Source: Pseudomonadales bacterium
GTDB lineage: Bacteria > Pseudomonadota > Gammaproteobacteria > Pseudomonadales > Pseudohongiellaceae
Direction: 5' to 3'
Assembly (NCBI GenBank): GCA_012103535.1
Contig: WLWQ01000001.1
Location: forward strand, 992,001-1,056,000
Length of the DNA: 64,000 nt
Shown here piece after piece: positions 1-64,000 of this stretch. Numbering within the stretch: position 1 is the stretch's first letter; each line of letters starts with the position of its first letter. The position numbers and the translations under genes are program-made. The notes under the pieces were generated by a model, which saw only the letters and a list, made by a program, of their open reading frames with translations, did no database searches and was not told the DNA's origin.

Positions 1-557
1 AGCTCTTCTTCACTCGCAGTTAATTCATTAATCGCCTGTTCCAGGCGGGACCAGGCACCAGCCCGCAAGTCATTCGGCAAGGGTGCCATATTGCTCAAAT
101 TATTTAGCTCTTCCCAATATGGCGTATCCGCAAAACTAGTCATTGGAGTCAGTCTGCCCCGGTCTTCTGAAGTAAAAACAACTTCATTCACTCGATAATC
201 CCGGTCCTGGGCATCGCTCAAGTCCGGTTGGTTGAACAAAGGCTGATTGAGATCGGTTTCAAGGACTGACGCAACTGGGAGTAGCTCGTCTTGCTGCCAC
301 CAGCGTGGCAACAATGAAGCCACTCCGACGGAATCCCTTAGCACTCGGTAGGCGACCCAATCAGCAAGACCGTTATCGCTGTTAATCTCTGCTACGTAGA
401 GATGGCGAACTACTATTTCATTGTTGACTGCAGAGCCCTGAGGACATCCAGCCATACAATGAGAAATATGGATAGTCTGTGCCTGAGCACCCCATAGGAC
501 AAACGTTAACGCCAGGCCACTAACCCATCGGATAAAGATATTGCTGATGTACTTCAT
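1..557 (-). CDS. DNA/RNA non-specific endonuclease-like exported protein, 3' end outside window
   Basis: The 185 visible residues begin with a Sec signal (MKYISNIFIRWVSGLALTF, cleavage near AQA) and then match the Serratia nuclease/NUC1 fold: a conserved HC..GCP region at 33-39, GLADWVAYRV at 63-72, a DRG motif at 132-134, and an N-L-S-N..P...L..G.W..LE block at 153-173. Two residues essential in the family are changed. The general-base His of DRGH is Arg135, and the magnesium-binding Asn expected before A-G-A-W is Arg165. The conserved Glu173 and the Arg of DRG remain. It is therefore probably a non-catalytic nucleic-acid-binding or degenerate member. The start overlaps the end of the aldo/keto reductase gene by 38 nt, suggesting coupled translation. 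I chose ATG at 557 because it gives the complete signal peptide. Confidence 0.8.
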   Translation of the reverse strand, partial: MKYISNIFIRWVSGLALTFVLWGAQAQTIHISHCMAGCPQGSAVNNEIVVRHLYVAEINSDNGLADWVAYRVLRDSVGVASLLPRWWQQDELLPVASVLETDLNQPLFNQPDLSDAQDRDYRVNEVVFTSEDRGRLTPMTSFADTPYWEELNNLSNMAPLPNDLRAGAWSRLEQAINELTASEEE

Positions 558-1539
558 CACACTCTTTTAGAATTTCCTCACTTAGAGACAAGTCGAGCGC
601 CGCAAATGCTTCATCTAATTGATCAGCAGATCGCGCCCCAATTATGGTTGATGCTACAAAGTCCCAATGCATACTCCAAGCCGTTGCCAAAGTAACTGGA
701 GATAACTCCGCACTCTTTGCAATGGCCATATATTTTTCTGTGGAAGCCAATGTTTTCTCATTGACAAATCGTTCCGCCATAGCCTTTTGTCGTGGATTCG
801 TCTCGCTAGCGTAATCGCCAAAACGAGAATTCTCCGGCATCTGACCACCTTGGTATTTTCCACTCAACACGCCACCGCCTATCGGCGAATAAGGTAAGAG
901 GGAAACATTCTCCAGGCGACAAACATTGGCAAGTTCATCGAAGAAGCGCCGATTTAATAGTGAGAAGTTGTTTTGTATGGATTGGAACCGGGCCAGTCCT
1001 TCGTAATCTGCCACGGCATTGGATTTAGTCAAACCGTAGGCATTTTCATTAGAAGTACCGACGTAGCGAACCTTTCCCGCCTGTACTAGTCGGTCCAGGG
1101 CTTCCATGGTTTCTTCGATGGGCACGACTGTATCTGGCCAATGCACTTGATACAGATCGATATAGTCTATTCCCATGCGTTGCAAACTTCCCTCTACCGC
1201 CGCTTCGATGTGGTGTCGATCCAGCGCCGTGAGGCCACTACGAATAGGAGGCACAAACCACCCAGAAGAAGCGCCAGCCACTTTGGTTGCAATAATTAGA
1301 GAATCTCTCGGCTTGGTTTTAATCCATCCACCAAATATTTTTTCCGTTAATCCGGCTAATTCTGCCGTCGGCGGCACCGGATAAGCCTCGGCCGTATCGA
1401 AAAAATTTATGCCGCGCTCATAAGCAGCTTCACAAATCTTCACCGACTCATCCCGATCACTCCAAGTGCCAAAACTCATAGTGCCCATGCAAATTGGCGA
1501 AACTCGCAGGCCGCTGTTTCCTACATACCTGAATTCCAT
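520..1539 (-). CDS. Aldo/keto reductase, Tas-like
   Basis: This is a 339-residue NADPH-dependent aldo/keto reductase, a cytoplasmic TIM barrel that reduces aldehydes or ketones. The catalytic tetrad is visible: Asp48 and Tyr53 in FDTAEAYPVPP, Lys86 in IIATKVAG and His133 in QVHWPD. The AEAYPVPP segment and the GLTE..GGW region resemble E. coli Tas. The longer reading frame starts at 1587, but ATG at 1539 is preceded by AGGGAA and begins MEFRYVGNSGLRVS, the normal family N-terminus. It is the penultimate gene of a minus-strand run and overlaps the next gene by 38 nt. The substrate cannot be read from the sequence. Confidence 0.9.
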   Translation of the reverse strand: MEFRYVGNSGLRVSPICMGTMSFGTWSDRDESVKICEAAYERGINFFDTAEAYPVPPTAELAGLTEKIFGGWIKTKPRDSLIIATKVAGASSGWFVPPIRSGLTALDRHHIEAAVEGSLQRMGIDYIDLYQVHWPDTVVPIEETMEALDRLVQAGKVRYVGTSNENAYGLTKSNAVADYEGLARFQSIQNNFSLLNRRFFDELANVCRLENVSLLPYSPIGGGVLSGKYQGGQMPENSRFGDYASETNPRQKAMAERFVNEKTLASTEKYMAIAKSAELSPVTLATAWSMHWDFVASTIIGARSADQLDEAFAALDLSLSEEILKECDEVHQQYLYPMG

Positions 1540-1630
1540 TGTGATTCCCTGTTTCGATAATCCTCTGTCGCTCTTGCAGCCGAGCATCTACCTCAAAGTT
1601 GAACGAGGTAGGGCCAAACAATTTGACGTT

Positions 1631-2032
1631 TTACTTGCGTGCAGGTAAGGGTTCGACGCGACCTATTTCTTCTTCCCATTGCGACATGCCTCCCTGCATA
1701 TGTGAGACATTATCCATGCCCATTGTTTTTAGTGAGAGAGCTGCAAGTGCAGATCTTGAGCCTTTATTGCAGAACAGAATAACTTCGTCGATTTCATCAA
1801 ATTCCCTTCGGTAATAGGGACTTTCCGGGTCTATCCAGAATTCCAGCATACCTCGGGGAACATGCAGCGAGCCTGGGATTGTGCCGTCTCGTTTAAGTTC
1901 GCGAATATCGCGAAGATCGACGAGGGTTACTCCTGCTGCCTTTGATTTTTCATCCACCTCAGCCGGGGTGAGGGTAATTACTTGTGCTTCGGCTTCGGCA
2001 ACTAATTCGTTGACTCCCTTCTTTACTTCCAT
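1631..2032 (-). CDS. Rhodanese-like domain protein
   Basis: This is a 133-residue single-domain rhodanese without a signal peptide, so cytoplasmic. The active-site loop is CNKGSRS with Cys88, six residues as in sulfurtransferases, preceded by the VDLRD..E strand and the IPGSLHVPRG segment typical of the fold. Likely role: transfer of sulfane sulfur to a thiophilic acceptor. It starts 8 nt after the stop of the preceding exported-protein gene and has AGGAAT upstream of ATG, so it is probably cotranscribed with it. The N-terminal 20 residues are a short helical extension with no recognised function. Confidence 0.88.
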   Translation of the reverse strand: MEVKKGVNELVAEAEAQVITLTPAEVDEKSKAAGVTLVDLRDIRELKRDGTIPGSLHVPRGMLEFWIDPESPYYRREFDEIDEVILFCNKGSRSALAALSLKTMGMDNVSHMQGGMSQWEEEIGRVEPLPARK

Positions 2033-2040
2033 AGTAATTC

Positions 2041-3057
2041 CTAATTTTCTGCTTCACGGGCGAATTGTTCTTCGGCTCTATGCCCTGAAAGAATATATTC
2101 CATTCCATAGTTTCCTTCATGGCAGGCATATTCGTAGATAGGATCGGGGCTATGGTCGAAAATTATTTCACGGGTATAAGGCGCAGCAAATGTACCCGGA
2201 TCATTTACAGTAATTTCATATTGAATCGCTGACTCACTAATACGGGTCATGCGTTCCACGTTAATTTTTGCTGAAGTATTCGGGCCGTAACCGCTGGCGT
2301 CAGAGAAATTTGATGATTCAATGACTAATGTGTCGCCGTCCCAATAACCCCGTGAATCCCCATGCCATAATTTGACGGAGTCATCGAGCGCAGGTTTCTC
2401 TACTAAGGGGATAACTCGAACATCATGAATCATCTCCTGCACGATTGCCACATGGTCTTTACTTTGCACAATCTGCCAATAACTGTTGTAGCCGGAACCA
2501 AGATAAGGCGCGCCATAGCTTACACATCGTTCAGTTAGCGGCCGATCTAACCAGGAATCCGCTGGGTGCTCGATACGTCGCTGTGCTGCGGCATTACCAA
2601 ATGCTACCGCTTCTTCAGTGCGCGCTGGATACTTTCCAGTGGGTGGATCAATAATTTGAGAAGTTCGGCGATGGACACTGCGATCTGCCAACCAAAATTG
2701 GTCGTAATTGCCAGTGGTGGGATCATAGGAAACAGTTTCACCAGATAAAGCAGCGGCCAAGACACCACCACCGAATAAGGCATCGCCATCCTCTGCTGAA
2801 ATTTCAGAAACTCTGCTCTGCAAAAACGCGATATCTTCATCGGTCAGATATTCCTTGTCCGCAAACGCATCCGGCCTTTCTACCGGCGTAATGGTGTTGT
2901 TTGCCCAAACTCCCTGTATGTCCGGTTGCCCGTCGATAGTCCTACCGAGCTCCCAATCTGACTCTTGAGCGCTTATGGCGCCTGTGAACAGAATCATGCA
3001 GGTAAATACTGAAATAGCGCTGAATTTGAAAGCTTGCACAGAAATTCTGGTGACCAT
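2041..3057 (-). CDS. Exported protein of unknown function (GQPDIQGVW-type)
   Basis: This 338-residue protein has an N-terminal Sec signal ending at AISAQE and a first mature motif GRTIDGQPDIQGVW, shared by a large uncharacterised family of exported proteins in Gammaproteobacteria and Acidobacteria. The C-terminal half has an aromatic-rich region (Y-W-D-G-D-T-L-V-I-E-S-S-N-F) typical of that family. No catalytic motif is recognised. The reading frame extends to 3255 and would overlap the upstream lipoprotein gene. ATG at 3057 has GGGAG at the right distance and gives a clean signal peptide, so I chose it. It lies in the lipoprotein-to-reductase run. Confidence 0.8.
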   Translation of the reverse strand: MVTRISVQAFKFSAISVFTCMILFTGAISAQESDWELGRTIDGQPDIQGVWANNTITPVERPDAFADKEYLTDEDIAFLQSRVSEISAEDGDALFGGGVLAAALSGETVSYDPTTGNYDQFWLADRSVHRRTSQIIDPPTGKYPARTEEAVAFGNAAAQRRIEHPADSWLDRPLTERCVSYGAPYLGSGYNSYWQIVQSKDHVAIVQEMIHDVRVIPLVEKPALDDSVKLWHGDSRGYWDGDTLVIESSNFSDASGYGPNTSAKINVERMTRISESAIQYEITVNDPGTFAAPYTREIIFDHSPDPIYEYACHEGNYGMEYILSGHRAEEQFAREAEN

Positions 3058-3173
3058 GGGTTCGCTCCCGACTATACAGTTGGTTTCTGGAAAAAACTTA
3101 AACCAGACTGATAGCAGAAGCAAGGTTGTTGGACGAAACCCGCGGAAATATAGCGATTTGGGTAAATTGCAGA

Positions 3174-3755
3174 CTAAGTTGGCAGCTTGGTGCAGCTGAT
3201 GCGCCAAAATGGAAAAACCGCGGAGCCATCGACAGAAATCCATTCTCCAGACCAATCGAAGCTATTTTCCGAAATTTTGGAAAAAGTCAGGGTTGAGTGG
3301 CCGTCAAAATCGGTACCGGGGGCCTTCTGCGGTTGCCGCAGTACCATATTGCCCGCCTCCATACCGCCGGACCAAACACCAGTACTAAAGCTGGGCATGG
3401 AATAAAAGGTCACATTCCATTGATCGGCGTTAGCATCATATATTCGTATATTGCCATTGGTTGTCGCACCGGAGCGCCCAGAATCCTCTATGGCATAGCC
3501 ATTCATAAAATATTGAGCATCCCAGGTACGGCGACCCTCGTCCCATTCTCCAGTTCCATTATTGAGGCGCTCCTCGACACAGTCATTCCTGCCGATCATA
3601 AAATGAAATTGAGCTAATTGTTCTGGTGCCGCCGGGTTTGGCCGGCCGAAAGGATAAGACTGACTTGGTTCATAGGCCAGGGAACTAGCTCTCTCGGGCG
3701 CAGTCTGACAAGACCATAGCACCAAGCTCAAAAAAAGAAGAAAGTAATGTTTCAT
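3174..3755 (-). CDS. Lipoprotein, DUF1579-like
   Basis: This 193-residue lipoprotein has the signal peptide MKHYFLLFLSLVLWSC with lipobox Cys16, so it is probably anchored to the inner or outer membrane facing the periplasm. The mature part (FHFMIGRNDCVEER, then W-D-A-Q-Y-F-M-N-G-Y-A, G-N-I-R-I-Y-D, F-Y-S-M-P) resembles lipocalin-like DUF1579 proteins, whose ligand is unknown. Start ATG 3755 is preceded by GAGGTG. It is the first gene of the minus-strand run and is transcribed divergently from the DUF3095 gene, with only 43 nt between the two start codons. Confidence 0.75.
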   Translation of the reverse strand: MKHYFLLFLSLVLWSCQTAPERASSLAYEPSQSYPFGRPNPAAPEQLAQFHFMIGRNDCVEERLNNGTGEWDEGRRTWDAQYFMNGYAIEDSGRSGATTNGNIRIYDANADQWNVTFYSMPSFSTGVWSGGMEAGNMVLRQPQKAPGTDFDGHSTLTFSKISENSFDWSGEWISVDGSAVFPFWRISCTKLPT

Positions 3756-3798
3756 GTTGCACCTCTTGTATTATGGAGCGAGTGAATTGGGAGCATTC

Positions 3799-4968
3799 AT
3801 GGATTCTGCGAATTTCTATTCTAATTTAAACGCCTTTGCAGACTTTGCAGACGTTACCGATCAGGACAAATTCTGGACACTACCGGATGACTGGTCGGTA
3901 GTAGTTGCAGACATTACCAATTCTACCGATGCCGTTGGCAAAGGAGCAATGAAAGCGGTAAACATTATTGGTGTCTCGGTCATTACTTCTATTCGAAATG
4001 CAGTAGCGCCGTTAGATATTCCTTATATCTTTGGTGGCGATGGAGCGACCCTCTGCATTCCCAACAAATTTATAACAGAAACTCGCCGCGCTCTGCTCGT
4101 TACGCACGAGCTTGCTCGCCAACAGTTTCAATTGGAACTTCGAGTAGGCATCGTCGGCATCGAACAAATTCGAGCCGCAGGTAAAGATATACTAATTGGT
4201 AAACACACGCTCTCCGAGCATTACGATCAGGCTGCATTTGCTGGCGGAGGCATCGAATTCGCCGAAGACGGAATTAAGAATGGCGGCTTGAGTTGCCTCG
4301 ATTCTGGAGCCGACGTCTCCACTCAAGATGCAAATTACGAAGGCCTGGAGTGCCGCTGGAATAAAGTCCCCAGCAAGCATGGAGAAACCATTGCTGTGAT
4401 CATAAAAGCCAACGGCGAAAACGACGCAGAAAGCACCAAAATCTACCAGGAAGTACTGAAAAAGCTGGATTCTCTCTATGGTCAGGACGAAAAATGTAGA
4501 CCGGTCCACAGTAGCGGGCTGCGAATGACCTACAATAAAGAGTTACTAAGCCATGAGGCACGGGTCCGCACTGCTGGTTTAACCCAGGAAAACATCAGAC
4601 GATATTATGGACAAATTCGCTGGAAAAACTTGTTAGGATGGTTTCTCATGTTTTTCAGGATTAAGGCGGCAGGCATACAGTGGGGCGACTATAAAAAGGA
4701 TTTAGTCACCAATACGGATTTCAAAAAGTTTGATGGCACTTTGCGCCAGGTTATTTCTGGTAATAGCCAGCAACGCCAGGATTTGGAAACTTTTTTATCG
4801 AGCCTGCACAAGCAAGGAAAATGTAATTTCGGCATTCATGTTTCAGACGCTGCTTTAGTGACATGCATGATTGATAATAGAGCTGGAGAGCATTATCACT
4901 TTGTTGATGGCGCGGATGGCGGTTACACCATCGCAGCAGAGGCCATGAAACAGCAAATGGCAGAGTGA
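3799..4968 (+). CDS. DUF3095 family protein (cyclase-like)
   Basis: This 389-residue cytoplasmic protein matches DUF3095: MDSANFYSNLNAF at the start, LPDDWSVVVADITNST around residue 30, and the glycine-rich F-G-G-D-G-A-T signature near residue 80. The fold is reminiscent of class III nucleotide cyclases, the VADITNST strand corresponding to a metal-binding Asp strand, but activity is unproven for the family. The C-terminal third (Y-G-Q-I-R-W-K onward) is also conserved in these proteins. ATG at 3799, with GGGAG upstream, was chosen over the in-frame 3754 start, which would overlap the divergent lipoprotein gene. Confidence 0.8.
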   Translation: MDSANFYSNLNAFADFADVTDQDKFWTLPDDWSVVVADITNSTDAVGKGAMKAVNIIGVSVITSIRNAVAPLDIPYIFGGDGATLCIPNKFITETRRALLVTHELARQQFQLELRVGIVGIEQIRAAGKDILIGKHTLSEHYDQAAFAGGGIEFAEDGIKNGGLSCLDSGADVSTQDANYEGLECRWNKVPSKHGETIAVIIKANGENDAESTKIYQEVLKKLDSLYGQDEKCRPVHSSGLRMTYNKELLSHEARVRTAGLTQENIRRYYGQIRWKNLLGWFLMFFRIKAAGIQWGDYKKDLVTNTDFKKFDGTLRQVISGNSQQRQDLETFLSSLHKQGKCNFGIHVSDAALVTCMIDNRAGEHYHFVDGADGGYTIAAEAMKQQMAE

Positions 4969-5023
4969 TCAGCTAAATAATTAATTGCTGAACTTTAGTT
5001 TAGTTCAGGTGGAGAACACCAAG

Positions 5024-5329
5024 ATGAATGAACGAGACTTCCAATTAGCCAGACGAGCTAAAAGACAAATTGAGCGAGAGGCAGCACTTAGATCTTTTCT
5101 CTGGGTAGGGCTTGTTTTCTGCGCGGTTCTTAGAATGCTGGGATTCGAATTACAAATTATGTATCTCTTCTTGTTTGTGATTTTATTCGTATCCCTGGTC
5201 ATTAATTCAGAAGTCATTGCCAGTTTCGGTATGGTGTCGAAAAAAGATCTAGTGAGTGTGATCGAAAATCATATTCACAATGACCCCGAAGCATTAACCC
5301 GTTACGCCGGTCTCGATAACGAGTCTTAG
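5024..5329 (+). CDS. Small two-span membrane protein, unknown
   Basis: This is a 101-residue protein with a charged N-terminus (MNERDFQLARRAKRQIERE), two predicted transmembrane helices (about residues 25-40 and 45-65) and a soluble C-tail with VSKKDLVSVIENHI. No family is recognised. ATG 5024 has GGAG nine bases upstream and is preferred to the 4985 start. It lies 55 nt after the DUF3095 gene and 19 nt before the next gene, so a plus-strand operon of four genes is likely. Confidence 0.65.
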   Translation: MNERDFQLARRAKRQIEREAALRSFLWVGLVFCAVLRMLGFELQIMYLFLFVILFVSLVINSEVIASFGMVSKKDLVSVIENHIHNDPEALTRYAGLDNES

Positions 5330-5348
5330 CCGCTGAAGGTAGATTCCC

Positions 5349-5942
5349 ATGAATACTCCTGCCACTGAAGAAAAGGCCGGCAAGCCAATACTAGTTGGCG
5401 TGGCATTCTTATTACCGCTCCTGTTTGTTGGCGTGGTTTTCCTTAGCTCCTATATACCGTCGGCGCGGTTATCCACTGACTATGATTTCCTCTACTCTAC
5501 TTGTAGCGAAGGCACCAGTCCTTACTACTACAACTGCGGCAATTACCTGAACAACCTGTATGAAGTTCAAAACCAGACCTTGATTGAACTCCCAATATCC
5601 GCCGACCTCGACAGTGATGGCGATGACATTGCGGATGTGGATGAAAATTATCGTACCCGATTGTTTTTTCATGACACAGAAACCAATACCAGCCGCGAGA
5701 TAACCTTAGAGGAAGCACAGCAATACAATCTAAGAGAACTCATTACTTCACCGGATGGTGTCGCTGTTGAGTGGGAATATTCCAGAAGCCGTGGGTATTT
5801 TATTTTTTACAGCACATCCTCGAATGCGGGTTACTATTTAACCAAAGGCGACGCCAGGAAACGTCTGGATTTGATTAGTGACACAGAACGCTATTATTAC
5901 CGCGATGACTTACACTTTCTCGGTTGGGTGATCGAACCATGA
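5349..5942 (+). CDS. Membrane-anchored protein with calcium-loop-like segment
   Basis: This is a 197-residue protein with one N-terminal transmembrane helix (residues 13-34, GVAFLLPLLFVGVVFLSSYI) and an extracytoplasmic domain. Residues near 85-98 read DLDSDGDDIADVDEN, an Asp-rich loop like EF-hand or thrombospondin type 3 calcium sites. It may bind calcium, but the family is not recognised. Its TGA stop overlaps the ATG of the next gene (ATGA), so the two are translationally coupled and their products may act together at the membrane. Confidence 0.65.
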   Translation: MNTPATEEKAGKPILVGVAFLLPLLFVGVVFLSSYIPSARLSTDYDFLYSTCSEGTSPYYYNCGNYLNNLYEVQNQTLIELPISADLDSDGDDIADVDENYRTRLFFHDTETNTSREITLEEAQQYNLRELITSPDGVAVEWEYSRSRGYFIFYSTSSNAGYYLTKGDARKRLDLISDTERYYYRDDLHFLGWVIEP

Positions 5943-6925
5943 CAAATGATGAGCTATTAGCAGAGCTGGATAAACGCTTACGCAGCGGCGAACTAAGCGC
6001 TGCCGAAATCGAGTTGTTATTGTCTACAGATAGTCCCGATGCGGTTGTAGCTGACTCAGCCCCTACAGCCTCCCCCTATTCGATGGGCGCTTTTTCTATC
6101 ACTAAGTTGCTCTACGTTGTCGGTGGAATTTTCATTACCCTGGGTGTGCTCTATCTCGTTTCCCAATTATGGTCTGACCTGAATAGCTTTAATCGCATAC
6201 TAATCACGCTCGGTCTTGGTGTGGTATTCGCCGGATTTGGTTCTAAGTTTTTAATGTCTGAACCAGAGCGCGATTTAGGTAATGTATTTCACACCATCGG
6301 TGGATTTCTAATTCCCGGCGGCGCTCTGGTCACCCTGGATGAGTTAACGACTGGCATCGATTCTATTTGGCCTGTAACTATCACCGTTGGAGTCGTATTT
6401 GCTTTCTATGTACTGCTTGTCCTATACCACAAACGCGTGGTACTGAATTTTTTCGCCTTTGCCAATGGCAGCGCACTGGCCTATTTACTGATGGAGTCGA
6501 TCATTCCTTCTGCGGATGGTGATCTCTACGCCTACATGACCATGATGATCGGGGCCAGTTATCTAATTTACGCCTATGTATTTCAAGAAGGGTGGAACGC
6601 AAGATTAATTCCATTGCTGTTGTTCTTTGGACCTTTGGGATTTTATCTCGCGGCTTTCTCGCAGATTTTCGACGCAATTCTTATGGAAATGTTATTTCCA
6701 TTTCTTGCATTTGGCGGGCTCGTGCTTGCCGTTAATGTTTTTAAGAGCAGAATCGTATTGATATTAAGTACGCTGGCAGTTATCGGTTACATAATTTATT
6801 TCACCGCCGAATACTTTGCAGACTCAATTGGCTGGCCGGTGGCATTGATAATGTTGGGATTTATTATTATCGGAATAGGTTATCTCTCGATAACCCTTAA
6901 CCGAAAATATTTAAAAACTGCTTAG
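5939..6925 (+). CDS. Multi-span membrane protein, DUF2157-like
   Basis: This 328-residue protein has a short cytoplasmic helical head (MTNDELLAELDKRLRSGELS) followed by about ten hydrophobic helices, a layout like DUF2157/YdcZ-type integral membrane proteins of unknown function. I chose the ATG at 5939 because it overlaps the previous stop as ATGA. An upstream in-frame start at 5924 is possible. It is the last gene of the plus-strand run. It faces the minus-strand NHL gene tail to tail with only four bases between. Confidence 0.65.
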   Translation: MTNDELLAELDKRLRSGELSAAEIELLLSTDSPDAVVADSAPTASPYSMGAFSITKLLYVVGGIFITLGVLYLVSQLWSDLNSFNRILITLGLGVVFAGFGSKFLMSEPERDLGNVFHTIGGFLIPGGALVTLDELTTGIDSIWPVTITVGVVFAFYVLLVLYHKRVVLNFFAFANGSALAYLLMESIIPSADGDLYAYMTMMIGASYLIYAYVFQEGWNARLIPLLLFFGPLGFYLAAFSQIFDAILMEMLFPFLAFGGLVLAVNVFKSRIVLILSTLAVIGYIIYFTAEYFADSIGWPVALIMLGFIIIGIGYLSITLNRKYLKTA

Positions 6926-6929
6926 CGGC

Positions 6930-7994
6930 TCACCTTCGAGATGATTTAACCATAGCCCCGCCACCCGAGACGACGGCACCAAAAACATTGCCTGCCGCAT
7001 CTACTGCCACTCCTTCGGGATTGGAACCATCAGGGTATGCAGTAACAGCTCCATCGATAAAATAATCGACGATGCCATCGAGTAAGCTTCCTACTCGAAT
7101 ACCTGCATGCCAACCCGGGTTGCGTTCGTTATCAAACTCCGACTCTGAGTCCGCTACATAAATAGTGTCATCATCTGTTATGTAGATACCGCTGGGACGA
7201 CTAAAAGATTTAAATTCGGCAATGTAATTGCCTTCAAGATCGAATATTTGCAAACGATTATTGCCACGGTCACCCACGATTAGTCGATTACGAGAATCAA
7301 TATCCAATGCATGAGGTGTTTTCAATTGCCCGGCTGCAGACCCCCATCCACCCCAGTGTTTTAACAAATTGCCATTGCGATCAAACTTTACAATGCGAGC
7401 AACAGTATCTGGTGTTGCCGTATCATTCTGACCACTGTGACCATCACCGACATAGATATTGCCATCAGCATCGGTCACAACATCGCAAGGGGTTTCTAGC
7501 AACGCACCGCTTCCATCACCAGCAACTCCCGGTTGACCCAGCGTTAACAACACCTCGCCTTCTGGACTCAGTTTGTAAACCACATGACCTTTTCCTGCAG
7601 TCGCGGGATTGGTTGGATCTGGTCCTTGCCCATCGGTAACCCAGATATTGCCATCGCGATCGACATGCAAACCATGGGGAAACAGCATCAGGCCACCACC
7701 GATGGCAGTTACCACATTGCCATTGGGATCAATCTTTAAAATTGGATCGAGATTTGATCCTGCGCAGGTATTTGAGCCACAGCGATCAATCGCCCAGAGA
7801 TGACGTCCATCGGGATCGATATCGACGCCGGCAGTCGAACCCCAGGTGCGACCATTGGGTAAATCAACCCAGTTGTCCATAGAGCTAAACGGATTTGGGC
7901 GATTGTTAATCGGTTCTAATTGCGCAAGGCTTTGCTGGGCAAACAACAAAGCGAAACCCAAAGAAATAAATGTAAGAATTTTACGAGTAAACAT
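6930..7994 (-). CDS. Exported NHL-repeat beta-propeller protein
   Basis: This 354-residue protein has a signal peptide ending at SLAQ and at least five NHL-type blades (repeated H-G-L-H-V-D-R-D-G-N-I-W-V-T-D, D-A-D-G-N-I-Y-V-G-D and D-S-R-N-R-L-I-V-G-D-R patterns). The blades resemble the peptidyl-alpha-hydroxyglycine lyase-like propellers of bacteria. Whether it is an enzyme or a binding scaffold is open. ATG 7994 follows GGAGGAG. It lies 119 nt downstream of the TlpA-like gene on the same strand and may be the last gene of that group. Confidence 0.8.
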   Translation of the reverse strand: MFTRKILTFISLGFALLFAQQSLAQLEPINNRPNPFSSMDNWVDLPNGRTWGSTAGVDIDPDGRHLWAIDRCGSNTCAGSNLDPILKIDPNGNVVTAIGGGLMLFPHGLHVDRDGNIWVTDGQGPDPTNPATAGKGHVVYKLSPEGEVLLTLGQPGVAGDGSGALLETPCDVVTDADGNIYVGDGHSGQNDTATPDTVARIVKFDRNGNLLKHWGGWGSAAGQLKTPHALDIDSRNRLIVGDRGNNRLQIFDLEGNYIAEFKSFSRPSGIYITDDDTIYVADSESEFDNERNPGWHAGIRVGSLLDGIVDYFIDGAVTAYPDGSNPEGVAVDAAGNVFGAVVSGGGAMVKSSRR

Positions 7995-8113
7995 GTAGCT
8001 GCTCCTCCACTGCAAAGTGATTGCAATTCCGTTTGACCTATTGAAGGACGAGAAATACAGCCTAAAACAGAGCTATAAGCAATGCAATGAAAGGAATGGC
8101 AAACTGCCGGGAC

Positions 8114-8620
8114 TTAACGATTAATCAGGGAGAGAATTTGTTCTTTGATTTCGGCTTCATCGCCCAAAGAATAACTGCGATAGCTTTCGATTATCCGTCC
8201 TTCCTGATCAATCAGATAGGACACCGGCAAGGATCGAATTCTGTAGGGAATACCTATATCGCCTTCCGGATCGGCCAAGACCGGATAAGTCACCGGATGG
8301 TCTTCGAGGAAGTAAAGCCCATCTTCCGTGTCTTCATCGACGTTTATTGCAATAAACTCAAAATTGTCATTACCGATTTCCTGATACATCTCGTCATAGG
8401 CTGGCAAGGAAAGTAAGCATGGAGGGCACCAGGAAGCCCAGAAATCAATAAAAACTACTTTACCGCGATAGTCAGATAATTTGTGGGTAGAACCATCGCC
8501 GTAAATACTCGGACCCTCAAAATCCAATGCATATTCCTGACCATAGACAAGATAGCCTAAGCCGAATATGACCAGTAGAACCGCTAGCTTTTTAAAGCGC
8601 GTAGGAAAGTGATAAGGCAT
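8114..8620 (-). CDS. TlpA-like thiol-disulfide oxidoreductase
   Basis: This is a 168-residue thioredoxin-fold protein anchored or exported by an N-terminal hydrophobic helix (residues 10-27). The active site is W-A-S-W-C-P-P-C with Cys65 and Cys68. The cis-Pro loop is S-L-P-V-S-Y-L. This is typical of TlpA/ResA proteins that reduce periplasmic disulfides, often for cytochrome or copper-site maturation. The start overlaps the beta-barrel gene by 29 nt, so it is probably translated from the same message. With DUF3179 and barrel genes upstream, a role in periplasmic metal or redox-protein assembly is plausible. Confidence 0.88.
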   Translation of the reverse strand: MPYHFPTRFKKLAVLLVIFGLGYLVYGQEYALDFEGPSIYGDGSTHKLSDYRGKVVFIDFWASWCPPCLLSLPAYDEMYQEIGNDNFEFIAINVDEDTEDGLYFLEDHPVTYPVLADPEGDIGIPYRIRSLPVSYLIDQEGRIIESYRSYSLGDEAEIKEQILSLINR

Positions 8621-9524
8621 AGGAGTAACTCGTCGTGAATTGTAGTGCGCCGTCTAACTCTCTCGTAACTGGAATTCGGCCAGAAAGTCCGACACTAAAA
8701 CTATCAGATACTTGATACTGAATTGCAGGCACAAAGTCTACCCACTCGCCACCGGTATTCGGAATATCGAAATCATTGCGGGCATCCGCATTGGTTGTTC
8801 GATAGCGCATTCCCACTGAATAACTAAATTTTGTGTCGACGCTGTGACTAAAACCCAGACCGACGTTTACTTCGTCGCCAAAAGCATAACCCCGTCCATT
8901 CTCATCGTCGTTGTAAGTGTAGTTGGCCGACGCATTTATTTGCATGGTAGCTGCTTGATTCAAGGCATAGGTATAACTAGCCCAGGCGATTTTGCCCCAA
9001 CTACCGGAACTGGGTTGCATGTCCTCCGAAACCGTGAAGCCATTAAATTTCGCTTCATCCTCACCAATGGGTATGCGCGCACCTAATCCCAAACCCACTT
9101 CATGTCGATTAAACGGAGTAATATACAAAGGCGAATAGCGCAATAAAATTACACTGTCACCAATGCCTTCCGCTGATTGCTCACCAATAAAGCTGGAACC
9201 AATATTTCTCGTGTGTTCCACATAAGAAACCAGCCCAGACAAGGCCCAGTCGTCTGCTAATCCGTAACTGAACGACAGAGTCTGAGCTAGAGATGATCTT
9301 TCACGATCCGTCGCGTCTCGAATATCTTTACTCCCTCTCACCAGGTCGCTTATCTCATGCTGCTCGGTAGAATAGTTAAAAAAGAAATCACCTGGTTGAG
9401 TCGATGAAGTATCAATAGCGCTGAGCAACGGAACACCAGCACAACTACAAGTCGCAGCCTGTGAAGTTGCCGGTGCTAATGCCGCAAAAAAAAGTGCGAC
9501 TATTATAAAAAACAGGAATTTCAT
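8592..9524 (-). CDS. Outer-membrane beta-barrel protein, transporter-like
   Basis: This 310-residue protein has a signal peptide (MKFLFFIIVALFFAALAPATSQA) and a mature part of alternating amphipathic strands ending in an aromatic/hydrophobic C-terminus (Y-A-L-S-L-S-Y-A-L), the pattern of an outer-membrane barrel. A Cys pair (ATCSCAGVP) sits directly after the cleavage site and could bind metal or form a disulfide served by the adjacent TlpA-like protein. ATG 9524 overlaps the upstream TGA as ATGA. A long frame extension to 9647 runs into the upstream gene and was rejected as start. Confidence 0.78.
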   Translation of the reverse strand: MKFLFFIIVALFFAALAPATSQAATCSCAGVPLLSAIDTSSTQPGDFFFNYSTEQHEISDLVRGSKDIRDATDRERSSLAQTLSFSYGLADDWALSGLVSYVEHTRNIGSSFIGEQSAEGIGDSVILLRYSPLYITPFNRHEVGLGLGARIPIGEDEAKFNGFTVSEDMQPSSGSWGKIAWASYTYALNQAATMQINASANYTYNDDENGRGYAFGDEVNVGLGFSHSVDTKFSYSVGMRYRTTNADARNDFDIPNTGGEWVDFVPAIQYQVSDSFSVGLSGRIPVTRELDGALQFTTSYSYALSLSYAL

Positions 9525-10945
9525 TGGTAGATAGCAGCACCTGGAAAAAATGCCGTCCAGGCAAACCAATAGGCAATGTAAGAATTGGTTTTCTGTAGTT
9601 GCGTGCCTGATCTTGATCCCGATACGGCAACACCGAAAACATCCCACTCGCCACCTTCATTGTCTACCATGACGATAGGTAGCTGATCTTGAACTGCTGA
9701 GAAACTGAGGGTCGTGCAATCTTCTAACTGACGATTAAATATCGCACCAAAGTTTAATGCTGACGAACCAGTTGTAACAACGTCCATCGCGCCGACAGTA
9801 TCATTGATGACAGAAACCGCCTCACTAAAACTGTCTATCGGATAAACTTTTGAAGCATCTCCAACATTTATTCCAACCACCCGAGCTTTTTTATGCAATC
9901 TGTTATCACCGGGATTATTCACATTGAATAACAAACCGCTGCTGGTTTTGTAGTTACCATAGGGATAAAGTCCGTATGGCCTTTCATGACCCGTATCCTT
10001 GGTCATTAGCGTGGTTTGGGGATACATTTCTCGCCAGGTTCCCCAGTTAGTTTCAATCACCTGCAGCCGGTCAGGTATCGCCAATCGATTAACACTGTTT
10101 ATACCCATTTCAAGCATCTGCGCCCACCAACTGCCGGTTTCGCGATCATACATAATCAGATTCGAATTATAGAGTTGGCCTGACACGCCAAATGTTGGAT
10201 TGTCAGCTAACATATCCCCTTTCCAGAGCATGGCTGAACCTGTAAGAGGGCAGTAATTTAAGCTTACAGGCTCTTGCACGCCTTCAATCATAAACACATC
10301 ATTTACTATCTCATGATGATCCATAACAGTGTGAGAATATGCGCGTACATCGTCACCAATCTTAACGCCAACTACTAAGGTGCTGTCAGAGATAGACTGA
10401 GAGCCAAAGTCCTGAGTAAAAATTGGATTTTCGATAGCGGGTATACCATCGGGCCCCGGACCACCATCTGCTAAAAAATCTGGATCAGCCGCGATACCGG
10501 CGATGATATTCGGTTCGTCCGGGCCATGAGATGGATCTGGATCCGGGCGCACACAAGATTGTGGTGGCTCAGGTGCAACGATTCCGGCGTCTACAAAAAC
10601 AAAGGCGGGAGGATCGTCGGAATGCACCGCAAAATTTGCAAAGAAATTTAATCCTTCGAATTCGAGGGAAGGTATTGCGAGGGTTGTACCATCGAAGGTA
10701 CTCGCTCCATCTGCACTAAAATCCGTCAGCTCGGTAAAGTCAGTAACGAGTAACTCGATTGGATCGGTGCCGGCAACAATGGTTAATTCTATTTGAAAGG
10801 CTTGTTCACCGATGGTGAGTACAGGAATGTTGATGGCATCACCACTTATCGTGGCCTGAGAATGTGCATTACTGCTTAGGGCAAGCAATAGCATAGACAT
10901 AAGTATTGCTTTGGTGGTCCTTGTGCATACCTGTCCTGCGTACAT
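9521..10945 (-). CDS. DUF3179 domain exported protein
   Basis: This 474-residue protein has a signal peptide ending at NAHSQA and a 120-residue N-terminal beta domain (cohesin-like appearance). It then carries a DUF3179 domain with the recognisable H-T-V-M-D-H-H-E-I-V-N-D, L-N-Y-C-P-L-T-G-S and R-E-T-G-S-W-W segments. The conserved Cys in NYCPLTGS suggests a metal or redox site, but the family function is unknown. ATG 10945 follows GAGGAG; the codon before it is TTG. It heads an overlapping cluster with the barrel and TlpA-like genes. Confidence 0.85.
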   Translation of the reverse strand: MYAGQVCTRTTKAILMSMLLLALSSNAHSQATISGDAINIPVLTIGEQAFQIELTIVAGTDPIELLVTDFTELTDFSADGASTFDGTTLAIPSLEFEGLNFFANFAVHSDDPPAFVFVDAGIVAPEPPQSCVRPDPDPSHGPDEPNIIAGIAADPDFLADGGPGPDGIPAIENPIFTQDFGSQSISDSTLVVGVKIGDDVRAYSHTVMDHHEIVNDVFMIEGVQEPVSLNYCPLTGSAMLWKGDMLADNPTFGVSGQLYNSNLIMYDRETGSWWAQMLEMGINSVNRLAIPDRLQVIETNWGTWREMYPQTTLMTKDTGHERPYGLYPYGNYKTSSGLLFNVNNPGDNRLHKKARVVGINVGDASKVYPIDSFSEAVSVINDTVGAMDVVTTGSSALNFGAIFNRQLEDCTTLSFSAVQDQLPIVMVDNEGGEWDVFGVAVSGSRSGTQLQKTNSYIAYWFAWTAFFPGAAIYQ

Positions 10946-11056
10946 CAAGTGCTCCTCTCTTATTTTTGTTCTTTAAGTTCTTTTCTCGGGAAAAGTAATT
11001 TTCCACTTTTCTGACCAGCAAGACCGGTGAAGCAGTTAAATGCTTTCATTTGAGAA

Positions 11057-13063
11057 TTAGGAGGATGAGGACTCTGAAGCGGGTTTCGAGAAAATAATAA
11101 AGCGGCCAAGTATTCCGGCGCCTAAAAATATAAGCGCCACAACTAGCAATAAGATCTGGCTGAATCCAAACAAACCGCCGGCAGGCAATGCCAGGGTTAA
11201 ACCTGCAATGCCGATTAGAATCCGCACAGCAATTCCTTTCGGACCTTCACCCAGGTCACCCAATCCAATCAAGTAGCCTTGCAAGGCAGCAGACACCAAC
11301 GCCACACCGATTAAAGCAGTAGTGATTGCCTGCAGGTTTTCCAACGCCGAAGCCTGCAGCAATAATGCCGGATTAAACACGAAGAAAAATGGCACGAAAT
11401 AAATGATTGCACCTAAGCGCATGGCCTCCACTCCAGCACGCATCGGTGATACATGGGCAACGGAGGCCGCCGCAAACGCTGCCAGCGCTACCGGCGGAGT
11501 AATAAAACTTAACATGCCCCAGTACATGACGAACATATGAGAAGCCAGCGGATCTAAACCAGAATTTGTGAGAGCTGGCACCAATACAATGGCCAGAAAA
11601 ATATATGCCGCGGTTACGGTCATGCCAATGCCGAGAATAAAACTGGTAAGCGCGCCCATCATCAATAGAACGACCACGTTTTCACCTGCCAGATAAACCA
11701 AATCATTGGCAATCGTTCCAGCGATTCCGGTTACTGCCAAACCTCCAATAATCAATCCTATCGCCGCCAGAATACCTGCCAGCTCTGCCAGCAATTTGCC
11801 CATCTGTGCGATGGGCTGCATAAAACGATCTAACGATAACTTATGCATGGTGAACTGATTGATAACCAACAAAAGAGCCGTGGCATAAAACGGTGCTACC
11901 GCTTCCCGCTGCAGATAAACCAACATCCAGATTAGGGCGATAAATACGGCAATGAAGTACCAGCCTTCTCGAAATACTTTGCCCAGGCTGGGTAGTTCTT
12001 CTCTTGGTAGTCCCTGCAGATTGTTGCGGGCGGCATAGGCATCAATCTGCATAAACAGACCGAAGAAATACAGTACAGAAGGCACAATCGCCGCGATAGC
12101 TACAGTCACATAACTAATATTAAGAAAGCTTGCCATGACAAAGGCGGTAGCTCCCATAATGGGAGGCATAAATACACCGCCGGTGGAGGCACAGGCTTCT
12201 ACGCCAGCGGCATATTCCTTGCTGAAACCAATGCGGCGCATGGCTGGAATCGAAAGCGGCCCCGTTGTGAGCACGTTACTGATTGGTCCGCCACTCATTG
12301 ATCCCATCAGCCCGCTGGAAAAGATTGATACCTTGGCTGGACCCCCGCGCAGATGACCTAGCAAGGCGAAAGCAAGATTGATAAAAAATGGCCCACCACC
12401 GGTAAATTGCAGAGAAATACCAAAGATCAAAAAGCCAAATACCAACTGTGCGAAGACTCGCATCGGAATCCCAAACAGACTCTCTTCCCCAAGAATATGA
12501 AAGATTGCTACGTCTTGAATTGGAATGCTGAGGGCCGCGATAACGTTTGGCAGCGAAGCGGCGAAGGTTGGATAGAGTGAAAAAACCAGCACAATAGCAA
12601 ATACTGGCCACCCTCCTGCTCTGCGTCCCGCCTCCAAAACGATTACCCAGGATACCAAGGCCAGCCAGACACCAATCTGTGGGGCAGCATATTCCCAGGC
12701 TTCGAGCACAATCCGTTCTGCGAAATAAGCGTAGTAGGAAAAAATAATGGCGATTACCACCATAATCGCGATGTCATACCAGGGAACGTGGGTGGGACTG
12801 TATTTATTGGCAGGAAAGGTTATAAACACCATGCATAGCATGACGCCGGTGATTAAATACATGTAGCGGCTATCTAACATGACATAGCCGACAAAGAAGC
12901 CAAGATTAAAAATCTGATTAACTGCAAGAATGATCGAACACGCTGTCATGACTGCCATGACTTTACGCCAGACATCCGGCAGTTCCCTATAGCGCAATTG
13001 CTGCACTACTTTCTTATCAGAACCGTCTTCAGGATTTTCTGTCTCAGTTACCGCTTCAGACAT
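11057..13063 (-). CDS. TRAP transporter fused permease (DctQM type, TAXI system)
   Basis: This 668-residue inner-membrane protein has about 16-18 transmembrane helices, combining the small 4-helix and large 12-helix TRAP subunits in one chain, as in TAXI systems. Recognisable segments are S-G-L-M-G-S-M-S-G-G-P-I-S-N-V and C-A-S-T-G-G-V-F-M-P-P-I-M-G near residues 250-300. It couples sodium or proton gradients to uptake of an organic acid or related solute delivered by the binding protein. ATG 13063 lies 12 nt after the stop of the binding-protein gene, so the pair is an operon. Confidence 0.92.
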   Translation of the reverse strand: MSEAVTETENPEDGSDKKVVQQLRYRELPDVWRKVMAVMTACSIILAVNQIFNLGFFVGYVMLDSRYMYLITGVMLCMVFITFPANKYSPTHVPWYDIAIMVVIAIIFSYYAYFAERIVLEAWEYAAPQIGVWLALVSWVIVLEAGRRAGGWPVFAIVLVFSLYPTFAASLPNVIAALSIPIQDVAIFHILGEESLFGIPMRVFAQLVFGFLIFGISLQFTGGGPFFINLAFALLGHLRGGPAKVSIFSSGLMGSMSGGPISNVLTTGPLSIPAMRRIGFSKEYAAGVEACASTGGVFMPPIMGATAFVMASFLNISYVTVAIAAIVPSVLYFFGLFMQIDAYAARNNLQGLPREELPSLGKVFREGWYFIAVFIALIWMLVYLQREAVAPFYATALLLVINQFTMHKLSLDRFMQPIAQMGKLLAELAGILAAIGLIIGGLAVTGIAGTIANDLVYLAGENVVVLLMMGALTSFILGIGMTVTAAYIFLAIVLVPALTNSGLDPLASHMFVMYWGMLSFITPPVALAAFAAASVAHVSPMRAGVEAMRLGAIIYFVPFFFVFNPALLLQASALENLQAITTALIGVALVSAALQGYLIGLGDLGEGPKGIAVRILIGIAGLTLALPAGGLFGFSQILLLVVALIFLGAGILGRFIIFSKPASESSSS

Positions 13064-13075
13064 AAGGTGAACTTA

Positions 13076-14290
13076 CTAGAGCCCTTCACCGAGAGTTATC
13101 AGGCCAGCCTCAGCAAGTGCAGTTTCCCGCGCCACCAACCACGCCTGTTCGAATGCCGAATACTCTTCCGGCGCTGTCGGAAAGAACTTATCCCAGGCTG
13201 CTTTTAATATACTTTGTCGATGCATGTTTTCCAGATTGGTTGCTTCTGCTTCCGCAGTCCATGCACCTATTTCTTTGTAATAACGAATTGCTCCCGGATG
13301 AAACGGAACAAACGCTTGCTCGAATTTTTGTCTATCCAGAGTCCATCCAGTAGCGCCAGGTGCATTATCTTTATATTCGTCGAAGTGCTGGTGCATGACT
13401 TTTACCATGCTGTAGGCCATGGTTTCATCAGAATCTTCCAATCCAACCAATAAAGGATAAGCCGATGTGAATACCTGAATTCCTTCAGCCGGAATAGTCG
13501 GTCCTTCGAACGCTGTGTGCGGCACATACCAGGGTAAACGATTGCGCACTCGATCTACTGCTGCTAAATCATCATGAGGAAAGCGTGCAAAGGTTAGACC
13601 TCGCGGTGAAGCCTCGATACGTAGAAACGGTGGCGAATTACAAGCTCCACCCGCCATATCGGCGCGATCATTTAGTACCGCATCGATCGATGCATTGTAA
13701 CCACCCACTTCCACCGGCGTTACATCATCCCAAGTCAGGTTGGCATAGGCTAAAAGTGCTGCTGTCGCATTGTTAAGTGAAGGTGCTCCCTGCACAAAGG
13801 TTACCCGTTTGCCGCGAATATCATCGATGCTATTCACACCCGCATCGGTAGCCATAGCAAAGGTAAAAGAACAACTATCCGAATAGTTAGACATTAAGGC
13901 GCGAATCGGTTGTGGTCCCCATATTCTGGAAGCGAAGTTCAATATCCCTTCTTGTGCATAAACGGCCTCCGAACCACCTCCGGAAAAATGTACTCTGCCG
14001 GCGCGCAAGGTTGCCAAGCGCGATACATCATTGCGCCCTGGTATTACCCGCAGATTTACACCGTATTGCCGCTGCAGAATGCTGCCTATAGCAACTGCCT
14101 GACTATAGCCTCCAGTACCTGTTGGATAGGCTGACCAGGCAATAGTTTTTGGAAACTGCACACTACTGTCGGCAGCTAGTACCGACACAGGCGCTAATAA
14201 AAGAAGAAAGAACGCAAATTTGCTTACACATCGGAAGCAAACTGCAGGAATGTATATAAAAGAAGAAAGACCAGTTTCACACCGTGCCAT
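13076..14290 (-). CDS. TRAP transporter solute-binding protein, TAXI family
   Basis: This is a 404-residue periplasmic binding protein. After a signal peptide (cleavage near VLAADS) it shows the TAXI core: P-T-G-T-G-G-Y-S-Q-A-V-A-I-G near residue 55, a G-R-V-H-F-S-G-G segment, and a C-terminal F-H-P-G-A-I-R-Y-Y-K-E, which is the usual ending of the family. It captures the substrate for the fused permease encoded 12 nt downstream. ATG 14290 has AGAGAG upstream. The protein is longer than usual because of a C-terminal helical extension. Confidence 0.9.
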   Translation of the reverse strand: MARCETGLSSFIYIPAVCFRCVSKFAFFLLLLAPVSVLAADSSVQFPKTIAWSAYPTGTGGYSQAVAIGSILQRQYGVNLRVIPGRNDVSRLATLRAGRVHFSGGGSEAVYAQEGILNFASRIWGPQPIRALMSNYSDSCSFTFAMATDAGVNSIDDIRGKRVTFVQGAPSLNNATAALLAYANLTWDDVTPVEVGGYNASIDAVLNDRADMAGGACNSPPFLRIEASPRGLTFARFPHDDLAAVDRVRNRLPWYVPHTAFEGPTIPAEGIQVFTSAYPLLVGLEDSDETMAYSMVKVMHQHFDEYKDNAPGATGWTLDRQKFEQAFVPFHPGAIRYYKEIGAWTAEAEATNLENMHRQSILKAAWDKFFPTAPEEYSAFEQAWLVARETALAEAGLITLGEGL

Positions 14291-14394
14291 AGACTACTCT
14301 CTGGTTTTTTATTCTTAGGCAGATGAGCAAGAATAGCGCAGCTCCCCGGACAATACTACGGCGCTCAGCGTTCTATCTGCCTGTTTTCACGCAT

Positions 14395-14426
14395 AAAAAA
14401 GCACCACAGTTTTCACTGTAGTGCTT
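14395..14426 (-). terminator. Rho-independent terminator
   Basis: On the minus strand a 12-base stem (AAGCACTACAGT / ACTGTGGTGCTT) with a GAAA loop is followed by six T. It lies 15 nt past the stop of the minus-strand gene ending at 14441 and separates that gene group from the TRAP genes. Confidence 0.85.
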
Positions 14427-14440
14427 CATTAACAAACAGA

Positions 14441-15409
14441 TTAGCGAGTAACGGTAACGTTGATGTTCTGGTAGGTAAACATAGAGCCGTCGCTGGCAAC
14501 TCCTCTTAACACGTATTCACCTGGAGTATCGAAAGTAATGGTTGAGGTCCAGCGATTATCTTCAGGGGGCTCTGGCACCGTATACGGTGGTGACCAGGGA
14601 GAATTTCCATAGACCCGTGAATCCATATAAGTCTTCCTCTGCACGGGTTCAAACTTGGCACGGTCAGCCGGTCCGCGGTAGATGGTCCAAGAAAATCGCT
14701 CTCCGGGCCCTGACATGACAACGATAGAGTTTGGTGGACGATAGATCTGTTCTGGCGTTCTGGGATCAGGACGATTGGTCCGTGCCGGAAGATTGTCCGG
14801 ATCTGTGACTGTTACTGCCAGATCTAATGCTTCTCCAACTCTCACAGTACGAAAAGCTTCTCCTTCGAGGGTGAGTTCCGGAGGGATGTTTGTTCTAAGT
14901 CTGTCATCCAGACTTCCAAATGCTCCACCTACTTCCGTAGAAATCACCTGGGGATCGATGCGGTAGTCGGACTTTAATGTGCCATAGGCCCGCGATGAAT
15001 AATTTGAGCGACTCTGTAAGGTCCATATTAATTCTTTTTCACCAAAATCAGCCGGCACATCGATAGTGAAGAGAAAAGGATTTCGTCGAGGATAAAAATG
15101 TGTTGGCTGACCACGGTCGGCCTGACCAAAGTCATAACCATCTACATTGATGTCATCTAATTCACCTGGCTCAACGATAGAAAAGTAATTTTCCTGGCCA
15201 ACTTCAATATCGAATTCTTCTTCCCAATTTGAATTCATGTAGCCGAAGAACAGTTTGTAAGATCCATCTTCGTTCGGCCACCAACCTTCGTAAGCGGGAG
15301 AAAGTATTTCTCCCGATAGTGTCATGCGCCGTTCCTGAGCGGTTGCAATTCCAGCAACCACTATTGTCAGGAAAATTAATGTAACTAGGCGCGTTATTCG
15401 GTACATCAT
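14441..15409 (-). CDS. Exported beta-sandwich protein, unknown
   Basis: This is a 322-residue secreted protein with signal peptide MMYRITRLVTLIFLTIVVAGIATAQ and mostly beta structure. The C-terminal part (F-D-T-P-G-E-Y-V-L-R-G-V-A-S-D-G) resembles an immunoglobulin/PKD-like sheet. No catalytic residues are recognised. The first ATG follows GAGGAT and lies one base after the stop of the cytochrome/copper protein gene, so the two are translated from one message. It may be a partner or scaffold for that protein. Confidence 0.75.
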   Translation of the reverse strand: MMYRITRLVTLIFLTIVVAGIATAQERRMTLSGEILSPAYEGWWPNEDGSYKLFFGYMNSNWEEEFDIEVGQENYFSIVEPGELDDINVDGYDFGQADRGQPTHFYPRRNPFLFTIDVPADFGEKELIWTLQSRSNYSSRAYGTLKSDYRIDPQVISTEVGGAFGSLDDRLRTNIPPELTLEGEAFRTVRVGEALDLAVTVTDPDNLPARTNRPDPRTPEQIYRPPNSIVVMSGPGERFSWTIYRGPADRAKFEPVQRKTYMDSRVYGNSPWSPPYTVPEPPEDNRWTSTITFDTPGEYVLRGVASDGSMFTYQNINVTVTR

Positions 15410-15410
15410 G

Positions 15411-16883
15411 TTAATCCTCACTGCCTCCAGCAACATCTTCGTATTCCGGTACTGGCGACCAACAGAGTGGACAACCTACATCGTACTCATTTCTGTCTGC
15501 CAGCGTAGCGCGGCGCGCTGCCATCTCTTCCTGAAATTGCTCTTCAGTCATCGTCACGGAATAACCAAGATCGATGAACATGTTAGACACAGACCGGCGT
15601 CCACCACCGGCCCAGTTGCGTGGGTCGGCCAGGTTAGGATTCGCTGCAGAGGTATCCATGTAAGCGATGGTTTGTAGAATAGTGCCTTTCGGAAGTAGCG
15701 GCGCACTATCTTCTTTGTAGATGTACTGCTTAACCCAGTTGTGGTCATAACCGACACAGTTCAGGGTGAACACATTGTGACCCCAGATTGCTTCGAGACA
15801 CATACGCACACCTGGTGCATGCAGGTGTGGTTCGAAAGCCATGATCTTGGTGTGCTGTTGCAGCACAACAGAATTTCTTAATTCCTGGTTAGGTCTGCCA
15901 GGCCGCACGTCAAGGTCAACACCGTTTCCAGTGCGCGGTCCTCGAGTGGTGTACTTGGGCAGATAGCCACGCGGGAAAAACTTAATACCGAATTCCAAAT
16001 GACCAGTAGTTTCACGACCGTTAGAGTGCAGGTGTGCAGCATTCAAATGCAGTGCAGAATTCGCTTGCAATAAGCGACCGGCACTATCAGGGAATTTATC
16101 CGCATTACGACCTACCTCGTGAATCGGCCAACCAGTTCTTGTTTCCGGCAGAATGTAACTGCCATCTTCACTCAGTACACCACTGCTGTAAGTCATGTGG
16201 TGCCAGATGTAACGACCACCTACCGTGCTGCTACCAATATCTGCGGGAATATCGTTGAATTCCTTCACTTCAATCGACTGCACGTAACGATCTTCGGTGA
16301 GGCCAGTAGGAACAATACCGATATCACCCCACCAGTCCGGAGCAACAGCCGGACGAACCATATCCGGACCAGTTAGCACCAGATCAGGCTCACCCAGTGT
16401 CCAATCATCACTCTCTGAGAAAACCATAGGAGGTGGTTCATTGGCCGGGTTACCCCGCGGCGAACCGTTTTGCACCCAGGCTTGAATCATCGCCAGATCG
16501 AGATCAGACAAGGAATAGTCGCTTTCGAAACCGTCAGTAATACCGATGTCTTTTTCAATGTACCAGGGAGGCATCGCTCCCATGCGATCACGGATTGCCG
16601 TGCGATACATGATCACTGGTGCCCAGGGGCGCACTTCATCGTAAGACATGAAAGACATAGGGCCGCCACCGCCGGGTCGATGACACTGCAGGCAACTTTC
16701 CTGCAAGATCGGCGCGATGTTGTCAGCATAGTTAATGTCTTCAGGCTGCATTTCCCAATCAGCAATATCGTAGTAATGGGGCTGATGGGTTGCGACGCTG
16801 GCGTCATGGGGTTGGGCCATGGCTACAGCAGGAAGCAACAGCGCTGGAATAATTAGTGATGCGAGAAATTTTCTGACTGTCAT
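15411..16883 (-). CDS. Cytochrome c / copper type II monooxygenase-like exported protein
   Basis: This 490-residue periplasmic protein has a signal peptide ending AMAQ, then a cytochrome-like segment with C-L-Q-C-H at residues 64-68. A long His-rich region follows: W-H-H-M-T-Y, A-A-H-L-H-S-N-G and F-E-P-H-L-H-A-P-G. These clustered histidines resemble the two copper sites of ascorbate-dependent (dopamine beta/peptidylglycine) monooxygenases. A heme next to copper sites suggests internal electron delivery. ATG 16883 was chosen because GAGGAA lies seven bases upstream. GTG 16913 and ATG 16898 are in frame but lack such a site. Confidence 0.8.
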   Translation of the reverse strand: MTVRKFLASLIIPALLLPAVAMAQPHDASVATHQPHYYDIADWEMQPEDINYADNIAPILQESCLQCHRPGGGGPMSFMSYDEVRPWAPVIMYRTAIRDRMGAMPPWYIEKDIGITDGFESDYSLSDLDLAMIQAWVQNGSPRGNPANEPPPMVFSESDDWTLGEPDLVLTGPDMVRPAVAPDWWGDIGIVPTGLTEDRYVQSIEVKEFNDIPADIGSSTVGGRYIWHHMTYSSGVLSEDGSYILPETRTGWPIHEVGRNADKFPDSAGRLLQANSALHLNAAHLHSNGRETTGHLEFGIKFFPRGYLPKYTTRGPRTGNGVDLDVRPGRPNQELRNSVVLQQHTKIMAFEPHLHAPGVRMCLEAIWGHNVFTLNCVGYDHNWVKQYIYKEDSAPLLPKGTILQTIAYMDTSAANPNLADPRNWAGGGRRSVSNMFIDLGYSVTMTEEQFQEEMAARRATLADRNEYDVGCPLCWSPVPEYEDVAGGSED

Positions 16884-17163
16884 TGCAGGTTTCCTCATCG
16901 TGGTTTTGTCCACATGGTTTTCTATTAGTATCGATACAAGAATCGACGAAAACTTCTGGTACTGCAGAATCTCAACAGTTTAATTGAAATCAAGGGCTTA
17001 GGTCGCCCTCGGGTAACAATTAATTGCATTCGTAGAAGGCAATCACGCACATTCGCAGAATGTGCCTTATTGCATTCCCGGAGACTCTCAAAAAGACTGA
17101 TAGAAGGATAAGATTCCAGGCGCTTATTGTCCACCCGCAGTAAACCCTAATAGCGTGATCAAA

Positions 17164-17193
17164 AAGTCCTGCAAGCCCCTAATTTAGGGGGCT
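17164..17193 (-). terminator. Terminator-like hairpin overlapping the PQQ gene stop
   Basis: On the minus strand an inverted repeat AGCCCCCTA / TAGGGGCT overlaps the TAA of the PQQ gene and is followed eight bases later by TTTTT. The T run is farther from the stem than usual, so this is a weak or partial terminator. Confidence 0.45.
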
Positions 17194-18800
17194 CTGAGGG
17201 CAAAAGCAGTTAAAGTGGTTCCGGAAGGAATCATGACGTACTGCAGACCATCTAACATGTAGGTAATTGCCGCCGCACCCCAGATTCGAGAACCAGTTTG
17301 GAAGTGCCAGAGGTTTTCTCCCGATTCCGCATTAAATGCCATGAAATTGCCTTCATGATCCCCCGCAAAAACCAGCCCTGAGGCGGTGGACATAACGCCG
17401 CCAAAGGTTGGCGAGGGATAGGTAAATTCCCATTCCAGTTCACCACTATGAACATCCAGCGCTCTTAACGCACCATAGCCCTGTTCCGCATCGATAAAGA
17501 CGGTGCCACCAAAGTTTGACTGCCCAGGTGTGTTGGCCGGTTCTTCCGGTACGTAGGTCGCACAAGTTTCCCGGGCGGTAAGAATGAATAAATCCAATCC
17601 TGGAAAAAAAGTAGGAGGATAAAAATTTGTAGAACCCCAGGGATCGGGTAGACAACCCAGGCTGCCGTCATTCAATATTATCGGTCTGCCATCGGGTCCA
17701 ATTTCTCGCGCCCAGGTCGTAGCAGTAAACGGTTCTCCTAAAAGTAACTCACCACTTACTCGATCCAACACATAGAAAAAACCATTACGATTACCAACCA
17801 TAACAACTCTTCTAGGTTCACCTTGCCAATCAATGTTCGCTAACACCGACATATGATTGGCATCCCAATCATTTACATCATGAGGAGTAAACTGGTAGTG
17901 CCAACGTAGTTCACCAGTATTCGCATCGAGGGCAACAATTGAATCGCTATAAAGATTGTCGCCGGGACGATTTTCATCGTAGTAGTCTGGATTAGGATTA
18001 CCAACGCCCCAATAAATTAAATTGAGATCCGGGTCGTAAGAACCGTTCATCCAGGTACCGCCGCCACCCTGGGCCAAGATTTGTGGATCGTCCGGCCAGG
18101 TTTCACTGCCTGGCTCACCTGGCCCGGGAATAGTATTAAAACGCCAGATGCGTTCACCGGAAACCGGATCAAAGGCGTCGATAAACCCGCGGGTTTGATA
18201 CTCGCCTCCGGAAATTCCAACGATGACTTTATTGCCAACAATCAGTGGCGCCAACGTGGCGGAATAGCCAATTTGATAATCCGCTAACTCTCTCTCCCAC
18301 AACACTTCACCGGTGCGACGATCGAACGACATCAAATGCGCATCGAGAGTCACCATAAAAAGTTGATTGCCTAACATACCGAATCCGCGATTAACCGGAG
18401 CGGAAGCACCGTAAGTCAAATCATCTGGCAAGTTCCTGCGGTACTGCCAAAATGTGCGACCGGTGCGGGCATCGATTGCCCAGGCGTAATTATTGGAACC
18501 AGTAACATAGAGCACGCCATCGTCCAAAAGAGGCGTTGTTTCCCAACCTCGACCACGAGTCGTAGTACCGGATTGAAAGGTCCAAACCGGTCTTAAATCG
18601 GCGACATTATCCGGCGTAATTTGCGTCAAAGGACTGTGGCGAGTTCCACTGTAGTCACCGGAGTAAGTTAACCAACGCGTTGGATCATTAAAGCCATTGA
18701 GAATATCTTCATACGATGGTCCATCAGGACTCTGCGCCAACACTAGCGAAGATGACAAGCACAATAGACTTGCGATCCAGGAAAATTTTATTTTCTTCAT
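17184..18800 (-). CDS. PQQ-dependent alcohol dehydrogenase-like beta-propeller protein
   Basis: This is a 538-residue exported quinoprotein of the methanol/ethanol dehydrogenase superfamily. After a signal peptide (cleavage near VLAQ) it shows the repeated tryptophan-docking blades, for example W-E-T-T-P-L-L-D-D-G-V-L-Y-V, D-A-R-T-G-R-T-F-W and G-V-M-S-T-A-S-G-L-V-F. The vicinal Cys pair of typical alcohol dehydrogenases is not apparent, so substrate and even catalysis are uncertain. ATG 18800 begins MKKIKFSW. It starts 19 nt after the diheme cytochrome stop, a natural electron acceptor encoded in the same operon. Confidence 0.85.
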   Translation of the reverse strand: MKKIKFSWIASLLCLSSSLVLAQSPDGPSYEDILNGFNDPTRWLTYSGDYSGTRHSPLTQITPDNVADLRPVWTFQSGTTTRGRGWETTPLLDDGVLYVTGSNNYAWAIDARTGRTFWQYRRNLPDDLTYGASAPVNRGFGMLGNQLFMVTLDAHLMSFDRRTGEVLWERELADYQIGYSATLAPLIVGNKVIVGISGGEYQTRGFIDAFDPVSGERIWRFNTIPGPGEPGSETWPDDPQILAQGGGGTWMNGSYDPDLNLIYWGVGNPNPDYYDENRPGDNLYSDSIVALDANTGELRWHYQFTPHDVNDWDANHMSVLANIDWQGEPRRVVMVGNRNGFFYVLDRVSGELLLGEPFTATTWAREIGPDGRPIILNDGSLGCLPDPWGSTNFYPPTFFPGLDLFILTARETCATYVPEEPANTPGQSNFGGTVFIDAEQGYGALRALDVHSGELEWEFTYPSPTFGGVMSTASGLVFAGDHEGNFMAFNAESGENLWHFQTGSRIWGAAAITYMLDGLQYVMIPSGTTLTAFALRAP

Positions 18801-18819
18801 TGTCTCTACTGTAATCCTG

Positions 18820-19620
18820 CTATTGATTTGATTGTAAGAAACTAAGCACATCATCGATGTCGCTATTACTTAAGTCAGAATCAGAAAAATTTGGCATGAG
18901 TGAAGTCTCTTCATGAATGACTTCCCGCAGCGCTGATTTTCTGAAACCGCGCAAGATCTGATTGCTGTCCATAATCTGTATTGAGAATGCGTCTTCACTC
19001 TTAATTGTGCCCTGCACTAGATCATTTGCCGTTGTCACCAGCGTTACTGGTTTGAAGCGGCGACCAATATTGGCACTGGGATCTCTAATGGAATTCACTA
19101 AGGCTGTTTGCGAACGCCGACTTGTTATTGCCGATAGATCGGGACCAAGACTGCCGCCTCTGCCGTTGACGCGATGGCAAAGTGCACAGTTTTCATTGAA
19201 AAGAGTAAGGCCGCGACGGGGATCGCCATCTATTGGCGATGTTGTGCCGGCAACGGCAACACTGCGCAAATAGGAAACCAGAGTCCAAACCTCAGTGTCG
19301 GTAAAGCTATGGGGTGGCATGATGCTGCCGGGAACGCCATCTCGAATTACCTGAAAAACCGAGCCATCGTTTACTCCATCACGAGTAAACATCAAGGTCA
19401 GGTCCGGTGCATCAATTGTTTCGATGCCTTTGGCATCGGCGCCATGACAAGTGGCGCATTGTGCACGAAAGAGCGAACCGCCAACTCTGGCTGCCCGCGG
19501 ATCTCTCTCTAATGGATTAACTTCCTGCGCGAACGTTTGGGATCCCAGCAGCAATCCGCAACATACTAAAAAAACATTTAGCAATTTTAGAAAATTGAAT
19601 TGAAAACGCTTAGCCATCAT
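18820..19620 (-). CDS. Diheme cytochrome c
   Basis: This 266-residue periplasmic protein has a signal peptide ending TFAQ and two heme-binding motifs: C-A-T-C-H at 55-59 and C-A-L-C-H at 144-148. The first domain carries an M-P-P axial-Met candidate at 100-102. The last 60 residues form a V-x-x-S-I-R-D-P / L-M-P-N-F module seen in multiheme membrane-associated cytochromes. It probably takes electrons from the downstream PQQ protein. ATG at 19620 or 19617 is the likely start. The frame extends to 19713 without a signal-like N-terminus. Confidence 0.88.
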   Translation of the reverse strand: MMAKRFQFNFLKLLNVFLVCCGLLLGSQTFAQEVNPLERDPRAARVGGSLFRAQCATCHGADAKGIETIDAPDLTLMFTRDGVNDGSVFQVIRDGVPGSIMPPHSFTDTEVWTLVSYLRSVAVAGTTSPIDGDPRRGLTLFNENCALCHRVNGRGGSLGPDLSAITSRRSQTALVNSIRDPSANIGRRFKPVTLVTTANDLVQGTIKSEDAFSIQIMDSNQILRGFRKSALREVIHEETSLMPNFSDSDLSNSDIDDVLSFLQSNQ

Positions 19621-19783
19621 TCTTATTCTTGTCTGGTTGGGACTGGGCAGGATAACAAAGATTGCATTGGGAGACAGCAGAAATACCCGCTTCAGTTGAC
19701 ATACCTCCGACATTGGGATATTCCTATGGTGTTAGTCACCGATCAACACAACACGATCATAACAACAACAGTCGGAGGGAGTG

Positions 19784-20248
19784 ATGAGTCACAGTCCGAA
19801 GAAAAAAATAGAGATAATCACATCTGTGTGTGCAGCCCTGGTTTTAGGCGCTGTTGTACTAGTTACACAGACCGATGTTATTTCTGCGCAGTCGAGTAAC
19901 TTTCAAGGCGGGTCGCCAGAAGTAAGTCAAACACCGGATATGGCAAACATTAGAATTTTGTTTCCAGCCGGAGTGCGGTCTTCCTGGCATTCTCATACCT
20001 GGGGCCAACTCTTAATGGTTGAAGAAGGCATTGGTTTACACCAGATTCGCGGTCGTGCTATCGAGGAATTCCACGTTGGGGAGCCTTATTGGACTCCAGC
20101 TGGCATAGAACATTGGCATGGCGCACATCCTGATGTCGATGCACTGCAATTAACTATCTACGAAGGATCCGTTGACTGGTTAGATCCAGTTACTGACGAA
20201 CAGTACGGCGGGCTGCGTGTTCGTCCACAGTCTCGCTCAGTAGACTAG
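19784..20248 (+). CDS. Exported cupin-domain protein
   Basis: This 154-residue protein has an N-terminal membrane or signal helix (residues 8-28) and a single cupin barrel. The first cupin motif is visible as W-H-S-H-T-W-G-Q-L-L-M-V-E-E-G and the second as P-A-G-I-E-H-W-H-G-A. The His/Glu ligands for a divalent metal are present. It is similar to small exported cupins such as carboxymuconolactone-associated proteins. ATG 19784 follows GGAGGGA, and an in-frame GTG three bases earlier is less likely. It is divergent from the diheme cytochrome gene and is followed by a strong terminator. Confidence 0.85.
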   Translation: MSHSPKKKIEIITSVCAALVLGAVVLVTQTDVISAQSSNFQGGSPEVSQTPDMANIRILFPAGVRSSWHSHTWGQLLMVEEGIGLHQIRGRAIEEFHVGEPYWTPAGIEHWHGAHPDVDALQLTIYEGSVDWLDPVTDEQYGGLRVRPQSRSVD

Positions 20249-20257
20249 AAAAAAGTT

Positions 20258-20305
20258 AAAAAAACCATAACCGTGATGAGCAAATGTTCATCACGGTTAT
20301 TTTTT
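20258..20305. terminator. Bidirectional terminator
   Basis: A 13-base stem (ATAACCGTGATGA / TCATCACGGTTAT, 20267-20279 and 20288-20300) has an A-rich left flank and TTTTT on the right. It lies between the plus-strand cupin gene and the minus-strand SRPBCC gene and can serve both. Confidence 0.88.
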
Positions 20306-20343
20306 GCCTGGTTTTTTAGATCTCTTCTTCTAGTTCGCTTCCA

Positions 20344-20802
20344 CTAGCTCCCTTCTACGATTTTCTTAAGCGCCATTAAATGCTGATTTTTCCAACCCGC
20401 TTCATAGCCTTCATGTTGGGTCGCAGCATCACTACCTAATCTTTCGAAACCGTGATGAAACAGCTCAACTAAAGTTTCGCCGTTGTATTCTGAAAGTCTG
20501 ATTGTGATAAAGGTGTTCACGGGCCAGGCCATGTCTTCATCGTACCAATTGTCATCGATTGAAAACTCCGCTCCGGGCTCCCAGACAATAATCTTGCCAC
20601 CGTATGGCCTGCGCCTGCCTTCAATTTCTACGCTCATAGAAATCTCGCCATCGAGTCCCGGTTGAAAACTCTCTATCTTATGACCGATTCCATACCAGGC
20701 ACTGAGTTTTTCAATAGACTCAAATTCCTCCCAAATCCTTTGCGCGGGAGCATTGATTTGTGCGCACCTTCGCACACAGAGGCTGCCAATTTCGATACCC
20801 AT
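20344..20802 (-). CDS. SRPBCC/AHSA1-type START-like protein
   Basis: This is a 152-residue cytoplasmic protein of the Bet v 1-like superfamily: an opening strand (C-V-R-R-C-A-Q-I-N-A-P-A), the helix-loop W-E-E-F-E-S-I-E-K-L-S-A-W-Y and a C-terminal helix. It has the central cavity architecture that binds hydrophobic ligands, but the ligand is unknown. ATG 20802 has AGAGGA upstream. It is a single gene, convergent with the cupin gene across the terminator. Confidence 0.8.
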   Translation of the reverse strand: MGIEIGSLCVRRCAQINAPAQRIWEEFESIEKLSAWYGIGHKIESFQPGLDGEISMSVEIEGRRRPYGGKIIVWEPGAEFSIDDNWYDEDMAWPVNTFITIRLSEYNGETLVELFHHGFERLGSDAATQHEGYEAGWKNQHLMALKKIVEGS

Positions 20803-20924
20803 TAGAAATCCTCTTTAAATCATTGGGGAGATAATAGTGTGCAGTGGTTTACACCTTAAAACAATCAATCTTATACTGCCGCCCGAACAATGATTTATTC
20901 ACTGATGGGGGAATCAGTAAATCC

Positions 20925-22133
20925 ATGAAAACCACAATACTAAAAATTTCTACGCTGAGCTGCCTGGTCACTTTTCTGGCTGCCTGCAGCGAACAACAGC
21001 CTGCTGCGCCTGAACTTAGCTTCGAAGAGGCATTGCAACAACAACTAATCGAAGCCCAACCGGGTGACGTAATTGAAATTCCTGCTGGTACCCACGATTT
21101 AACCCGCAGCCTTTCGCTTAACGTATCGGGTGTCACTATAAGAGGTGCTGGAATCGATAGCTCAGTTCTGTCATTTGCAAACCAGATTCAAGGTGCAGAA
21201 GGATTATTGGTTAACGCCGATGATTTTGTGATTGAAGACCTTGCCATCGAAGACACTGTTGGCGATGCCTTAAAGATTAACGAAAGCAATAATGTGGTCA
21301 TTCGCAATGTCCGCACGGAATGGACTGGTGGCGCGCTTACAACTAATGGTGCTTATGGCATCTATCCAGTGCAGTCATCCAATATCTTAATCGACGGTGC
21401 TGTCGCCATCGGCGCATCGGATGCTGGTATCTATGTCGGGCAATCTAATCAGATTATTGTTAGAAATTCTCGCGCAGAACACAACGTGGCGGGAATCGAA
21501 ATCGAAAACTCTACCTTTGCCGATGTATATAACAATGTAGCTACTAATAATACTGGCGGAATACTGGTATTCGATTTGCCAGGATTGCCTGTTCAGGGTG
21601 GTCGTAATACTCGAGTGTTTAATAATCAGATTATCGATAACAACATCGAGAATTTTGCGCCAGAGGGAAATATCGTTGGCTCGGTACCAGCAGGTTCGGG
21701 ATTAATGGTTTTGGCTAACGATAGTATTGAAGTGTTTGGTAATACCTTCACTGATAACAATACCGCCAATGTTCTGATCTTCAGTTACTACATTACCGAA
21801 AGGCCATTCGAAGACGAAAACTACGATCCTTTTCCTGAGTCAATAAATATTCATAACAACGAATTCAATGGCGGCGGCACTGCTCCTGATTCAGAACCCT
21901 TGATCGCACTCCAGGCGGCAACTGGCCAACCTATTCCTGATGTAGTCTGGGATGGCACCCTGGTTCCTGGCAAGCTAGCTAATGAAATATTATGTATGCG
22001 CCAAAATGGTGAAATAAGTTTTGTTAACTTAGATGCAGGTAATGGATTTGCTGCGCCTAGTTTTGACAGCACTGATCACAATTGCGAACTCCCTGCTCTG
22101 TCTGAGATTTCGCTTTCAACTGGAGCAGAATGA
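20925..22133 (+). CDS. Right-handed parallel beta-helix lipoprotein (TIGR03805-like)
   Basis: This 402-residue lipoprotein has lipobox LAAC near residue 20. The mature part has many short N-rich beta-helix turns (N-N-V-V-I-R-N-V, I-I-V-R-N-S-R-A, D-V-Y-N-N-V-A-T-N-N-T-G-G-I). This is the architecture of a family known to occur beside a cytochrome-like partner. Function of the pair is unknown. The following gene starts at ATGA overlapping its stop, matching that pairing. ATG 20925 gives the full lipoprotein signal; the longer frame from 20844 does not. Confidence 0.85.
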   Translation: MKTTILKISTLSCLVTFLAACSEQQPAAPELSFEEALQQQLIEAQPGDVIEIPAGTHDLTRSLSLNVSGVTIRGAGIDSSVLSFANQIQGAEGLLVNADDFVIEDLAIEDTVGDALKINESNNVVIRNVRTEWTGGALTTNGAYGIYPVQSSNILIDGAVAIGASDAGIYVGQSNQIIVRNSRAEHNVAGIEIENSTFADVYNNVATNNTGGILVFDLPGLPVQGGRNTRVFNNQIIDNNIENFAPEGNIVGSVPAGSGLMVLANDSIEVFGNTFTDNNTANVLIFSYYITERPFEDENYDPFPESINIHNNEFNGGGTAPDSEPLIALQAATGQPIPDVVWDGTLVPGKLANEILCMRQNGEISFVNLDAGNGFAAPSFDSTDHNCELPALSEISLSTGAE

Positions 22134-23221
22134 GCAAAACTATCTGGCGCTGCAGCATTATCGCAGCCAGCCTTACTGTGCTCCTTGGCTGCTCAGAATC
22201 TCAACCTGTATTCCATGAGTCGGATAATCCGCAAAGATTGTCCGACTGGAATCTTTTTGCGCTAAGTTCCGCTGAACTGACGCCGCATAAGGCAAGCCTG
22301 GTTTTCAAACCAGCAAATCAGCTGTTTACCGATTATGCCCACAAGTTGCGTACACTCTGGATACCTGTCGGCGCTAGTGCACAATTAGTAGATGGTGAGA
22401 TTGAGTATCCGGTAGGTACGGTGCTAAGCAAAACATTTTATTATCCCACTGACTCTGAAGGCAACACTCTTCGTCAAACGGATCATGGTAAATCTTCACT
22501 AAGCCTCGCAAGCAGCAAACTCATTGAAACCCGACTCTTAGTGAGAAGAACGAATAGCTGGGAAGCTTTCCCCTATGTCTGGAATGATGAGCAAACTGAA
22601 GCGTTTTTGAGAATTGCAGGTGCTAGCGCGAATATAAACTTAAAAAGTGACACCGGAAACCTTGAATTCGTTTATTTCGTTCCTAATGAGAATCAATGTG
22701 CAGGTTGTCATGTAACCGAACATCCTGGTGGTGATATGCGCCCGCTTGCTGCCATCGCCTCTCAACTAAGCTTCTCTTTCCAGGAAAACCAATCACAAAT
22801 CGCCGGGCTTATCGCTCGAAGCTGGCTCGATCAGGAGCCGAATAACCCTAGTCCAACTTCCTGGATGGATGAAAGCGCAAGCATCGATGAACGGGCGCAA
22901 GCCTATCTCAACATCCATTGCGGCCACTGCCACAACCCTAATGGGGCGGCGGACACCTCTGCCCTTCTATTGGACGGATCACACGAGCTGCTGGTCAACA
23001 TGGGCGTCTGCAAAACGCCGGTTGCCGCCGGTGGCGGCGCTGGCGACATGCTGTACAGCATCGTTCCAGGCAATCCTGATCGCTCGATTTTACTCTACCG
23101 AATGGAATCCGATGCACCGGATGAGATGATGCCCGAACTTGGTCGCTCATTAATTCATCAGGAAGGCATCGATCTTATTCAGCGCTGGATAGCAGAAATG
23201 CCCGGCAGCTGTCCCGACTAA
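22130..23221 (+). CDS. Diheme c-type cytochrome lipoprotein, SO2930/HNE_0200 type
   Basis: This is a 363-residue lipoprotein (lipobox Cys21 in LLGC). Two heme motifs are visible: C-A-G-C-H at 190-194 and C-G-H-C-H at 264-268. The long N-terminal region (residues 30-180) is family-specific, with L-F-T-D-Y-A-H-K-L-R near residue 65. The gene overlaps the beta-helix gene by four bases (ATGA), reproducing the conserved two-gene arrangement of these families. A periplasmic or surface electron-transfer complex is a reasonable inference. Confidence 0.88.
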   Translation: MSKTIWRCSIIAASLTVLLGCSESQPVFHESDNPQRLSDWNLFALSSAELTPHKASLVFKPANQLFTDYAHKLRTLWIPVGASAQLVDGEIEYPVGTVLSKTFYYPTDSEGNTLRQTDHGKSSLSLASSKLIETRLLVRRTNSWEAFPYVWNDEQTEAFLRIAGASANINLKSDTGNLEFVYFVPNENQCAGCHVTEHPGGDMRPLAAIASQLSFSFQENQSQIAGLIARSWLDQEPNNPSPTSWMDESASIDERAQAYLNIHCGHCHNPNGAADTSALLLDGSHELLVNMGVCKTPVAAGGGAGDMLYSIVPGNPDRSILLYRMESDAPDEMMPELGRSLIHQEGIDLIQRWIAEMPGSCPD

Positions 23222-23286
23222 AAGCTTACTCAACCAGACAATGCAATGTAGACTAGCGCCATCGCAAACATTGTTGGTGGATCTTC

Positions 23287-24279
23287 GTGATTCGATTGCT
23301 TGTCATTGCCTTGATTGGATTCGTTCTTGTTGCTTGTAGCGAGCAAGCAGGAGAACGCCGCACTTATGTCTTAACTACCGGCACCACCGGTGGCACTTTT
23401 TATCCCGTTGGTGTCGCGCTTTCCACCTTAGTCTCCGCGGAAGAAGAATCTGGTTTTTCTGTGTCGGCAATTAGTTCTGCCGGCTCAATGGAAAACATCA
23501 AACTACTTCGAGATAACCAGGCTCAATTCGCAATTCTGCTCGGAATATTTGGTGCATGGGCTTACGAAGGATCCGGTCCAATTCGCAATCCCTACAAGAA
23601 CTTCAGATCCATCAGTGCTATGTGGCCAAACGTAGAACACTTCGTCTTGCGCTCCGATTTGGTTTCGCGAGGAAACGTTAACGACATCGATGAACTGGGC
23701 GGGGAGCGTTACTCTATTGGTATGCGTAATTCAGGCGCCGAATATACCGGCATCTATATTTTTGATGCTCTGGGTATCGACTATGACAACGAAATCTCCC
23801 TGGCTTATATGGGCTATGGTCCGTCCGCAAATGCACTGCAGGACGGCAATATCGTTGGCATGAATATTCCCGCGGGGCCACCAGTTACCACCATAACTCG
23901 CGCATTCGCCTTGTTGGGAGACGATATGACCGTGCTCGAGTTTACGGAAGAAGATATAGAATCGATGAATTATGAATTTCCCTTATGGGAAACTTATGCA
24001 ATCGAAGCCGGCACTTATCCCACACAAGAAACCACCATCAATACTGCTGCGAGTCCTAATATTTTTGTAGCAAGAGAAGATGTGTCCGAAGAAATTGTCT
24101 ACAACATGACGCGAATGCTTTGGGAAAATCTGGCGACTCTGCAGGAAATTCACGGCGCCACCAAAGCCATGGCGATTGAAATTGCCTTAAACGGTATACC
24201 AGTTCCTTTGCATCCTGGCGCTTTGCGATATTATCGTGAACAGGGTGTAGATATCCCAGATCATTTGTTAGGTGGCTAG
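23287..24279 (+). CDS. TAXI family solute-binding lipoprotein, orphan
   Basis: This 330-residue protein has a lipobox (LVAC, Cys17) and the TAXI binding-protein core: T-G-T-T-G-G-T-F-Y-P-V-G near residue 31, A-I-S-S-A-G-S-M-E-N, and the terminal L-H-P-G-A-L-R-Y-Y-R-E. No TRAP permease is adjacent, so it either uses the permease at 11057-13063, another elsewhere, or acts as a sensor. The start is GTG 23287 with GGTGGA upstream; no ATG gives the lipoprotein signal. Confidence 0.88.
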   Translation: MIRLLVIALIGFVLVACSEQAGERRTYVLTTGTTGGTFYPVGVALSTLVSAEEESGFSVSAISSAGSMENIKLLRDNQAQFAILLGIFGAWAYEGSGPIRNPYKNFRSISAMWPNVEHFVLRSDLVSRGNVNDIDELGGERYSIGMRNSGAEYTGIYIFDALGIDYDNEISLAYMGYGPSANALQDGNIVGMNIPAGPPVTTITRAFALLGDDMTVLEFTEEDIESMNYEFPLWETYAIEAGTYPTQETTINTAASPNIFVAREDVSEEIVYNMTRMLWENLATLQEIHGATKAMAIEIALNGIPVPLHPGALRYYREQGVDIPDHLLGG

Positions 24280-24287
24280 CCTTTCCT

Positions 24288-24920
24288 CTATTCTTCGACT
24301 TCCATCATAGCATTCCATAACCTGCTCGAGATCGACATTTGTACAACTAAGACTACATTCGCAGTCGCTATTCCGAGAAGCGCCAACCAAGTTAAACTGT
24401 TAAAAACTGTAATCGACATCCCGAATAACACAAACAACACAATGGTCACCATCGCACCGCGAAAATCCCACCAGGTCGCCGGTGCACGATTGCGAAAAAA
24501 TGCCTCATTTTCTAACTCACGCCTGGCTCGCCGCAGCGTGGTGTGAACCACCCAATTAGTAATTACAAATAGCAATGCCAATACATAAAACCAAAATGGA
24601 TTAACTGTGGCGTCTATTAAATTGATCATCAGAAATTCCAAGAGCCCAATAACAAATGGAAGAATTGAGTCACTAATATCTGGTCGCCAGGTGAAGCCGA
24701 TAACCAAGGTCGAGTATGTTATCCACAACTGTAGTATGCCCATCAGGGTCGCGCTTATCATTCCCCAGGTAACAATCGTGTCCAGAGAAAATTGCCACAG
24801 ATAGTCTGCTGCCGTTATTTTTCCCCACATCAATTCCAGAGCCAACGCTTGAATAATACTGACCAGCGTAAGCAATACGATGGGAAACTGAGCAACAACT
24901 TTATCCCGCATTTTGTGCAT
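24288..24920 (-). CDS. Multi-span membrane protein, unknown
   Basis: This is a 210-residue integral membrane protein with about five or six hydrophobic helices and a charged loop R-R-A-R-R-E-L-E-N-E-A-F-F-R-N near the middle. No family is recognised. It follows the dipeptidase-like gene by 14 nt on the minus strand and may be cotranscribed. No good ribosome binding site is seen before ATG 24920. ATG 24911 is an alternative. Confidence 0.65.
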   Translation of the reverse strand: MHKMRDKVVAQFPIVLLTLVSIIQALALELMWGKITAADYLWQFSLDTIVTWGMISATLMGILQLWITYSTLVIGFTWRPDISDSILPFVIGLLEFLMINLIDATVNPFWFYVLALLFVITNWVVHTTLRRARRELENEAFFRNRAPATWWDFRGAMVTIVLFVLFGMSITVFNSLTWLALLGIATANVVLVVQMSISSRLWNAMMEVEE

Positions 24921-24934
24921 ATGACTGACTACTT

Positions 24935-25645
24935 TTAATTGATGGGGAAATCGAAATAGGTTTCGGGATGAGGCTCATCTTCCAACGTAAAATGCCACCA
25001 CTCTTCCATAAGTGGAACAAATCCGCGTCTAAGCATGATTTCTCTGAGTATTTCACGATTCGTTTTTTGTGGTAGCGAAACCTCAATACTGGTTGGCCAG
25101 GAAATAGGATCGAAAAAATCCCAGGGCGATCCCATATCGAGCTCTTCTCCAGTCTCGCTATCAATCAATGTCAGATCTACCGTAGAGCCGCGGGAATGGC
25201 CAGAACGATCAGCAATGTAACCTTGTTCAAATAGCTCCGCTTTGTCGACATTGGGATAGTATTGTTGCTTGTTGGCAACATCATTGAGATCGGCAGCCCA
25301 TCGAGCGAAATGATCCACCGCCTGTTGCGGACGATAGGCATCGAACACTTTTAATCCCATACCCTTATCGGCCAACTCGATTTGAATCGCCGCGAGTGCC
25401 AGTGCGGTGTCCAGAGTCACCAGAATTTTATCGGCGTTGTAGCCATCGATGCGCTCACCAATAAAATTGTTAGCGGTAAAATAACGCAGGTCCGTTTGGA
25501 TCGGTGGCACAGCATCCGACAAGAATGAATTGACTTCAAAAAATCGAGGCGCTGCAGAAGCAGCCTGATTAGTTTGCTCACTAGAACAGTTCTGCAGCAG
25601 TAGAACTGTTCCGATACAATAGCCCAGCAGGGAAGCTAGTCGCAT
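24935..25645 (-). CDS. D-alanyl-D-alanine dipeptidase-like lipoprotein (M15D, VanX/DdpX type)
   Basis: This is a 236-residue lipoprotein (lipobox Cys20). The zinc and catalytic residues of family M15 are visible: His150 and Asp157 in S-G-H-S-R-G-S-T-V-D, Glu215 and His218 in E-E-W-W-H-F, plus the substrate-binding A-Y-R-P motif at 103-106. It should hydrolyse D-Ala-D-Ala or similar dipeptides in the periplasm, as in wall recycling. Its lipoprotein location argues against a vancomycin-resistance role. ATG 25645 gives the signal. Confidence 0.9.
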   Translation of the reverse strand: MRLASLLGYCIGTVLLLQNCSSEQTNQAASAAPRFFEVNSFLSDAVPPIQTDLRYFTANNFIGERIDGYNADKILVTLDTALALAAIQIELADKGMGLKVFDAYRPQQAVDHFARWAADLNDVANKQQYYPNVDKAELFEQGYIADRSGHSRGSTVDLTLIDSETGEELDMGSPWDFFDPISWPTSIEVSLPQKTNREILREIMLRRGFVPLMEEWWHFTLEDEPHPETYFDFPIN

Positions 25646-25773
25646 AAAGAATATCCAAAATAGCTAGAAATACTTATAGGTAGAAACATTAACAGGTATG
25701 AAAGTTTAATCCATTCTTGGATCGATTACATTTTAGTCCAGAAATACCCACAAAACAGGACGCATTAAGAAAG

Positions 25774-26475
25774 ATGAAAACCATTGGCATGTTAGGTGGA
25801 ATGAGCTGGGAATCCACAGCCTCCTATTATCGCGCGCTTAATGAAGGCATAAAGGAATCTCTGGGTGGCCTGCATTCCGCGAAAATTGTAATGAATAGCG
25901 TGGATTTCGAAGAAATTGAAAAACTTCAACACGCCGATGATTGGGTCGCTACCGCCATTATCCTTAAACAAGCGGCACAATCTATCGAAGCCGGCGGTGC
26001 TGATTTTTTGATTATCTGTACCAACACTATGCATATTGTTGCTCCTGATATCGAATCTGCCATTGGCATTCCGCTGCTACATATCGCCGATGCCACAGCA
26101 GCGGAGTTAATAAAAGACGGGATAACAAAGGTAGGATTATTAGGCACCGGCTTTACCATGGAAAAAGATTTCTACAAAGGTCGCTTAAGCGAAAAATTCG
26201 ACATTGAAGTTCTTGTTCCGAATGACGAACAGCGAGCACAAGTGCATAAAGTTATCTATGAAGAGCTGTGCCTCGGTATCATCAATGATGATTCTCGCAT
26301 TGCCTATCTGGAAGTGGTTAAACAATTGCAGGCCGCTGGCGCACAGGCTGTCATTCTTAGTTGTACCGAAATCGCACTGCTTATCTCACAGGAACAAACC
26401 GATGTGCCCTTGTATGACACTACCGCGATTCACGCTAATCAAGCGGTCAAATTCGCACTTGGTGAAAATGACTAA
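25774..26475 (+). CDS. Aspartate/glutamate racemase family protein
   Basis: This 233-residue cytoplasmic enzyme starts MKTIGMLGGMSWEST, the signature of the YgeA/RacX-type racemases. The two catalytic cysteines are Cys82 (I-C-T-N-T-M-H) and Cys197 (L-S-C-T-E-I), so it should interconvert L- and D-amino acids through two bases without PLP. ATG 25774 has AAGAAAG upstream; the frame from 25717 adds an unrelated N-terminus. The stop lies two bases before the multicopper oxidase start, so the two are probably in one transcript. Confidence 0.9.
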   Translation: MKTIGMLGGMSWESTASYYRALNEGIKESLGGLHSAKIVMNSVDFEEIEKLQHADDWVATAIILKQAAQSIEAGGADFLIICTNTMHIVAPDIESAIGIPLLHIADATAAELIKDGITKVGLLGTGFTMEKDFYKGRLSEKFDIEVLVPNDEQRAQVHKVIYEELCLGIINDDSRIAYLEVVKQLQAAGAQAVILSCTEIALLISQEQTDVPLYDTTAIHANQAVKFALGEND

Positions 26476-26477
26476 TC

Positions 26478-28004
26478 GTGATTTCCCGGCGTAAATTTCT
26501 TTCCTCGATAAGTCTCAGTTCAGCTGCGCTTTATAGCGGGATGGATCCCTACTTCTTCGCCGCAGAACAGACTTTGAATGAGCTACAGATTCCACCACAG
26601 GATTTGGGCACATTAGATCAGAGCGCCAGAGCATTCCAACTTTCACTGCAGCAGGGAATAAAATCTTTTCATGCCGGGCTTGAGACAGAAACACTGGGTA
26701 TCAATGGCGCCTATCTTGGACCAACATTAAGATTTAATCGCGGCGAAAGAGTATCACTAGCTGTATCGAATCGAATTAGAGAAGCAAGTTCCTTGCATTG
26801 GCACGGCTTCCATTTGCCAGCAACTGAAGACGGCGGACCACACCAGGTAATTGAAAATGGTGACACCTGGAACGCGAACTTCGAAGTCGTGCAGTTTGCT
26901 GGTACTTTTTGGTATCACTCTCACATGGAAGAATCTTCTGGTGAACAAGTCTACAGAGGATTAGCAGGCCTTATCATTATTGAAGACGATGATGAAAATC
27001 TGGAATTGCCAAATACTTATGGTGTCGATGATATTCCCTTAATTGTTCAGGATCGTCGCTTTAACGAGGACGGCAGTTTCAGTTACATGGATACTTACGA
27101 CGATCTGGTTATCGGTGTACAGGGAACTGACGTATTAGTGAATGGCACGATTAATCCCATGTTTGCACCAAGTACGCGTTTAGTCAGATTTAGAATTCTC
27201 AATGCCGCAAACGCCAGGACCTTTGATTTCGCCCTTAGTAACGGACAGGCGTTTCAACAAATCGCCAGCGATGGCGGTCTCTTGGAAGCTCCTATTACCC
27301 AAACTAGCCTGCAACTCGCACCAGCAGAACGGGCAGAAATCCTGGTGGAATTTAACGGCCAGGAACCATTCAATCTAATCAGCCGCGGGCGCACACCGAG
27401 TTTTCCATTCTTTCCCGGAGCGATGAGTGAGCTAATGCGCTCATTAAATTCCCAGGAACTGCAAATTTTAAACCTACGACCTTCCAGCACACTAGAAGCG
27501 AGTCCCACAGTTCCTCCACAGCTAGCTTCAATCTATCAACTGCCTGCAGCAGCCGCGGAAAATACTCGGCAATTTCAGTTGTCTATGGGTGCCGGCATGC
27601 GCAGCGGCAACGACGCCGGACCAGGAACGGGCGCAAGAAGCGGTCTGGGCGGAGGCCATGGCCGTGGCAACTACTTTATTAATGGTCGACGCATGGACAT
27701 GGAATACATCAATGAAAGAATCCCTCTCAACACCACTGAGATTTGGGAGCTAAGCAATAACTCCCCCATGATGCATCCCTTTCACATCCACAATGGCCAG
27801 TTTCAATTACTGGATCGTAATGGCAATCCCCCGCCGGCAAACGAGAGAGGATGGAAAGACACCGTTAAGGTCGGCTCTGGAGAAAGAGTTCGAATCATTA
27901 TGCGCTTTACCGATTTCGTCAACGAAGAAAATCCCTACATGTACCACTGCCATATTCTGGAACATGAAGACCGGGGCATGATGGGTCAGTTTGTCGTGGT
28001 GTAG
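26478..28004 (+). CDS. Multicopper oxidase, Tat-exported
   Basis: This 508-residue protein has a Tat signal (S-R-R-K-F-L-S at 3-9) and all four copper motifs: H-W-H-G at 107-110, W-Y-H-S-H, H-P-F-H-I-H and the C-terminal Y-H-C-H-I-L-E-H-E-D-R-G-M-M. The Met in the last motif is the type 1 axial ligand. A Gly/Met-rich insert (about residues 370-400) precedes the third domain and could bind copper. It is like FtsP/CueO/CotA-type laccases; substrate unknown. The start is GTG 26478, two bases after the racemase stop; no ATG gives the full Tat signal. Confidence 0.92.
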   Translation: MISRRKFLSSISLSSAALYSGMDPYFFAAEQTLNELQIPPQDLGTLDQSARAFQLSLQQGIKSFHAGLETETLGINGAYLGPTLRFNRGERVSLAVSNRIREASSLHWHGFHLPATEDGGPHQVIENGDTWNANFEVVQFAGTFWYHSHMEESSGEQVYRGLAGLIIIEDDDENLELPNTYGVDDIPLIVQDRRFNEDGSFSYMDTYDDLVIGVQGTDVLVNGTINPMFAPSTRLVRFRILNAANARTFDFALSNGQAFQQIASDGGLLEAPITQTSLQLAPAERAEILVEFNGQEPFNLISRGRTPSFPFFPGAMSELMRSLNSQELQILNLRPSSTLEASPTVPPQLASIYQLPAAAAENTRQFQLSMGAGMRSGNDAGPGTGARSGLGGGHGRGNYFINGRRMDMEYINERIPLNTTEIWELSNNSPMMHPFHIHNGQFQLLDRNGNPPPANERGWKDTVKVGSGERVRIIMRFTDFVNEENPYMYHCHILEHEDRGMMGQFVVV

Positions 28005-28080
28005 CTCAAGGGTTGGAGAATAAGCCTACAAACGAGTATGCTTGGTTCCTCTCTAATAAGAATTCTAATGGGGCGATACA

Positions 28081-29322
28081 ATGACCAAATCATCAATGTC
28101 CCGGCGTCGTTTTTTACAGTCGACTGGCGCTGCAGCACTCTGGCTTCCAACTACAGTGAAAGGTTATACCGCAAGCGAAATTCAAGCGCTCTACGTCGAT
28201 GGCGAAATGCAGGAAGACGTGGAGAAATGGGAATTAGATACTCCCTGCCTATGTGTCGATCTGGATCTGTTGGAAGCAAACATTGCAACCATGGCATCCA
28301 CCGTAAACAGCAATGGCATCGCCAGCAGACCTCACGCCAAGACTCACAAGACTCCAGTCATTGCCCAGATGCAATTAGACACGGGTTCAGTTGGCATCTG
28401 TACCGCCAAGATTAGTGAAGCAGAGGCCATGTATCAGAATGGCATCGACGAAATTTTAATGACCACAACCAATGTCACGCCAACTAAAATTAGGCGGGCA
28501 ATGAATTTACGTCAGGCAAATTCCCGTTTCGTCCAGGCCACCGACTCAGCACAAAACGCACGCTTGTTATCAGAAGCGGCAGAGGCAATGGGAATTACCG
28601 CCGATGTTGTAGTCGATGTTGATCCCGGAGGTCATCGGACTGGCATTACTCCAGGCCAACCTGCCCTGGAATTAGCCCAATTGATCGATCAACTCCCTGC
28701 CCTAAATTTACGGGGACTACTCTGCTATGACGGTGGCTCTCAACACGTTAAGGGATTCGAAGAACGCAAGAATCAAACATTAGAACGCTTAGTTGGCGCC
28801 ACCGATACCTTTGATTTATTTAATCAAGCCGGTTTAAACACAGAAATATTCAGTGGCGGCGGCACCGGCACCTACAACATCGATCATGAAACCAGGGGAC
28901 TCACCGATATCCAGGTGGGAAGCTATGTGTTTATGGACGCGCAATACATCGACATCGGCGGCGAAACCGATAACGATGTCTATTCAGACTTTGGAGCTTC
29001 ATTAACAATTCTAACAACGGTACTTAACGATCAGTATGAAGGTCGTGTAACTACCGACGCCGGCGCCAAGGCTTGCACCATCAATCGACCCTGGGCCCGA
29101 GTAAAAGGTGAGACCGGCATGAGTTACTCCTCCGGTTCCGATGAATTCGGTACGCTGCGTTACGAAGACAATGCATCTCGCTCTTACAAAGTCGGCGACA
29201 AGATGGAGCTAATCGTTTCGCACTGTGATCCAGTAGTAAACCTCTATAACCAGATGTATGCCATTCGCGGCGATCGTGTCGAAGCAGTTTGGCAAATTGC
29301 CGCTCGGGGAATGTCCACTTAG
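28081..29322 (+). CDS. D-threonine aldolase-like (DSD1 family) PLP enzyme, Tat-exported
   Basis: This 413-residue enzyme has a Tat signal (S-R-R-R-F-L-Q-S at 7-14). The alanine-racemase-type barrel has PLP Lys87 in R-P-H-A-K-T-H-K, a G-G-G-T-G-T-Y glycine loop and the metal-binding S-H-C-D-P motif near the C-terminus. These mark the D-threonine aldolase/D-serine dehydratase group, which cleave or dehydrate D-hydroxyamino acids. A periplasmic location is unusual but seen in marine relatives. It is coherent with the D-amino-acid-related racemase and dipeptidase genes nearby. Confidence 0.88.
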   Translation: MTKSSMSRRRFLQSTGAAALWLPTTVKGYTASEIQALYVDGEMQEDVEKWELDTPCLCVDLDLLEANIATMASTVNSNGIASRPHAKTHKTPVIAQMQLDTGSVGICTAKISEAEAMYQNGIDEILMTTTNVTPTKIRRAMNLRQANSRFVQATDSAQNARLLSEAAEAMGITADVVVDVDPGGHRTGITPGQPALELAQLIDQLPALNLRGLLCYDGGSQHVKGFEERKNQTLERLVGATDTFDLFNQAGLNTEIFSGGGTGTYNIDHETRGLTDIQVGSYVFMDAQYIDIGGETDNDVYSDFGASLTILTTVLNDQYEGRVTTDAGAKACTINRPWARVKGETGMSYSSGSDEFGTLRYEDNASRSYKVGDKMELIVSHCDPVVNLYNQMYAIRGDRVEAVWQIAARGMST

Positions 29323-29392
29323 TCTTGAATTGTGGGAAATCCCAATTCTGAAATTGCTATTTCCATTCCTTTACATACTGGATAGCTGAACT

Positions 29393-29656
29393 ATGTTGTT
29401 TATTGGCACCTGGGTAGTGGCAGTTGTTTTCTGGTACTACATCTACCGAATAACAATCCGATACGGTTACAAAATTCCACTAATAGCCGCGCTAATTTGG
29501 TATGCCGCATTTGCTGCAAGAATGTTTTTGGGCTTTGGCGCAGCCTTGTTTGTTCCCACCCAGGCACTACTATCCTTTTTCCTGATTGTTTTGGACTACT
29601 ACAAAAGCAGCCAATCCAAACAAGCCGAAACAACCGATGAAGACATTACGGAGTAG
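29393..29656 (+). CDS. Small membrane protein, unknown
   Basis: This 87-residue protein has two or three hydrophobic helices (residues 3-20, 28-45 and 50-67) and a charged C-tail (Y-Y-K-S-S-Q-S-K-Q-A-E). No family is recognised. It lies 70 nt after the aldolase-like gene and 12 nt before an acetyltransferase gene, probably cotranscribed with the latter. Confidence 0.6.
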   Translation: MLFIGTWVVAVVFWYYIYRITIRYGYKIPLIAALIWYAAFAARMFLGFGAALFVPTQALLSFFLIVLDYYKSSQSKQAETTDEDITE

Positions 29657-29668
29657 CATTTAGTAGTA

Positions 29669-30103
29669 ATGGAAGTAAAGCTGGTAGAAAACGACGAAGA
29701 TCTAATCCGCATTGCACCGGTATTGTTGGAACTGCGAACTCACTTCAAAGATGAAGCCGAACTGATCGCACAAATCAAACAGCAGCAACAATACGGCTAT
29801 AACATTGCTTATGTGGAGTCTGATGGCGACATTCTCTGTATCGCCGGTTTTGTCATCGACCTCAAATTAGCCTGGGGAAAACATATCTATGTAGATGATC
29901 TGGTGACCACCTCAAAGAAAAGATCAAGCGGAGCTGGGAAAACAATCATGGATTGGCTTAAACAACACTGTCGAGATAACAAATGCACTCAATTACATCT
30001 CGACTCTGGGGTGCAACGCTTCGCGGCACATAAGTTTTACCTCCGAGAAGGCTTTATCATAAGTAGCCACCATTTTTCTATTAACGACATCGATGATTAT
30101 TAG
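29669..30103 (+). CDS. GNAT family N-acetyltransferase
   Basis: This is a 144-residue single GNAT domain: beta4 strand with H-I-Y-V-D-D-L-V-T, an acetyl-CoA loop K-K-R-S-S-G-A-G-K in place of Q/RxxGxG/A, and the C-terminal H-K-F-Y-L-R-E-G-F typical of the fold. Acceptor unknown. It ends 11 nt inside the next gene, which is also a GNAT enzyme, so the two are translated together. Confidence 0.85.
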   Translation: MEVKLVENDEDLIRIAPVLLELRTHFKDEAELIAQIKQQQQYGYNIAYVESDGDILCIAGFVIDLKLAWGKHIYVDDLVTTSKKRSSGAGKTIMDWLKQHCRDNKCTQLHLDSGVQRFAAHKFYLREGFIISSHHFSINDIDDY

Positions 30104-30596
30104 GAAAGAACAACCGCAGGATATCCAACAGATTTATTCTCATAATGCAGCCGCATTTCCAAGTGAGGACGAAGCACAGCTAATCAATAGCTTACGTGAA
30201 ACAGCAACTCCATTTATCTCCTTGGTCGCAGCAGAGGAAAAGGAGATTAAAGGCCACATTCTTTTCACGCCAGTTACCTTGAACGCCGCGCCTGAATTAA
30301 CTTTACTCGGTTTAGCTCCCATGGCAGTGAGCCCAGATCATCAAAACCAGGGAATAGGATCGCAGTTGGTGCAGGCTGGTCTCGCCGCATGTCGCCTTCA
30401 TAATGCCGAAGCCATTGTGGTTTTAGGACATCCTGAATTCTACCCACGCTTTGGCTTTTCACCCTCTGTCAATTTTGGAATCAAATCAGAATACGATGTT
30501 GCGGATGAAGTCTTTATGATCCTGGAATTGAAAGCCGGGGCCTTAAAGGACAAACAAGGGATTATCTCTTTTCATCCGGCCTTTGCCGGGTTGTAA
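30093..30596 (+). CDS. GNAT family N-acetyltransferase, YhbS-like
   Basis: This 167-residue enzyme resembles E. coli YhbS: E-D-E-A-Q-L-I-N-S-L-R near residue 25, acetyl-CoA loop Q-N-Q-G-I-G-S-Q-L-V at about 86-95, and the characteristic V-V-L-G-H-P-E-F-Y-P-R-F-G-F block. The acceptor is unknown. It overlaps the preceding acetyltransferase by 11 nt. Confidence 0.88.
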   Translation: MIIRKEQPQDIQQIYSHNAAAFPSEDEAQLINSLRETATPFISLVAAEEKEIKGHILFTPVTLNAAPELTLLGLAPMAVSPDHQNQGIGSQLVQAGLAACRLHNAEAIVVLGHPEFYPRFGFSPSVNFGIKSEYDVADEVFMILELKAGALKDKQGIISFHPAFAGL

Positions 30597-30694
30597 ATGA
30601 TTGTTGTGCTTTAGGAAAAGCTGACTTAAAGTGCAGAAAAGCCGCTTTATGAACAGTGGCAAGATGCAAATAAAAATAAAAAGGTAGGCAGCAA

Positions 30695-32263
30695 GTGATT
30701 TTTGAGAATAGCCATCCCGATGTAACAGTTCCCAATCAAGATTTAACCAGCGTCGTGCTCGCAAGAGTTGACGAACTGGGAGACAAACCGGCTCTTATCG
30801 ATGGACCCAGCGGCAGAGCACTTAGCTACTCCCAACTCAGAACGCAGATTAATCATCTAGCCGCCGGATTACATCAGCGAGGCTTTAAAAAAGGTGATGT
30901 GTGCGCGGTGTTCTGCCCGAATATCCCTGAGTACGCCACAATTTTCCTCGGTGTTGCCGCCGTCGGAGGAATAAACACCACGGTTAATTCGCTCTACTCA
31001 ACCAATGATCTGATTCATCAGTTCAATGATTCTGGCGCAAAAATTCTAATTACGATTCCACAATTTATGGATCGCGCCGCACCCGCCGCAGCAGAATGTG
31101 GCATAGAAGAAATATTCGTCCTGGGTGAAGCTGAAGGTGCGACACCTTTCGCGGAACTGTTAAGCAATGACGGCGATGCCCCTGCAGTAGAAATCGATCC
31201 AAAGGTTGATTTAGTAGCGCTGCCCTATTCCAGCGGCACCACCGGATTATCCAAAGGGGTCATGCTTACCCATGAAAACCTGACTTCAAACATGGTGCTA
31301 ACTGCATCGATCAATACTCTGGTCGATGACGATGTATTAGTCGGCGTACTTCCCTTCTTCCATATCTACGGCATGGTTTTGATTCTAAATCTGGCTGTTT
31401 ATCGTGGTGTTACTTTGGTCACCATGCCTCGTTTCGATCTGGAGCAGTTTTTGCAACTCGTTCAGGATTATAAGATCAGCTGCATTAACCTGGTACCACC
31501 TTTGGTATTGGCTCTCGCTAAGCACCCAATGGTTGACGAATACGACACCTCCAGCCTCAGACTGATTAGTTCCGGCGCCGCGCCGCTGGGTGCAGAATTG
31601 GAAGCCGCCTGTGCGAAAAGATTGGGCTGCCAAATCTATCAGGGCTACGGCCTGACAGAAGTTGCCGGCGCCTGCCATGTAAACACGATTCCAGTGCCTG
31701 AAGACAAAACCGGTTCGGTTGGTCGCGTCGTACCCAACACATTCTCCAAAATTATCGACACCGAAACCGGCGCAGATCTTGGTGTTAACGAAAACGGTGA
31801 AGTCTTGATTAAAGGCCAACATGTCATGGTTGGCTATTTGAACAACGACGAGGCCACCAAGGGCTGTGTCGACGAAGACGGCTGGTTTCATTCCGGTGAT
31901 ATTGGTTATGCCGATGAAGATGGCTATTTTTTCATCGTGGATCGCGTTAAAGAACTAATTAAGTACAAAGGTTATCAGGTGGCACCAGCCGCACTGGAAG
32001 CATTGTTGGTCAGTCATGCTGCCATCGCCGATGCCGCCGTGATTCCCAGCCCGGACGAAGAAGCAGGCGAAATTCCTAAAGCATTTGTTGTGTTGAAAGA
32101 AAAAATTTCAGCGGAAGACATCATGAGATTCGTTGCCGAGCAAGTTGCGCCCCATAAAAAAATTCGCAAGCTTGAAATCGTCGATGAAATTCCCAAGTCC
32201 GCTTCGGGGAAAATTTTGAGACGGGTCCTGGTGGAACAGGAAAGAGCCAGCCTCCAGGCATAA
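30695..32263 (+). CDS. AMP-binding acyl-CoA synthetase (4-coumarate-CoA ligase-like)
   Basis: This 522-residue ANL-family ligase activates a carboxylic acid as acyl-AMP and transfers it to CoA. Motifs: P-loop Y-S-S-G-T-T-G-L-S-K-G-V near residue 178, Y-Q-G-Y-G-L-T-E at about 313, the hinge G-W-F-H-S-G-D-I-G-Y and V-D-R-V-K-E-L-I-K-Y-K-G-Y-Q-V, and the catalytic Lys in P-K-S-A-S-G-K-I-L-R-R. Substrate specificity (medium-chain or aromatic acid) cannot be fixed. The start is GTG 30695. The gene is followed after 15 nt by the AraC-type regulator. Confidence 0.92.
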   Translation: MIFENSHPDVTVPNQDLTSVVLARVDELGDKPALIDGPSGRALSYSQLRTQINHLAAGLHQRGFKKGDVCAVFCPNIPEYATIFLGVAAVGGINTTVNSLYSTNDLIHQFNDSGAKILITIPQFMDRAAPAAAECGIEEIFVLGEAEGATPFAELLSNDGDAPAVEIDPKVDLVALPYSSGTTGLSKGVMLTHENLTSNMVLTASINTLVDDDVLVGVLPFFHIYGMVLILNLAVYRGVTLVTMPRFDLEQFLQLVQDYKISCINLVPPLVLALAKHPMVDEYDTSSLRLISSGAAPLGAELEAACAKRLGCQIYQGYGLTEVAGACHVNTIPVPEDKTGSVGRVVPNTFSKIIDTETGADLGVNENGEVLIKGQHVMVGYLNNDEATKGCVDEDGWFHSGDIGYADEDGYFFIVDRVKELIKYKGYQVAPAALEALLVSHAAIADAAVIPSPDEEAGEIPKAFVVLKEKISAEDIMRFVAEQVAPHKKIRKLEIVDEIPKSASGKILRRVLVEQERASLQA

Positions 32264-32278
32264 CGGTTATCTCGCGCT

Positions 32279-33108
32279 ATGATTTTTGAAACCCACACAC
32301 CGGATGGGCCAATCGCACCATTCATTGAATCCCTGATTCATTTTAAGCACTTCGTGCCCGACCACTCGATCGAGCGAATCGTACCTACCGGACACATCTA
32401 TATTCTCTTCGAACTGGACGGCCAAGTTCGTAATACATTCGATGCTGAAGACTTAAAACCCGATGCCGAATTCACTCGGGTTTGGATTTCCGGTATGCAT
32501 CGAAATTATATTTCCATTTCCGCCCATGAAGATTCGGAAATGTTTGTACTACAGTTCAAACCTTTTGGCAGCTACCCTTTCACTCATATACCCTGCGAAG
32601 AACTCAATGGAAAAATTCAGACCATCGAAGGCGAATTAGGCACTGAATTGTTGGAATTGCGGGAAGCTATGTTGATCACGGAAACTTCTGCAGAAAAATT
32701 TGAACTGATGGAAAAATGGTTGCTACAACGCTTCGACGAAGCCAAAGCACCACCGCCGGAACTGGTAGAATTTATGCAACGTCTGCAGCAACAACCAGTA
32801 GCAAATTTGAATCAATTGATCGAATCCTATCCTGCAACGCAAAAGAATCTCATCGACCAATTTAAAAAGTATGTAGGACTAACCCCAAATACTATCAGCG
32901 CATACTGCGCTTTAACGATCTTTTACAACGCATCAATCAGAAAGAAGATGTATGCTGGTCCAATATTGCTCATGATTGTGGTTACTCCGATCAACCGCAC
33001 TTCATTAAAGAATTTAAACATTTTTCTGGTTTTAATCCCTGCGAATTTATTTCTATGGATTTCAATCAGGAGGATCCGAACTTTTTTCCTTTAGATAGAG
33101 AGAAGTAG
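32279..33108 (+). pseudogene. AraC-family regulator split by a -1 frame change
   Basis: Residues 1-204 (from ATG 32279) match an AraC-type N-terminal sensor domain (R-I-V-P-T-G-H-I-Y-I-L-F, typical of DUF6597 regulators) and run into the HTH linker K-K-Y-V-G-L-T-P. From 32890 the continuing HTH (Y-Y-Q-R-I-L-R-F-N-D, then C-G-Y-S-D-Q-P-H-F-I-K-E-F-K) is in the -1 frame and ends at TAG 33106-33108. Joined, the product is 276 residues, the normal family length. In frame zero the protein ends at 33094 with a non-HTH tail. The junction is the slippery-type heptamer C CCA AAT (32884-32890) followed after six bases by a short GC hairpin. It may be a mutation, a sequencing error in an A run, or programmed frameshifting. 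Confidence 0.8.
32884..32911 (+). other. Candidate -1 frameshift site in AraC gene
   Basis: C CCA AAT (32884-32890) fits the X-XXY-YYZ pattern in the zero frame. A six-base spacer is followed by a stem AGCGC/GCGCT with a five-base loop (32897-32911). Slipping back one base continues into TAC TAT CAG, the in-register AraC HTH codons. The stem is short, so function is unproven. Confidence 0.4.
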
Positions 33109-33174
33109 TTAATTTTTTACAATCAATCCAGGAATGTGGTTGCTACTTTAAGAAAAAACTAAAGAGGTATTACT

Positions 33175-33576
33175 ATGGAAGCTGTTGGTGGAATAAATTG
33201 GTTGTCGGTCATTGTCGCTGCTGTCTCCAGTTTTTTGGTGGGGGGAATCTGGTATGGACTAGTATTCAGTCGCGCCTGGATGGAAGCATTTAATTTAACG
33301 GAAGAGGATCTGGCCAAACGTAATTTGCCCATGGTCTTCGGTGTTTCCTTGTTACTCGCCTTTATCGCCTCAGTTAATTTGGAGATGTTTATTGGCGCTG
33401 AAGCAACCCTTGCCTTTGGTACCTTTGCCGGCTTTGCCGCGGGATTAGGATGGGTGGCAACATTTCTAGGCATTATCTATCTGTTCGAAAAGCAATCCAT
33501 GAAAGCCTATTTGATTAATGCTGGATACTGTGTACTAGCCCTAACACTCATGGGTGCCATCCTCGGCGCCTGGTAA
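33175..33576 (+). CDS. DUF1761 membrane protein
   Basis: This 133-residue protein has four transmembrane helices. It matches DUF1761: an N-terminal N-W-L-S-V-I-V-A-A-V-S-S-F-L-V-G-G-I-W-Y-G helix and the F-S-R-A-W-M-E loop. Function is unknown. A second DUF1761-type protein is encoded at 38299-38685. AAGAGG precedes ATG 33175. Confidence 0.8.
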   Translation: MEAVGGINWLSVIVAAVSSFLVGGIWYGLVFSRAWMEAFNLTEEDLAKRNLPMVFGVSLLLAFIASVNLEMFIGAEATLAFGTFAGFAAGLGWVATFLGIIYLFEKQSMKAYLINAGYCVLALTLMGAILGAW

Positions 33577-33603
33577 TCCTCCCTATTTAGTTCCAATCCC
33601 CGC

Positions 33604-33609
33604 TATAAT
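33604..33609 (+). promoter_or_regulatory. Possible -10 element upstream of rimO
   Basis: TATAAT lies 90 nt before the rimO start, in the gap after the DUF1761 gene. The -35 region is not convincing, so this is a weak promoter call. Confidence 0.3.
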
Positions 33610-33698
33610 CGCGACCCAAACTCGCAGGCGGGGATTTATCCTCCCATTTCGCTATTTAAGTTACTGGCTGTTTTCTTTAGGTCTAACTGTATTTAACC

Positions 33699-35027
33699 AT
33701 GTCCACTAAATCATCAGAGAAAAAAGTAGGCTTTGTCTCCCTCGGGTGCCCAAAGGCCCTGGTGGATTCGGAGCGCATACTTACGCAATTAAGAATGGAT
33801 GGCTATGCCATCGTTCCCAGCTACGACGATGCTGATATCGTGGTGGTTAACACCTGCGGTTTTATAGACAGCGCCAAAGAAGAGTCCTTACAGGCAATTG
33901 GCGAAGCACTCGATGAAAACGGCAAGGTGATTGTTACCGGTTGTCTTGGCAAGCAAGCCGATTTGATTACCAGCACCCACCCAAAAGTACTTGGAGTAAC
34001 CGGCCCGCAAGCCTATGAAGAAGTCGTATCACAGGTGCACGCTTTCGTCCCGCCACCAGAAGTAGAACACGACCCCTATACCGATCTGGTACCGCCTCAA
34101 GGCATCAAGCTTACTCCTCGACACTATGCCTATTTAAAAATTTCCGAAGGATGCAATCATCGCTGCAGCTTTTGCATTATTCCTTCCATGCGCGGGAATT
34201 TGGTCAGCAGACCGATAGGTGATGTGTTAGACGAAGCCGAGCGATTAGTTAACGCTGGCGTTAAAGAGCTCCTGGTTATTTCTCAAGATACCAGTGCCTA
34301 TGGCGTAGACACGAAGTATCAAACTGGTTTCTGGCAAGGCCGGCCAGTTAAAGCAAACATGCAGGGACTCTGTGAAGCACTTGGCGATCTAGGTGTATGG
34401 ATTCGCTTGCATTATGTCTATCCCTACCCTCACGTGGATAAAATCATACCCTTAATGGCAGAAGGTAAAATTCTTCCTTACCTGGATATTCCTTTCCAAC
34501 ATGCCAGTCTCGACATTCTAAAAGCCATGCGTCGCCCTGCTGCTACCGAAAAGACTTTAAAGCGCATCCAACAATGGCGCCATGAACTTCCCCACTTAAG
34601 CATTCGCAGCACTTTCATCGTTGGCTTTCCAGGTGAAACCGACAAAGATTTTGAAGAGTTATTAGAATTTTTACAGGAAGCAAAACTCGACAGAGTCGGC
34701 TGCTTTCAATACTCACCGGTGGAAGGCGCAAAGGCCAATAAATTACCCGACCCTGTAGCGGACGAACTAAAAGAAGAGCGCTGGAATCGATTCATGGAAG
34801 TTCAGCAGCAAATTTCCACCGCACGCCTGGCAGAAAAAGTAGGAACCACCGTTCAGGTTATTGTCGATGAGGTAAACGAAGAAGGCATTGTTGGCCGTTC
34901 AACCGCTGACGCACCGGAGATCGATGGCCTGGTTTATATAGACACAGATCAGCAATTAGATCCCGGCGATATTGTCACCGTCACTGTTACAGAAGCGGAC
35001 GCCTACGATTTGTTTGGCACTATCTAG
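33699..35027 (+). CDS. rimO: Ribosomal protein S12 methylthiotransferase RimO
   Basis: This is a 442-residue radical SAM enzyme that methylthiolates Asp88 of ribosomal protein S12 in the cytoplasm. The N-terminal MTTase domain has the three cluster cysteines Cys17 (L-G-C-P-K), Cys53 (N-T-C-G-F) and Cys82 (T-G-C-L-G). The radical SAM motif is C-N-H-R-C-S-F-C (Cys152, 156, 159). The C-terminal 65 residues form the TRAM domain ([10 protein letters not shown]). Length and motifs match RimO rather than MiaB. It is monocistronic, with a terminator immediately beyond that serves the opposite-strand fasciclin gene. Confidence 0.97.
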
Positions 35028-35030
35028 TAA

Positions 35031-35060
35031 GCAAAAAAAAGGCTGGCGGGGCGCCAGCCT
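35031..35060 (-). terminator. Rho-independent terminator
   Basis: On the minus strand AGGCTGGC / GCCAGCCT closes a GC-rich loop and is followed by eight T. It lies 25 nt past the fasciclin gene stop (35085) and close to the rimO stop. Confidence 0.88.
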
Positions 35061-35084
35061 AACTATCAATCTTCTGAGTTAGAC

Positions 35085-35570
35085 TCAGTTAGGGAGAACA
35101 ACTTGATCGATAATGTGAATAACACCGTTATCGGTTTCGATATCTGCCGCCACAACATTGGCGTTGTCTACTTTTACGCCGTCAGTCGCATCGACTGATA
35201 ATTCAGAACCTTGCACACTGGCAACTTCGGCAGTCTTTCCAGCGATGTCGGAAGACATGATTTTGCCAGACACTACGTGATAAGTAAGAACCGCAACCAG
35301 TTGATCTTTGTTCTCAGGCTTCAGTAAATTTTCTACTGTGCCCGCTGGTAAAGCAGCGAATGCTTCATCGGTTGGGGCGAATACTGTGAATGGGCCTTCG
35401 CCTTTCAAAACATCTACCAATCCAGCAGCCTGCACTGCAGCAACCAGAGTATTAAATTGTCCAGCAGCCACAGCAGTGTCGACAATGTCTTGTGCTTTAG
35501 CTGGAACAGTTGCGAACGCCAATGGCAGTAGCGCACAGATCGCAAGAGAAACTCTTCTAAGGTAATTCAT
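35085..35570 (-). CDS. Exported fasciclin-domain protein
   Basis: This 161-residue protein has a signal peptide (cleavage near AKAQ) and a single FAS1 domain: [12 protein letters not shown], the H1 motif [14 protein letters not shown], the Y-H-V-V-S-G region and the H2 motif [13 protein letters not shown]. Such domains mediate surface or matrix adhesion. ATG 35570 follows AGGAGCG; the seven-residue upstream extension is unlikely. Confidence 0.92.
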
Positions 35571-35748
35571 AAACTCGCTCCTAAAAAACAATAATAAAAA
35601 TTAATAAGCAATAGCGTTAATGATTACGGCCTATTTTGAGCAAACAGATCACAATATTTTTGAAAATATATTTCTTTAACTCAGGTGAACTAAACGGAAG
35701 AGACAAACGTAAATAGTTAGATAGAAAATAGGCAGCAGGAACACATTA

Positions 35749-36387
35749 ATGATTAGCAAGTACTCGAAAATATTGAGCATAATTTTTCTCGTTCTGAGTC
35801 AATCAGCCATGGCACTCGAAAAACCCGAATACCAAGTCCTCTATGAGGATGGCAGAATCGAATATCGACTGTATGAACCCTACGTCGTTGCGGAAACGAA
35901 AGTTGCTTTAGATAGAAGCTACAATCGAGCATCGAACCAGGGATTCAGGCGTCTCTTTCAATATATTACCGGCAACAATATTGCTGATGCTGATATTGAT
36001 ATGACGGCACCGGTGCAAATGGCGATGGCTACAGAAGGCGAAGAGATTGCAATGACTGCTCCTGTGCAAAATTCAGTAACAGATTACTATCTGCAAGTTG
36101 CCTTTATGTTACCGAGCAAATACACCTTAGAAAGCGCTCCGTCACCGCTGGATGAAAACGTTGGTCTTCGACAAATTCCAGGCAGACTTATGGCAGTGGT
36201 TCGATATTCAGGACGCTGGACTGAATCGAATCGTGAGAAATATGAAGTGCGGCTTCGGGAAGCAATTGAACAGAATGGTATTGAAATTCTTTCCGAAGCA
36301 GAATCGGCAGCCTACAATCCACCCTTCACACCACCGTTTATGCGTCGTAATGAGATAATGCTGGAAGTATCCACATTTCCTGAATAA
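35749..36387 (+). CDS. SOUL family heme-binding protein, exported
   Basis: This 212-residue protein has a signal peptide ending AMALE. The SOUL domain shows the Y-E-D-G-R-I-E-Y-R-L-Y start, F-R-R-L-F-Q-Y-I-T-G-N-N and two M-T-A-P-V-Q motifs. The family binds heme or porphyrins in other organisms. ATG 35749 has AGGA upstream. It lies 24 nt before an epimerase gene and could be cotranscribed with it. Confidence 0.9.
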   Translation: MISKYSKILSIIFLVLSQSAMALEKPEYQVLYEDGRIEYRLYEPYVVAETKVALDRSYNRASNQGFRRLFQYITGNNIADADIDMTAPVQMAMATEGEEIAMTAPVQNSVTDYYLQVAFMLPSKYTLESAPSPLDENVGLRQIPGRLMAVVRYSGRWTESNREKYEVRLREAIEQNGIEILSEAESAAYNPPFTPPFMRRNEIMLEVSTFPE

Positions 36388-36411
36388 AAATCGTAGAATC
36401 AAAGTAAAATA

Positions 36412-37326
36412 ATGGCTGAAGAACTTCAGCACAACATGAAAAACATTCTCATAACTGGTGCTACAGGAATGATTGGCAGTTCAATCGCTGCTGATTTAGA
36501 AAGCATTGGCTATCAAGTCTATCCTCTTGTTAGAAATTCTAGCGAAGGTTCTCACTACTACCTGCAAGAATCCGATTTCATCTACCTGGACCCAACAATT
36601 CCTCTACATGGGGTGATCAATCTTGCGGGTCAAAATATTTCTGATAAACGCTGGACAGAAAAAACCAAGCAACAGATTGTCGATAGTCGGGTCAAGTTAA
36701 CACGCACATTGAGCGAAGCAATTACGCAGCTACCCGCAAAACCAGAAGTGTTTTTATCCGCCTCCGCGATTGGGTATTACGGCACAGATCCTGATAAGAC
36801 TTTCGACGAATCGAGTCCAGCGGGAACAGATTTCTTGGCTAAATTATCTGTTGATTGGGAAGCGGCAACAAAACCTGCACAATCAGCAGGTATTCGAACA
36901 GTGTTACTTCGTTTCAGTCTAGTGCTTGATCCCGATGGTGGCGTTCTTAAAAACTTAGTGTTGCCAATGCGGCTCGCAAGTGTCGGCCCAATAGGAAGCG
37001 GAAAACAGACAATGAGTTGGATTGCTCTTAGCGATGCGCTAAGAATCTTATTGCGCTTGCTTGAGAATGAAAAATTCTCAGGCCCACTCAATGTTGTCTC
37101 TACTCAATCAGTCAGTAATCGTGAATTCGGCGAAGCGTTGGCAAAATCTCTTGGCAGCATAAGTCTGCCCCGTATTCCAAGTGCAATTGTTCGCTTGATG
37201 TTTGGAGAAATGGCTGATGCCGCGCTACTTCCAAGCGCAAATATTAAATCAACTCGAATGCAGGAACTCGATATTCAGCTTGAACATGAACAGATTTTAC
37301 CAGCGCTTGAAAGCATGTATCGTTAG
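36412..37326 (+). CDS. TIGR01777 family NAD(P)-dependent epimerase
   Basis: This 304-residue SDR-type protein has the Rossmann motif G-A-T-G-M-I-G near residue 16, the I-N-L-A-G-Q-N-I segment and the S-A-I-G-Y-Y-G catalytic region. It resembles E. coli YfcH (TIGR01777); the biological substrate is unknown. ATG 36412 gives MAEELQHNMKNIL, but the second ATG at 36436 would start nearer the Rossmann strand. No strong ribosome site separates them. Confidence 0.88.
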   Translation: MAEELQHNMKNILITGATGMIGSSIAADLESIGYQVYPLVRNSSEGSHYYLQESDFIYLDPTIPLHGVINLAGQNISDKRWTEKTKQQIVDSRVKLTRTLSEAITQLPAKPEVFLSASAIGYYGTDPDKTFDESSPAGTDFLAKLSVDWEAATKPAQSAGIRTVLLRFSLVLDPDGGVLKNLVLPMRLASVGPIGSGKQTMSWIALSDALRILLRLLENEKFSGPLNVVSTQSVSNREFGEALAKSLGSISLPRIPSAIVRLMFGEMADAALLPSANIKSTRMQELDIQLEHEQILPALESMYR

Positions 37327-37327
37327 G

Positions 37328-38077
37328 CTATTGATAATCGATCGTCTTTCTTAATACTAAAGGCGAGTAAGCAATGCCATCCGGAGAAGATCCTGTTTCA
37401 TACCCACCCAATATTTCCCGACTCTCAATATCGATAACCATTACCCGGTCCTGACCCGCCAGAGAAAGAAACAAAGTTCGATCATCACTGTAGAGAGTTT
37501 CGCCTTGTGGTCGGGTGCCACTCAAATCAATTGCACCAAGCTCTTCTCTGCTGCGCGCGTTAAAGAATCGAATATTGTTGTTGTTTAAATCTGGCATGAT
37601 GGCATAACGCTCATCATCGGTGAGCAGTATGCGATAGGGCCAATCGAATCCATCCCATTGCGCCAAAGTTTCATCGTTCCCCGCGCCAATCACCGTAACC
37701 ACTTCGTTGTCATTACTGCCGACCCATATTTCTGTACCAGTTTTGTTAGTGGTGATCGCCTCAGGGCGATCCGGCACATTTATAGAACGAAGAAATCGTG
37801 AGTTTGTGACATCGATTACCGACACGCTATCTGCTGCACCGTTGCTGGTATAGGCAACCGAGCCATCTGCGGAGATCGCCTCCATGTGGGATCCATTCTG
37901 ATTGGTGGAAATCGAGCGAACAATTTCACCGGAACCAATATCGATGAAGCTGGCATCATGACCCTGCTTGTTGAGAACGATTAATGTGCCCTGCAGATCA
38001 TCCGGGATGTCCAGCTGAGAATACGCTGGTGCTGCCATCATCATGATCAGAGATATCATGACTATGAATTTCTTCAT
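37328..38077 (-). CDS. Exported YVTN-type beta-propeller protein
   Basis: This 249-residue protein has a signal peptide ending PAYSQ. Its repeated blades are of YVTN type (V-S-V-I-D-V-T-N-S-R, R-P-E-A-I-T-T-N-K-T-G-T-E-I-W-V). At about five blades it is short for a closed propeller. Function unknown, probably a periplasmic binding or scaffold protein. ATG 38077 follows a very strong GGAGGTG. It is convergent with the epimerase gene, with one base between their stops. Confidence 0.8.
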   Translation of the reverse strand: MKKFIVMISLIMMMAAPAYSQLDIPDDLQGTLIVLNKQGHDASFIDIGSGEIVRSISTNQNGSHMEAISADGSVAYTSNGAADSVSVIDVTNSRFLRSINVPDRPEAITTNKTGTEIWVGSNDNEVVTVIGAGNDETLAQWDGFDWPYRILLTDDERYAIMPDLNNNNIRFFNARSREELGAIDLSGTRPQGETLYSDDRTLFLSLAGQDRVMVIDIESREILGGYETGSSPDGIAYSPLVLRKTIDYQ

Positions 38078-38229
38078 GTTGTCACCTCCACAGAGTTATC
38101 TAGAAAGACACAGTGTAAGCACTGTAACGCTTCTACGGAGACAAAGTCACATAGAATTGCGACATAAATCACACCAGATAAGTCAGTTGCAGTCTAATCA
38201 TTCGATTTAAGAAGGATTTATTGAACCAA

Positions 38230-38270
38230 TGAAAAAGGGGTGGAAGTTTGCTGACTTCCACCCCTTCTTT
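38230..38270. terminator. Terminator downstream of DUF1761 gene
   Basis: A 13-base stem (AAGGGGTGGAAGT / ACTTCCACCCCTT, 38235-38247 and 38254-38266) with a six-base loop has T-rich flanks on both strands. It lies 29 nt past the minus-strand stop at 38299. Confidence 0.85.
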
Positions 38271-38298
38271 TATTTGTAAGCTAACTTTTGTTGGCTAA

Positions 38299-38685
38299 CT
38301 ACAGAAACATATTACAAACCACCATGATTACCGCCATGGTAGGTATAAAGGCTCCTTCAACAACTGAAGCATAAACCGAATGCTCAGCAAAAAGATTAGC
38401 TGCAATTAATAGAAAGAAGAAAGTAATACTAATCAGCACGATTGAGGCAATGGACCCATTGGTATAAGCCAATGCTACTACCCAGGCAAACAACAAAGTT
38501 CCTACAAACTGAATTACCAGTGCCGGAACTGGTTGTTTGGCGTCTCCGCCTGTTTTTACTCCAACGCCTTCGCCCCATTTCACGCCAAACATTTTTTGCG
38601 AATACCAGAGTCCGCTTAACATAAAACTGATAATCGTACTGACACCCACAGCCAGCCAGCTTACATTTGTAAATAAAGCTTCCAT
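38299..38685 (-). CDS. DUF1761 membrane protein
   Basis: This 128-residue protein has four transmembrane helices. W-L-A-V-G-V-S-T-I-I-S-F-M-L-S-G-L-W-Y-S at the N-terminus and F-G-V-K-W-G-E in the loop are DUF1761 features, like the protein at 33175-33576. Function unknown. It is single, with its own terminator, and divergent from the amidohydrolase gene, sharing a 169-nt intergenic region. Confidence 0.78.
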   Translation of the reverse strand: MEALFTNVSWLAVGVSTIISFMLSGLWYSQKMFGVKWGEGVGVKTGGDAKQPVPALVIQFVGTLLFAWVVALAYTNGSIASIVLISITFFFLLIAANLFAEHSVYASVVEGAFIPTMAVIMVVCNMFL

Positions 38686-38854
38686 CGGTAGCTCCTATTC
38701 GAATCGCTTACTTAGTAGAGCGGCTGCCCAAGCAATCTCTGAACCGCCAACTCCTCGGCCCTTAGGAATCAATAGAGACTCTGGTGCAGGGCACGAAAAC
38801 AGCGTACTCTAGCTTTCTTTTCCGTCACTGCGAACCGCTTGTGCGAGGTGTGAG

Positions 38855-40456
38855 ATGACTATTCGAAAAACAATAATTAGCTGTTTGCTAGCCTTCTTGT
38901 TGCCAGCATCAACCGTGTTGGCTCAGCAGTCTGGATTCACCGGTTTAAAAGCCGATGCGGTAGATTCTGTCGATTCCATGCAGAAACTCACCCAGGAAAT
39001 TATCGATAGCCTGTTTTCTTTTTCCGAATTAGGTTTTCAGGAATTCGAAACTCAGCGTTATCTCGCCGAAATTCTCCAGGACAACGGTTTCGAAGTTGAA
39101 CTAGGCGTAGCAGGAATTCCTTCTGCCTGGTGGGCGAGCTGGGGCAGTGGCGAACCAGTAATCGCGCTCGGTTCTGATGTCGATGGCATACCCCGCTCTT
39201 CGCAAATGCCAGGCGTTGCGTTTCGCCAACCCATGATCGAAGGCGCACCCGGACACGGCGAAGGTCATAATTCCGGACAAGCGGTAAATATCGTTGCGGC
39301 ACTGGCAGTAAAAGAAATCATGGAACAGGAAAACCTGCCAGGCACTATTGTGCTGTGGCCGGGTATCGCAGAAGAATTACTTGGCACCAAAGCCTGGTAT
39401 GCCCGCGATGGTTTGTTCGAAGATGTGAACGCCGTGCTGTTTACCCACGTTTCTAACAACTTAAGTGTCAGCTGGGGCCGTGCCCGGGGAACCGGACTGG
39501 TCTCCGTGGAATATCTTTTCGATGGTGAAGCCGCACACGGTGCCGGCGATCCCTGGGAAGGACGCAGTGCCCTGGACGCCGTGGAATTAATGAACATCGC
39601 CTGGAATTTCCGCCGCGAACATCTACATCCTTTGCAAAGATCTCATTACGTAATCAGCAATGGTGGCGATCAACCCAATGTAGTTCCCTCTTCCGCCAGC
39701 GTCTGGTATTTCATTCGCGAAGTCACCGCAGACGGTATTCGCGAGAACTTCAATACACTGCACCAAATTGCAGAAGGCGCTGCGCTCATGTCGGATACTT
39801 CGATGTCCAGACGCATAGTCGGAGCAGCGTATCCGCGACACTTTAATCGTCCCATTGCCCAGGCAATGGATGAAAACATTCAGAGAGTTGGCTTGCCGCA
39901 GTGGTCGGAAGACGATCAACAATTCGCTCGCGCGCTGCAGGAATTAATGGGCTCCGATGATCCCCAGGGTCTTTCCACCGAATTATCTGGCATTACTCCT
40001 GATTTGGAAGAACCAATCTCCGGTGGTTCAGATGATATCGGCGATGTCGCCTGGAATGTGCCAACTGTCACCTTACGCTATCCCTCCAATGTAAGAGGAT
40101 TGCAAGGTCACCACTGGTCCAGCGCCATGGCAATGGCTACACCGATTGCTCACAAGGGAGCTGTTTCCGGAGCAAAAGTAATCGCTACAACTATGCTGGA
40201 CTTGTTGCAATCAGAAACATTGGTAGAAGATGCACAGGCTTACTTCGACGACGTGCAGACTGCCACTGAAACCTACACGCCTTTTATCGGCCCTAATGAT
40301 CCACCAGCGATTGAGAAAAACGAAGACATCATGGCGGAGTTTCGACCGCAGCTGGAAGAGCTGTATTACGACCCTAGTCGCTTCGACACTTATCTCGAAC
40401 AATTGGGAATCGATTACCCTCAACTTGAGCCGACTGAAATACGCAGAAACCAATAA
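38855..40456 (+). CDS. Exported M20 family amidohydrolase (AbgB-like)
   Basis: This 533-residue metalloenzyme has a signal peptide ending VLAQ. M20 landmarks: G-S-D-V-D-G-I-P metal-binding Asp, G-H-G-E-G-H-N-S-G-Q, the catalytic E-E pair (I-A-E-E-L-L) and A-A-H-G-A-G in the lid domain. It is similar to p-aminobenzoyl-glutamate or other aminoacyl amidohydrolases, but secreted. ATG 38855 gives the signal. The next gene follows after 20 nt. Confidence 0.9.
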   Translation: MTIRKTIISCLLAFLLPASTVLAQQSGFTGLKADAVDSVDSMQKLTQEIIDSLFSFSELGFQEFETQRYLAEILQDNGFEVELGVAGIPSAWWASWGSGEPVIALGSDVDGIPRSSQMPGVAFRQPMIEGAPGHGEGHNSGQAVNIVAALAVKEIMEQENLPGTIVLWPGIAEELLGTKAWYARDGLFEDVNAVLFTHVSNNLSVSWGRARGTGLVSVEYLFDGEAAHGAGDPWEGRSALDAVELMNIAWNFRREHLHPLQRSHYVISNGGDQPNVVPSSASVWYFIREVTADGIRENFNTLHQIAEGAALMSDTSMSRRIVGAAYPRHFNRPIAQAMDENIQRVGLPQWSEDDQQFARALQELMGSDDPQGLSTELSGITPDLEEPISGGSDDIGDVAWNVPTVTLRYPSNVRGLQGHHWSSAMAMATPIAHKGAVSGAKVIATTMLDLLQSETLVEDAQAYFDDVQTATETYTPFIGPNDPPAIEKNEDIMAEFRPQLEELYYDPSRFDTYLEQLGIDYPQLEPTEIRRNQ

Positions 40457-40476
40457 ACAGGTCGACTACGTTTTTT

Positions 40477-41124
40477 ATGTTGAAGTTATTTATCCATAGC
40501 CTGTTGTTGCTTAGCATCAGCTCCGTAGTTTTCGCACAGGACGAATTACAAACTGCTGTCGATGGAAGTCTGAATGCAAACAATCGCCTGCAAGAAATAC
40601 GAGCACTAGACAACGAACAACCACGAGAGCTTAACGTACTCGTTCCTACGATTGCCCCCGAAGAAATCGACCGGGCTGTGCTCAATCGATTAATGCAGGA
40701 CATTGCCAGTCGTCCGGAGCAAACCAAAACCGAACTCGCTGTCAACGATTCACAGCTGCAAGATATCTTTATCACTATTTCTAATGCCCGCAGTTTTATC
40801 AATAACAGCGAGATGGCCAATGTGCGCTCCATGTGTAATGCCTGGAACAATTCCGAATTGGAAGGCGATCCCCGATATGAAGAAGCCTTGAATGCTTACA
40901 AACGGCGCGCACAATTCACCAAAGACTTTATCGCGAAATACTATCGCATCGTCTTAATGGACATCGAAGCAATCCTGGAAGGTCCGAGCGAGGTACGATT
41001 CATTTCCTACATGGATGATCGACGAAGACGCATGGCTAGCTCCGGTGCGATGACCTGGGGAGCTGTAGTCGAAAATGTGACTAGTGGTCGAGAATCAGTA
41101 GTCTTTCACTGCAGGCGCAATTGA
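40477..41124 (+). CDS. Exported protein of unknown function with repeated C-terminal motif downstream
   Basis: This 215-residue secreted helical protein has a signal peptide ending VFAQ. No family is recognised. A central N-N-S-E-M-A-N-V-R-S-M-C-N-A-W segment carries one Cys and the C-terminus has another in G-R-E-S-V-V-F-H-C-R-R-N. That terminal peptide is encoded again twice in the 220 bases downstream with mostly synonymous changes (see the small ORFs at 41148 and 41252). It lies 20 nt after the amidohydrolase gene, probably the same transcript. Confidence 0.7.
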   Translation: MLKLFIHSLLLLSISSVVFAQDELQTAVDGSLNANNRLQEIRALDNEQPRELNVLVPTIAPEEIDRAVLNRLMQDIASRPEQTKTELAVNDSQLQDIFITISNARSFINNSEMANVRSMCNAWNNSELEGDPRYEEALNAYKRRAQFTKDFIAKYYRIVLMDIEAILEGPSEVRFISYMDDRRRRMASSGAMTWGAVVENVTSGRESVVFHCRRN

Positions 41125-41340
41125 ATTCTATAACCGCCAATGCCGAAATGAGTTATCGACTATCCGGCTATCGCCGAATAGCCGTGTGTGGTCGAGAATC
41201 AGTAGACTTTCACTGTAGACGCAATTGAATCCTATAACCTTCAGTGCCTTAGTGAGTTCTCGACTATTCGTCTTTCGCCGAATAGCCGTTTGTGGAAAAG
41301 AATCCGTAGACTTTCATTGCCGCAGAAATCAAACAAGGAG
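41087..41340 (+). repeat. Three degenerate direct repeats, about 103-bp period
   Basis: Copies begin near 41087, 41190 and 41294. Each encodes a G-R/K-E-S-V-V/D-F-H-C-R-R-N peptide followed by a similar spacer. The first is the C-terminus of the 215-residue protein, the second and third lie in separate small ORFs. Confidence 0.75.
41148..41228 (+). CDS. Candidate 26-residue peptide ORF (repeat copy 2)
   Basis: ATG 41148 to TGA 41226 encodes MSYRLSGYRRIAVCGRES then V-D-F-H-C-R-R-N. It is basic and Cys-containing. Its last 12 residues match the C-terminus of the preceding 215-residue protein through synonymous codons, which suggests selection at protein level. No clear ribosome site is seen. 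It could equally be a relic of a tandem duplication. Confidence 0.35.
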   Translation: MSYRLSGYRRIAVCGRESVDFHCRRN

Positions 41341-41344
41341 TTAG
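41252..41344 (+). CDS. Candidate 30-residue peptide ORF (repeat copy 3)
   Basis: GTG 41252 to TAG 41342 encodes MSSRLFVFRRIAVCGKES followed by V-D-F-H-C-R-R-N-Q-T-R-S. It is parallel to the ORF at 41148 over 26 residues with the same R-R-I-A-V-C-G core. The stop lies two bases before the crotonase GTG start, so translation of the two could be coupled. Coding status is uncertain. Confidence 0.35.
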   Translation: MSSRLFVFRRIAVCGKESVDFHCRRNQTRS

Positions 41345-41346
41345 CT

Positions 41347-42219
41347 GTGCAATCGACCTGTTTCGATGTAACCATAGAAAACAACATCGCCCTTCTCGTT
41401 TTAAACCGACCGGATAAACGCAACAGCATGATTCCGGAATTCTGGGATGATTTGCCGCGCCTCATCAAACAAATTGATGAAGACTCATTGGCACGAGTGA
41501 TTGTCATTTCTTCAACCGGCCCCCATTTTTCTGCCGGCATGGACGTTTCTGTGTTTGGTAGCAGTGTTTCTAGCAGCGAAGAACCGGCAACCCAGGCAAA
41601 ACTCGATCGACTTAAGGGTGCAAAATTCTTAGACACTGTGAAATACCTGCAACAGACTTTTTCCTGTCTGGATGATTGCCGAATCCCGGTTCTAGCCGCA
41701 ATCCAGGGTGGTGCAATCGGCGGTAGCGTCGATTTAATTACTGCCTGCGACATGCGCTACATGTCTGAAGATGCCTTCTTAACCATTTTCGAAATTAATA
41801 TCGGCATGACCGCCGACGTTGGTACTTTCCCTCGCATTACCAGGTTGCTTCCAGAGGGAATCGTCAAAGAACTCGCTTACACTGGCAGGCAAATGGGTGC
41901 GCAGGAAGCAAAAGCATTAGGCATAGTGAATGAAGTGTATCCCGATCAGGAAACTATGTTGCAGGGCGTGATGGCAATTGCTGCAGAAATCGCCAATAAA
42001 GCACCGCTGGCTATCTATGGCAGCAAACGCATCATTAATTACGCGCGAGATCACAGCACGGCTGACACCTTAGACTACATCGGACTGTGGAATGCCAGCA
42101 TGTTGCAGCAAGAAGAAATTAAAGAAGCCATGACTGCTGCTGGAGAGAAACGTGAGGGTGATTTTGTTGATCTACCTGCTGCGCGCAAAAAAATGACTTC
42201 GGGATTAACCGACCAGTAA
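41347..42219 (+). CDS. Enoyl-CoA hydratase/isomerase family protein (dienoyl-CoA isomerase-like)
   Basis: This is a 290-residue crotonase-fold protein. The oxyanion-hole segments are F-S-A-G-M-D and Q-G-G-A-I-G-G. The I-G-M-T-A-D-V-G-T-F-P-R-I stretch with its Asp resembles delta(3,5)-delta(2,4)-dienoyl-CoA isomerases more than hydratases, while Glu positions suggest broad beta-oxidation use. GTG 41347 follows AAGGAG with ideal spacing; the frame continues upstream through the repeats to 41290. Confidence 0.88.
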   Translation: MQSTCFDVTIENNIALLVLNRPDKRNSMIPEFWDDLPRLIKQIDEDSLARVIVISSTGPHFSAGMDVSVFGSSVSSSEEPATQAKLDRLKGAKFLDTVKYLQQTFSCLDDCRIPVLAAIQGGAIGGSVDLITACDMRYMSEDAFLTIFEINIGMTADVGTFPRITRLLPEGIVKELAYTGRQMGAQEAKALGIVNEVYPDQETMLQGVMAIAAEIANKAPLAIYGSKRIINYARDHSTADTLDYIGLWNASMLQQEEIKEAMTAAGEKREGDFVDLPAARKKMTSGLTDQ

Positions 42220-42220
42220 A

Positions 42221-43210
42221 TTAAACTATTCTGTCCAGATACATTTCCATTAACGCCGCACCAGTCCAGGCCAGCGGCGGAATAAATACATAGAGAGCGA
42301 AACGGGAAACAATGGTTAAATCCATCGGCCAGTTTCGCAGCTTAAGAATTTGCTCCCTACGATGTATCAAATCATTCATCTCTCGCAGCTCTTCACCGCT
42401 CAGAGCTTTCGATGCTTTTTCTATTTCCTCATTGATTGCGACGATCAGTTTTTTCTTCTCCGCTCTAATTCTGCGATGAATCGACCATATAGGTAATGGC
42501 ACAAAAATTAGGATTCCGGGAATCACTACCACAAAAGCATTGATATAATTTTCCAGGCGAAACACCTGATCAATAGATTGCAGCGTGACTATAGCCAGCG
42601 AGCCAACCAGCATTAGAAAGGTGTTAAGACCTGCCCGTCCAAAACCATTTAGCTCATCAAGGTTATAAAGATTAATTGGAACCAGCTTGCCGAGTTTGTG
42701 AAAACTCAAACCATCTATAAACCCCATGCACATTACTATCCCGACGAAAAGCCATAAAAGTAACTGCCCAAGCACAATAGCGACACTGACATAAAAACGA
42801 GGATCGGCAAGGTCAAAACTCAAACCAAACCAACCGATATTGTAAAAAATACCAAAAGCTAACGCGGCAATCACACTGACCACCCAGAATCCTGAATATT
42901 TGTAACGAGAGTTGGAAAGGTCCAGGTCAGGCACTCGTGAATTATGAAATTTGAAAGTTGCGTTATTAGTGCGAGTAAGCGCCACAAAACACATCATCAA
43001 ATAAGCTGGCAACACTGCCAGCATGAGTAGCAAACCGGTAATTTCCAGCGGATTGCTGCTCCAGGGCTCAACCGTATCGGGATAAATTGCACCGCTAACT
43101 ACAACAAATAAAAACAAAGGAAGGAATAGAACTGAGCCCGTCACAATAACAGGCCGAGAAAATCTATCGATAATTTTATTAACCAGAATTATTGGAAACG
43201 GTTCCGACAT
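42221..43210 (-). CDS. Multi-span membrane protein with coiled-coil segment, unknown
   Basis: This is a 329-residue integral membrane protein with about seven or eight helices. A charged helical segment near residues 250-300 (R-A-E-K-K-K-L-I-V-A-I-N-E-E-I-E-K-A-S-K-A-L) likely faces the cytoplasm. Family not recognised. ATG 43210 has GGAGCG upstream and is preferred to the start five codons earlier. It is convergent with the crotonase gene, one base between stops. Confidence 0.65.
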   Translation of the reverse strand: MSEPFPIILVNKIIDRFSRPVIVTGSVLFLPLFLFVVVSGAIYPDTVEPWSSNPLEITGLLLMLAVLPAYLMMCFVALTRTNNATFKFHNSRVPDLDLSNSRYKYSGFWVVSVIAALAFGIFYNIGWFGLSFDLADPRFYVSVAIVLGQLLLWLFVGIVMCMGFIDGLSFHKLGKLVPINLYNLDELNGFGRAGLNTFLMLVGSLAIVTLQSIDQVFRLENYINAFVVVIPGILIFVPLPIWSIHRRIRAEKKKLIVAINEEIEKASKALSGEELREMNDLIHRREQILKLRNWPMDLTIVSRFALYVFIPPLAWTGAALMEMYLDRIV

Positions 43211-43349
43211 TTGTCGCTCCTGCAATACCTGGGCTCAATCTTAACTTAAAATGGCTACTCAGCTCGAGGCCAGAAAGGACCAGGTTGTAGACTTTTCCGG
43301 CCGCCCCTCTTACTCTTAGTCCAACAATAATAATCAGCCGAGAATCTCT

Positions 43350-44423
43350 ATGATTGCCAAGCTTGCATTCTGCCGCGCAAAACTCAGCATCCTTGTTTTC
43401 AGCCTGTTGGCGGTAACATCTTGTTTCGCGCAACAACCAGATTTGAGTTCCGTAACAATTACTCGATTAGCAGATAAGCCCATTATCGGGCCAGATCTTC
43501 ATCCGAGTATTGGAGTAAATATCCAGGGGCCGTCAATGATTCGAGTACCCGATTGGGTCGAGAATCCACTGGGCAAATATTATCTCTACTTCGCGGATCA
43601 TAAAGGGCTCTATATTAGACTCGCCTATGCTGATGAAATCACCGGGCCCTGGCAGATTCATGAACCTGGCAGTCTCAAGATCGAGCACTCATTCTTTGCA
43701 CCTACACCACCTCCAATTTCTGATGAACAACTCGCTGAACTGACTGCTGCCCGAAGCGGAGTTTCCGGCTTAGGCTCTCCTGTTTCTCATGATCTCGCCC
43801 TTGAATTTACCCTTCCCCATATCGCATCTCCAGATGTTCATGTTGATGATGAAAGCCAGACCATCATCATGTACTACCATGGATTAGAAGGGCCCGCTTT
43901 TCAACATTCACGGGTAGCAACTTCCAATGACGGTATCGATTTTATTGCCTATGAAGAAAATTTAGGGCGTACTTATATGCGGGCGTTCGAGCACGACAAT
44001 ATGACCTATGTGTTAGCCATGCCTGGCCAGTTTTATCGCTCAGAAGATGGCTTCACTAATTTCGAAGAAGGACCGCGCCTGTTTGTCCCGAACATGCGTC
44101 ACTCAGCAGTTATTGTTCGAGGAAATTATCTCTATGTTTTCTGGACCCGGGTAGGTGATGCCCCAGAAAGCATCATGTTAAGCACCATAGATATCAGCTC
44201 AGACTGGATGGATTGGCAGGAATCGGAAGCAGTTGTACTGCTTAGTCCGGAATTTGAATGGGAAGGAGCAAACGCTCCGAATGAACCATCAGTGCGTAGT
44301 ACAGCGTATGGACAAGTAAACCAATTACGTGATCCTGCTCTGTACATCGAAGACGGTGTCGTTTATCTACTCTATGCAGTGGCTGGAGAAAGTGGCATAG
44401 CACTGGCTCGCGTAGACTTCTAA
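43350..44423 (+). CDS. Exported five-bladed propeller (GH43-like) protein
   Basis: This 357-residue protein has a signal peptide ending CFAQQ. Repeated blades (G-K-Y-Y-L-Y-F-A-D-H, I-I-M-Y-Y-H-G, Y-L-Y-V-F-W-T-R, V-V-Y-L-L-Y-A-V-A-G) match the five-bladed propeller fold of GH43/GH32 glycosidases. The three catalytic acids cannot be assigned with confidence, so hydrolytic activity is open. It is the first of three plus-strand genes. Confidence 0.75.
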   Translation: MIAKLAFCRAKLSILVFSLLAVTSCFAQQPDLSSVTITRLADKPIIGPDLHPSIGVNIQGPSMIRVPDWVENPLGKYYLYFADHKGLYIRLAYADEITGPWQIHEPGSLKIEHSFFAPTPPPISDEQLAELTAARSGVSGLGSPVSHDLALEFTLPHIASPDVHVDDESQTIIMYYHGLEGPAFQHSRVATSNDGIDFIAYEENLGRTYMRAFEHDNMTYVLAMPGQFYRSEDGFTNFEEGPRLFVPNMRHSAVIVRGNYLYVFWTRVGDAPESIMLSTIDISSDWMDWQESEAVVLLSPEFEWEGANAPNEPSVRSTAYGQVNQLRDPALYIEDGVVYLLYAVAGESGIALARVDF

Positions 44424-44444
44424 AAGCCTAACGAGGAATTTAAC

Positions 44445-45305
44445 GTGCTGAAACCCATCATCGGGATCGTCATAATCTTACTCATCAGTGGCGGCCTGGC
44501 ATTCGCCGGCAGCCAGGGCAGCGTCTATGTGCCCCGGGTACCGCTGTTCGCTATTTGCGCCAGCATCGGATTCGTCTTGCACTGGATCGTGTTCGTTCCC
44601 AGCTTCATCTTCCAAACCGAGCACTATTTCGATTTAACCGGATCAATCTCCTACATCGCCACTGTTACCGTAGCCGCTTTAGTTCATCCTTACCTAGATC
44701 TACGGGGGCTTCTCATCTGCGTATTAATTGCAATCTGGGCAGCTCGACTGGGCAGCTTCTTATTTACACGGGTTAAGAAAGCCGGCCAGGATCGACGCTT
44801 TAATGAGATTAAGAAAAAGTTCTGGCGCTATCTCTTCACCTGGACGCTTGGTGGTGCCTGGGTATTCATCACCATGGCCGCAGGTCTGGCGGCGGTAACC
44901 TCGATGACTCAACGGCCGCTAGGGATTTGGGTAGACCTAGGATTTCTTCTTTGGACCGCGGGATTCGTGATCGAGGTCGTTGCCGACCAACAGAAAACCA
45001 ACTTCCGAAAAAATCCAGATAATGCTGACAAGTTCATAACAACAGGTTTATGGACCTATTCCCGACACCCCAATTACTTCGGTGAAATAATACTGTGGCT
45101 AGGAATTGCCGTCATTGCTTTTCCCACACTGGTAGGCTGGCAATTCGTAACTCTAATCTCACCAGTGTTCGTCGCGTTTCTGTTAATTAAGATTAGCGGT
45201 GTGAAGCTACTAGAAGAAGGCGGACAAGAACGCTGGGGCTCTGATCCGGCTTACCAGGAATACGTTGCAACAACTTCAGTATTAGTACCGATGCCTAAAA
45301 AATAA
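44445..45305 (+). CDS. DUF1295 membrane protein (steroid reductase-like)
   Basis: This is a 286-residue multi-span membrane protein of the DUF1295/isoprenylcysteine methyltransferase-steroid 5-alpha-reductase group. The C-terminal G-L-W-T-Y-S-R-H-P-N-Y-F-G-E motif is diagnostic. The group reduces or methylates lipophilic substrates; specific activity unknown. GTG 44445 follows GAGGAA and lies 21 nt after the propeller gene. Confidence 0.9.
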   Translation: MLKPIIGIVIILLISGGLAFAGSQGSVYVPRVPLFAICASIGFVLHWIVFVPSFIFQTEHYFDLTGSISYIATVTVAALVHPYLDLRGLLICVLIAIWAARLGSFLFTRVKKAGQDRRFNEIKKKFWRYLFTWTLGGAWVFITMAAGLAAVTSMTQRPLGIWVDLGFLLWTAGFVIEVVADQQKTNFRKNPDNADKFITTGLWTYSRHPNYFGEIILWLGIAVIAFPTLVGWQFVTLISPVFVAFLLIKISGVKLLEEGGQERWGSDPAYQEYVATTSVLVPMPKK

Positions 45306-45322
45306 ATGCTCAGGAAGATAAT

Positions 45323-46927
45323 ATGAAAACGTTTCATCGACTACTTTCTACTCTAATCGCATTACTTCTACTAAGCGGAATAGCCACTTCAGTTTCCGCT
45401 CAGCAATCAAGCAATCTTCGTCAATCCTGCTCCCTGTTAACGAACGTATCGCTTCCTGACACCGCAATCTCTTCGGCCGAAGTCGTTGCCGCCAATAGTT
45501 TCACTCCGCCGCGAGCAGATAGCGCGCTGGGCACACCAGCTTTCTGTCGAATCGTTGGTGTCACTTCGCCCCAGGTTAATTTTGAAGTGTGGTTGCCGCT
45601 GGATAGCTGGAATGGGAAATACAATGGCGTCGGTAATGGGGGCATGGCTGGCGTTATCAGTTACGCCGCCATGGCGGGAGCATTAAACCGCGGTTATGCC
45701 ACTGCCAGCACCGATACCGGCCACGATCAATCCGGCGGCTTATTCGATGCTTCCTGGGCATCGGGCCGACCTGACTTGATCGAAGACTTTGGTCATCGTG
45801 GACTGCATGTGACGACGGTAAACGCCAAAGCGATTACCGAAGAATTTTATAATTCCGCTCCCGCCTATGCCTATTACACCGGTTGTTCCAAAGGCGGACA
45901 GATGGGTTTAATGGAAGCACAACGTTATCCCGAAGATTTCGATGGCATTGTCGCCGGCAATCCAGCGAACGATTGGACACGATTCTATGCCGGCGCTCAT
46001 CTCTGGTATTCACTGGCGATGTTAGAAAACAACAATGCCGGCTGGATTCCACGCGCCAAACTCCCGGCTTTCGGCAATGCAGTTAATGCAGCCTGCGATG
46101 CACTGGATGGCATTGAAGACGGCATCCTGCAAAACCCTCTCGCCTGTAATTTCGAACCAGCATCAATGCAATGCCCCGCCGGCGTCGATAACGACTCCTG
46201 CCTAACACCGCAACAAGTAACAGCCGTTGAAAAAATCTGGTCAGGTGTCACGACATCTTCCGGCGATCTTGTTTATCCAGGTCTAGTTCCCGGCGGCGAA
46301 GCTGATCCCGGCGGCTGGGGACGTTGGGTAACTGGTGCCGAACCCTATACCTCATTACATTGGTTAGGAGGCGAAGGCTTCTTCCGTTGGTTTGTTTTCG
46401 ACGACCCTGAATGGGATTTTACTGCATTCGATTATGATTCCGATCTCGAATACGCCTTACAGAAAGTCGGACCGGCAGTTGATTCAGACAATCCTGATTT
46501 GCGCCCACTAAGAGACAACGGTTCAAAGTTAATCGTCTATCATGGCTGGAGTGATCCAGACATCTCACCTGTTGCCTCAATAAATTACTTCGAAGAGGTT
46601 GTAAAAGTCATCGGTGATGACATGCGCGCATCAAATTACGATACCGCATTACGCAGCACCCAAAATTTCTTTCGTCTGTTTATGGTGCCTGGCATGGGAC
46701 ACTGTGCCGGTGGACCCGGCCCCGATCGTTTCGACGCCTTATCTGCACTAGAGAATTGGGTAGAAAATGGTATTGCACCTGATTCAATGCAAGCCTCAAA
46801 AATTCAAAACGGCGAAGTTACCAGAAGTCGACCATTATGCGTTTATCCAGAAGTAGCTACCTATTCTGGCGCTGGCAGTACGGATGATGCAGTGAATTTT
46901 TATTGCGCAGCACCGGCCAATAATTAG
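45323..46927 (+). CDS. Tannase/feruloyl esterase family protein
   Basis: This 534-residue secreted esterase has a signal peptide ending VSAQ. The nucleophile elbow is G-C-S-K-G-G-Q-M-G with the catalytic Ser. The acid/base side shows Y-H-G-W-S-D-P-D and G-M-G-H-C-A-G-G. The paired Cys residues around the active site (one in G-C-S-K, one in G-H-C) are a family feature. It should cleave phenolic ester bonds such as galloyl or feruloyl esters. AGGAAG precedes ATG 45323. It is the last conventional gene before the cassette array. Confidence 0.92.
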   Translation: MKTFHRLLSTLIALLLLSGIATSVSAQQSSNLRQSCSLLTNVSLPDTAISSAEVVAANSFTPPRADSALGTPAFCRIVGVTSPQVNFEVWLPLDSWNGKYNGVGNGGMAGVISYAAMAGALNRGYATASTDTGHDQSGGLFDASWASGRPDLIEDFGHRGLHVTTVNAKAITEEFYNSAPAYAYYTGCSKGGQMGLMEAQRYPEDFDGIVAGNPANDWTRFYAGAHLWYSLAMLENNNAGWIPRAKLPAFGNAVNAACDALDGIEDGILQNPLACNFEPASMQCPAGVDNDSCLTPQQVTAVEKIWSGVTTSSGDLVYPGLVPGGEADPGGWGRWVTGAEPYTSLHWLGGEGFFRWFVFDDPEWDFTAFDYDSDLEYALQKVGPAVDSDNPDLRPLRDNGSKLIVYHGWSDPDISPVASINYFEEVVKVIGDDMRASNYDTALRSTQNFFRLFMVPGMGHCAGGPGPDRFDALSALENWVENGIAPDSMQASKIQNGEVTRSRPLCVYPEVATYSGAGSTDDAVNFYCAAPANN

Positions 46928-47085
46928 TAATCCAATGCGTGGCGTATTACCTCGAACTGAACTTTGAGGTAGAAGCTCTGAAAATTCAGACCAATAGAAT
47001 TTTAATCGGACCCAATTTTTCCGGTTCAAAGACATTTATAACACTGTGTACATGCGTATTTCGTAAATGTGCTAAGTAAAATCTG

Positions 47086-47115
47086 GATACTGAGAAACCC
47101 AGTATCTAATTTTCA
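47086..47115 (+). terminator. Weak terminator-like hairpin after tannase gene
   Basis: GATACTG (47086-47092) pairs with CAGTATC (47100-47106), followed by TAATTTT. It lies about 160 nt past the tannase stop, so the assignment is tentative. Confidence 0.35.
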
Positions 47116-47150
47116 AAAAAATAGAACATTACATTTCAATAAGTTACGAA

Positions 47151-47180
47151 TGAATGGCTCACTTTAAAGTGAGCCATTCA
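47151..47180. repeat. Perfect 30-bp palindrome
   Basis: Arm TGAATGGCTCACTTT is followed directly by its reverse complement with no loop. There is no T run, so it is not a standard terminator. It could be a protein-binding or recombination-related dyad at the array border. Confidence 0.85.
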
Positions 47181-47194
47181 CACAGACTAAGTGA

Positions 47195-47307
47195 GACCCC
47201 TCAGTATCTCAGCCCCTAAACGGTAAGAATTATCTGAATATCTGTTCCAATTCAGATACTTAATTAATACACTGAACCCACGCCCTCACCCGAATTACTG
47301 AGGGGTC
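47195..47307. repeat. 12-bp inverted repeats flanking 113-bp segment
   Basis: GACCCCTCAGTA at 47195-47206 and its exact reverse complement at 47296-47307 enclose a smaller hairpin ATCTGAAT...ATTCAGAT. The element abuts the first cassette core (GTTATGT at 47321-47327) and might be part of a relic attI/attC or a small non-autonomous element. Confidence 0.6.
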
Positions 47308-47320
47308 ATAGAATACAAAT

Positions 47321-47327
47321 GTTATGT
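47321..47327 (+). other. First core site GTTATGT
   Basis: GTTATGTTTCT at 47321 is identical to the end of attC1 (47637), placing the left recombination boundary here. No matching inverse core is seen immediately upstream, so this could be an attI-type core or the remains of an attC. Confidence 0.6.
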
Positions 47328-47341
47328 TTCTGGTGTAGAAA

Positions 47342-47587
47342 TTGAAAATACGTAACAACATTTTCAAATTGGGTTGTGTAGCTAGCATAGTGTTATCTAT
47401 TCCCGCGGCGATAATGACGACAACTATAGCTCCAGGTTCAACCGAAAATATTGATTGGATAGCACTATTAGGCCATTACGGATTTTGGTTAGTTTTCGGT
47501 CAAGCTCTATTTCTATTTTTTCTATTTGGGGTCCTAGTTAGTGCTATTCTTTACAAATTCTACAATCCGGAAAGTGACGAAACATAA
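47342..47587 (+). CDS. Cassette 1: small membrane protein
   Basis: This 81-residue protein has two hydrophobic helices (about residues 8-26 and 44-69). No family recognised. The start appears to be TTG 47342 (K-I-R-N-N-I-F-K follows); no ATG gives the first helix. Its TAA stop (47585-47587) is part of the attC inverse core. Confidence 0.55.
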   Translation: MKIRNNIFKLGCVASIVLSIPAAIMTTTIAPGSTENIDWIALLGHYGFWLVFGQALFLFFLFGVLVSAILYKFYNPESDET

Positions 47588-47643
47588 CAAACAAGTCAAT
47601 AAAGGATGCAGCTACGCTGCACCCATTACTACGGGCGTTATGT
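47582..47643 (+). repeat. attC1 (short class, 62 nt)
   Basis: Inverse core ACATAAC 47582-47588, core GTTATGT 47637-47643, inner GATGCAGC..GCTGCA hairpin. Nearly identical to attC14 and attC18. Confidence 0.88.
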
Positions 47644-47725
47644 TTCTAGGAAACTCAGTTGAGGCTGGAGAGTTTATATCCAATAGCTTTTAGTTGAAGT
47701 GAATGAATTTTGACAGGTGCCCATA

Positions 47726-48211
47726 ATGTCTGTCCTAAGCCAGGCTGAAATGTTTTATGACGCATATGAAGTTCTGCAAGAAAGCAATAATGCATTTGTA
47801 GAAGCAGAAAACGCGCAGAGTGCCGACTCAGCAGAGGCAAAGTTTGGTCGATGCCATACTATGCAAGTTGAGGTTGTTTGCTTATCTTTTTCAGTGGAGC
47901 TTTATGTAAAGGCCCTACATATCGCAATTTCGGACGAATCACCAAGAGGTCACGATACTTTGGAGCTCTTTCGTAAACTACCGGAAAACGTTAGAGACAC
48001 ACTTTACACATTTCCGTCTGTGAACAAGTACGGCTGGAGCTTCTCTCAATTCGAAGATGAAATTGGGGCTATAAGCAAGAGTTTTGTGAAGTGGCGATAT
48101 TCTTACGAAGAAGATTCGCTGTGGTTTAATACCTACTTTGCTTTAGTATTCATTGAAGCTCTTCGGTTTGCCATTGCTTCTGCGTGCAAATATAAGGCCG
48201 AGGCGGAGTAA
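47726..48211 (+). CDS. Cassette 2: HEPN-like protein
   Basis: This 161-residue helical cytoplasmic protein has a middle section F-S-V-E-L-Y-V-K-A-L-H-I, then R-G-H-D-T-L-E-L-F-R-K-L. This resembles HEPN-type domains, where a conserved helix is followed by G-H-D-L..L. The catalytic R-x4-6-H of ribonuclease HEPNs is not clearly present, so it may be non-nucleolytic. ATG 47726 has CAGGTG upstream; an in-frame GTG lies nine bases earlier. Confidence 0.55.
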   Translation: MSVLSQAEMFYDAYEVLQESNNAFVEAENAQSADSAEAKFGRCHTMQVEVVCLSFSVELYVKALHIAISDESPRGHDTLELFRKLPENVRDTLYTFPSVNKYGWSFSQFEDEIGAISKSFVKWRYSYEEDSLWFNTYFALVFIEALRFAIASACKYKAEAE

Positions 48212-48283
48212 CATGCTGCTTTTTATTGCGCAGTATCAGAAAGTAAATTGGATGAAAGAAAATTTACCGTAAGTGCATGCGAA

Positions 48284-48399
48284 ACATAACAAACAGTTCT
48301 ATGGGTCGGCCTCACCACACAACAAATGCGGATGGCCTACGGCCATCTTATCCGCATTTGCTGCGCGGCGAGACCTGCGCCTAAACATGGGCGTTATGT
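48284..48399 (+). repeat. attC2 (long class, 116 nt)
   Basis: ACATAAC 48284-48290 to GTTATGT 48393-48399. The central apex carries GGCCTACGGCC and flanking ATGCGGAT/ATCCGCAT arms. Confidence 0.9.
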
Positions 48400-48446
48400 T
48401 CCTCGAATTAGTTACGAGCCGCGTCAAGTTTATGTAAGGACATCTA

Positions 48447-48935
48447 ATGGATATTTCCAAGCTCAATGAATGGTTTACCCTCACAGCAAATCTAGGCGTT
48501 ATCGCTGGCATCATTTTCCTTGGTTTTGAAATTCAACAAAACACCGAAATGATGCAAGCCCAAACTAGAGATTCTATGAGTGAAAAACAAATGGATTGGT
48601 TTATGGGTATTGCGACGAACTTAGATACAGCGGAAATTCATAACACTTTCCAAAGAGAAGGATTGAATAACCCCGAAAGAGAGCCTTTCGAGGAGATGGC
48701 CTTTATATTTACGATCTTTGCAGGTCTAAGAATGTGGGAAAATGAATGGTACCAGTACCAAAAAGGCCTCTATGAAGAAGAGGAATTTTTGGCAAGAAGT
48801 AGAGCTTGGCCAGGTGCACTCAGACAAACTGGATATTCTCAAGTTTGGGAAGACGTTAGACTCCAATATGCTCCAGAATTTGGAGAATATTTGGATGCTA
48901 TTCTAAACGATGATCAATCTCTGAACCAAAACTAG
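48447..48935 (+). CDS. Cassette 3: family A membrane-anchored protein
   Basis: This 162-residue protein has one N-terminal transmembrane helix (L-T-A-N-L-G-V-I-A-G-I-I-F-L-G-F) ending at the E-I-Q-Q-N-T motif, then a helical soluble domain with W-E-N-E-W-Y-Q-Y and a C-terminal Y-A-P-E-F-G-E-Y-L. It is one of six members of the same uncharacterised family in this array (others at 49057, 51689, 53898, 54560 and 62679). Function unknown. Confidence 0.8.
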   Translation: MDISKLNEWFTLTANLGVIAGIIFLGFEIQQNTEMMQAQTRDSMSEKQMDWFMGIATNLDTAEIHNTFQREGLNNPEREPFEEMAFIFTIFAGLRMWENEWYQYQKGLYEEEEFLARSRAWPGALRQTGYSQVWEDVRLQYAPEFGEYLDAILNDDQSLNQN

Positions 48936-48961
48936 AAAACCTTAACACTAGTGCAAACGGA

Positions 48962-49019
48962 ACATAACAAACAAATCAAGGAGATGCGCTACACGCACTC
49001 TTTATTAAAAGCGTTATGT
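48962..49019 (+). repeat. attC3 (short class, 58 nt)
   Basis: ACATAAC 48962-48968 to GTTATGT 49013-49019, inner GATGCGC..GCGCACTC variant. Close to attC16 and attC21. Confidence 0.88.
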
Positions 49020-49056
49020 CCCTAATTAGACAAACTGCATTCGGATAAAAAGAAGC

Positions 49057-49542
49057 ATGAACTGGGATACAGTCGGTGCAATAGCAGAACTCATTGGTGC
49101 AGTCGGTGTAATTCTGTCATTACTTTACTTGGCCCGACAAATTCGGCAAGGTACTCAAGCTTCCCGACGTGTAGCTGTTCGCGAACTCATGGGAGCTGGT
49201 GACAATCTATTGCAACAACTCGGCGACGACCGAGAGCGTGCGGACCTTTGGGTTAGAGGACTTGAGACTCCTGAGAAACTCGACGATGCAGAGAGAATCC
49301 AGTTTTCATCCCTTCTTCTTCAGAATGTGCGAACCTGGGAACAAGCCTATCACTGGAGTAAGACCGACCAATTAGAAGGATGGGTGACCGAAGGGAATGA
49401 TGCCCTTCGTAATGCAATCCTTGACTCTCCGGGTTTTTCAGTTTGGTTTGAAAGACGTAAGGCTTGGATTAGTTCAGAATTCCGACAGGTGCTCGAAAAT
49501 GAATTGAGGATCATCGATGAAAAGAACTCAACGGCTCAATAA
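49057..49542 (+). CDS. Cassette 4: family A membrane-anchored protein
   Basis: This is a 161-residue member of the array's largest family. The N-terminus is W-D-T-V-G-A-I-A-E-L-I-G-A-V-G-V-I-L, one helix, then Y-L-A-R-Q-I-R-Q-G-T. A basic helical domain (R-R-V-A-V-R-E-L) follows, with F-S-V-W-F-E-R-R-K-A-W near the C-terminus. Unknown function. ATG 49057 lies 37 nt after attC3. Confidence 0.8.
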   Translation: MNWDTVGAIAELIGAVGVILSLLYLARQIRQGTQASRRVAVRELMGAGDNLLQQLGDDRERADLWVRGLETPEKLDDAERIQFSSLLLQNVRTWEQAYHWSKTDQLEGWVTEGNDALRNAILDSPGFSVWFERRKAWISSEFRQVLENELRIIDEKNSTAQ

Positions 49543-49596
49543 TCAGACTGATAGTTCACAGCAAGAGTCGTAAATGAATACGAAAGTGCTAACGGA

Positions 49597-49712
49597 ACAT
49601 AACAAACAGTTCAATGGGTCGGCCTCACCACACAACAAATGCGGATGGCCTGCGGCCATCTTATCCGCATTTGCCGCGCGGCGAGACCTGCACCTTAACA
49701 AGGGCGTTATGC
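49597..49712 (+). repeat. attC4 (long class, 116 nt)
   Basis: ACATAAC 49597-49603 to GTTATGC 49706-49712, apex GGCCTGCGGCC. Confidence 0.9.
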
Positions 49713-49732
49713 GCCTATAGGAAATCACTGCA

Positions 49733-50110
49733 ATGACTGAATACGAGTTCTATGACTTACTTGTGAACTTTGGTTCAACAGTTACTGAGATGGTTGCAGT
49801 TTTCATTTCTGTTTTCGTAGCCTATATCGTATGTGTGTATGCTGTAGGCTCTAAACTGAGTACGATTCAGTCGGTAGCTCTGAGTGTGGTGTACTCGGTT
49901 TTTTCACTATTTTTTGTATTCCTGGTATATAACTCTTTAAGTACACTGCAAACCATGGCTAACGATTACAATAACATTGAAGGTGATGCATCACTCGGGA
50001 TCGGGGCAATTGCTCCAATATCCCTATTATTGGCATGGCTAGCAAGTATTGTGTACATGTATCAAGTTCGCAGGAATCGTACAAATCAGAATAGTGCAGA
50101 CGGCGCATAA
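49733..50110 (+). CDS. Cassette 5: family B multi-span membrane protein
   Basis: This 125-residue protein starts M-T-E-Y-E-F-Y-D-L-L, has three transmembrane helices and a short loop (L-Q-T-M-A-N-D-Y-N), and ends with a basic tail (Y-Q-V-R-R-N-R). It shares layout, N-terminal M-T/S-E motif and stop position with the cassette 7 and cassette 10 proteins. Unknown function. The TAA stop (50108-50110) lies within attC5. Confidence 0.7.
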   Translation: MTEYEFYDLLVNFGSTVTEMVAVFISVFVAYIVCVYAVGSKLSTIQSVALSVVYSVFSLFFVFLVYNSLSTLQTMANDYNNIEGDASLGIGAIAPISLLLAWLASIVYMYQVRRNRTNQNSADGA

Positions 50111-50220
50111 CAAACAGTTCAATGGGACGAGCTCACCACACACCAATTGCACATGGCCTTCGGCCATTCTATGCGCAATCGCTGTGCGGCGAACTCTGCG
50201 CCTTAACATGGGCGTTATGT
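50105..50220 (+). repeat. attC5 (long class, 116 nt)
   Basis: GCATAAC 50105-50111 to GTTATGT 50214-50220, apex GGCCTTCGGCC with GCAC/GTGC-type arms. Confidence 0.9.
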
Positions 50221-50351
50221 TTCTCGGTTTGACTCCTATCTCTTCCTCAGCCACCGAATTTCCCAGTGGCTAACTTTGGACTGCGACCGCAACTCTCACG
50301 ATCAATCCCTGTACAAATTTATATGGTGCGGCCAACCCATATAAATTTGCT

Positions 50352-50471
50352 ATGTCTCTAGATAGTCTACTAGCCATGGAAAACTACGCTGAACAGCAGA
50401 GATTGCGACGATATAGCGCAAAAGCATTGATCTTGATGATCATCCTTGGTACCTATATCTCTACACAATAA
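50352..50471 (+). CDS. Cassette 6: 39-residue single-span peptide
   Basis: ATG 50352 encodes MSLDSLLAMENYAEQQRLRR, then a hydrophobic helix A-L-I-L-M-I-I-L-G-T-Y-I and a stop at 50469. It is the only plausible full ORF in a 420-nt cassette whose remaining bases look non-coding. A second ATG at 50376 is possible. A start with GGAGG at 50496 opens a frame that runs through attC6 and was not accepted. Confidence 0.4.
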   Translation: MSLDSLLAMENYAEQQRLRRYSAKALILMIILGTYISTQ

Positions 50472-50583
50472 GAATAAATCTCGGAGGCAGGCTAAATGCT
50501 TGCGATACCCGTTGGTAGGCTCGGTGGAGCCCTCCCCTTTCTGGCACATTTGGTCTATCAGACCAAGCTCCTGCGCTGCCGAA

Positions 50584-50646
50584 ACATAACAATGAAATCA
50601 AAAAGGACACGCGCGCTTCGCGCGCCTATTATCAAGGGCGTTATGT
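50584..50646 (+). repeat. attC6 (short class, 63 nt)
   Basis: ACATAAC 50584-50590 to GTTATGT 50640-50646, inner GCGCGCTTCGCGCGC hairpin. Like attC15 and attC20. Confidence 0.88.
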
Positions 50647-50703
50647 GTATCGCATCCAGCCATTTTCTTAATTGGATCAATTAGTTTCAATAATGGAGTC
50701 TGA

Positions 50704-51147
50704 ATGACTGAAACAGATTTGGTAGCACTATGTTTAGAAATTCTTAGTGCCAACTACATTATAGTCGGGGGGTACATAAGTGTTACAGCGGCTTTATACA
50801 CTGTTGCCTACATGACAGGAACCAATCTAAAAATTCGCTCATTGATTTTCATTATCATAACGTATTTCTCGATCATGGTTGCTCTTACGTTGCTACATGT
50901 TATTTACATTGAAGCTTTATCTGGAGCAGTGGAGAGTTTAATAAATCTAAATTCTGACGGTGTTCAGTTATCACAACTGTCAGAGGTACTGATAGGCCAA
51001 TTGGAAGCAAGTGAAGGCCTGTGGATCGCATTAGCATTATTAGTACTGCCTTTTGAAATTGGTGCTATTGTATATTTAATCTACCAATACCGAATAAGCA
51101 GAGCTTCAATAAGTAATGAAAACGAATCGAGTACTATCAACACATAA
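50704..51147 (+). CDS. Cassette 7: family B multi-span membrane protein
   Basis: This 147-residue protein has an M-T-E-T-D-L-V-A-L-C start, three or four transmembrane helices, a hydrophilic loop (E-S-L-I-N-L-N-S-D-G) and a final helix (W-I-A-L-A-L-L-V-L-P). It is related in layout to the cassette 5 and 10 proteins. GGAG precedes ATG 50704. The TAA stop (51145-51147) lies in attC7. Confidence 0.7.
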   Translation: MTETDLVALCLEILSANYIIVGGYISVTAALYTVAYMTGTNLKIRSLIFIIITYFSIMVALTLLHVIYIEALSGAVESLINLNSDGVQLSQLSEVLIGQLEASEGLWIALALLVLPFEIGAIVYLIYQYRISRASISNENESSTINT

Positions 51148-51258
51148 CAAACAAATCAACAAGGTCGCAGAGAGCGCAACCCACTTTGCGATGGCCTTCG
51201 GCCATTTTTTCGCAAAGCGGCTCGCACTCCCTGCTGCCTATTATTAAGGGCGTTATGT
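51142..51258 (+). repeat. attC7 (117 nt, hybrid)
   Basis: ACATAAC 51142-51148 to GTTATGT 51252-51258. The outer arms (ACAAATCAA..; CTATTATTAAGGGC) are of the short class but the centre carries the long-class GGCCTTCGGCC apex, so it looks like a chimera of the two classes. Confidence 0.85.
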
Positions 51259-51326
51259 GTGCAGCCTCTTTATCGTCCAGCGAGAATTCGAAATATTTAA
51301 ACAATCATTTTTAGGGCATCCAAATA

Positions 51327-51554
51327 GTGAAAATTTATGGCCGGACCTTGAAGAACGACTCAGAGCTTGAAATACTTTCTGAAGCAACACTAGTTACGGA
51401 AACATCTACACTACGAGATTTGGCCTCATTTCTTTATCGTTGTGCAGATGCAATTGAAGAGCAAGGAGAGAGCTGGGAGCATGAACATTTCGAAAGTAAC
51501 GAAGCTATCAGCCCACACTTCGTGGTGTACAACCCGAATGTTGTCAATACTTAA
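51327..51554 (+). CDS. Cassette 8: Imm32-like small protein
   Basis: This 75-residue cytoplasmic protein has the pattern E-I-L-S-E-A-T-L-V, then L-R-D-L-A-S-F-L-Y-R-C-A-D-A-I-E, then W-E-H-E-H-F and S-P-H-F-V-V-Y. This matches the immunity protein 32 (Imm32) family, found often in cassettes and toxin loci. No cognate toxin is adjacent. The start is GTG 51327. Confidence 0.6.
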   Translation: MKIYGRTLKNDSELEILSEATLVTETSTLRDLASFLYRCADAIEEQGESWEHEHFESNEAISPHFVVYNPNVVNT

Positions 51555-51594
51555 GTGTATTTCCAGAATAGGAAAATGAATTGACGTGTGGGAC

Positions 51595-51653
51595 ACATAA
51601 CAATCAAATCAAAAAGGAAGCACTGCGTGCTCCTATTATTAAGGGCGTTATGT
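51595..51653 (+). repeat. attC8 (short class, 59 nt)
   Basis: ACATAAC 51595-51601 to GTTATGT 51647-51653, inner GGAAGCAC..GTGCTCC hairpin. Confidence 0.88.
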
Positions 51654-51688
51654 TCCTTGTTTTTCAGAGTGCCAACTGAGATAGAAAA

Positions 51689-52174
51689 ATGAATTGGGAA
51701 GCTATTGGAGCGATAGGTGAAATTATTGGTGCAATCACAGTTCTTGCAACTCTGATTTACTTAGCACGGCAAATTCATCAAGCAAATAGTATAGCTGTTG
51801 CATCAGCCGAGGTTACACTGAGGGAAGCCGCAAACGAAATATATAAAAGTATGACGGACAACTCGGAATACGCATCACTAGTTGCGAAACTAGCATCGAA
51901 TTCCCAAGATTTGAACGCTGGAGAGGAGCAACAAGCTATCGCTTTTGTAGGACTAAATATAAACCTTTGGTCTGCCGTTTCCAGAGCACATGAGCAAGGC
52001 CTTATCACCAGCTATACACTCAATAACTATCTAACTGATGTAGAAGCGACTCTAGATATGTACCCTGGAAGTGCTAAGTTTTTCAAGGCACAAACTAAAC
52101 ACTACAAATTTTCGTCAGGTAGCTCTCCAATTATCGATAGACTATTGGAAGCACTTTCGGAGCGAGGTCATTAG
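51689..52174 (+). CDS. Cassette 9: family A membrane-anchored protein
   Basis: This 161-residue protein has the N-terminus W-E-A-I-G-A-I-G-E-I-I-G-A-I, one transmembrane helix, then Y-L-A-R-Q-I-H-Q-A-N. It is closest in the array to cassette 4. The soluble part is acidic and helical with a central L-W-S-A-V-S-R-A-H. Function unknown. Confidence 0.8.
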   Translation: MNWEAIGAIGEIIGAITVLATLIYLARQIHQANSIAVASAEVTLREAANEIYKSMTDNSEYASLVAKLASNSQDLNAGEEQQAIAFVGLNINLWSAVSRAHEQGLITSYTLNNYLTDVEATLDMYPGSAKFFKAQTKHYKFSSGSSPIIDRLLEALSERGH

Positions 52175-52191
52175 GGGCATGAGAAATCGGA

Positions 52192-52307
52192 ACATAACAA
52201 ACAGTTCAATGGGACGAGCTCACCACACACCGATTGCACATGGCCTTCGGCCATTCTATGCGCAATCGCTGCGCGGCGAACTCTGCGCCTTAACATGGGC
52301 GTTATGT
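52192..52307 (+). repeat. attC9 (long class, 116 nt)
   Basis: ACATAAC 52192-52198 to GTTATGT 52301-52307. Nearly identical to attC5 over the central segment. Confidence 0.9.
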
Positions 52308-52336
52308 GCACACACTTTGGAGAACTTGGATAAGCC

Positions 52337-52762
52337 ATGAGTGAAGCAGAGCTTATTTCAACACTTATAGAATCAAACTCTCTAATGTGGACTATTTTAC
52401 AATGGTGGGTGAGTTTTAGCTTTGCAGTTATGGTGGCCGCATATGTGGGGGCAGAAAGACTAACCAGACGATTGATCGCTATTATTTGTGGGATGTATTT
52501 TATAGCTTGGTTGGCAGTGGCCAGTAACTTAATTGTTCTGTCAGAGCAAAACGGAGCAATATTTCAAGAACTTGATATATTGAGAGAAGCTGACCAATTG
52601 AGTCTAGTTGGATTATCAAGACTTGACTCAGCCGAAGGTCTCTTTGGAGTTCCGACTGCGATGCTGTTTTTATTGTCAATCTTCTTTACTTATGGGTTTG
52701 TCTTGTATTGCTATAAAAGTGCAAAAAGAGGTCAAGAAGTTCGTGCTTCATCGGGCACATAA
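52337..52762 (+). CDS. Cassette 10: family B multi-span membrane protein
   Basis: This 141-residue protein has an M-S-E-A-E-L-I-S-T-L start and three helices with a loop (E-L-D-I-L-R-E-A-D-Q-L) before the last, and a basic tail. It has the same layout as cassettes 5 and 7. Its TAA (52760-52762) is in the attC10 inverse core. Confidence 0.7.
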   Translation: MSEAELISTLIESNSLMWTILQWWVSFSFAVMVAAYVGAERLTRRLIAIICGMYFIAWLAVASNLIVLSEQNGAIFQELDILREADQLSLVGLSRLDSAEGLFGVPTAMLFLLSIFFTYGFVLYCYKSAKRGQEVRASSGT

Positions 52763-52872
52763 CAAACAGTTCTATGGGTTGGCTTCACCACACAACAAAT
52801 GCGGATGGCCTTCGGCCATTTTATCCGCATTTGTTGCGCGGCGAACCCCACGCCTAAACATGGGCGTTAGTA
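52757..52872 (+). repeat. attC10 (long class, 116 nt)
   Basis: ACATAAC 52757-52763 to GTTAGTA 52866-52872, a core variant. Apex GGCCTTCGGCC. Confidence 0.88.
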
Positions 52873-52888
52873 AGCGCAGGAGATTTAT

Positions 52889-53365
52889 GTGAAAACTGTT
52901 GAGTTAATTTTGTTGATGTTATTTTCGACTTCATTGCTTGTTCAACCAATTGAACAAGAAAACGATCCTCACCCTAGACAAGATGAAGCAATAGAGATCG
53001 CAAACGAGTGGTTAGATCTTTTGGAGGAAAACGACGTAGCGAATTCGTTCGACCTTTATACGGATTTGTATAAGTCAATGACTACCACAATTACTTGGGA
53101 ACAGGAACTTGAGACTGAGAGAACAACGTTAGGTAAATTAGTTTCGCGAGAATTAAGGCGCGCAGTGATGTATGAAAACCCTGAAAACGCGCCTTTGCCA
53201 GGAACATATGCAGCCGTCGAGTTTGATAGCGTCTATGAGCACGCTAGAAGGCATTCTCAAACTATTATTCTCCATTCTGAAAACAGCGAACCATTCAGGG
53301 TAATGAGGCGAGAAGTACGGCAACTACTAAATAGGAGTTCACCAGCCAGTGATGGCGCCAACTAA
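52889..53365 (+). CDS. Cassette 11: DUF4019-type exported protein
   Basis: This 158-residue protein has a short signal peptide (M-K-T-V-E-L-I-L-L-M-L-F) and a DUF4019-like domain: A-N-E-W-L-D-L-L-E-E-N-D, T-W-E-Q-E-L-E-T-E-R, L-G-K-L-V-S-R-E and P-G-T-Y-A-A-V-E-F. Function unknown. GTG 52889 follows AGGAG. The TAA stop (53363-53365) overlaps attC11. Confidence 0.7.
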   Translation: MKTVELILLMLFSTSLLVQPIEQENDPHPRQDEAIEIANEWLDLLEENDVANSFDLYTDLYKSMTTTITWEQELETERTTLGKLVSRELRRAVMYENPENAPLPGTYAAVEFDSVYEHARRHSQTIILHSENSEPFRVMRREVRQLLNRSSPASDGAN

Positions 53366-53475
53366 CAAACAGTTCTATGGGTTGCAGCCAGCACTGCAAG
53401 TTTCGCAATGGCCTTCGGCCATTTTATCGCGAAACTCGCAGTACAGCCTGCCACGCCTAAACATGGGCGTTAGGT
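53360..53475 (+). repeat. attC11 (long class, 116 nt)
   Basis: AACTAAC 53360-53366 to GTTAGGT 53469-53475. GTTAG-type cores and a GGCCTTCGGCC apex. Confidence 0.88.
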
Positions 53476-53496
53476 GTACACGCTCAGAACAGAATC

Positions 53497-53754
53497 ATGA
53501 AAATCGGACGAACATTTAGAATTTATCTGAGCAAAGCTCTGCTATTTGTTTGCTATATTTTTACCTGCTGGATTGCGGTTCAGTGGTTTTTTTCGGCCAT
53601 CCGGTTTGTGATGTTTGGAGAACCGGAATATGGATCAAGTTATCTATTCTCTGAATCTATCAGGTCAGGACTTCTTATCATCTTGAGCATTTGTAGTTGT
53701 TTGTTGCTAATTTCTCAGCTAAAGAAAACAGATAAGAATAAATTATCGAGGTAA
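53497..53754 (+). CDS. Cassette 12: small two-span membrane protein
   Basis: This 85-residue protein has helices at about residues 10-33 and 53-73 and a lysine-rich tail (L-K-K-T-D-K-N-K). Family not recognised. It starts at ATG 53497, 21 nt after attC11. Confidence 0.6.
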   Translation: MKIGRTFRIYLSKALLFVCYIFTCWIAVQWFFSAIRFVMFGEPEYGSSYLFSESIRSGLLIILSICSCLLLISQLKKTDKNKLSR

Positions 53755-53776
53755 GCGAGGGCGATTTTGTCCAGAC

Positions 53777-53839
53777 ACCTAACAATCAAATCAATCAGGG
53801 ACAGGGCTGACGCCCTGCCCATTATTAAGGGCGTTATGT
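53777..53839 (+). repeat. attC12 (short class, 63 nt)
   Basis: ACCTAAC 53777-53783 to GTTATGT 53833-53839, inner ACAGGGC..GCCCTG hairpin. Confidence 0.85.
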
Positions 53840-53897
53840 CTACCAAGGCGACTCCCTACAATACGGGTAGATTTTTTTAGAGAATTTTTTGCAAATA

Positions 53898-54347
53898 ATG
53901 AACTCTGAACAACTAAATAATTGGTTTGGAATCGCAACAAATATCGGCGTAATCGCGGGACTTATATTCGTTGCGTATGAAATCGATCAAAATACAATTG
54001 CCCTGCAAGCCGCTGCCATCCAAGAATCAACTGATGTTGCTCGAGAGCAAATTTTGCCCTATGTATCTAACGCAGATTTGAACGCTCTCATTATTAAACC
54101 AATAAGCGAACTCAATGACGAAGAATATCGACGCAGGTTTTGGAATAACCAATCATCGTGGTTGGGAATGCAGGGTCAATTTAGGCAATGGCAACTCGGT
54201 GCATTACCAGATATTGACTGGCAAGTTTGGTATCGAATAATTTGCATAAACTATGGCGACGGCTCAAGTGTATTTTGGGAAGGAAACAAAGAAGTTTTAA
54301 TTCCAGAGTTCACGGACTTCGTTGAAACGGAATGCTCTGATTTATAA
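53898..54347 (+). CDS. Cassette 13: family A membrane-anchored protein
   Basis: This 149-residue protein has an N-terminal helix G-I-A-T-N-I-G-V-I-A-G-L-I-F-V-A-Y leading into E-I-D-Q-N-T, very like cassette 3. The soluble domain has W-N-N-Q-S-S-W and a C-terminal I-P-E-F-T-D-F-V-E. ATG 53898 is preferred to the TTG three codons earlier. Function unknown. Confidence 0.8.
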   Translation: MNSEQLNNWFGIATNIGVIAGLIFVAYEIDQNTIALQAAAIQESTDVAREQILPYVSNADLNALIIKPISELNDEEYRRRFWNNQSSWLGMQGQFRQWQLGALPDIDWQVWYRIICINYGDGSSVFWEGNKEVLIPEFTDFVETECSDL

Positions 54348-54389
54348 GAGTCTGCCAATTAATCTAATTGAAACATCTGAGTACATGAG

Positions 54390-54505
54390 ACATAACAAAC
54401 AGTTCTATGGGTCGGGCTCACCACACACCAATTGCACATGGCCTTCGGCCATTTTATGCGCAATTGCCGTGCGGCGAACCCTGCGCCTAAACATGGGCGT
54501 TATGT
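54390..54505 (+). repeat. attC13 (long class, 116 nt)
   Basis: ACATAAC 54390-54396 to GTTATGT 54499-54505, apex GGCCTTCGGCC. Confidence 0.9.
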
Positions 54506-54559
54506 TTCTAGTTGCTACCGAGTGGATCTGAGCAATCAATAACTGAACCAAATCAGAAA

Positions 54560-55072
54560 ATGAAACTGAATCAACAACAAGTTATCGAAATCGTTGGGGT
54601 ATCCGCGGTAGTTATTTCTTTGGCATTCGTTGGCCTCCAACTTTACCTTGATCGACAAGTTGTAATAGCCTCACAGTATTCCGAACGAAGCGAATCAATG
54701 AAATCCGACATACGGATGAGATTGGAAAGTGAATCGTACATGTTGTATCAGACCAAACTTGGGGAAGGTAGTGTCCGCCCCGAACACTGGACTGAGGCTC
54801 AAGAAAGTCTAGTAGAGAGCTTCAATTTTACAGCTTCGGAAATCGTAGTATTCCAGGCCGACCAACAGCTATATATGTACCAATTTGATAATCTGTATTT
54901 TCAATATAAGCAAGGACTACTGGAACCAGAGGACTGGATCATTTATAGAAATAACCTAAAGACTAGAATGAGAAATCCGATTGCTCGAGCCGAATTTCAG
55001 TCCCGATACAGAACTTTCGCATCATTGGTTGAAATCTTTCCGGCCATAGTTGAAGAATTGGATAATGAGTAA
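54560..55072 (+). CDS. Cassette 14: diverged family A protein
   Basis: This 170-residue protein has one N-terminal transmembrane helix (I-V-G-V-S-A-V-V-I-S-L-A-F-V-G) followed by a charged helix and soluble domain. It shares the layout but only loosely the Q-N-T-type motif (L-D-R-Q-V) of the other members, so family membership is less certain. The soluble part has Y-M-Y-Q-F-D-N-L-Y-F-Q-Y. ATG 54560 chosen over the longer frame. Confidence 0.65.
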   Translation: MKLNQQQVIEIVGVSAVVISLAFVGLQLYLDRQVVIASQYSERSESMKSDIRMRLESESYMLYQTKLGEGSVRPEHWTEAQESLVESFNFTASEIVVFQADQQLYMYQFDNLYFQYKQGLLEPEDWIIYRNNLKTRMRNPIARAEFQSRYRTFASLVEIFPAIVEELDNE

Positions 55073-55093
55073 TCATAGATCTGTGCCTACGAA

Positions 55094-55155
55094 ACATAAC
55101 AATCAAGTCAATAAAGGATGCAGCTACGCTGCACCCATTACTACGGGCGTTATGT
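55094..55155 (+). repeat. attC14 (short class, 62 nt)
   Basis: ACATAAC 55094-55100 to GTTATGT 55149-55155. Differs by only a base or two from attC1. Confidence 0.88.
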
Positions 55156-55199
55156 CTCTAGTCATAGTAATCAGAACTCGGATAGGTCAGCTAATTAAA

Positions 55200-56174
55200 A
55201 TGCAGTTCATCCTCTGCATACTGTTCCTAAGTTGTGTAGCTTATCCTAAACAACTGTTCGCGGCGGACACTGAAGTTGCTGATTTATTCGGAATGGTTGT
55301 AAGCGGTAAACGTCCAGGGCCTCCACTTTGGAAAGTATCCAATGAAAAAAATATACTTTGGATATTCGGAACACTAGACTACCTTCCCAAGAACTTAGAT
55401 TGGGATGAATCAAGTGTGAGATTTGAATTGTCTCAGGCCGAAGCGTTCATTAGTCCTCCTGAGTTTTCTGCTAGAGAGAACAATCCCTTTAGAGCTATAT
55501 CTTTGATGAGGAGAATCAACAAGGCCAGAGAAATTCCTGATGAGAAAACTTTGGAGGAAATTTTGCCTGTAGAGCTCTATTCTCGATTGATGGCTCTAAA
55601 ATCAATTTACGGCCCAAATGGGAATGACATATTTGAATTACGACCCGATGAAGCAGCTGACGAACTATTTCGAGAAGCTCGAGAAGCAGTTGATCTTAGA
55701 TTTGATCAAAAAGTGAGTAGCCGCCTGAGGAGAATCGCAAGGAGAAACGATGCGGTTCTTATAGATCATGTGAAATCACTGGACGTAAACTTGACTATTG
55801 AAGCTTTTGAAAGCACCAGCTTAGCAGATGGAATTGCCTGTTTAGATTCTACACTTAGAACTATAGAAACAGACTTGGAGGCCATGATTATCCGGGCCAA
55901 TGCTTGGGCAGTAGGGAATGCAGAATTGCTTCTAAATCTGGTCTATCCAGATAAATCTGAATTTTGTGGATCAGCAGTCTTCAAGTCCGATGAAATTGGA
56001 AGAATTGCATCAGAGACACGCTCTGAATGGGTTGATTCTATTGAGTATGCACTGAGCAGTTACGAAAACAGCTTTGCAAATTTCCCTATGCGGGAAATCG
56101 TGCACCCAGAAGGATTGCTAAACCATCTTAGGCAAAAAGGGTACACTGTGAGCGGTCAACAATTATCTAATTAG
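55200..56174 (+). CDS. Cassette 15: TraB/GumN-like exported protein
   Basis: This 324-residue protein, large for a cassette gene, has a signal peptide ending FAADT. P-P-L-W-K-V-S-N-E-K-N-I-L-W-I-F-G-T-L at about residues 39-57 matches the first strand of the TraB/GumN fold, whose members are putative metalloproteases. The conserved G-T-x-H is here G-T-L-D, lacking the His. ATG 55200 lies beyond attC14; upstream frame starts run into the attC. Confidence 0.7.
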   Translation: MQFILCILFLSCVAYPKQLFAADTEVADLFGMVVSGKRPGPPLWKVSNEKNILWIFGTLDYLPKNLDWDESSVRFELSQAEAFISPPEFSARENNPFRAISLMRRINKAREIPDEKTLEEILPVELYSRLMALKSIYGPNGNDIFELRPDEAADELFREAREAVDLRFDQKVSSRLRRIARRNDAVLIDHVKSLDVNLTIEAFESTSLADGIACLDSTLRTIETDLEAMIIRANAWAVGNAELLLNLVYPDKSEFCGSAVFKSDEIGRIASETRSEWVDSIEYALSSYENSFANFPMREIVHPEGLLNHLRQKGYTVSGQQLSN

Positions 56175-56197
56175 CAGTTGATTTCAGAGCAGACGAG

Positions 56198-56260
56198 ACA
56201 TAACAAACAAGCCAAAAAGGACACGCGCGCTTCGCGCGCCTATTATTCAGGGCGTTATGT
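56198..56260 (+). repeat. attC15 (short class, 63 nt)
   Basis: ACATAAC 56198-56204 to GTTATGT 56254-56260, inner GCGCGCTTCGCGCGC hairpin. Confidence 0.88.
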
Positions 56261-56308
56261 TTCTAGTTCCGGATCGAGAAAGGCTGGTTACTTTTTAAGG
56301 ATCAGAGC

Positions 56309-56728
56309 ATGTTGGTTAAATCCGCAATGATGGTTGTGCTTGTTTATGCTGTACTTTCTTTACTGCTGTGTATTGGTATTGCAGCGTCCCCCAGCCTTAT
56401 CGTTTTATTGGCTGATGTTTTCCAATCCGAGACCGGAAAATACATATCTTCATCCATAGATTTGATAATGGGAGTCATGTTTTTTGTTGCGGCTCCTGCG
56501 GCGAAGTTTAAGCTATTCTTCAGAATATTTAGTGCAGTGCTATTTTTGGCTGGAATCTTCTATTATTTACTTCCAACAGACAATTGGGCAGCCTACATAG
56601 ATTTCTGGTTGATCGATAACCCATTATTACTTCGTGTTTTCGGCGGAGGATTTGGAATTCTATTTTGTGGCTTTACTATTTATGCTGCTGTTCCAAGGAA
56701 TGGTGAGCTCGACGAGGCTTCAACTTAG
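56309..56728 (+). CDS. Cassette 16: four-span membrane protein
   Basis: This 139-residue protein has about four hydrophobic helices with short loops. Residues 70-95 (F-F-R-I-F-S-A-V-L-F-L-A-G-I-F-Y-Y-L-L) and a C-terminal G-F-G-I-L-F-C-G-F-T are membrane segments. No family recognised. AAGGAT precedes ATG 56309. Confidence 0.6.
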   Translation: MLVKSAMMVVLVYAVLSLLLCIGIAASPSLIVLLADVFQSETGKYISSSIDLIMGVMFFVAAPAAKFKLFFRIFSAVLFLAGIFYYLLPTDNWAAYIDFWLIDNPLLLRVFGGGFGILFCGFTIYAAVPRNGELDEAST

Positions 56729-56738
56729 TGCCAACGAA

Positions 56739-56796
56739 ACATAACAATCAAATCAAGGAGAGGCGCTACACGCCCTCTTTATTAAGGGCGTTATGT
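56739..56796 (+). repeat. attC16 (short class, 58 nt)
   Basis: ACATAAC 56739-56745 to GTTATGT 56790-56796. Confidence 0.88.
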
Positions 56797-56815
56797 TTCT
56801 GCATATGAAAGAGAG

Positions 56816-57139
56816 ATGAGTTTAGAATTTCAATTGTTTGTTTATGCGCTGATTTTGGCACAAGGTGTTAGTGCAATTCTTTATCTCGTAAATTTGAGAA
56901 AATTGGACGCATTGATTACAAGTCGAAATCTAAGTAATTTGTCAGAGCTTACTCACAATGGATTAACAGTATTTGGAACAAAAAAATATCATAGAGCCGC
57001 AATGTTTCTCCTTGCTAGGAAATTTAGGGATACAGCGGATAAAGATGTCTTGAAATTAGCTTCGAGAACGCGAGTATTCTTAATATGCGGGACAGTACCT
57101 TTCATACTACTTATTCTGATTTATTTCGTGGTGATATGA
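56816..57139 (+). CDS. Cassette 17: two-span membrane protein
   Basis: This 107-residue protein has an N-terminal helix (F-V-Y-A-L-I-L-A-Q-G), a basic cytoplasmic middle (L-L-A-R-K-F-R-D-T) and a C-terminal helix (F-I-L-L-I-L-I-Y-F-V-V-I). Unknown function. ATG 56816 lies 19 nt after attC16. Confidence 0.6.
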   Translation: MSLEFQLFVYALILAQGVSAILYLVNLRKLDALITSRNLSNLSELTHNGLTVFGTKKYHRAAMFLLARKFRDTADKDVLKLASRTRVFLICGTVPFILLILIYFVVI

Positions 57140-57155
57140 TCATGAGGCTCACGAA

Positions 57156-57217
57156 ACATAACAAACAAATCAAAAAGGTCAGCGCGCTGCGCGCGCCTAT
57201 TATTAAGGGCGTTATGT
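57156..57217 (+). repeat. attC17 (short class, 62 nt)
   Basis: ACATAAC 57156-57162 to GTTATGT 57211-57217, inner CAGCGCGCTGCGCGCG hairpin. Confidence 0.88.
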
Positions 57218-57233
57218 GCGCCTAGATAATGCT

Positions 57234-57653
57234 ATGTATCAGTATGATTTCTATAAAACGAAAACACTTTGTCCTAGATGTGCTGGAGAACTCAATATTA
57301 GTCAAGGCCGTGACGGCCCCAACGCCCTTCTAAATTGGACGGAAGGTGAAAAATCTCCTCAACCACTTCCAGGCCAAAATGACTTAGACTTGGAGAAATA
57401 TAGTCTGCCTAGTAGTTTCGATTTAGGATCTCCAATTTGCAAGAGTTGTGGATATCATTGCAATTTTCTGCATGGCATTTTAGAAAACGGAATTTGGTCT
57501 AGAACGACTTTTATATGCGATGCCGTTTCAGCAACTCAGGAAGTGAACGGATTTAGAATGTGCTCCGATTGTTTTGAAGCATGGGAGTTCCCGGAGGCAA
57601 TGCAATTCTCAGAGTGCCCCAATTGTAAGCTAATGACTAAACTAGCGATCTAA
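57234..57653 (+). CDS. Cassette 18: zinc-ribbon protein
   Basis: This 139-residue cytoplasmic protein has paired cysteine motifs: C-P-R-C near residue 12, C-K-S-C-G-Y-H-C near the middle, C-S-D-C and C-P-N-C near the end. These give up to four zinc-ribbon knuckles. No family recognised; nucleic-acid or protein binding is likely. ATG 57234 is used because the earlier GTG start lies inside the attC core. Confidence 0.65.
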   Translation: MYQYDFYKTKTLCPRCAGELNISQGRDGPNALLNWTEGEKSPQPLPGQNDLDLEKYSLPSSFDLGSPICKSCGYHCNFLHGILENGIWSRTTFICDAVSATQEVNGFRMCSDCFEAWEFPEAMQFSECPNCKLMTKLAI

Positions 57654-57671
57654 GCCGGAGTCCTAAATGGC

Positions 57672-57733
57672 ACATAACAATCAAGTCAATAAAGGATGCA
57701 GCTATGCTGCACCCATTACTACGAGCGTTATGT
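57672..57733 (+). repeat. attC18 (short class, 62 nt)
   Basis: ACATAAC 57672-57678 to GTTATGT 57727-57733. Close copy of attC1 and attC14. Confidence 0.88.
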
Positions 57734-57752
57734 GTACAACTAAAGAGCTTTT

Positions 57753-58193
57753 ATGAATACCGAGACTGTTAGTACCGAAGAAGTAAAAACTGCAATTGAC
57801 GACTGGTATAGTGCGTTTGATTCGCCAGCTATCGATCGCCTTGTTGAGTCAAATTTCGGGTTTGAGAACGGGTATGGATTTAGAGCAATCAATCCACCCA
57901 TTCAACTTTCGGAATCAGATCGCCGAACGCTTTGGAATACATTCTTCGATTCTATGGAGTACTACAATATCGCTATTGAAGATATTGAGATCGAGACAAT
58001 TGGTAATGTGGGTGTGGCCTGGGGTTACCATTCAGAAAAATTTAGGATGAAAAGCGGCGAAGAAGAATCTTTAAGGGTTCGTTTCTCATTTACGGTATTG
58101 AAATCCGATACTGGACAAACAAAAATCGTATTAGGTCATCGGGATGTTCAGGAGTTTAACGCCGAAGGGCGTTACGTTCGACAAATAAAATAG
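57753..58193 (+). CDS. Cassette 19: NTF2-like/SnoaL-type protein
   Basis: This 146-residue protein has a helical start (V-K-T-A-I-D-D-W-Y-S-A-F-D-S) and beta strands typical of NTF2-like folds (V-A-W-G-Y-H-S, L-R-V-R-F-S-F-T-V-L-K). Members bind small ligands or catalyse simple chemistry; specificity unknown. Soluble, cytoplasmic. Confidence 0.65.
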   Translation: MNTETVSTEEVKTAIDDWYSAFDSPAIDRLVESNFGFENGYGFRAINPPIQLSESDRRTLWNTFFDSMEYYNIAIEDIEIETIGNVGVAWGYHSEKFRMKSGEEESLRVRFSFTVLKSDTGQTKIVLGHRDVQEFNAEGRYVRQIK

Positions 58194-58213
58194 AAGTCCA
58201 GCACGACTCGGAC

Positions 58214-58274
58214 ACATAACAATCAAATCAATCAAGGAGACCGCAAGCGGCACCCATTATTCAGGGCGTTATGT
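58214..58274 (+). repeat. attC19 (short class, 61 nt)
   Basis: ACATAAC 58214-58220 to GTTATGT 58268-58274, inner GACCGC..GCGGCACC arms. Confidence 0.88.
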
Positions 58275-58287
58275 TCCTTCGTGCATC

Positions 58288-58313
58288 TTGACAAAGTTAT
58301 CATTTATGATAAC
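58288..58313 (+). promoter_or_regulatory. Candidate promoter and operator of the toxin-antitoxin cassette
   Basis: TTGACA at 58288-58293 is followed by the dyad GTTATCAT/ATGATAAC (58296-58313), whose right arm overlaps a -10-like TATGAT (58305-58310) at non-standard spacing. The toxin ATG is only eight bases beyond the dyad, so the message may be leaderless or nearly so. The antitoxin HTH probably binds the dyad. Confidence 0.55.
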
Positions 58314-58321
58314 CTTTATAG

Positions 58322-58639
58322 ATGTCATGGAAAGTCACGTTTTTCAGTACCAAAGTTAAAGAAGAAACTCTCAATTTCCCAAAAGGAATATTAGCTAACT
58401 TTCTCCATATAGCTGAAATTATTGAAGAATTCGGTCCGTCTATCGGCAAGCCCTATACAGCCCCTATGGGGAAAGGGCTTTTTGAGATACGGGCAAAAGG
58501 CAAGGAAGGTATTGGGCGCTCGCTCTTTTGTACCGTCAAAGGCAAGGAAATCATAATTTTGAATTCCTTCATTAAAAAAACACAAAAGACTCCCAAAAAA
58601 GAGATCGACAAAGCCCGCAGACGAATGTTGGAGTTATGA
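58322..58639 (+). CDS. Cassette 20: HigB/RelE-type toxin
   Basis: This 105-residue RelE-superfamily, Gp49-like toxin has F-L-H-I-A-E-I-I-E-E-F-G-P, then L-F-E-I-R-A-K-G-K-E-G-I-G-R-S-L-F and a C-terminal I-L-N-S-F-I-K-K-T-Q-K-T-P. The family cleaves mRNA on the ribosome. No ribosome binding site precedes ATG 58322. The antitoxin gene starts one base after its stop. Confidence 0.85.
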   Translation: MSWKVTFFSTKVKEETLNFPKGILANFLHIAEIIEEFGPSIGKPYTAPMGKGLFEIRAKGKEGIGRSLFCTVKGKEIIILNSFIKKTQKTPKKEIDKARRRMLEL

Positions 58640-58640
58640 A

Positions 58641-58946
58641 ATGAGCAGACCTACATTAAAGTCCTTTAAGAAAGAGGCATTCAAACGAAAAGGAGTGAAA
58701 GGGCAATACGAAGCTCTTACTCCAGCTTATGAAGTTCGTAAAAAATTAATTGCATTGCGCCAGCAAGCAGGATTTACCCAAGAACAAGTTGCTGAGAAAT
58801 TACATACAAACAAAAGTAACATTTCCAGATTAGAAAGCGTGGAGTCAGAAATCTCTCCAAAGCTTTCCACACTTACAGACTACGCTGAAGCAATTGGTTA
58901 TCAACTTCAAATTGATTTCGTGCCCAAGCAAGGGTCAGGAACATAA
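58641..58946 (+). CDS. Cassette 20: HigA/XRE-type antitoxin
   Basis: This 101-residue protein has a Cro/C1 HTH (L-R-Q-Q-A-G-F-T-Q-E-Q-V-A-E-K-L-H-T-N-K-S-N-I-S-R split across about residues 39-63), partner of the toxin. GGAG precedes ATG 58641. The toxin-first order is typical of HigBA. The TAA stop (58944-58946) lies in attC20. The pair probably stabilises the array. Confidence 0.88.
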   Translation: MSRPTLKSFKKEAFKRKGVKGQYEALTPAYEVRKKLIALRQQAGFTQEQVAEKLHTNKSNISRLESVESEISPKLSTLTDYAEAIGYQLQIDFVPKQGSGT

Positions 58947-59003
58947 CAAACAAATCAAGAAGGACACGCGCGCTTCGCGCGCCTATTATTAAGAGCGTTA
59001 TGT
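58941..59003 (+). repeat. attC20 (short class, 63 nt)
   Basis: ACATAAC 58941-58947 to GTTATGT 58997-59003, inner GCGCGCTTCGCGCGC hairpin. Confidence 0.88.
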
Positions 59004-59109
59004 TCCTAGCGGAATCAGCAATACCCGAAAATGGAAAATGAAATTCAACATACATGGGCGCTAGTTGGTCGCGCAATGTGCCTCCGATGAATAGAAGATC
59101 GCATTAGAT

Positions 59110-60156
59110 ATGAATATAAAACATCAGCGAGTTTGGCTTTTAAGAATTCTTGCGGCGATTGCTACTGTCAGCAGTATTTTCATTTTCGCACCTTGGCTCG
59201 CAGCCATTGCGTACTTAAAACCACTGCCCGCTACAGTGCAGGAACAAGTTGATGATGCCGTCAATTATCAGCTGGACGGGATCATCGTTTATGTGGATCG
59301 ACCAGGAGAAGCACCTAATTTTTATGCCGCCGGATGGAATGATAGAGAACTTCTAACTCCCGCCGACCCACACGCTCTTTTCAAGATTGCCAGTATCAGC
59401 AAACTATATATAGCCGCCGCAACGGCTATGTTGATCAGCGACAAGCAATTGGATTTAGGCAGCACAGTCGCAGATTACTTCCCCGAACTCGTTGGAAAAA
59501 TAAAACATGCCGATCGGATTACACTTAGGATGTTGCTACAACACAGGAGTGGCATTCCTAATTGGAATGAAGATCCCGATCGCTGGACTATCTCGTCATC
59601 GAATGTAAATGATAATCTGGCGCTGGTATTCGATGATCCTGCCGATTTTGAACCAGGGGCTCGTTACGATTATTCCAACACAAATTACTTATTGATTGGT
59701 AATATTCTCGATCAGGCATTGGGCTATCATCACCAGCTATATATTCAACGCGAAATTCTCGGCCCGCTCGGATTGACGCAGACCTTCGCATTGGTGAGTG
59801 ATGTTAACCCCGCCCTCGTCTCCAGTGGGTATGACACGAGATATGATGAGGATTTCAAAACGCGCGTTCATATCGTTCCAGGCGGAACTATGGTAGCTAC
59901 TGCGGAAGATACTGGGATATTTCTTCGGGCATTGAATGATGGGTCACTCTTTACTGAAAATGAGCAGGAAATCTACTCCTCTGTCTATGAATACGAGCAC
60001 ACCGGTTTGTTGGCCGGGTATTCCAGCATAGCGCGCTATCACAAGGACATCGATGCCGTGGTCATCCAGTTCGTGAATACGAGCGGTGGTAACTCGTGGG
60101 TAACAACCGAGGTTATTTATAGCCGAATTGTTCAAATTTTGCGCGATAGGCAGTAA
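59110..60156 (+). CDS. Cassette 21: serine hydrolase, beta-lactamase/PBP4*-like
   Basis: This 348-residue protein has an N-terminal signal or anchor helix (residues 10-36) and a serine-hydrolase domain: S-I-S-K at 95-98 (nucleophile Ser95, Lys98), Y-S-N at 188-190 and H-T-G at 297-299. These are the three class C/DD-peptidase motifs. It could be a peptidase or esterase; a drug-resistance role is not implied. It is one of the largest genes in the array. ATG 59110. Confidence 0.88.
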   Translation: MNIKHQRVWLLRILAAIATVSSIFIFAPWLAAIAYLKPLPATVQEQVDDAVNYQLDGIIVYVDRPGEAPNFYAAGWNDRELLTPADPHALFKIASISKLYIAAATAMLISDKQLDLGSTVADYFPELVGKIKHADRITLRMLLQHRSGIPNWNEDPDRWTISSSNVNDNLALVFDDPADFEPGARYDYSNTNYLLIGNILDQALGYHHQLYIQREILGPLGLTQTFALVSDVNPALVSSGYDTRYDEDFKTRVHIVPGGTMVATAEDTGIFLRALNDGSLFTENEQEIYSSVYEYEHTGLLAGYSSIARYHKDIDAVVIQFVNTSGGNSWVTTEVIYSRIVQILRDRQ

Positions 60157-60228
60157 TGATTCTTGACAATGAAACATCGGCTGCGCTATTACTCCGCAAT
60201 GTACCCATCAAGAGAACTGAGTGTCGGA

Positions 60229-60286
60229 ACATAACAATCAAATCAAGGAGATGCGCTACGCGCACTCTTTATTAAAAGCGATATTT
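60229..60286 (+). repeat. attC21 (degenerate, short class)
   Basis: Inverse core ACATAAC 60229-60235 is intact and the inner GATGCGC..GCGCACTC arms match attC3. The core reads GATATTT instead of GTTATGT, so recombination there should be poor. Confidence 0.7.
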
Positions 60287-60516
60287 TAGAGTTGTGTAGG
60301 TGAGAACACCTCCGTGCTGCCGAAATTAGAAACCATAACATATTGATATTTATAGATATTACCTAAATACTAATTCCGGTAATCTTTATTACTATAAGAT
60401 TAGGGCGGTTTCCGCCCTCTTATTTCTGATAAAGAAAACTTTGCTTGGAACAAGGAAAACCTTATTCTGAAGCAGATACATTATCTACTTATCCAACTTC
60501 GCTGGAGTGTATGGGC
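60287..60516. other. Non-coding part of cassette 22
   Basis: A/T-rich sequence without a gene. A hairpin AGGGCGG-TTT-CCGCCCT (60402-60418) followed by CTTATTT looks like a weak terminator or leader structure. Confidence 0.5.
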
Positions 60517-61002
60517 ATGCTAAATCTATTTAAGTGTAAGCTCGGAACGACTCTATTAGTTTTGCCGCTATTCCTAGTTGCCTGCACGAATCAAACTCCG
60601 CTAATTTTTGTTTCCATACCGGAAGGAGCAACTATTTCAGAAATTAGCACTGGCAATGCTCTCGGCATTGCTCCTACTCGGAAAAGCCTCGACATAGATT
60701 CTCTATCTAGTCTTGATTCTGAAGGTTGTTATATCTTGGAGGGTGTAGCTGCACGCTGGGTTAGTGGCGCAACAGTTCAGATCGAGGAGCTGAAATTATG
60801 CGATGGTAAATCAGGACCTTATGCCGTCAGATTAGTTCGGCCAACTGAACATCCTGATCTAGAAAGAGACCTGGAAGAGGCTACCTCTATGAAAGCTGCT
60901 CGTATCGCTGCCTATGAGTTTGAACTAGAAAGACTCAGACTAAGGCGCAATTCCGGAACGGGCCCAATAGGGCATCAGTTCTCAACTTATAAGCATGAGT
61001 AA
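60517..61002 (+). CDS. Cassette 22: lipoprotein
   Basis: This 161-residue lipoprotein starts MLNLFKCKLGTTLLVLPLFL with a lipobox ending L-V-A-C. The first mature strand F-V-S-I-P-E-G-A-T-I is PEGA-like. Rest unassigned, with a long charged C-terminal helix (L-E-R-D-L-E-E-A-T). ATG 60517 has GGAG nine bases upstream; ATG 60511 is too close to it. Confidence 0.65.
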   Translation: MLNLFKCKLGTTLLVLPLFLVACTNQTPLIFVSIPEGATISEISTGNALGIAPTRKSLDIDSLSSLDSEGCYILEGVAARWVSGATVQIEELKLCDGKSGPYAVRLVRPTEHPDLERDLEEATSMKAARIAAYEFELERLRLRRNSGTGPIGHQFSTYKHE

Positions 61003-61186
61003 GTGCCAATACGCAAGCATAGAGCACTTATCTGCACGAAGCTATAGAGTCAGGAAGTCTTGGATCAAGTCTTGGTTCGCACATTAGTTGCACATAGTTC
61101 GACCTGAACTTAAACGACTAAGTTTTAATGTCTGCCTCTTATCCTGAGCAGCCGCGAGCTAGAAGCAATATTGATGTACGACCAAC

Positions 61187-61240
61187 ACATAACAATCAAA
61201 TCAAAAAGGACATGCGCGCTTATTGTTAAGGGCGTTATAT
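61187..61240 (+). repeat. attC22 (short class, 54 nt)
   Basis: ACATAAC 61187-61193 to GTTATAT 61234-61240, a reduced inner arm (ACATGCGCGC). Confidence 0.8.
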
Positions 61241-61301
61241 CTCTTATCCAATTTATTGGTAAACGAGAATAGTAGTAACAGCAATTTAGATATCAACCGA
61301 A

Positions 61302-62171
61302 ATGACTAGCGATATGAATACGAGCACCAAGATATTGATTGTCCTGGCCACAATTGTCGGTTTTGCTTTGGTGCTAGCTAACACAAGGGTAGGTGTATTC
61401 TTGGTTTTCGACGTGGTTGGTGGATCTACTGACAATTTGGTCACAGATACGAGTACTGGCCCGCTTAGTACGAGTCGCTCAATACTCGCTGACTCAAGAT
61501 TTAGTTTGCCACCTGAGTTGGAACAACCTAGCGGGATTGTGGTAGACGAAAGCACAGTGTATATCTCAACAGACCAGGCCGAACTTTTTGTTCTTGATAG
61601 GCAGTTTATACTAAAAGAGCCAAAGTCAGATCTTATTGGTGGAATCTTGCTTCTTAAACAAGGTTCGCTAGAAGCCATTACTCTGGTTGATGAACAAGTA
61701 GTGGGCATCGGAGAAATTGGTGTTATTGGAGTTTGGGCGAGAGCAGCGAATCATTGGGAGAGGCTCGAAGACTTGCCACTGCCTGAATCATTGAGCAATA
61801 GCGAATTTACTGGCGTTTGCATGAATGGCATGGGTAGGTGGGCAACAACTGATGGCGCACAAGAACTATTCAACTTGGACGACGGCTCCGAGCACAGTAT
61901 TAGCTACGGCTCATTCGCCAAGCCTGATGGCGATCTTACGCAATTGATGATTTCCGGTGTCGATTGCAATGAAGACAATTTTTATTTGATTACGGAAAAC
62001 TTTACATCAATTATAGTGTTAGATCTCGATTTCCGGGTCATGGAAGTAATTGGGATCGACGCAGGTGAAGCATCCGATATAGCGATACACAATCTCAGCG
62101 CTTATGTAACTGTTGATCACAACCTTTTTGATGACCGGCCTCCGGTTTACAGATATGAACTATCACAGTAG
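61302..62171 (+). CDS. Cassette 23: SdiA-regulated/YjiK-like anchored propeller protein
   Basis: This 289-residue protein has an N-terminal transmembrane helix (residues 9-28) and a propeller-like domain. L-E-Q-P-S-G-I-V-V-D-E-S-T-V-Y-I-S-T-D-Q-A at about 75 resembles SdiA-regulated (YjiK) proteins, with later strands F-Y-L-I-T-E-N and S-D-I-A-I-H-N. ATG 61302 or 61314. Confidence 0.6.
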   Translation: MTSDMNTSTKILIVLATIVGFALVLANTRVGVFLVFDVVGGSTDNLVTDTSTGPLSTSRSILADSRFSLPPELEQPSGIVVDESTVYISTDQAELFVLDRQFILKEPKSDLIGGILLLKQGSLEAITLVDEQVVGIGEIGVIGVWARAANHWERLEDLPLPESLSNSEFTGVCMNGMGRWATTDGAQELFNLDDGSEHSISYGSFAKPDGDLTQLMISGVDCNEDNFYLITENFTSIIVLDLDFRVMEVIGIDAGEASDIAIHNLSAYVTVDHNLFDDRPPVYRYELSQ

Positions 62172-62188
62172 ATATTGGAGCAGGCGAT

Positions 62189-62242
62189 ACATAACAAACA
62201 AATCAGAAAGGAAACGCGCGCCTATTGTTAAGGGCCTTATGT
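62189..62242 (+). repeat. attC23 (degenerate, 54 nt)
   Basis: ACATAAC 62189-62195 to CTTATGT 62236-62242. The first base of the core is changed (GTT to CTT). Confidence 0.75.
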
Positions 62243-62267
62243 ACCGAAGTAGCCTGAGAATTAACAG

Positions 62268-62645
62268 ATGAAAATTCAAGTTGTAAATCCATCGATAGAA
62301 CTAGACAGTGCTGAAGAGATGGATTTTTTAGAATTTCCAAATTTTGGATCAGGTGGCACGGGTGCTTTTTGGTCTAATCCCGGCGGCCCGTCTCCATGGG
62401 AAATGCATCCGGAATGTGATGAACTGCTACATATTATTGAAGGAAGAATTGAAGTTGAGATTCTACCTAAGGATGGCGGGGAAAGTATCATCTCTGTTCT
62501 TCCCGCTGGTTCCTTTCTAGTAGTTCCGAGAGGTTGTTGGCATCGTCAACATATAATCGAGAGAAGCAAAGAATACTATGTTACTCCTGGGCCAACGCTT
62601 CATTCTCATGATGATGATCCAAGGGCAAAAATTGAGGGCGCATAA
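62268..62645 (+). CDS. Cassette 24: cupin-domain protein
   Basis: This is a 125-residue soluble single cupin with P-W-E-M-H-P-E-C-D-E-L-L-H-I-I-E-G and P-A-G-S-F-L-V-V-P-R-G-C-W-H. Metal ligands are visible (His and Glu in motif 1, His in motif 2). Its TAA (62643-62645) is in the attC24 inverse core. Role unknown. Confidence 0.8.
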   Translation: MKIQVVNPSIELDSAEEMDFLEFPNFGSGGTGAFWSNPGGPSPWEMHPECDELLHIIEGRIEVEILPKDGGESIISVLPAGSFLVVPRGCWHRQHIIERSKEYYVTPGPTLHSHDDDPRAKIEGA

Positions 62646-62670
62646 CAAACCGTTCAAAGGGTTGCAGGCA
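62640..62670 (+). repeat. attC24 (truncated)
   Basis: GCATAAC 62640-62646 and the first arm (ACCGTTCAAAGGGTTGC) are present, but the second arm and core are missing and the next gene begins at 62679. This is a half-site remnant. Confidence 0.75.
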
Positions 62671-62678
62671 GGTATTAA

Positions 62679-63134
62679 GTGAAATTTAAACTACAAGATT
62701 ATGCACAAATAGCTGAGATTGTGTCCGCAATAGCGGTGATTGTAACTCTGTTGTACCTTGCCACCGAAATAAGAATCAACACCGAGGCCGTGCAAGACAA
62801 TTCCGCACAAGAAGCGTCAAGGTATATGACTGAATTAAATGTAACGTTGATGGAAAATGATCATCTAATTAGGTTGGTTAGCTCCCTCGGCAGGGACGAT
62901 CAAGAACTAAGTGCTGAAGATCGGATTCGATTACAGGCTTTTTATGCATACGTACTCTTTACTTTGGACAGCATGTACAAAGTAGCGCTTTCTGGAAACT
63001 TATCTGAAGAAGAGACGATTGCCGTGAACAATCGAGCAGGAAATTACGCCAATGTCCCAGGATTGCGCGAAGCAGCATTGAGTAATGAACATACACTCAC
63101 ACAAGGTTTTCTGAGCTGGATGGGTTATAGATAA
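62679..63134 (+). CDS. Cassette 25: family A membrane-anchored protein
   Basis: This 151-residue protein has an N-terminal helix I-A-E-I-V-S-A-I-A-V-I-V-T-L-L-Y leading to Y-L-A-T-E-I-R-I-N-T. Soluble helical domain. Member of the six-gene family. The start is GTG 62679, eight bases past the attC24 remnant, so it may once have had an upstream attC junction. Confidence 0.78.
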   Translation: MKFKLQDYAQIAEIVSAIAVIVTLLYLATEIRINTEAVQDNSAQEASRYMTELNVTLMENDHLIRLVSSLGRDDQELSAEDRIRLQAFYAYVLFTLDSMYKVALSGNLSEEETIAVNNRAGNYANVPGLREAALSNEHTLTQGFLSWMGYR

Positions 63135-63145
63135 ACGCCAACGGA

Positions 63146-63202
63146 ACTCAACGATCACTTCAATCGGAAGCTGTCTGCTCAGTCTTATTAAGGGCGTTAT
63201 AT
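63146..63202 (+). repeat. attC25 (degenerate, 57 nt)
   Basis: Inverse core ACTCAAC 63146-63152 is mutated; the core GTTATAT 63196-63202 is nearly normal. It forms the right boundary of the array. Confidence 0.7.
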
Positions 63203-63220
63203 AGAAGATAGATCGCCACT

Positions 63221-64000
63221 ATGCATGAAGCATTACATAAACTTGGTCTCGTTCCCTTTTTTACTCAACAACTAGCGGATACGGACCTAATCGAAAACCG
63301 CCTCGCGCGCGTTACTACAGTGCAACGCTCAGTAAATACGGTGATTAGCGAGGCGGGTGAGCAAACAGTAGAACTCTCCCCTTCTTTGCGACAATCACCT
63401 GCGATTGAACGGCCAACTGTAGGAGATTGGGTGGTACTGGATGAATCACTTTCTCGAATCGATCAAGTGCTTGAGAGAAAAAGTCTATTCAAGCGCGTTG
63501 GCGCGGGTAGCAACACAGAAATTCAGGCAATAGCTTCGAATATATACACTCTGTTCATCGTCACATCATGCAATGAAGAATTTAAAGAATCCCGATTGGA
63601 GCGTTACCTTGCACTGTGTGCTGACGCAGGCGCGATACCTGTTATCGTGCTTACGAAAATCGACCTTATTGATGATCCGGATGCATACGTTAGCCGAGCG
63701 CGCGACGTCCAATCCGGCGTGCCCGTTGAGATTGCTAATGCCCTTGATCCCTCAACTCTCGATGGAGTGCGCGCCTGGATCGACGAGAGTTCTACAGTCG
63801 CTCTCGTGGGTTCTTCTGGCGTAGGCAAATCCACGCTCCTGAATGCATTAGCAGGATACTCATTGGCAGCAACAAGCGAAATAAGAAACCAAGATAAGAG
63901 AGGACGACACACAACATCTCATCGTGAATTACACCGGTTAGCGTCCGGCGGGCTGCTCATCGATGTCCCTGGTATGCGAGAGCTAAGAGTGGCCGATCTC
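63221..64000 (+). CDS. rsgA: RsgA-type small-subunit-dependent GTPase, 3' end outside window
   Basis: The first 260 residues of a circularly permuted GTPase are visible: OB-fold N-domain, then G4 T-K-I-D near residue 148, G1 G-S-S-G-V-G-K-S-T at about 197 and G3 D-V-P-G. RsgA assists 30S subunit maturation. ATG 63221 is 18 nt after the last attC core. Whether it is a captured cassette gene or the flanking chromosome cannot be told here. Confidence 0.9.
   Translation, partial: MHEALHKLGLVPFFTQQLADTDLIENRLARVTTVQRSVNTVISEAGEQTVELSPSLRQSPAIERPTVGDWVVLDESLSRIDQVLERKSLFKRVGAGSNTEIQAIASNIYTLFIVTSCNEEFKESRLERYLALCADAGAIPVIVLTKIDLIDDPDAYVSRARDVQSGVPVEIANALDPSTLDGVRAWIDESSTVALVGSSGVGKSTLLNALAGYSLAATSEIRNQDKRGRHTTSHRELHRLASGGLLIDVPGMRELRVADL

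Follow-up and report, generated by a model that had tools for sequence, protein, structure and literature searches.

A large cassette array that very probably lost its integron integrase and kept a diverged attI site

How does a cassette array several times larger than the usual integrase-less array come to stand in a chromosome with no integron integrase beside it, and is it a headless cluster of attC sites? This question is raised by a locus in a stretch of 64,000 nucleotides (C2:992001-1056000, hereafter the window) of a genome of 4.53 Mb in four contigs, belonging to a Pseudohongiella-like genus of Gammaproteobacteria. Arrays of this kind, known as CALINs, average almost 6 attC sites each and are counted at 2961 against 2760 complete integrons (PMC9024848), and what is learned of their origin and function bears on a class as numerous as complete integrons. 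An IntI encoded elsewhere is described as able to mobilize their cassettes in trans (PMC12444791, PMC9668308). According to PMC9024848, IntegronFinder does not detect attI outside class 1; CALINs headed by an attI would therefore go unseen, and arrays that keep an attI become indistinguishable from random attC clusters.

The array consists of 24 attC sites and one truncated remnant (Table 1), with 16 sites of a short type (about 60 nt) and 8 of a long type (about 125 nt), most of which keep their boxes. The longer open reading frames between sites lie on the plus strand, as tandem cassettes in one orientation. The first-pass annotation had proposed about 25 sites or remnants of mixed types, plus-strand cassettes and a CALIN of notable size, all of which is borne out, the last by comparison with the published average. 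Since our attC models, R1 and R2, were derived from the window sites themselves, their scores within the window are circular. Independent support comes from three sources: in the long type, 19 of the 44 predicted pairs have changes on both sides that preserve the pairing; a genome search with a two-ended attC pattern gave 11 matches, against none for the reversed control; and sites matching the window types are also present elsewhere in the genome. Rfam gave no match within the window, nor in the first 1 kb of locus L114.

Table 1. Features of the cassette array and its flanks, in window coordinates.
Feature	Position	Strand	Basis or remark
Left flank: tannase/feruloyl esterase family gene, outside integron	45323..46927	+	PF07519, E 1.5e-126
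attI leader block, copy of distant intI leader	47072..47324	+	202/253 identical
Perfect 20-bp palindrome, palindromic in intI copy too	47156..47175	.	sequence
attI as called by model	47222..47328	+	E 5.5e-18, 67.1 bits
Box pair TTCCAA, 17 nt, TACACT, conserved; candidate cassette promoter	47245..47273	+	alignment
attI core TACAAATG^TTA; crossover between 47321 and 47322	47314..47324	+	
Cassette array	47322..63205	+	24 attC and one remnant
Cassette 1 (ORF 47342-47587)	47322..47641	+	312/319 identical to L002 4484-4804 (cassette in intI array)
attC, short	47579..47646	+	
attC, long	48279..48406	+	
attC, short	48959..49022	+	
attC, long	49592..49719	+	
attC, long	50100..50227	+	
attC, short	50581..50649	+	
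attC, long	51139..51261	+	
attC, short	51594..51654	+	
attC, long	52187..52314	+	
attC, long	52752..52878	+	
attC, long	53355..53482	+	
attC, short	53774..53842	+	
attC, long	54385..54512	+	
attC, short	55091..55158	+	
attC, short	56195..56263	+	
attC, short	56736..56799	+	
attC, short	57153..57220	+	
attC, short	57669..57736	+	
attC, short	58211..58277	+	
attC, short	58938..59006	+	
attC, short, decayed 3' box	60226..60289	+	
attC, short	61184..61243	+	
attC, short	62186..62245	+	
attC remnant, 5' part only	62634..62661	+	
Last attC, degenerate	63143..63205	+	scored with short type
Right flank: RsgA-type GTPase, runs past window end	63221..64000	+	

The GTPase that abuts the array had been singled out as a housekeeping-type gene, and it is of RsgA type. 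It is the sole match in the genome at E<=1e-30, and was matched at the same threshold in 12 other genomes of 37. At the eight of these 12 loci that were fetched, none of the window's left-flank or further right-flank genes tested lies alongside, and no R1 attC was found at E<=0.1; the comparison thus yielded no empty counterpart of the window locus. The GTPase appears to be an ordinary chromosomal flank.

As the first-pass annotation stated, the window encodes no IntI-like recombinase: the sole match at E<=10 covers 31 residues (E 5.6), and neither the window nor the 1.6 kb preceding the attI contains an intI. A tblastn search of the head with five IntI queries found no IntI remnant, the match obtained being of 16 residues on the other strand (E 0.58), and the alignment of the head DNA to intI is no better than chance, with its score reached by 295 of 300 shuffles. 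The genome as a whole contains a single intI over the family cut-off, at C2:7506-8444 (NCBIfam integron integrase, 349.3 bits against a cut-off of 265; 349.7 on rerun). This 321-aa open frame lies on the same contig as the window, 1.03 Mb away, and has an attI of its own; its array reads toward the start of the contig and contains attC sites of both window types. Matches to this family below the cut-off, which 14 control genomes also gave, are expected from Xer recombinases. At a completeness of 97.73%, the assembly may lack a second intI.

The place before position 47321, where intI and attI would be expected, had been read as ordinary chromosomal genes without an attI. This reading is wrong: cassette 1 is immediately preceded by a diverged attI, and the contig that carries the array also carries the genome's intI. 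The leader that separates the distant intI from its first cassette (C2:7178-7430) is found once more in the genome, as a diverged copy at the head of the window array (80%, E 5.6e-60), where it directly precedes cassette 1. The attI core and a box pair are intact in this copy, and the rest of the leader has drifted. The box pair may be the cassette promoter, a reading taken over from class 1 integrons; a scan of the leader for the sigma-70 consensus, box pair included, returned no promoter call. A hairpin between box pair and core was considered and rejected: inverted repeats are visible by eye in several attI sites, but none of ten folded sites reached z < -2 (-1.82 to +1.44). By formal definition, that is, at least two attC sites and no nearby integrase, the window array is a CALIN, as first labelled, yet it is one with an attI head.

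The same signature marks other arrays. Four intI-linked attI sites, from this genome, G024, L047 (= G038) and L048 (= G039), share the box pair (TTCCAA or TTTCAT, 17 nt, TARACT) and the core TACAAATGTTA. From these four, and with no orphan head in training, we built a sequence-only model (R3), which at E<=10 matched the whole genome seven times. The top six matches are array heads, five of them without intI: the intI-linked head (8.6e-23), the window (5.5e-18), C3:4402 (9.0e-11), C3:859625 (8.1e-6), C3:892720 (0.037) and C2:740465 (0.24). Three of the orphan heads are strong and two weak, and the strong ones share box pair and core with the intI-linked sites. Leaving the intI-linked head aside, five of six matches are followed by a same-strand attC no more than 1 kb downstream, for which the per-site chance is 0.0052 and the overall chance about 2.4e-11. 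The core alone has six exact matches in the genome, four of them at array heads, against one for the reversed control. Around the seventh model match (C4:491057, E 0.42) and two of the exact core matches (C2:1846985 and C3:619146), R1 detects no attC at E<=0.1 within 18-20 kb of sequence, and all three were taken as chance. An additional head with the core only, at C2:1589.8k (L024 ~6757), was spotted by eye, R3 being silent there at E<=5. No IntI match was found at E<=1 on the expected strand in the 1.6 kb upstream of this genome's orphan heads.

The attI model is specific to the genus, since at E<=0.01 it matched none of 13 genomes outside it and 8 of 25 inside, this genome included. Three of four genomes reached through their intI loci match at E<=1, one of them being G024 again; the fourth, G041, with an insertion beside its intI, has no R3 match at that threshold. 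Across the genus and these genomes there are 31 distinct sites at E<=0.01, and a same-strand attC lies at most 1.6 kb downstream of 23 of them, or of 19 of 27 when the four intI-linked sites are set aside; two of the 23 rest on weak attC sites (G022 and G039 C19, 23.3 and 19.7 bits). Among the eight sites with no near attC, the contig ends 0.1-1.4 kb downstream of three (G038 C9, G039 C45 start, G039 C12), two have a weak attC farther away (G039 C45 at 1.7 kb and C55 at 3.2 kb), and for three none was found (G024 2.52 Mb, G039 C16 and, within 1.5 kb, G019, whose R3 match covers just the box half). A separate table of 28 sites, 21 with an attC within 1.6 kb, took in this genome's two weak heads but not G012, G019, one G038 site or the intI-linked sites of G038 and G039. 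The arrangement of one intI and several attI sites thus recurs in sister species, and contig ends cannot explain it, because the G024 genome is closed in one contig of 6,586,598 bases and has one intI (E<=1e-40) and seven R3 sites.

How such orphan heads arise can be seen directly at one orthologous locus. In this genome, G024 and G038, the intI locus has the same order, namely ilvD, a gene of 345 aa, intI and attI. The corresponding locus of G011 reads ilvD (assigned there too by NCBIfam ilvD over cut-off), the 345-aa gene, 232 nt, and an attI with box pair and core, followed 0.7 kb on by an attC (31.5 bits); between the 345-aa gene and attI there is no intI. This is a clean loss of intI with attI and attC kept. 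The G011 genome has five attI heads, each followed by an attC, and no integron integrase match at E<=1e-40, a threshold that also missed a broken copy in G016, so that a broken copy may exist elsewhere in G011. In the sequence examined, some of it short or cut off by a contig end, ilvD does not appear near seven intI loci from other genera of the order, nor near the intI of G039, L050, Alteromonas sp. KUL106 and Seongchinamella unica.

Traces of the lost gene are visible at a few heads. Five IntI sequences were compared with the 1.6-kb stretches that precede 29 heads, two of which have an intact intI (this genome and G024). Among the other 27, a head of G016 has a long copy with a broken frame, at the edge of its contig. 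Three heads of G024 are accompanied by N-terminal pieces of IntI on the divergent strand, namely those at 6.52 Mb (E 3e-15), at 2.26 Mb (3e-5, in two frames) and at 3.01 Mb (3e-4, 27 residues). These fragments lie 188-271 nt from the orphan attI, compared with 210-276 nt where the integron is intact (this genome and G024). At the other 23 of the 27, no IntI match at E<=1 was obtained on the expected strand. Some orphan heads persist over species splits, since one and the same gene (84% over 533 aa) precedes such a head in G011 and in G022.

The activity of the window attI can be approached through shared cassettes. Cassette 1 and its counterpart in the intI array differ at 7 of 319 bases (blastn) and the leaders before them at 51 of 253 (Fisher 6e-13), a comparison in which coding cassette and leader may evolve at different rates. 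The match spans exactly crossover to crossover (G^TTA). Ending at the crossover points and being far less diverged than the leader, it points to IntI-mediated insertion, with one attI or both having taken up the cassette well after the two sites diverged. Similar sharing is found between other arrays, with 325 bp at 95% common to the C3-start and C2-start arrays (orphan-headed and intI-linked, respectively, both at contig ends) and, in G024, 466 bp at 95.7% common to an orphan-headed and the intI array. Apart from the intI-array cassette, the window array has no match of at least 95% over at least 150 nt among 14 array stretches of this genome, the only other match of at least 150 nt being at 80% over 550 nt. 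Exchange therefore looks rare and, since cassette 1 is 2.2% diverged, its transfer was not recent, and an intI may at that time still have been present in the window integron itself. The sharing fits IntI acting in trans, a former intI in cis, or parallel capture from outside.

Taken together, a second attI, the absence of intI in cis, the shared attC types, the crossover-bounded cassette, the recurrent layout and the orthologous loss in G011 lead us to regard the window array as very probably an integron copy whose intI was lost and whose docking site, attI, was kept in a leader that heads 24 attC sites. Against this counts that no IntI remnant is found at the window head, and that 23 of 27 heads show none on the expected strand at E<=1. 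Loss of intI leaving attI and cassettes is well supported as a process; for the window we infer it, because the interval from the tannase-family gene to the leader retains no trace of the gene. The head would formerly have been a complete integron, which lost intI and retained attI, the leader, possibly with a cassette promoter, and the cassettes. Two other origins can be set against this one. The work of Loot et al. in 2024 is said to describe the use of attG sites by IntI. An ordinary CALIN could then have been seeded at a chance site of the attG type, a use also given in PMC12901181, with the attI-like look arising only from selection of the core, and the weakest heads (C2:740465, and C2:1589.8k with its core only) could be such cases. 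For the window this is very unlikely, given that its homology covers 253 bp, far past the core, and that box pair and core are common to the strong heads and the intI-linked attI; an insertion site lacking attI homology is not what is found there. Equally little speaks for a single integron split by rearrangement or misassembly, with the window array as the displaced tail of the intI array. All four contigs do end, at one end each, inside a cassette array, so the assembly is imperfect around arrays, and the attC types are common to both; but each array has its own attI, 20% diverged from the other and both inside the same contig, and the closed G024 genome has the same layout, which makes such a split highly improbable.

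Granted that the window array is an integron copy without its intI, the distant IntI may insert and excise cassettes at its attI in trans, an activity that we hold to be possible, at somewhat less than an even chance. A comparable share of our belief, again short of one half, goes to an inert array, in which an intI in cis captured the cassettes, cassette 1 included, and was then lost, the distant IntI no longer serving the site. The divergence of cassette 1, the near-identity of just one window cassette to a cassette of another array, and the degenerate state of the last attC and of the site at 60226 all agree with such a fossil read-out, as does G011, whose five attI heads without an intI match (E<=1e-40) indicate that attI can persist unserved. 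It is less easily reconciled with a window attI whose core and box pair are intact despite drift in the remaining leader, with boxes kept in most attC sites, and with the full-length IntI present in the genome.

By extension, one IntI in this lineage could serve several dispersed attI sites, each heading its own array, which we put forward tentatively and with less than even confidence. If this were true, many arrays filed as integrase-less relics would be working outposts, loadable at several chromosomal addresses; and if a distant IntI does work in trans, integron capacity would have to be counted per attI and not per integrase. A genus-specific attI model already separates attI-headed arrays from other attC clusters, and one orthologous locus shows that loss of intI leaves such an array behind.

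Several elements of this picture are in print, namely CALINs, their mobilization in trans, decay of intI, several intI per genome and one attI-headed CALIN. With CALINs in general the window array shares the presence of attC sites without a nearby integrase; it differs by a genuine attI and conserved leader, by the several such heads per genome, and by having far more attC sites. The chromosomal integrons of Xanthomonas (PMC12444791) are alike in having intI downstream of ilvD, CALINs at other loci and progressive loss of intI, whereas attI at the dispersed CALINs is not among the features described in the part of that source available to us. Decay of intI is common, nearly one third being pseudogenes, and duplication is one proposed origin of multiple intI (PMC2426708); as far as the available part of that account goes, it concerns intI, whereas here it is the attI platforms that are retained. 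Genome-wide dispersed attI heads were not found in a literature search of titles and abstracts, most subscription papers lying outside it. The closest likeness is with the Shewanella prophage M16-3 (PMC9892861), which is reported to carry a complete integron and a CALIN, each array starting with an attI. That case, as reported in the part of the source available, is one pair in one prophage, whereas here the heads are chromosomal, dispersed and present in several species, and to it the present lineage adds diverged attI copies, IntI fragments and the loss of intI at an orthologous locus.

All four contigs of the assembly have one end inside a cassette array, and sequence is common to these ends: the starts of C2 and C3 share 325 bp at 95%, and the end of C1 and the start of C4 share 164 bp at 97%. 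The intI array, located at the C2 start (L002), is therefore incomplete in this assembly. In the leader of L002, a terminator-like hairpin at about 7395-7415 occupies the place equivalent to that of the hairpin in the window leader; the stem is kept between the two copies, and the loop bases differ.

Features of the window and of the contig ends
Feature	Location	Remark
Terminator-like hairpin in attI leader	window 47083-47102	in the direction that intI transcription would take
Cassettes with N-terminal membrane-like segment	window 48447, 49057, 51689, 53889, 54512, 62679	by eye
Toxin-antitoxin-like cassette	window 58322-58946	Gp49-family protein, then helix-turn-helix protein
Array-bearing contig ends	C1 right end (L018); C2, C3, C4 left ends (L002, L019, L020)	

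By eye, small proteins of many window cassettes carry a similar N-terminal membrane-like segment, which also occurs in small proteins of the stretches L019 and L042. None of the five such window proteins scanned (48447, 49057, 51689, 54512, 62679) had a Pfam match at E<=0.01. The cassettes at 49733, 50704 and 52337 seem to share another, second family of small membrane-like proteins.

At 3.007 Mb of the closed same-genus genome G024 (L029 10586-10678), some 20 kb downstream of intI, there is an attI accompanied by a short fragment of IntI, and the run of attC sites continues around it, as if two integrons had been fused in tandem. In CALTDI010000006.1 (L050), the attI box pair does not adjoin the attI core; by eye, a transposase-like stretch parts intI from this core (8700-10000).

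Upstream of intI, ilvD is found in this genus (L002 7494-11815; L042; L047, from G038; L109), and it was not found in the stretches around seven intI loci from other genera of the same order. In Xanthomonas, intI is likewise reported to lie downstream of ilvD (PMC12444791), although the two groups belong to different orders.
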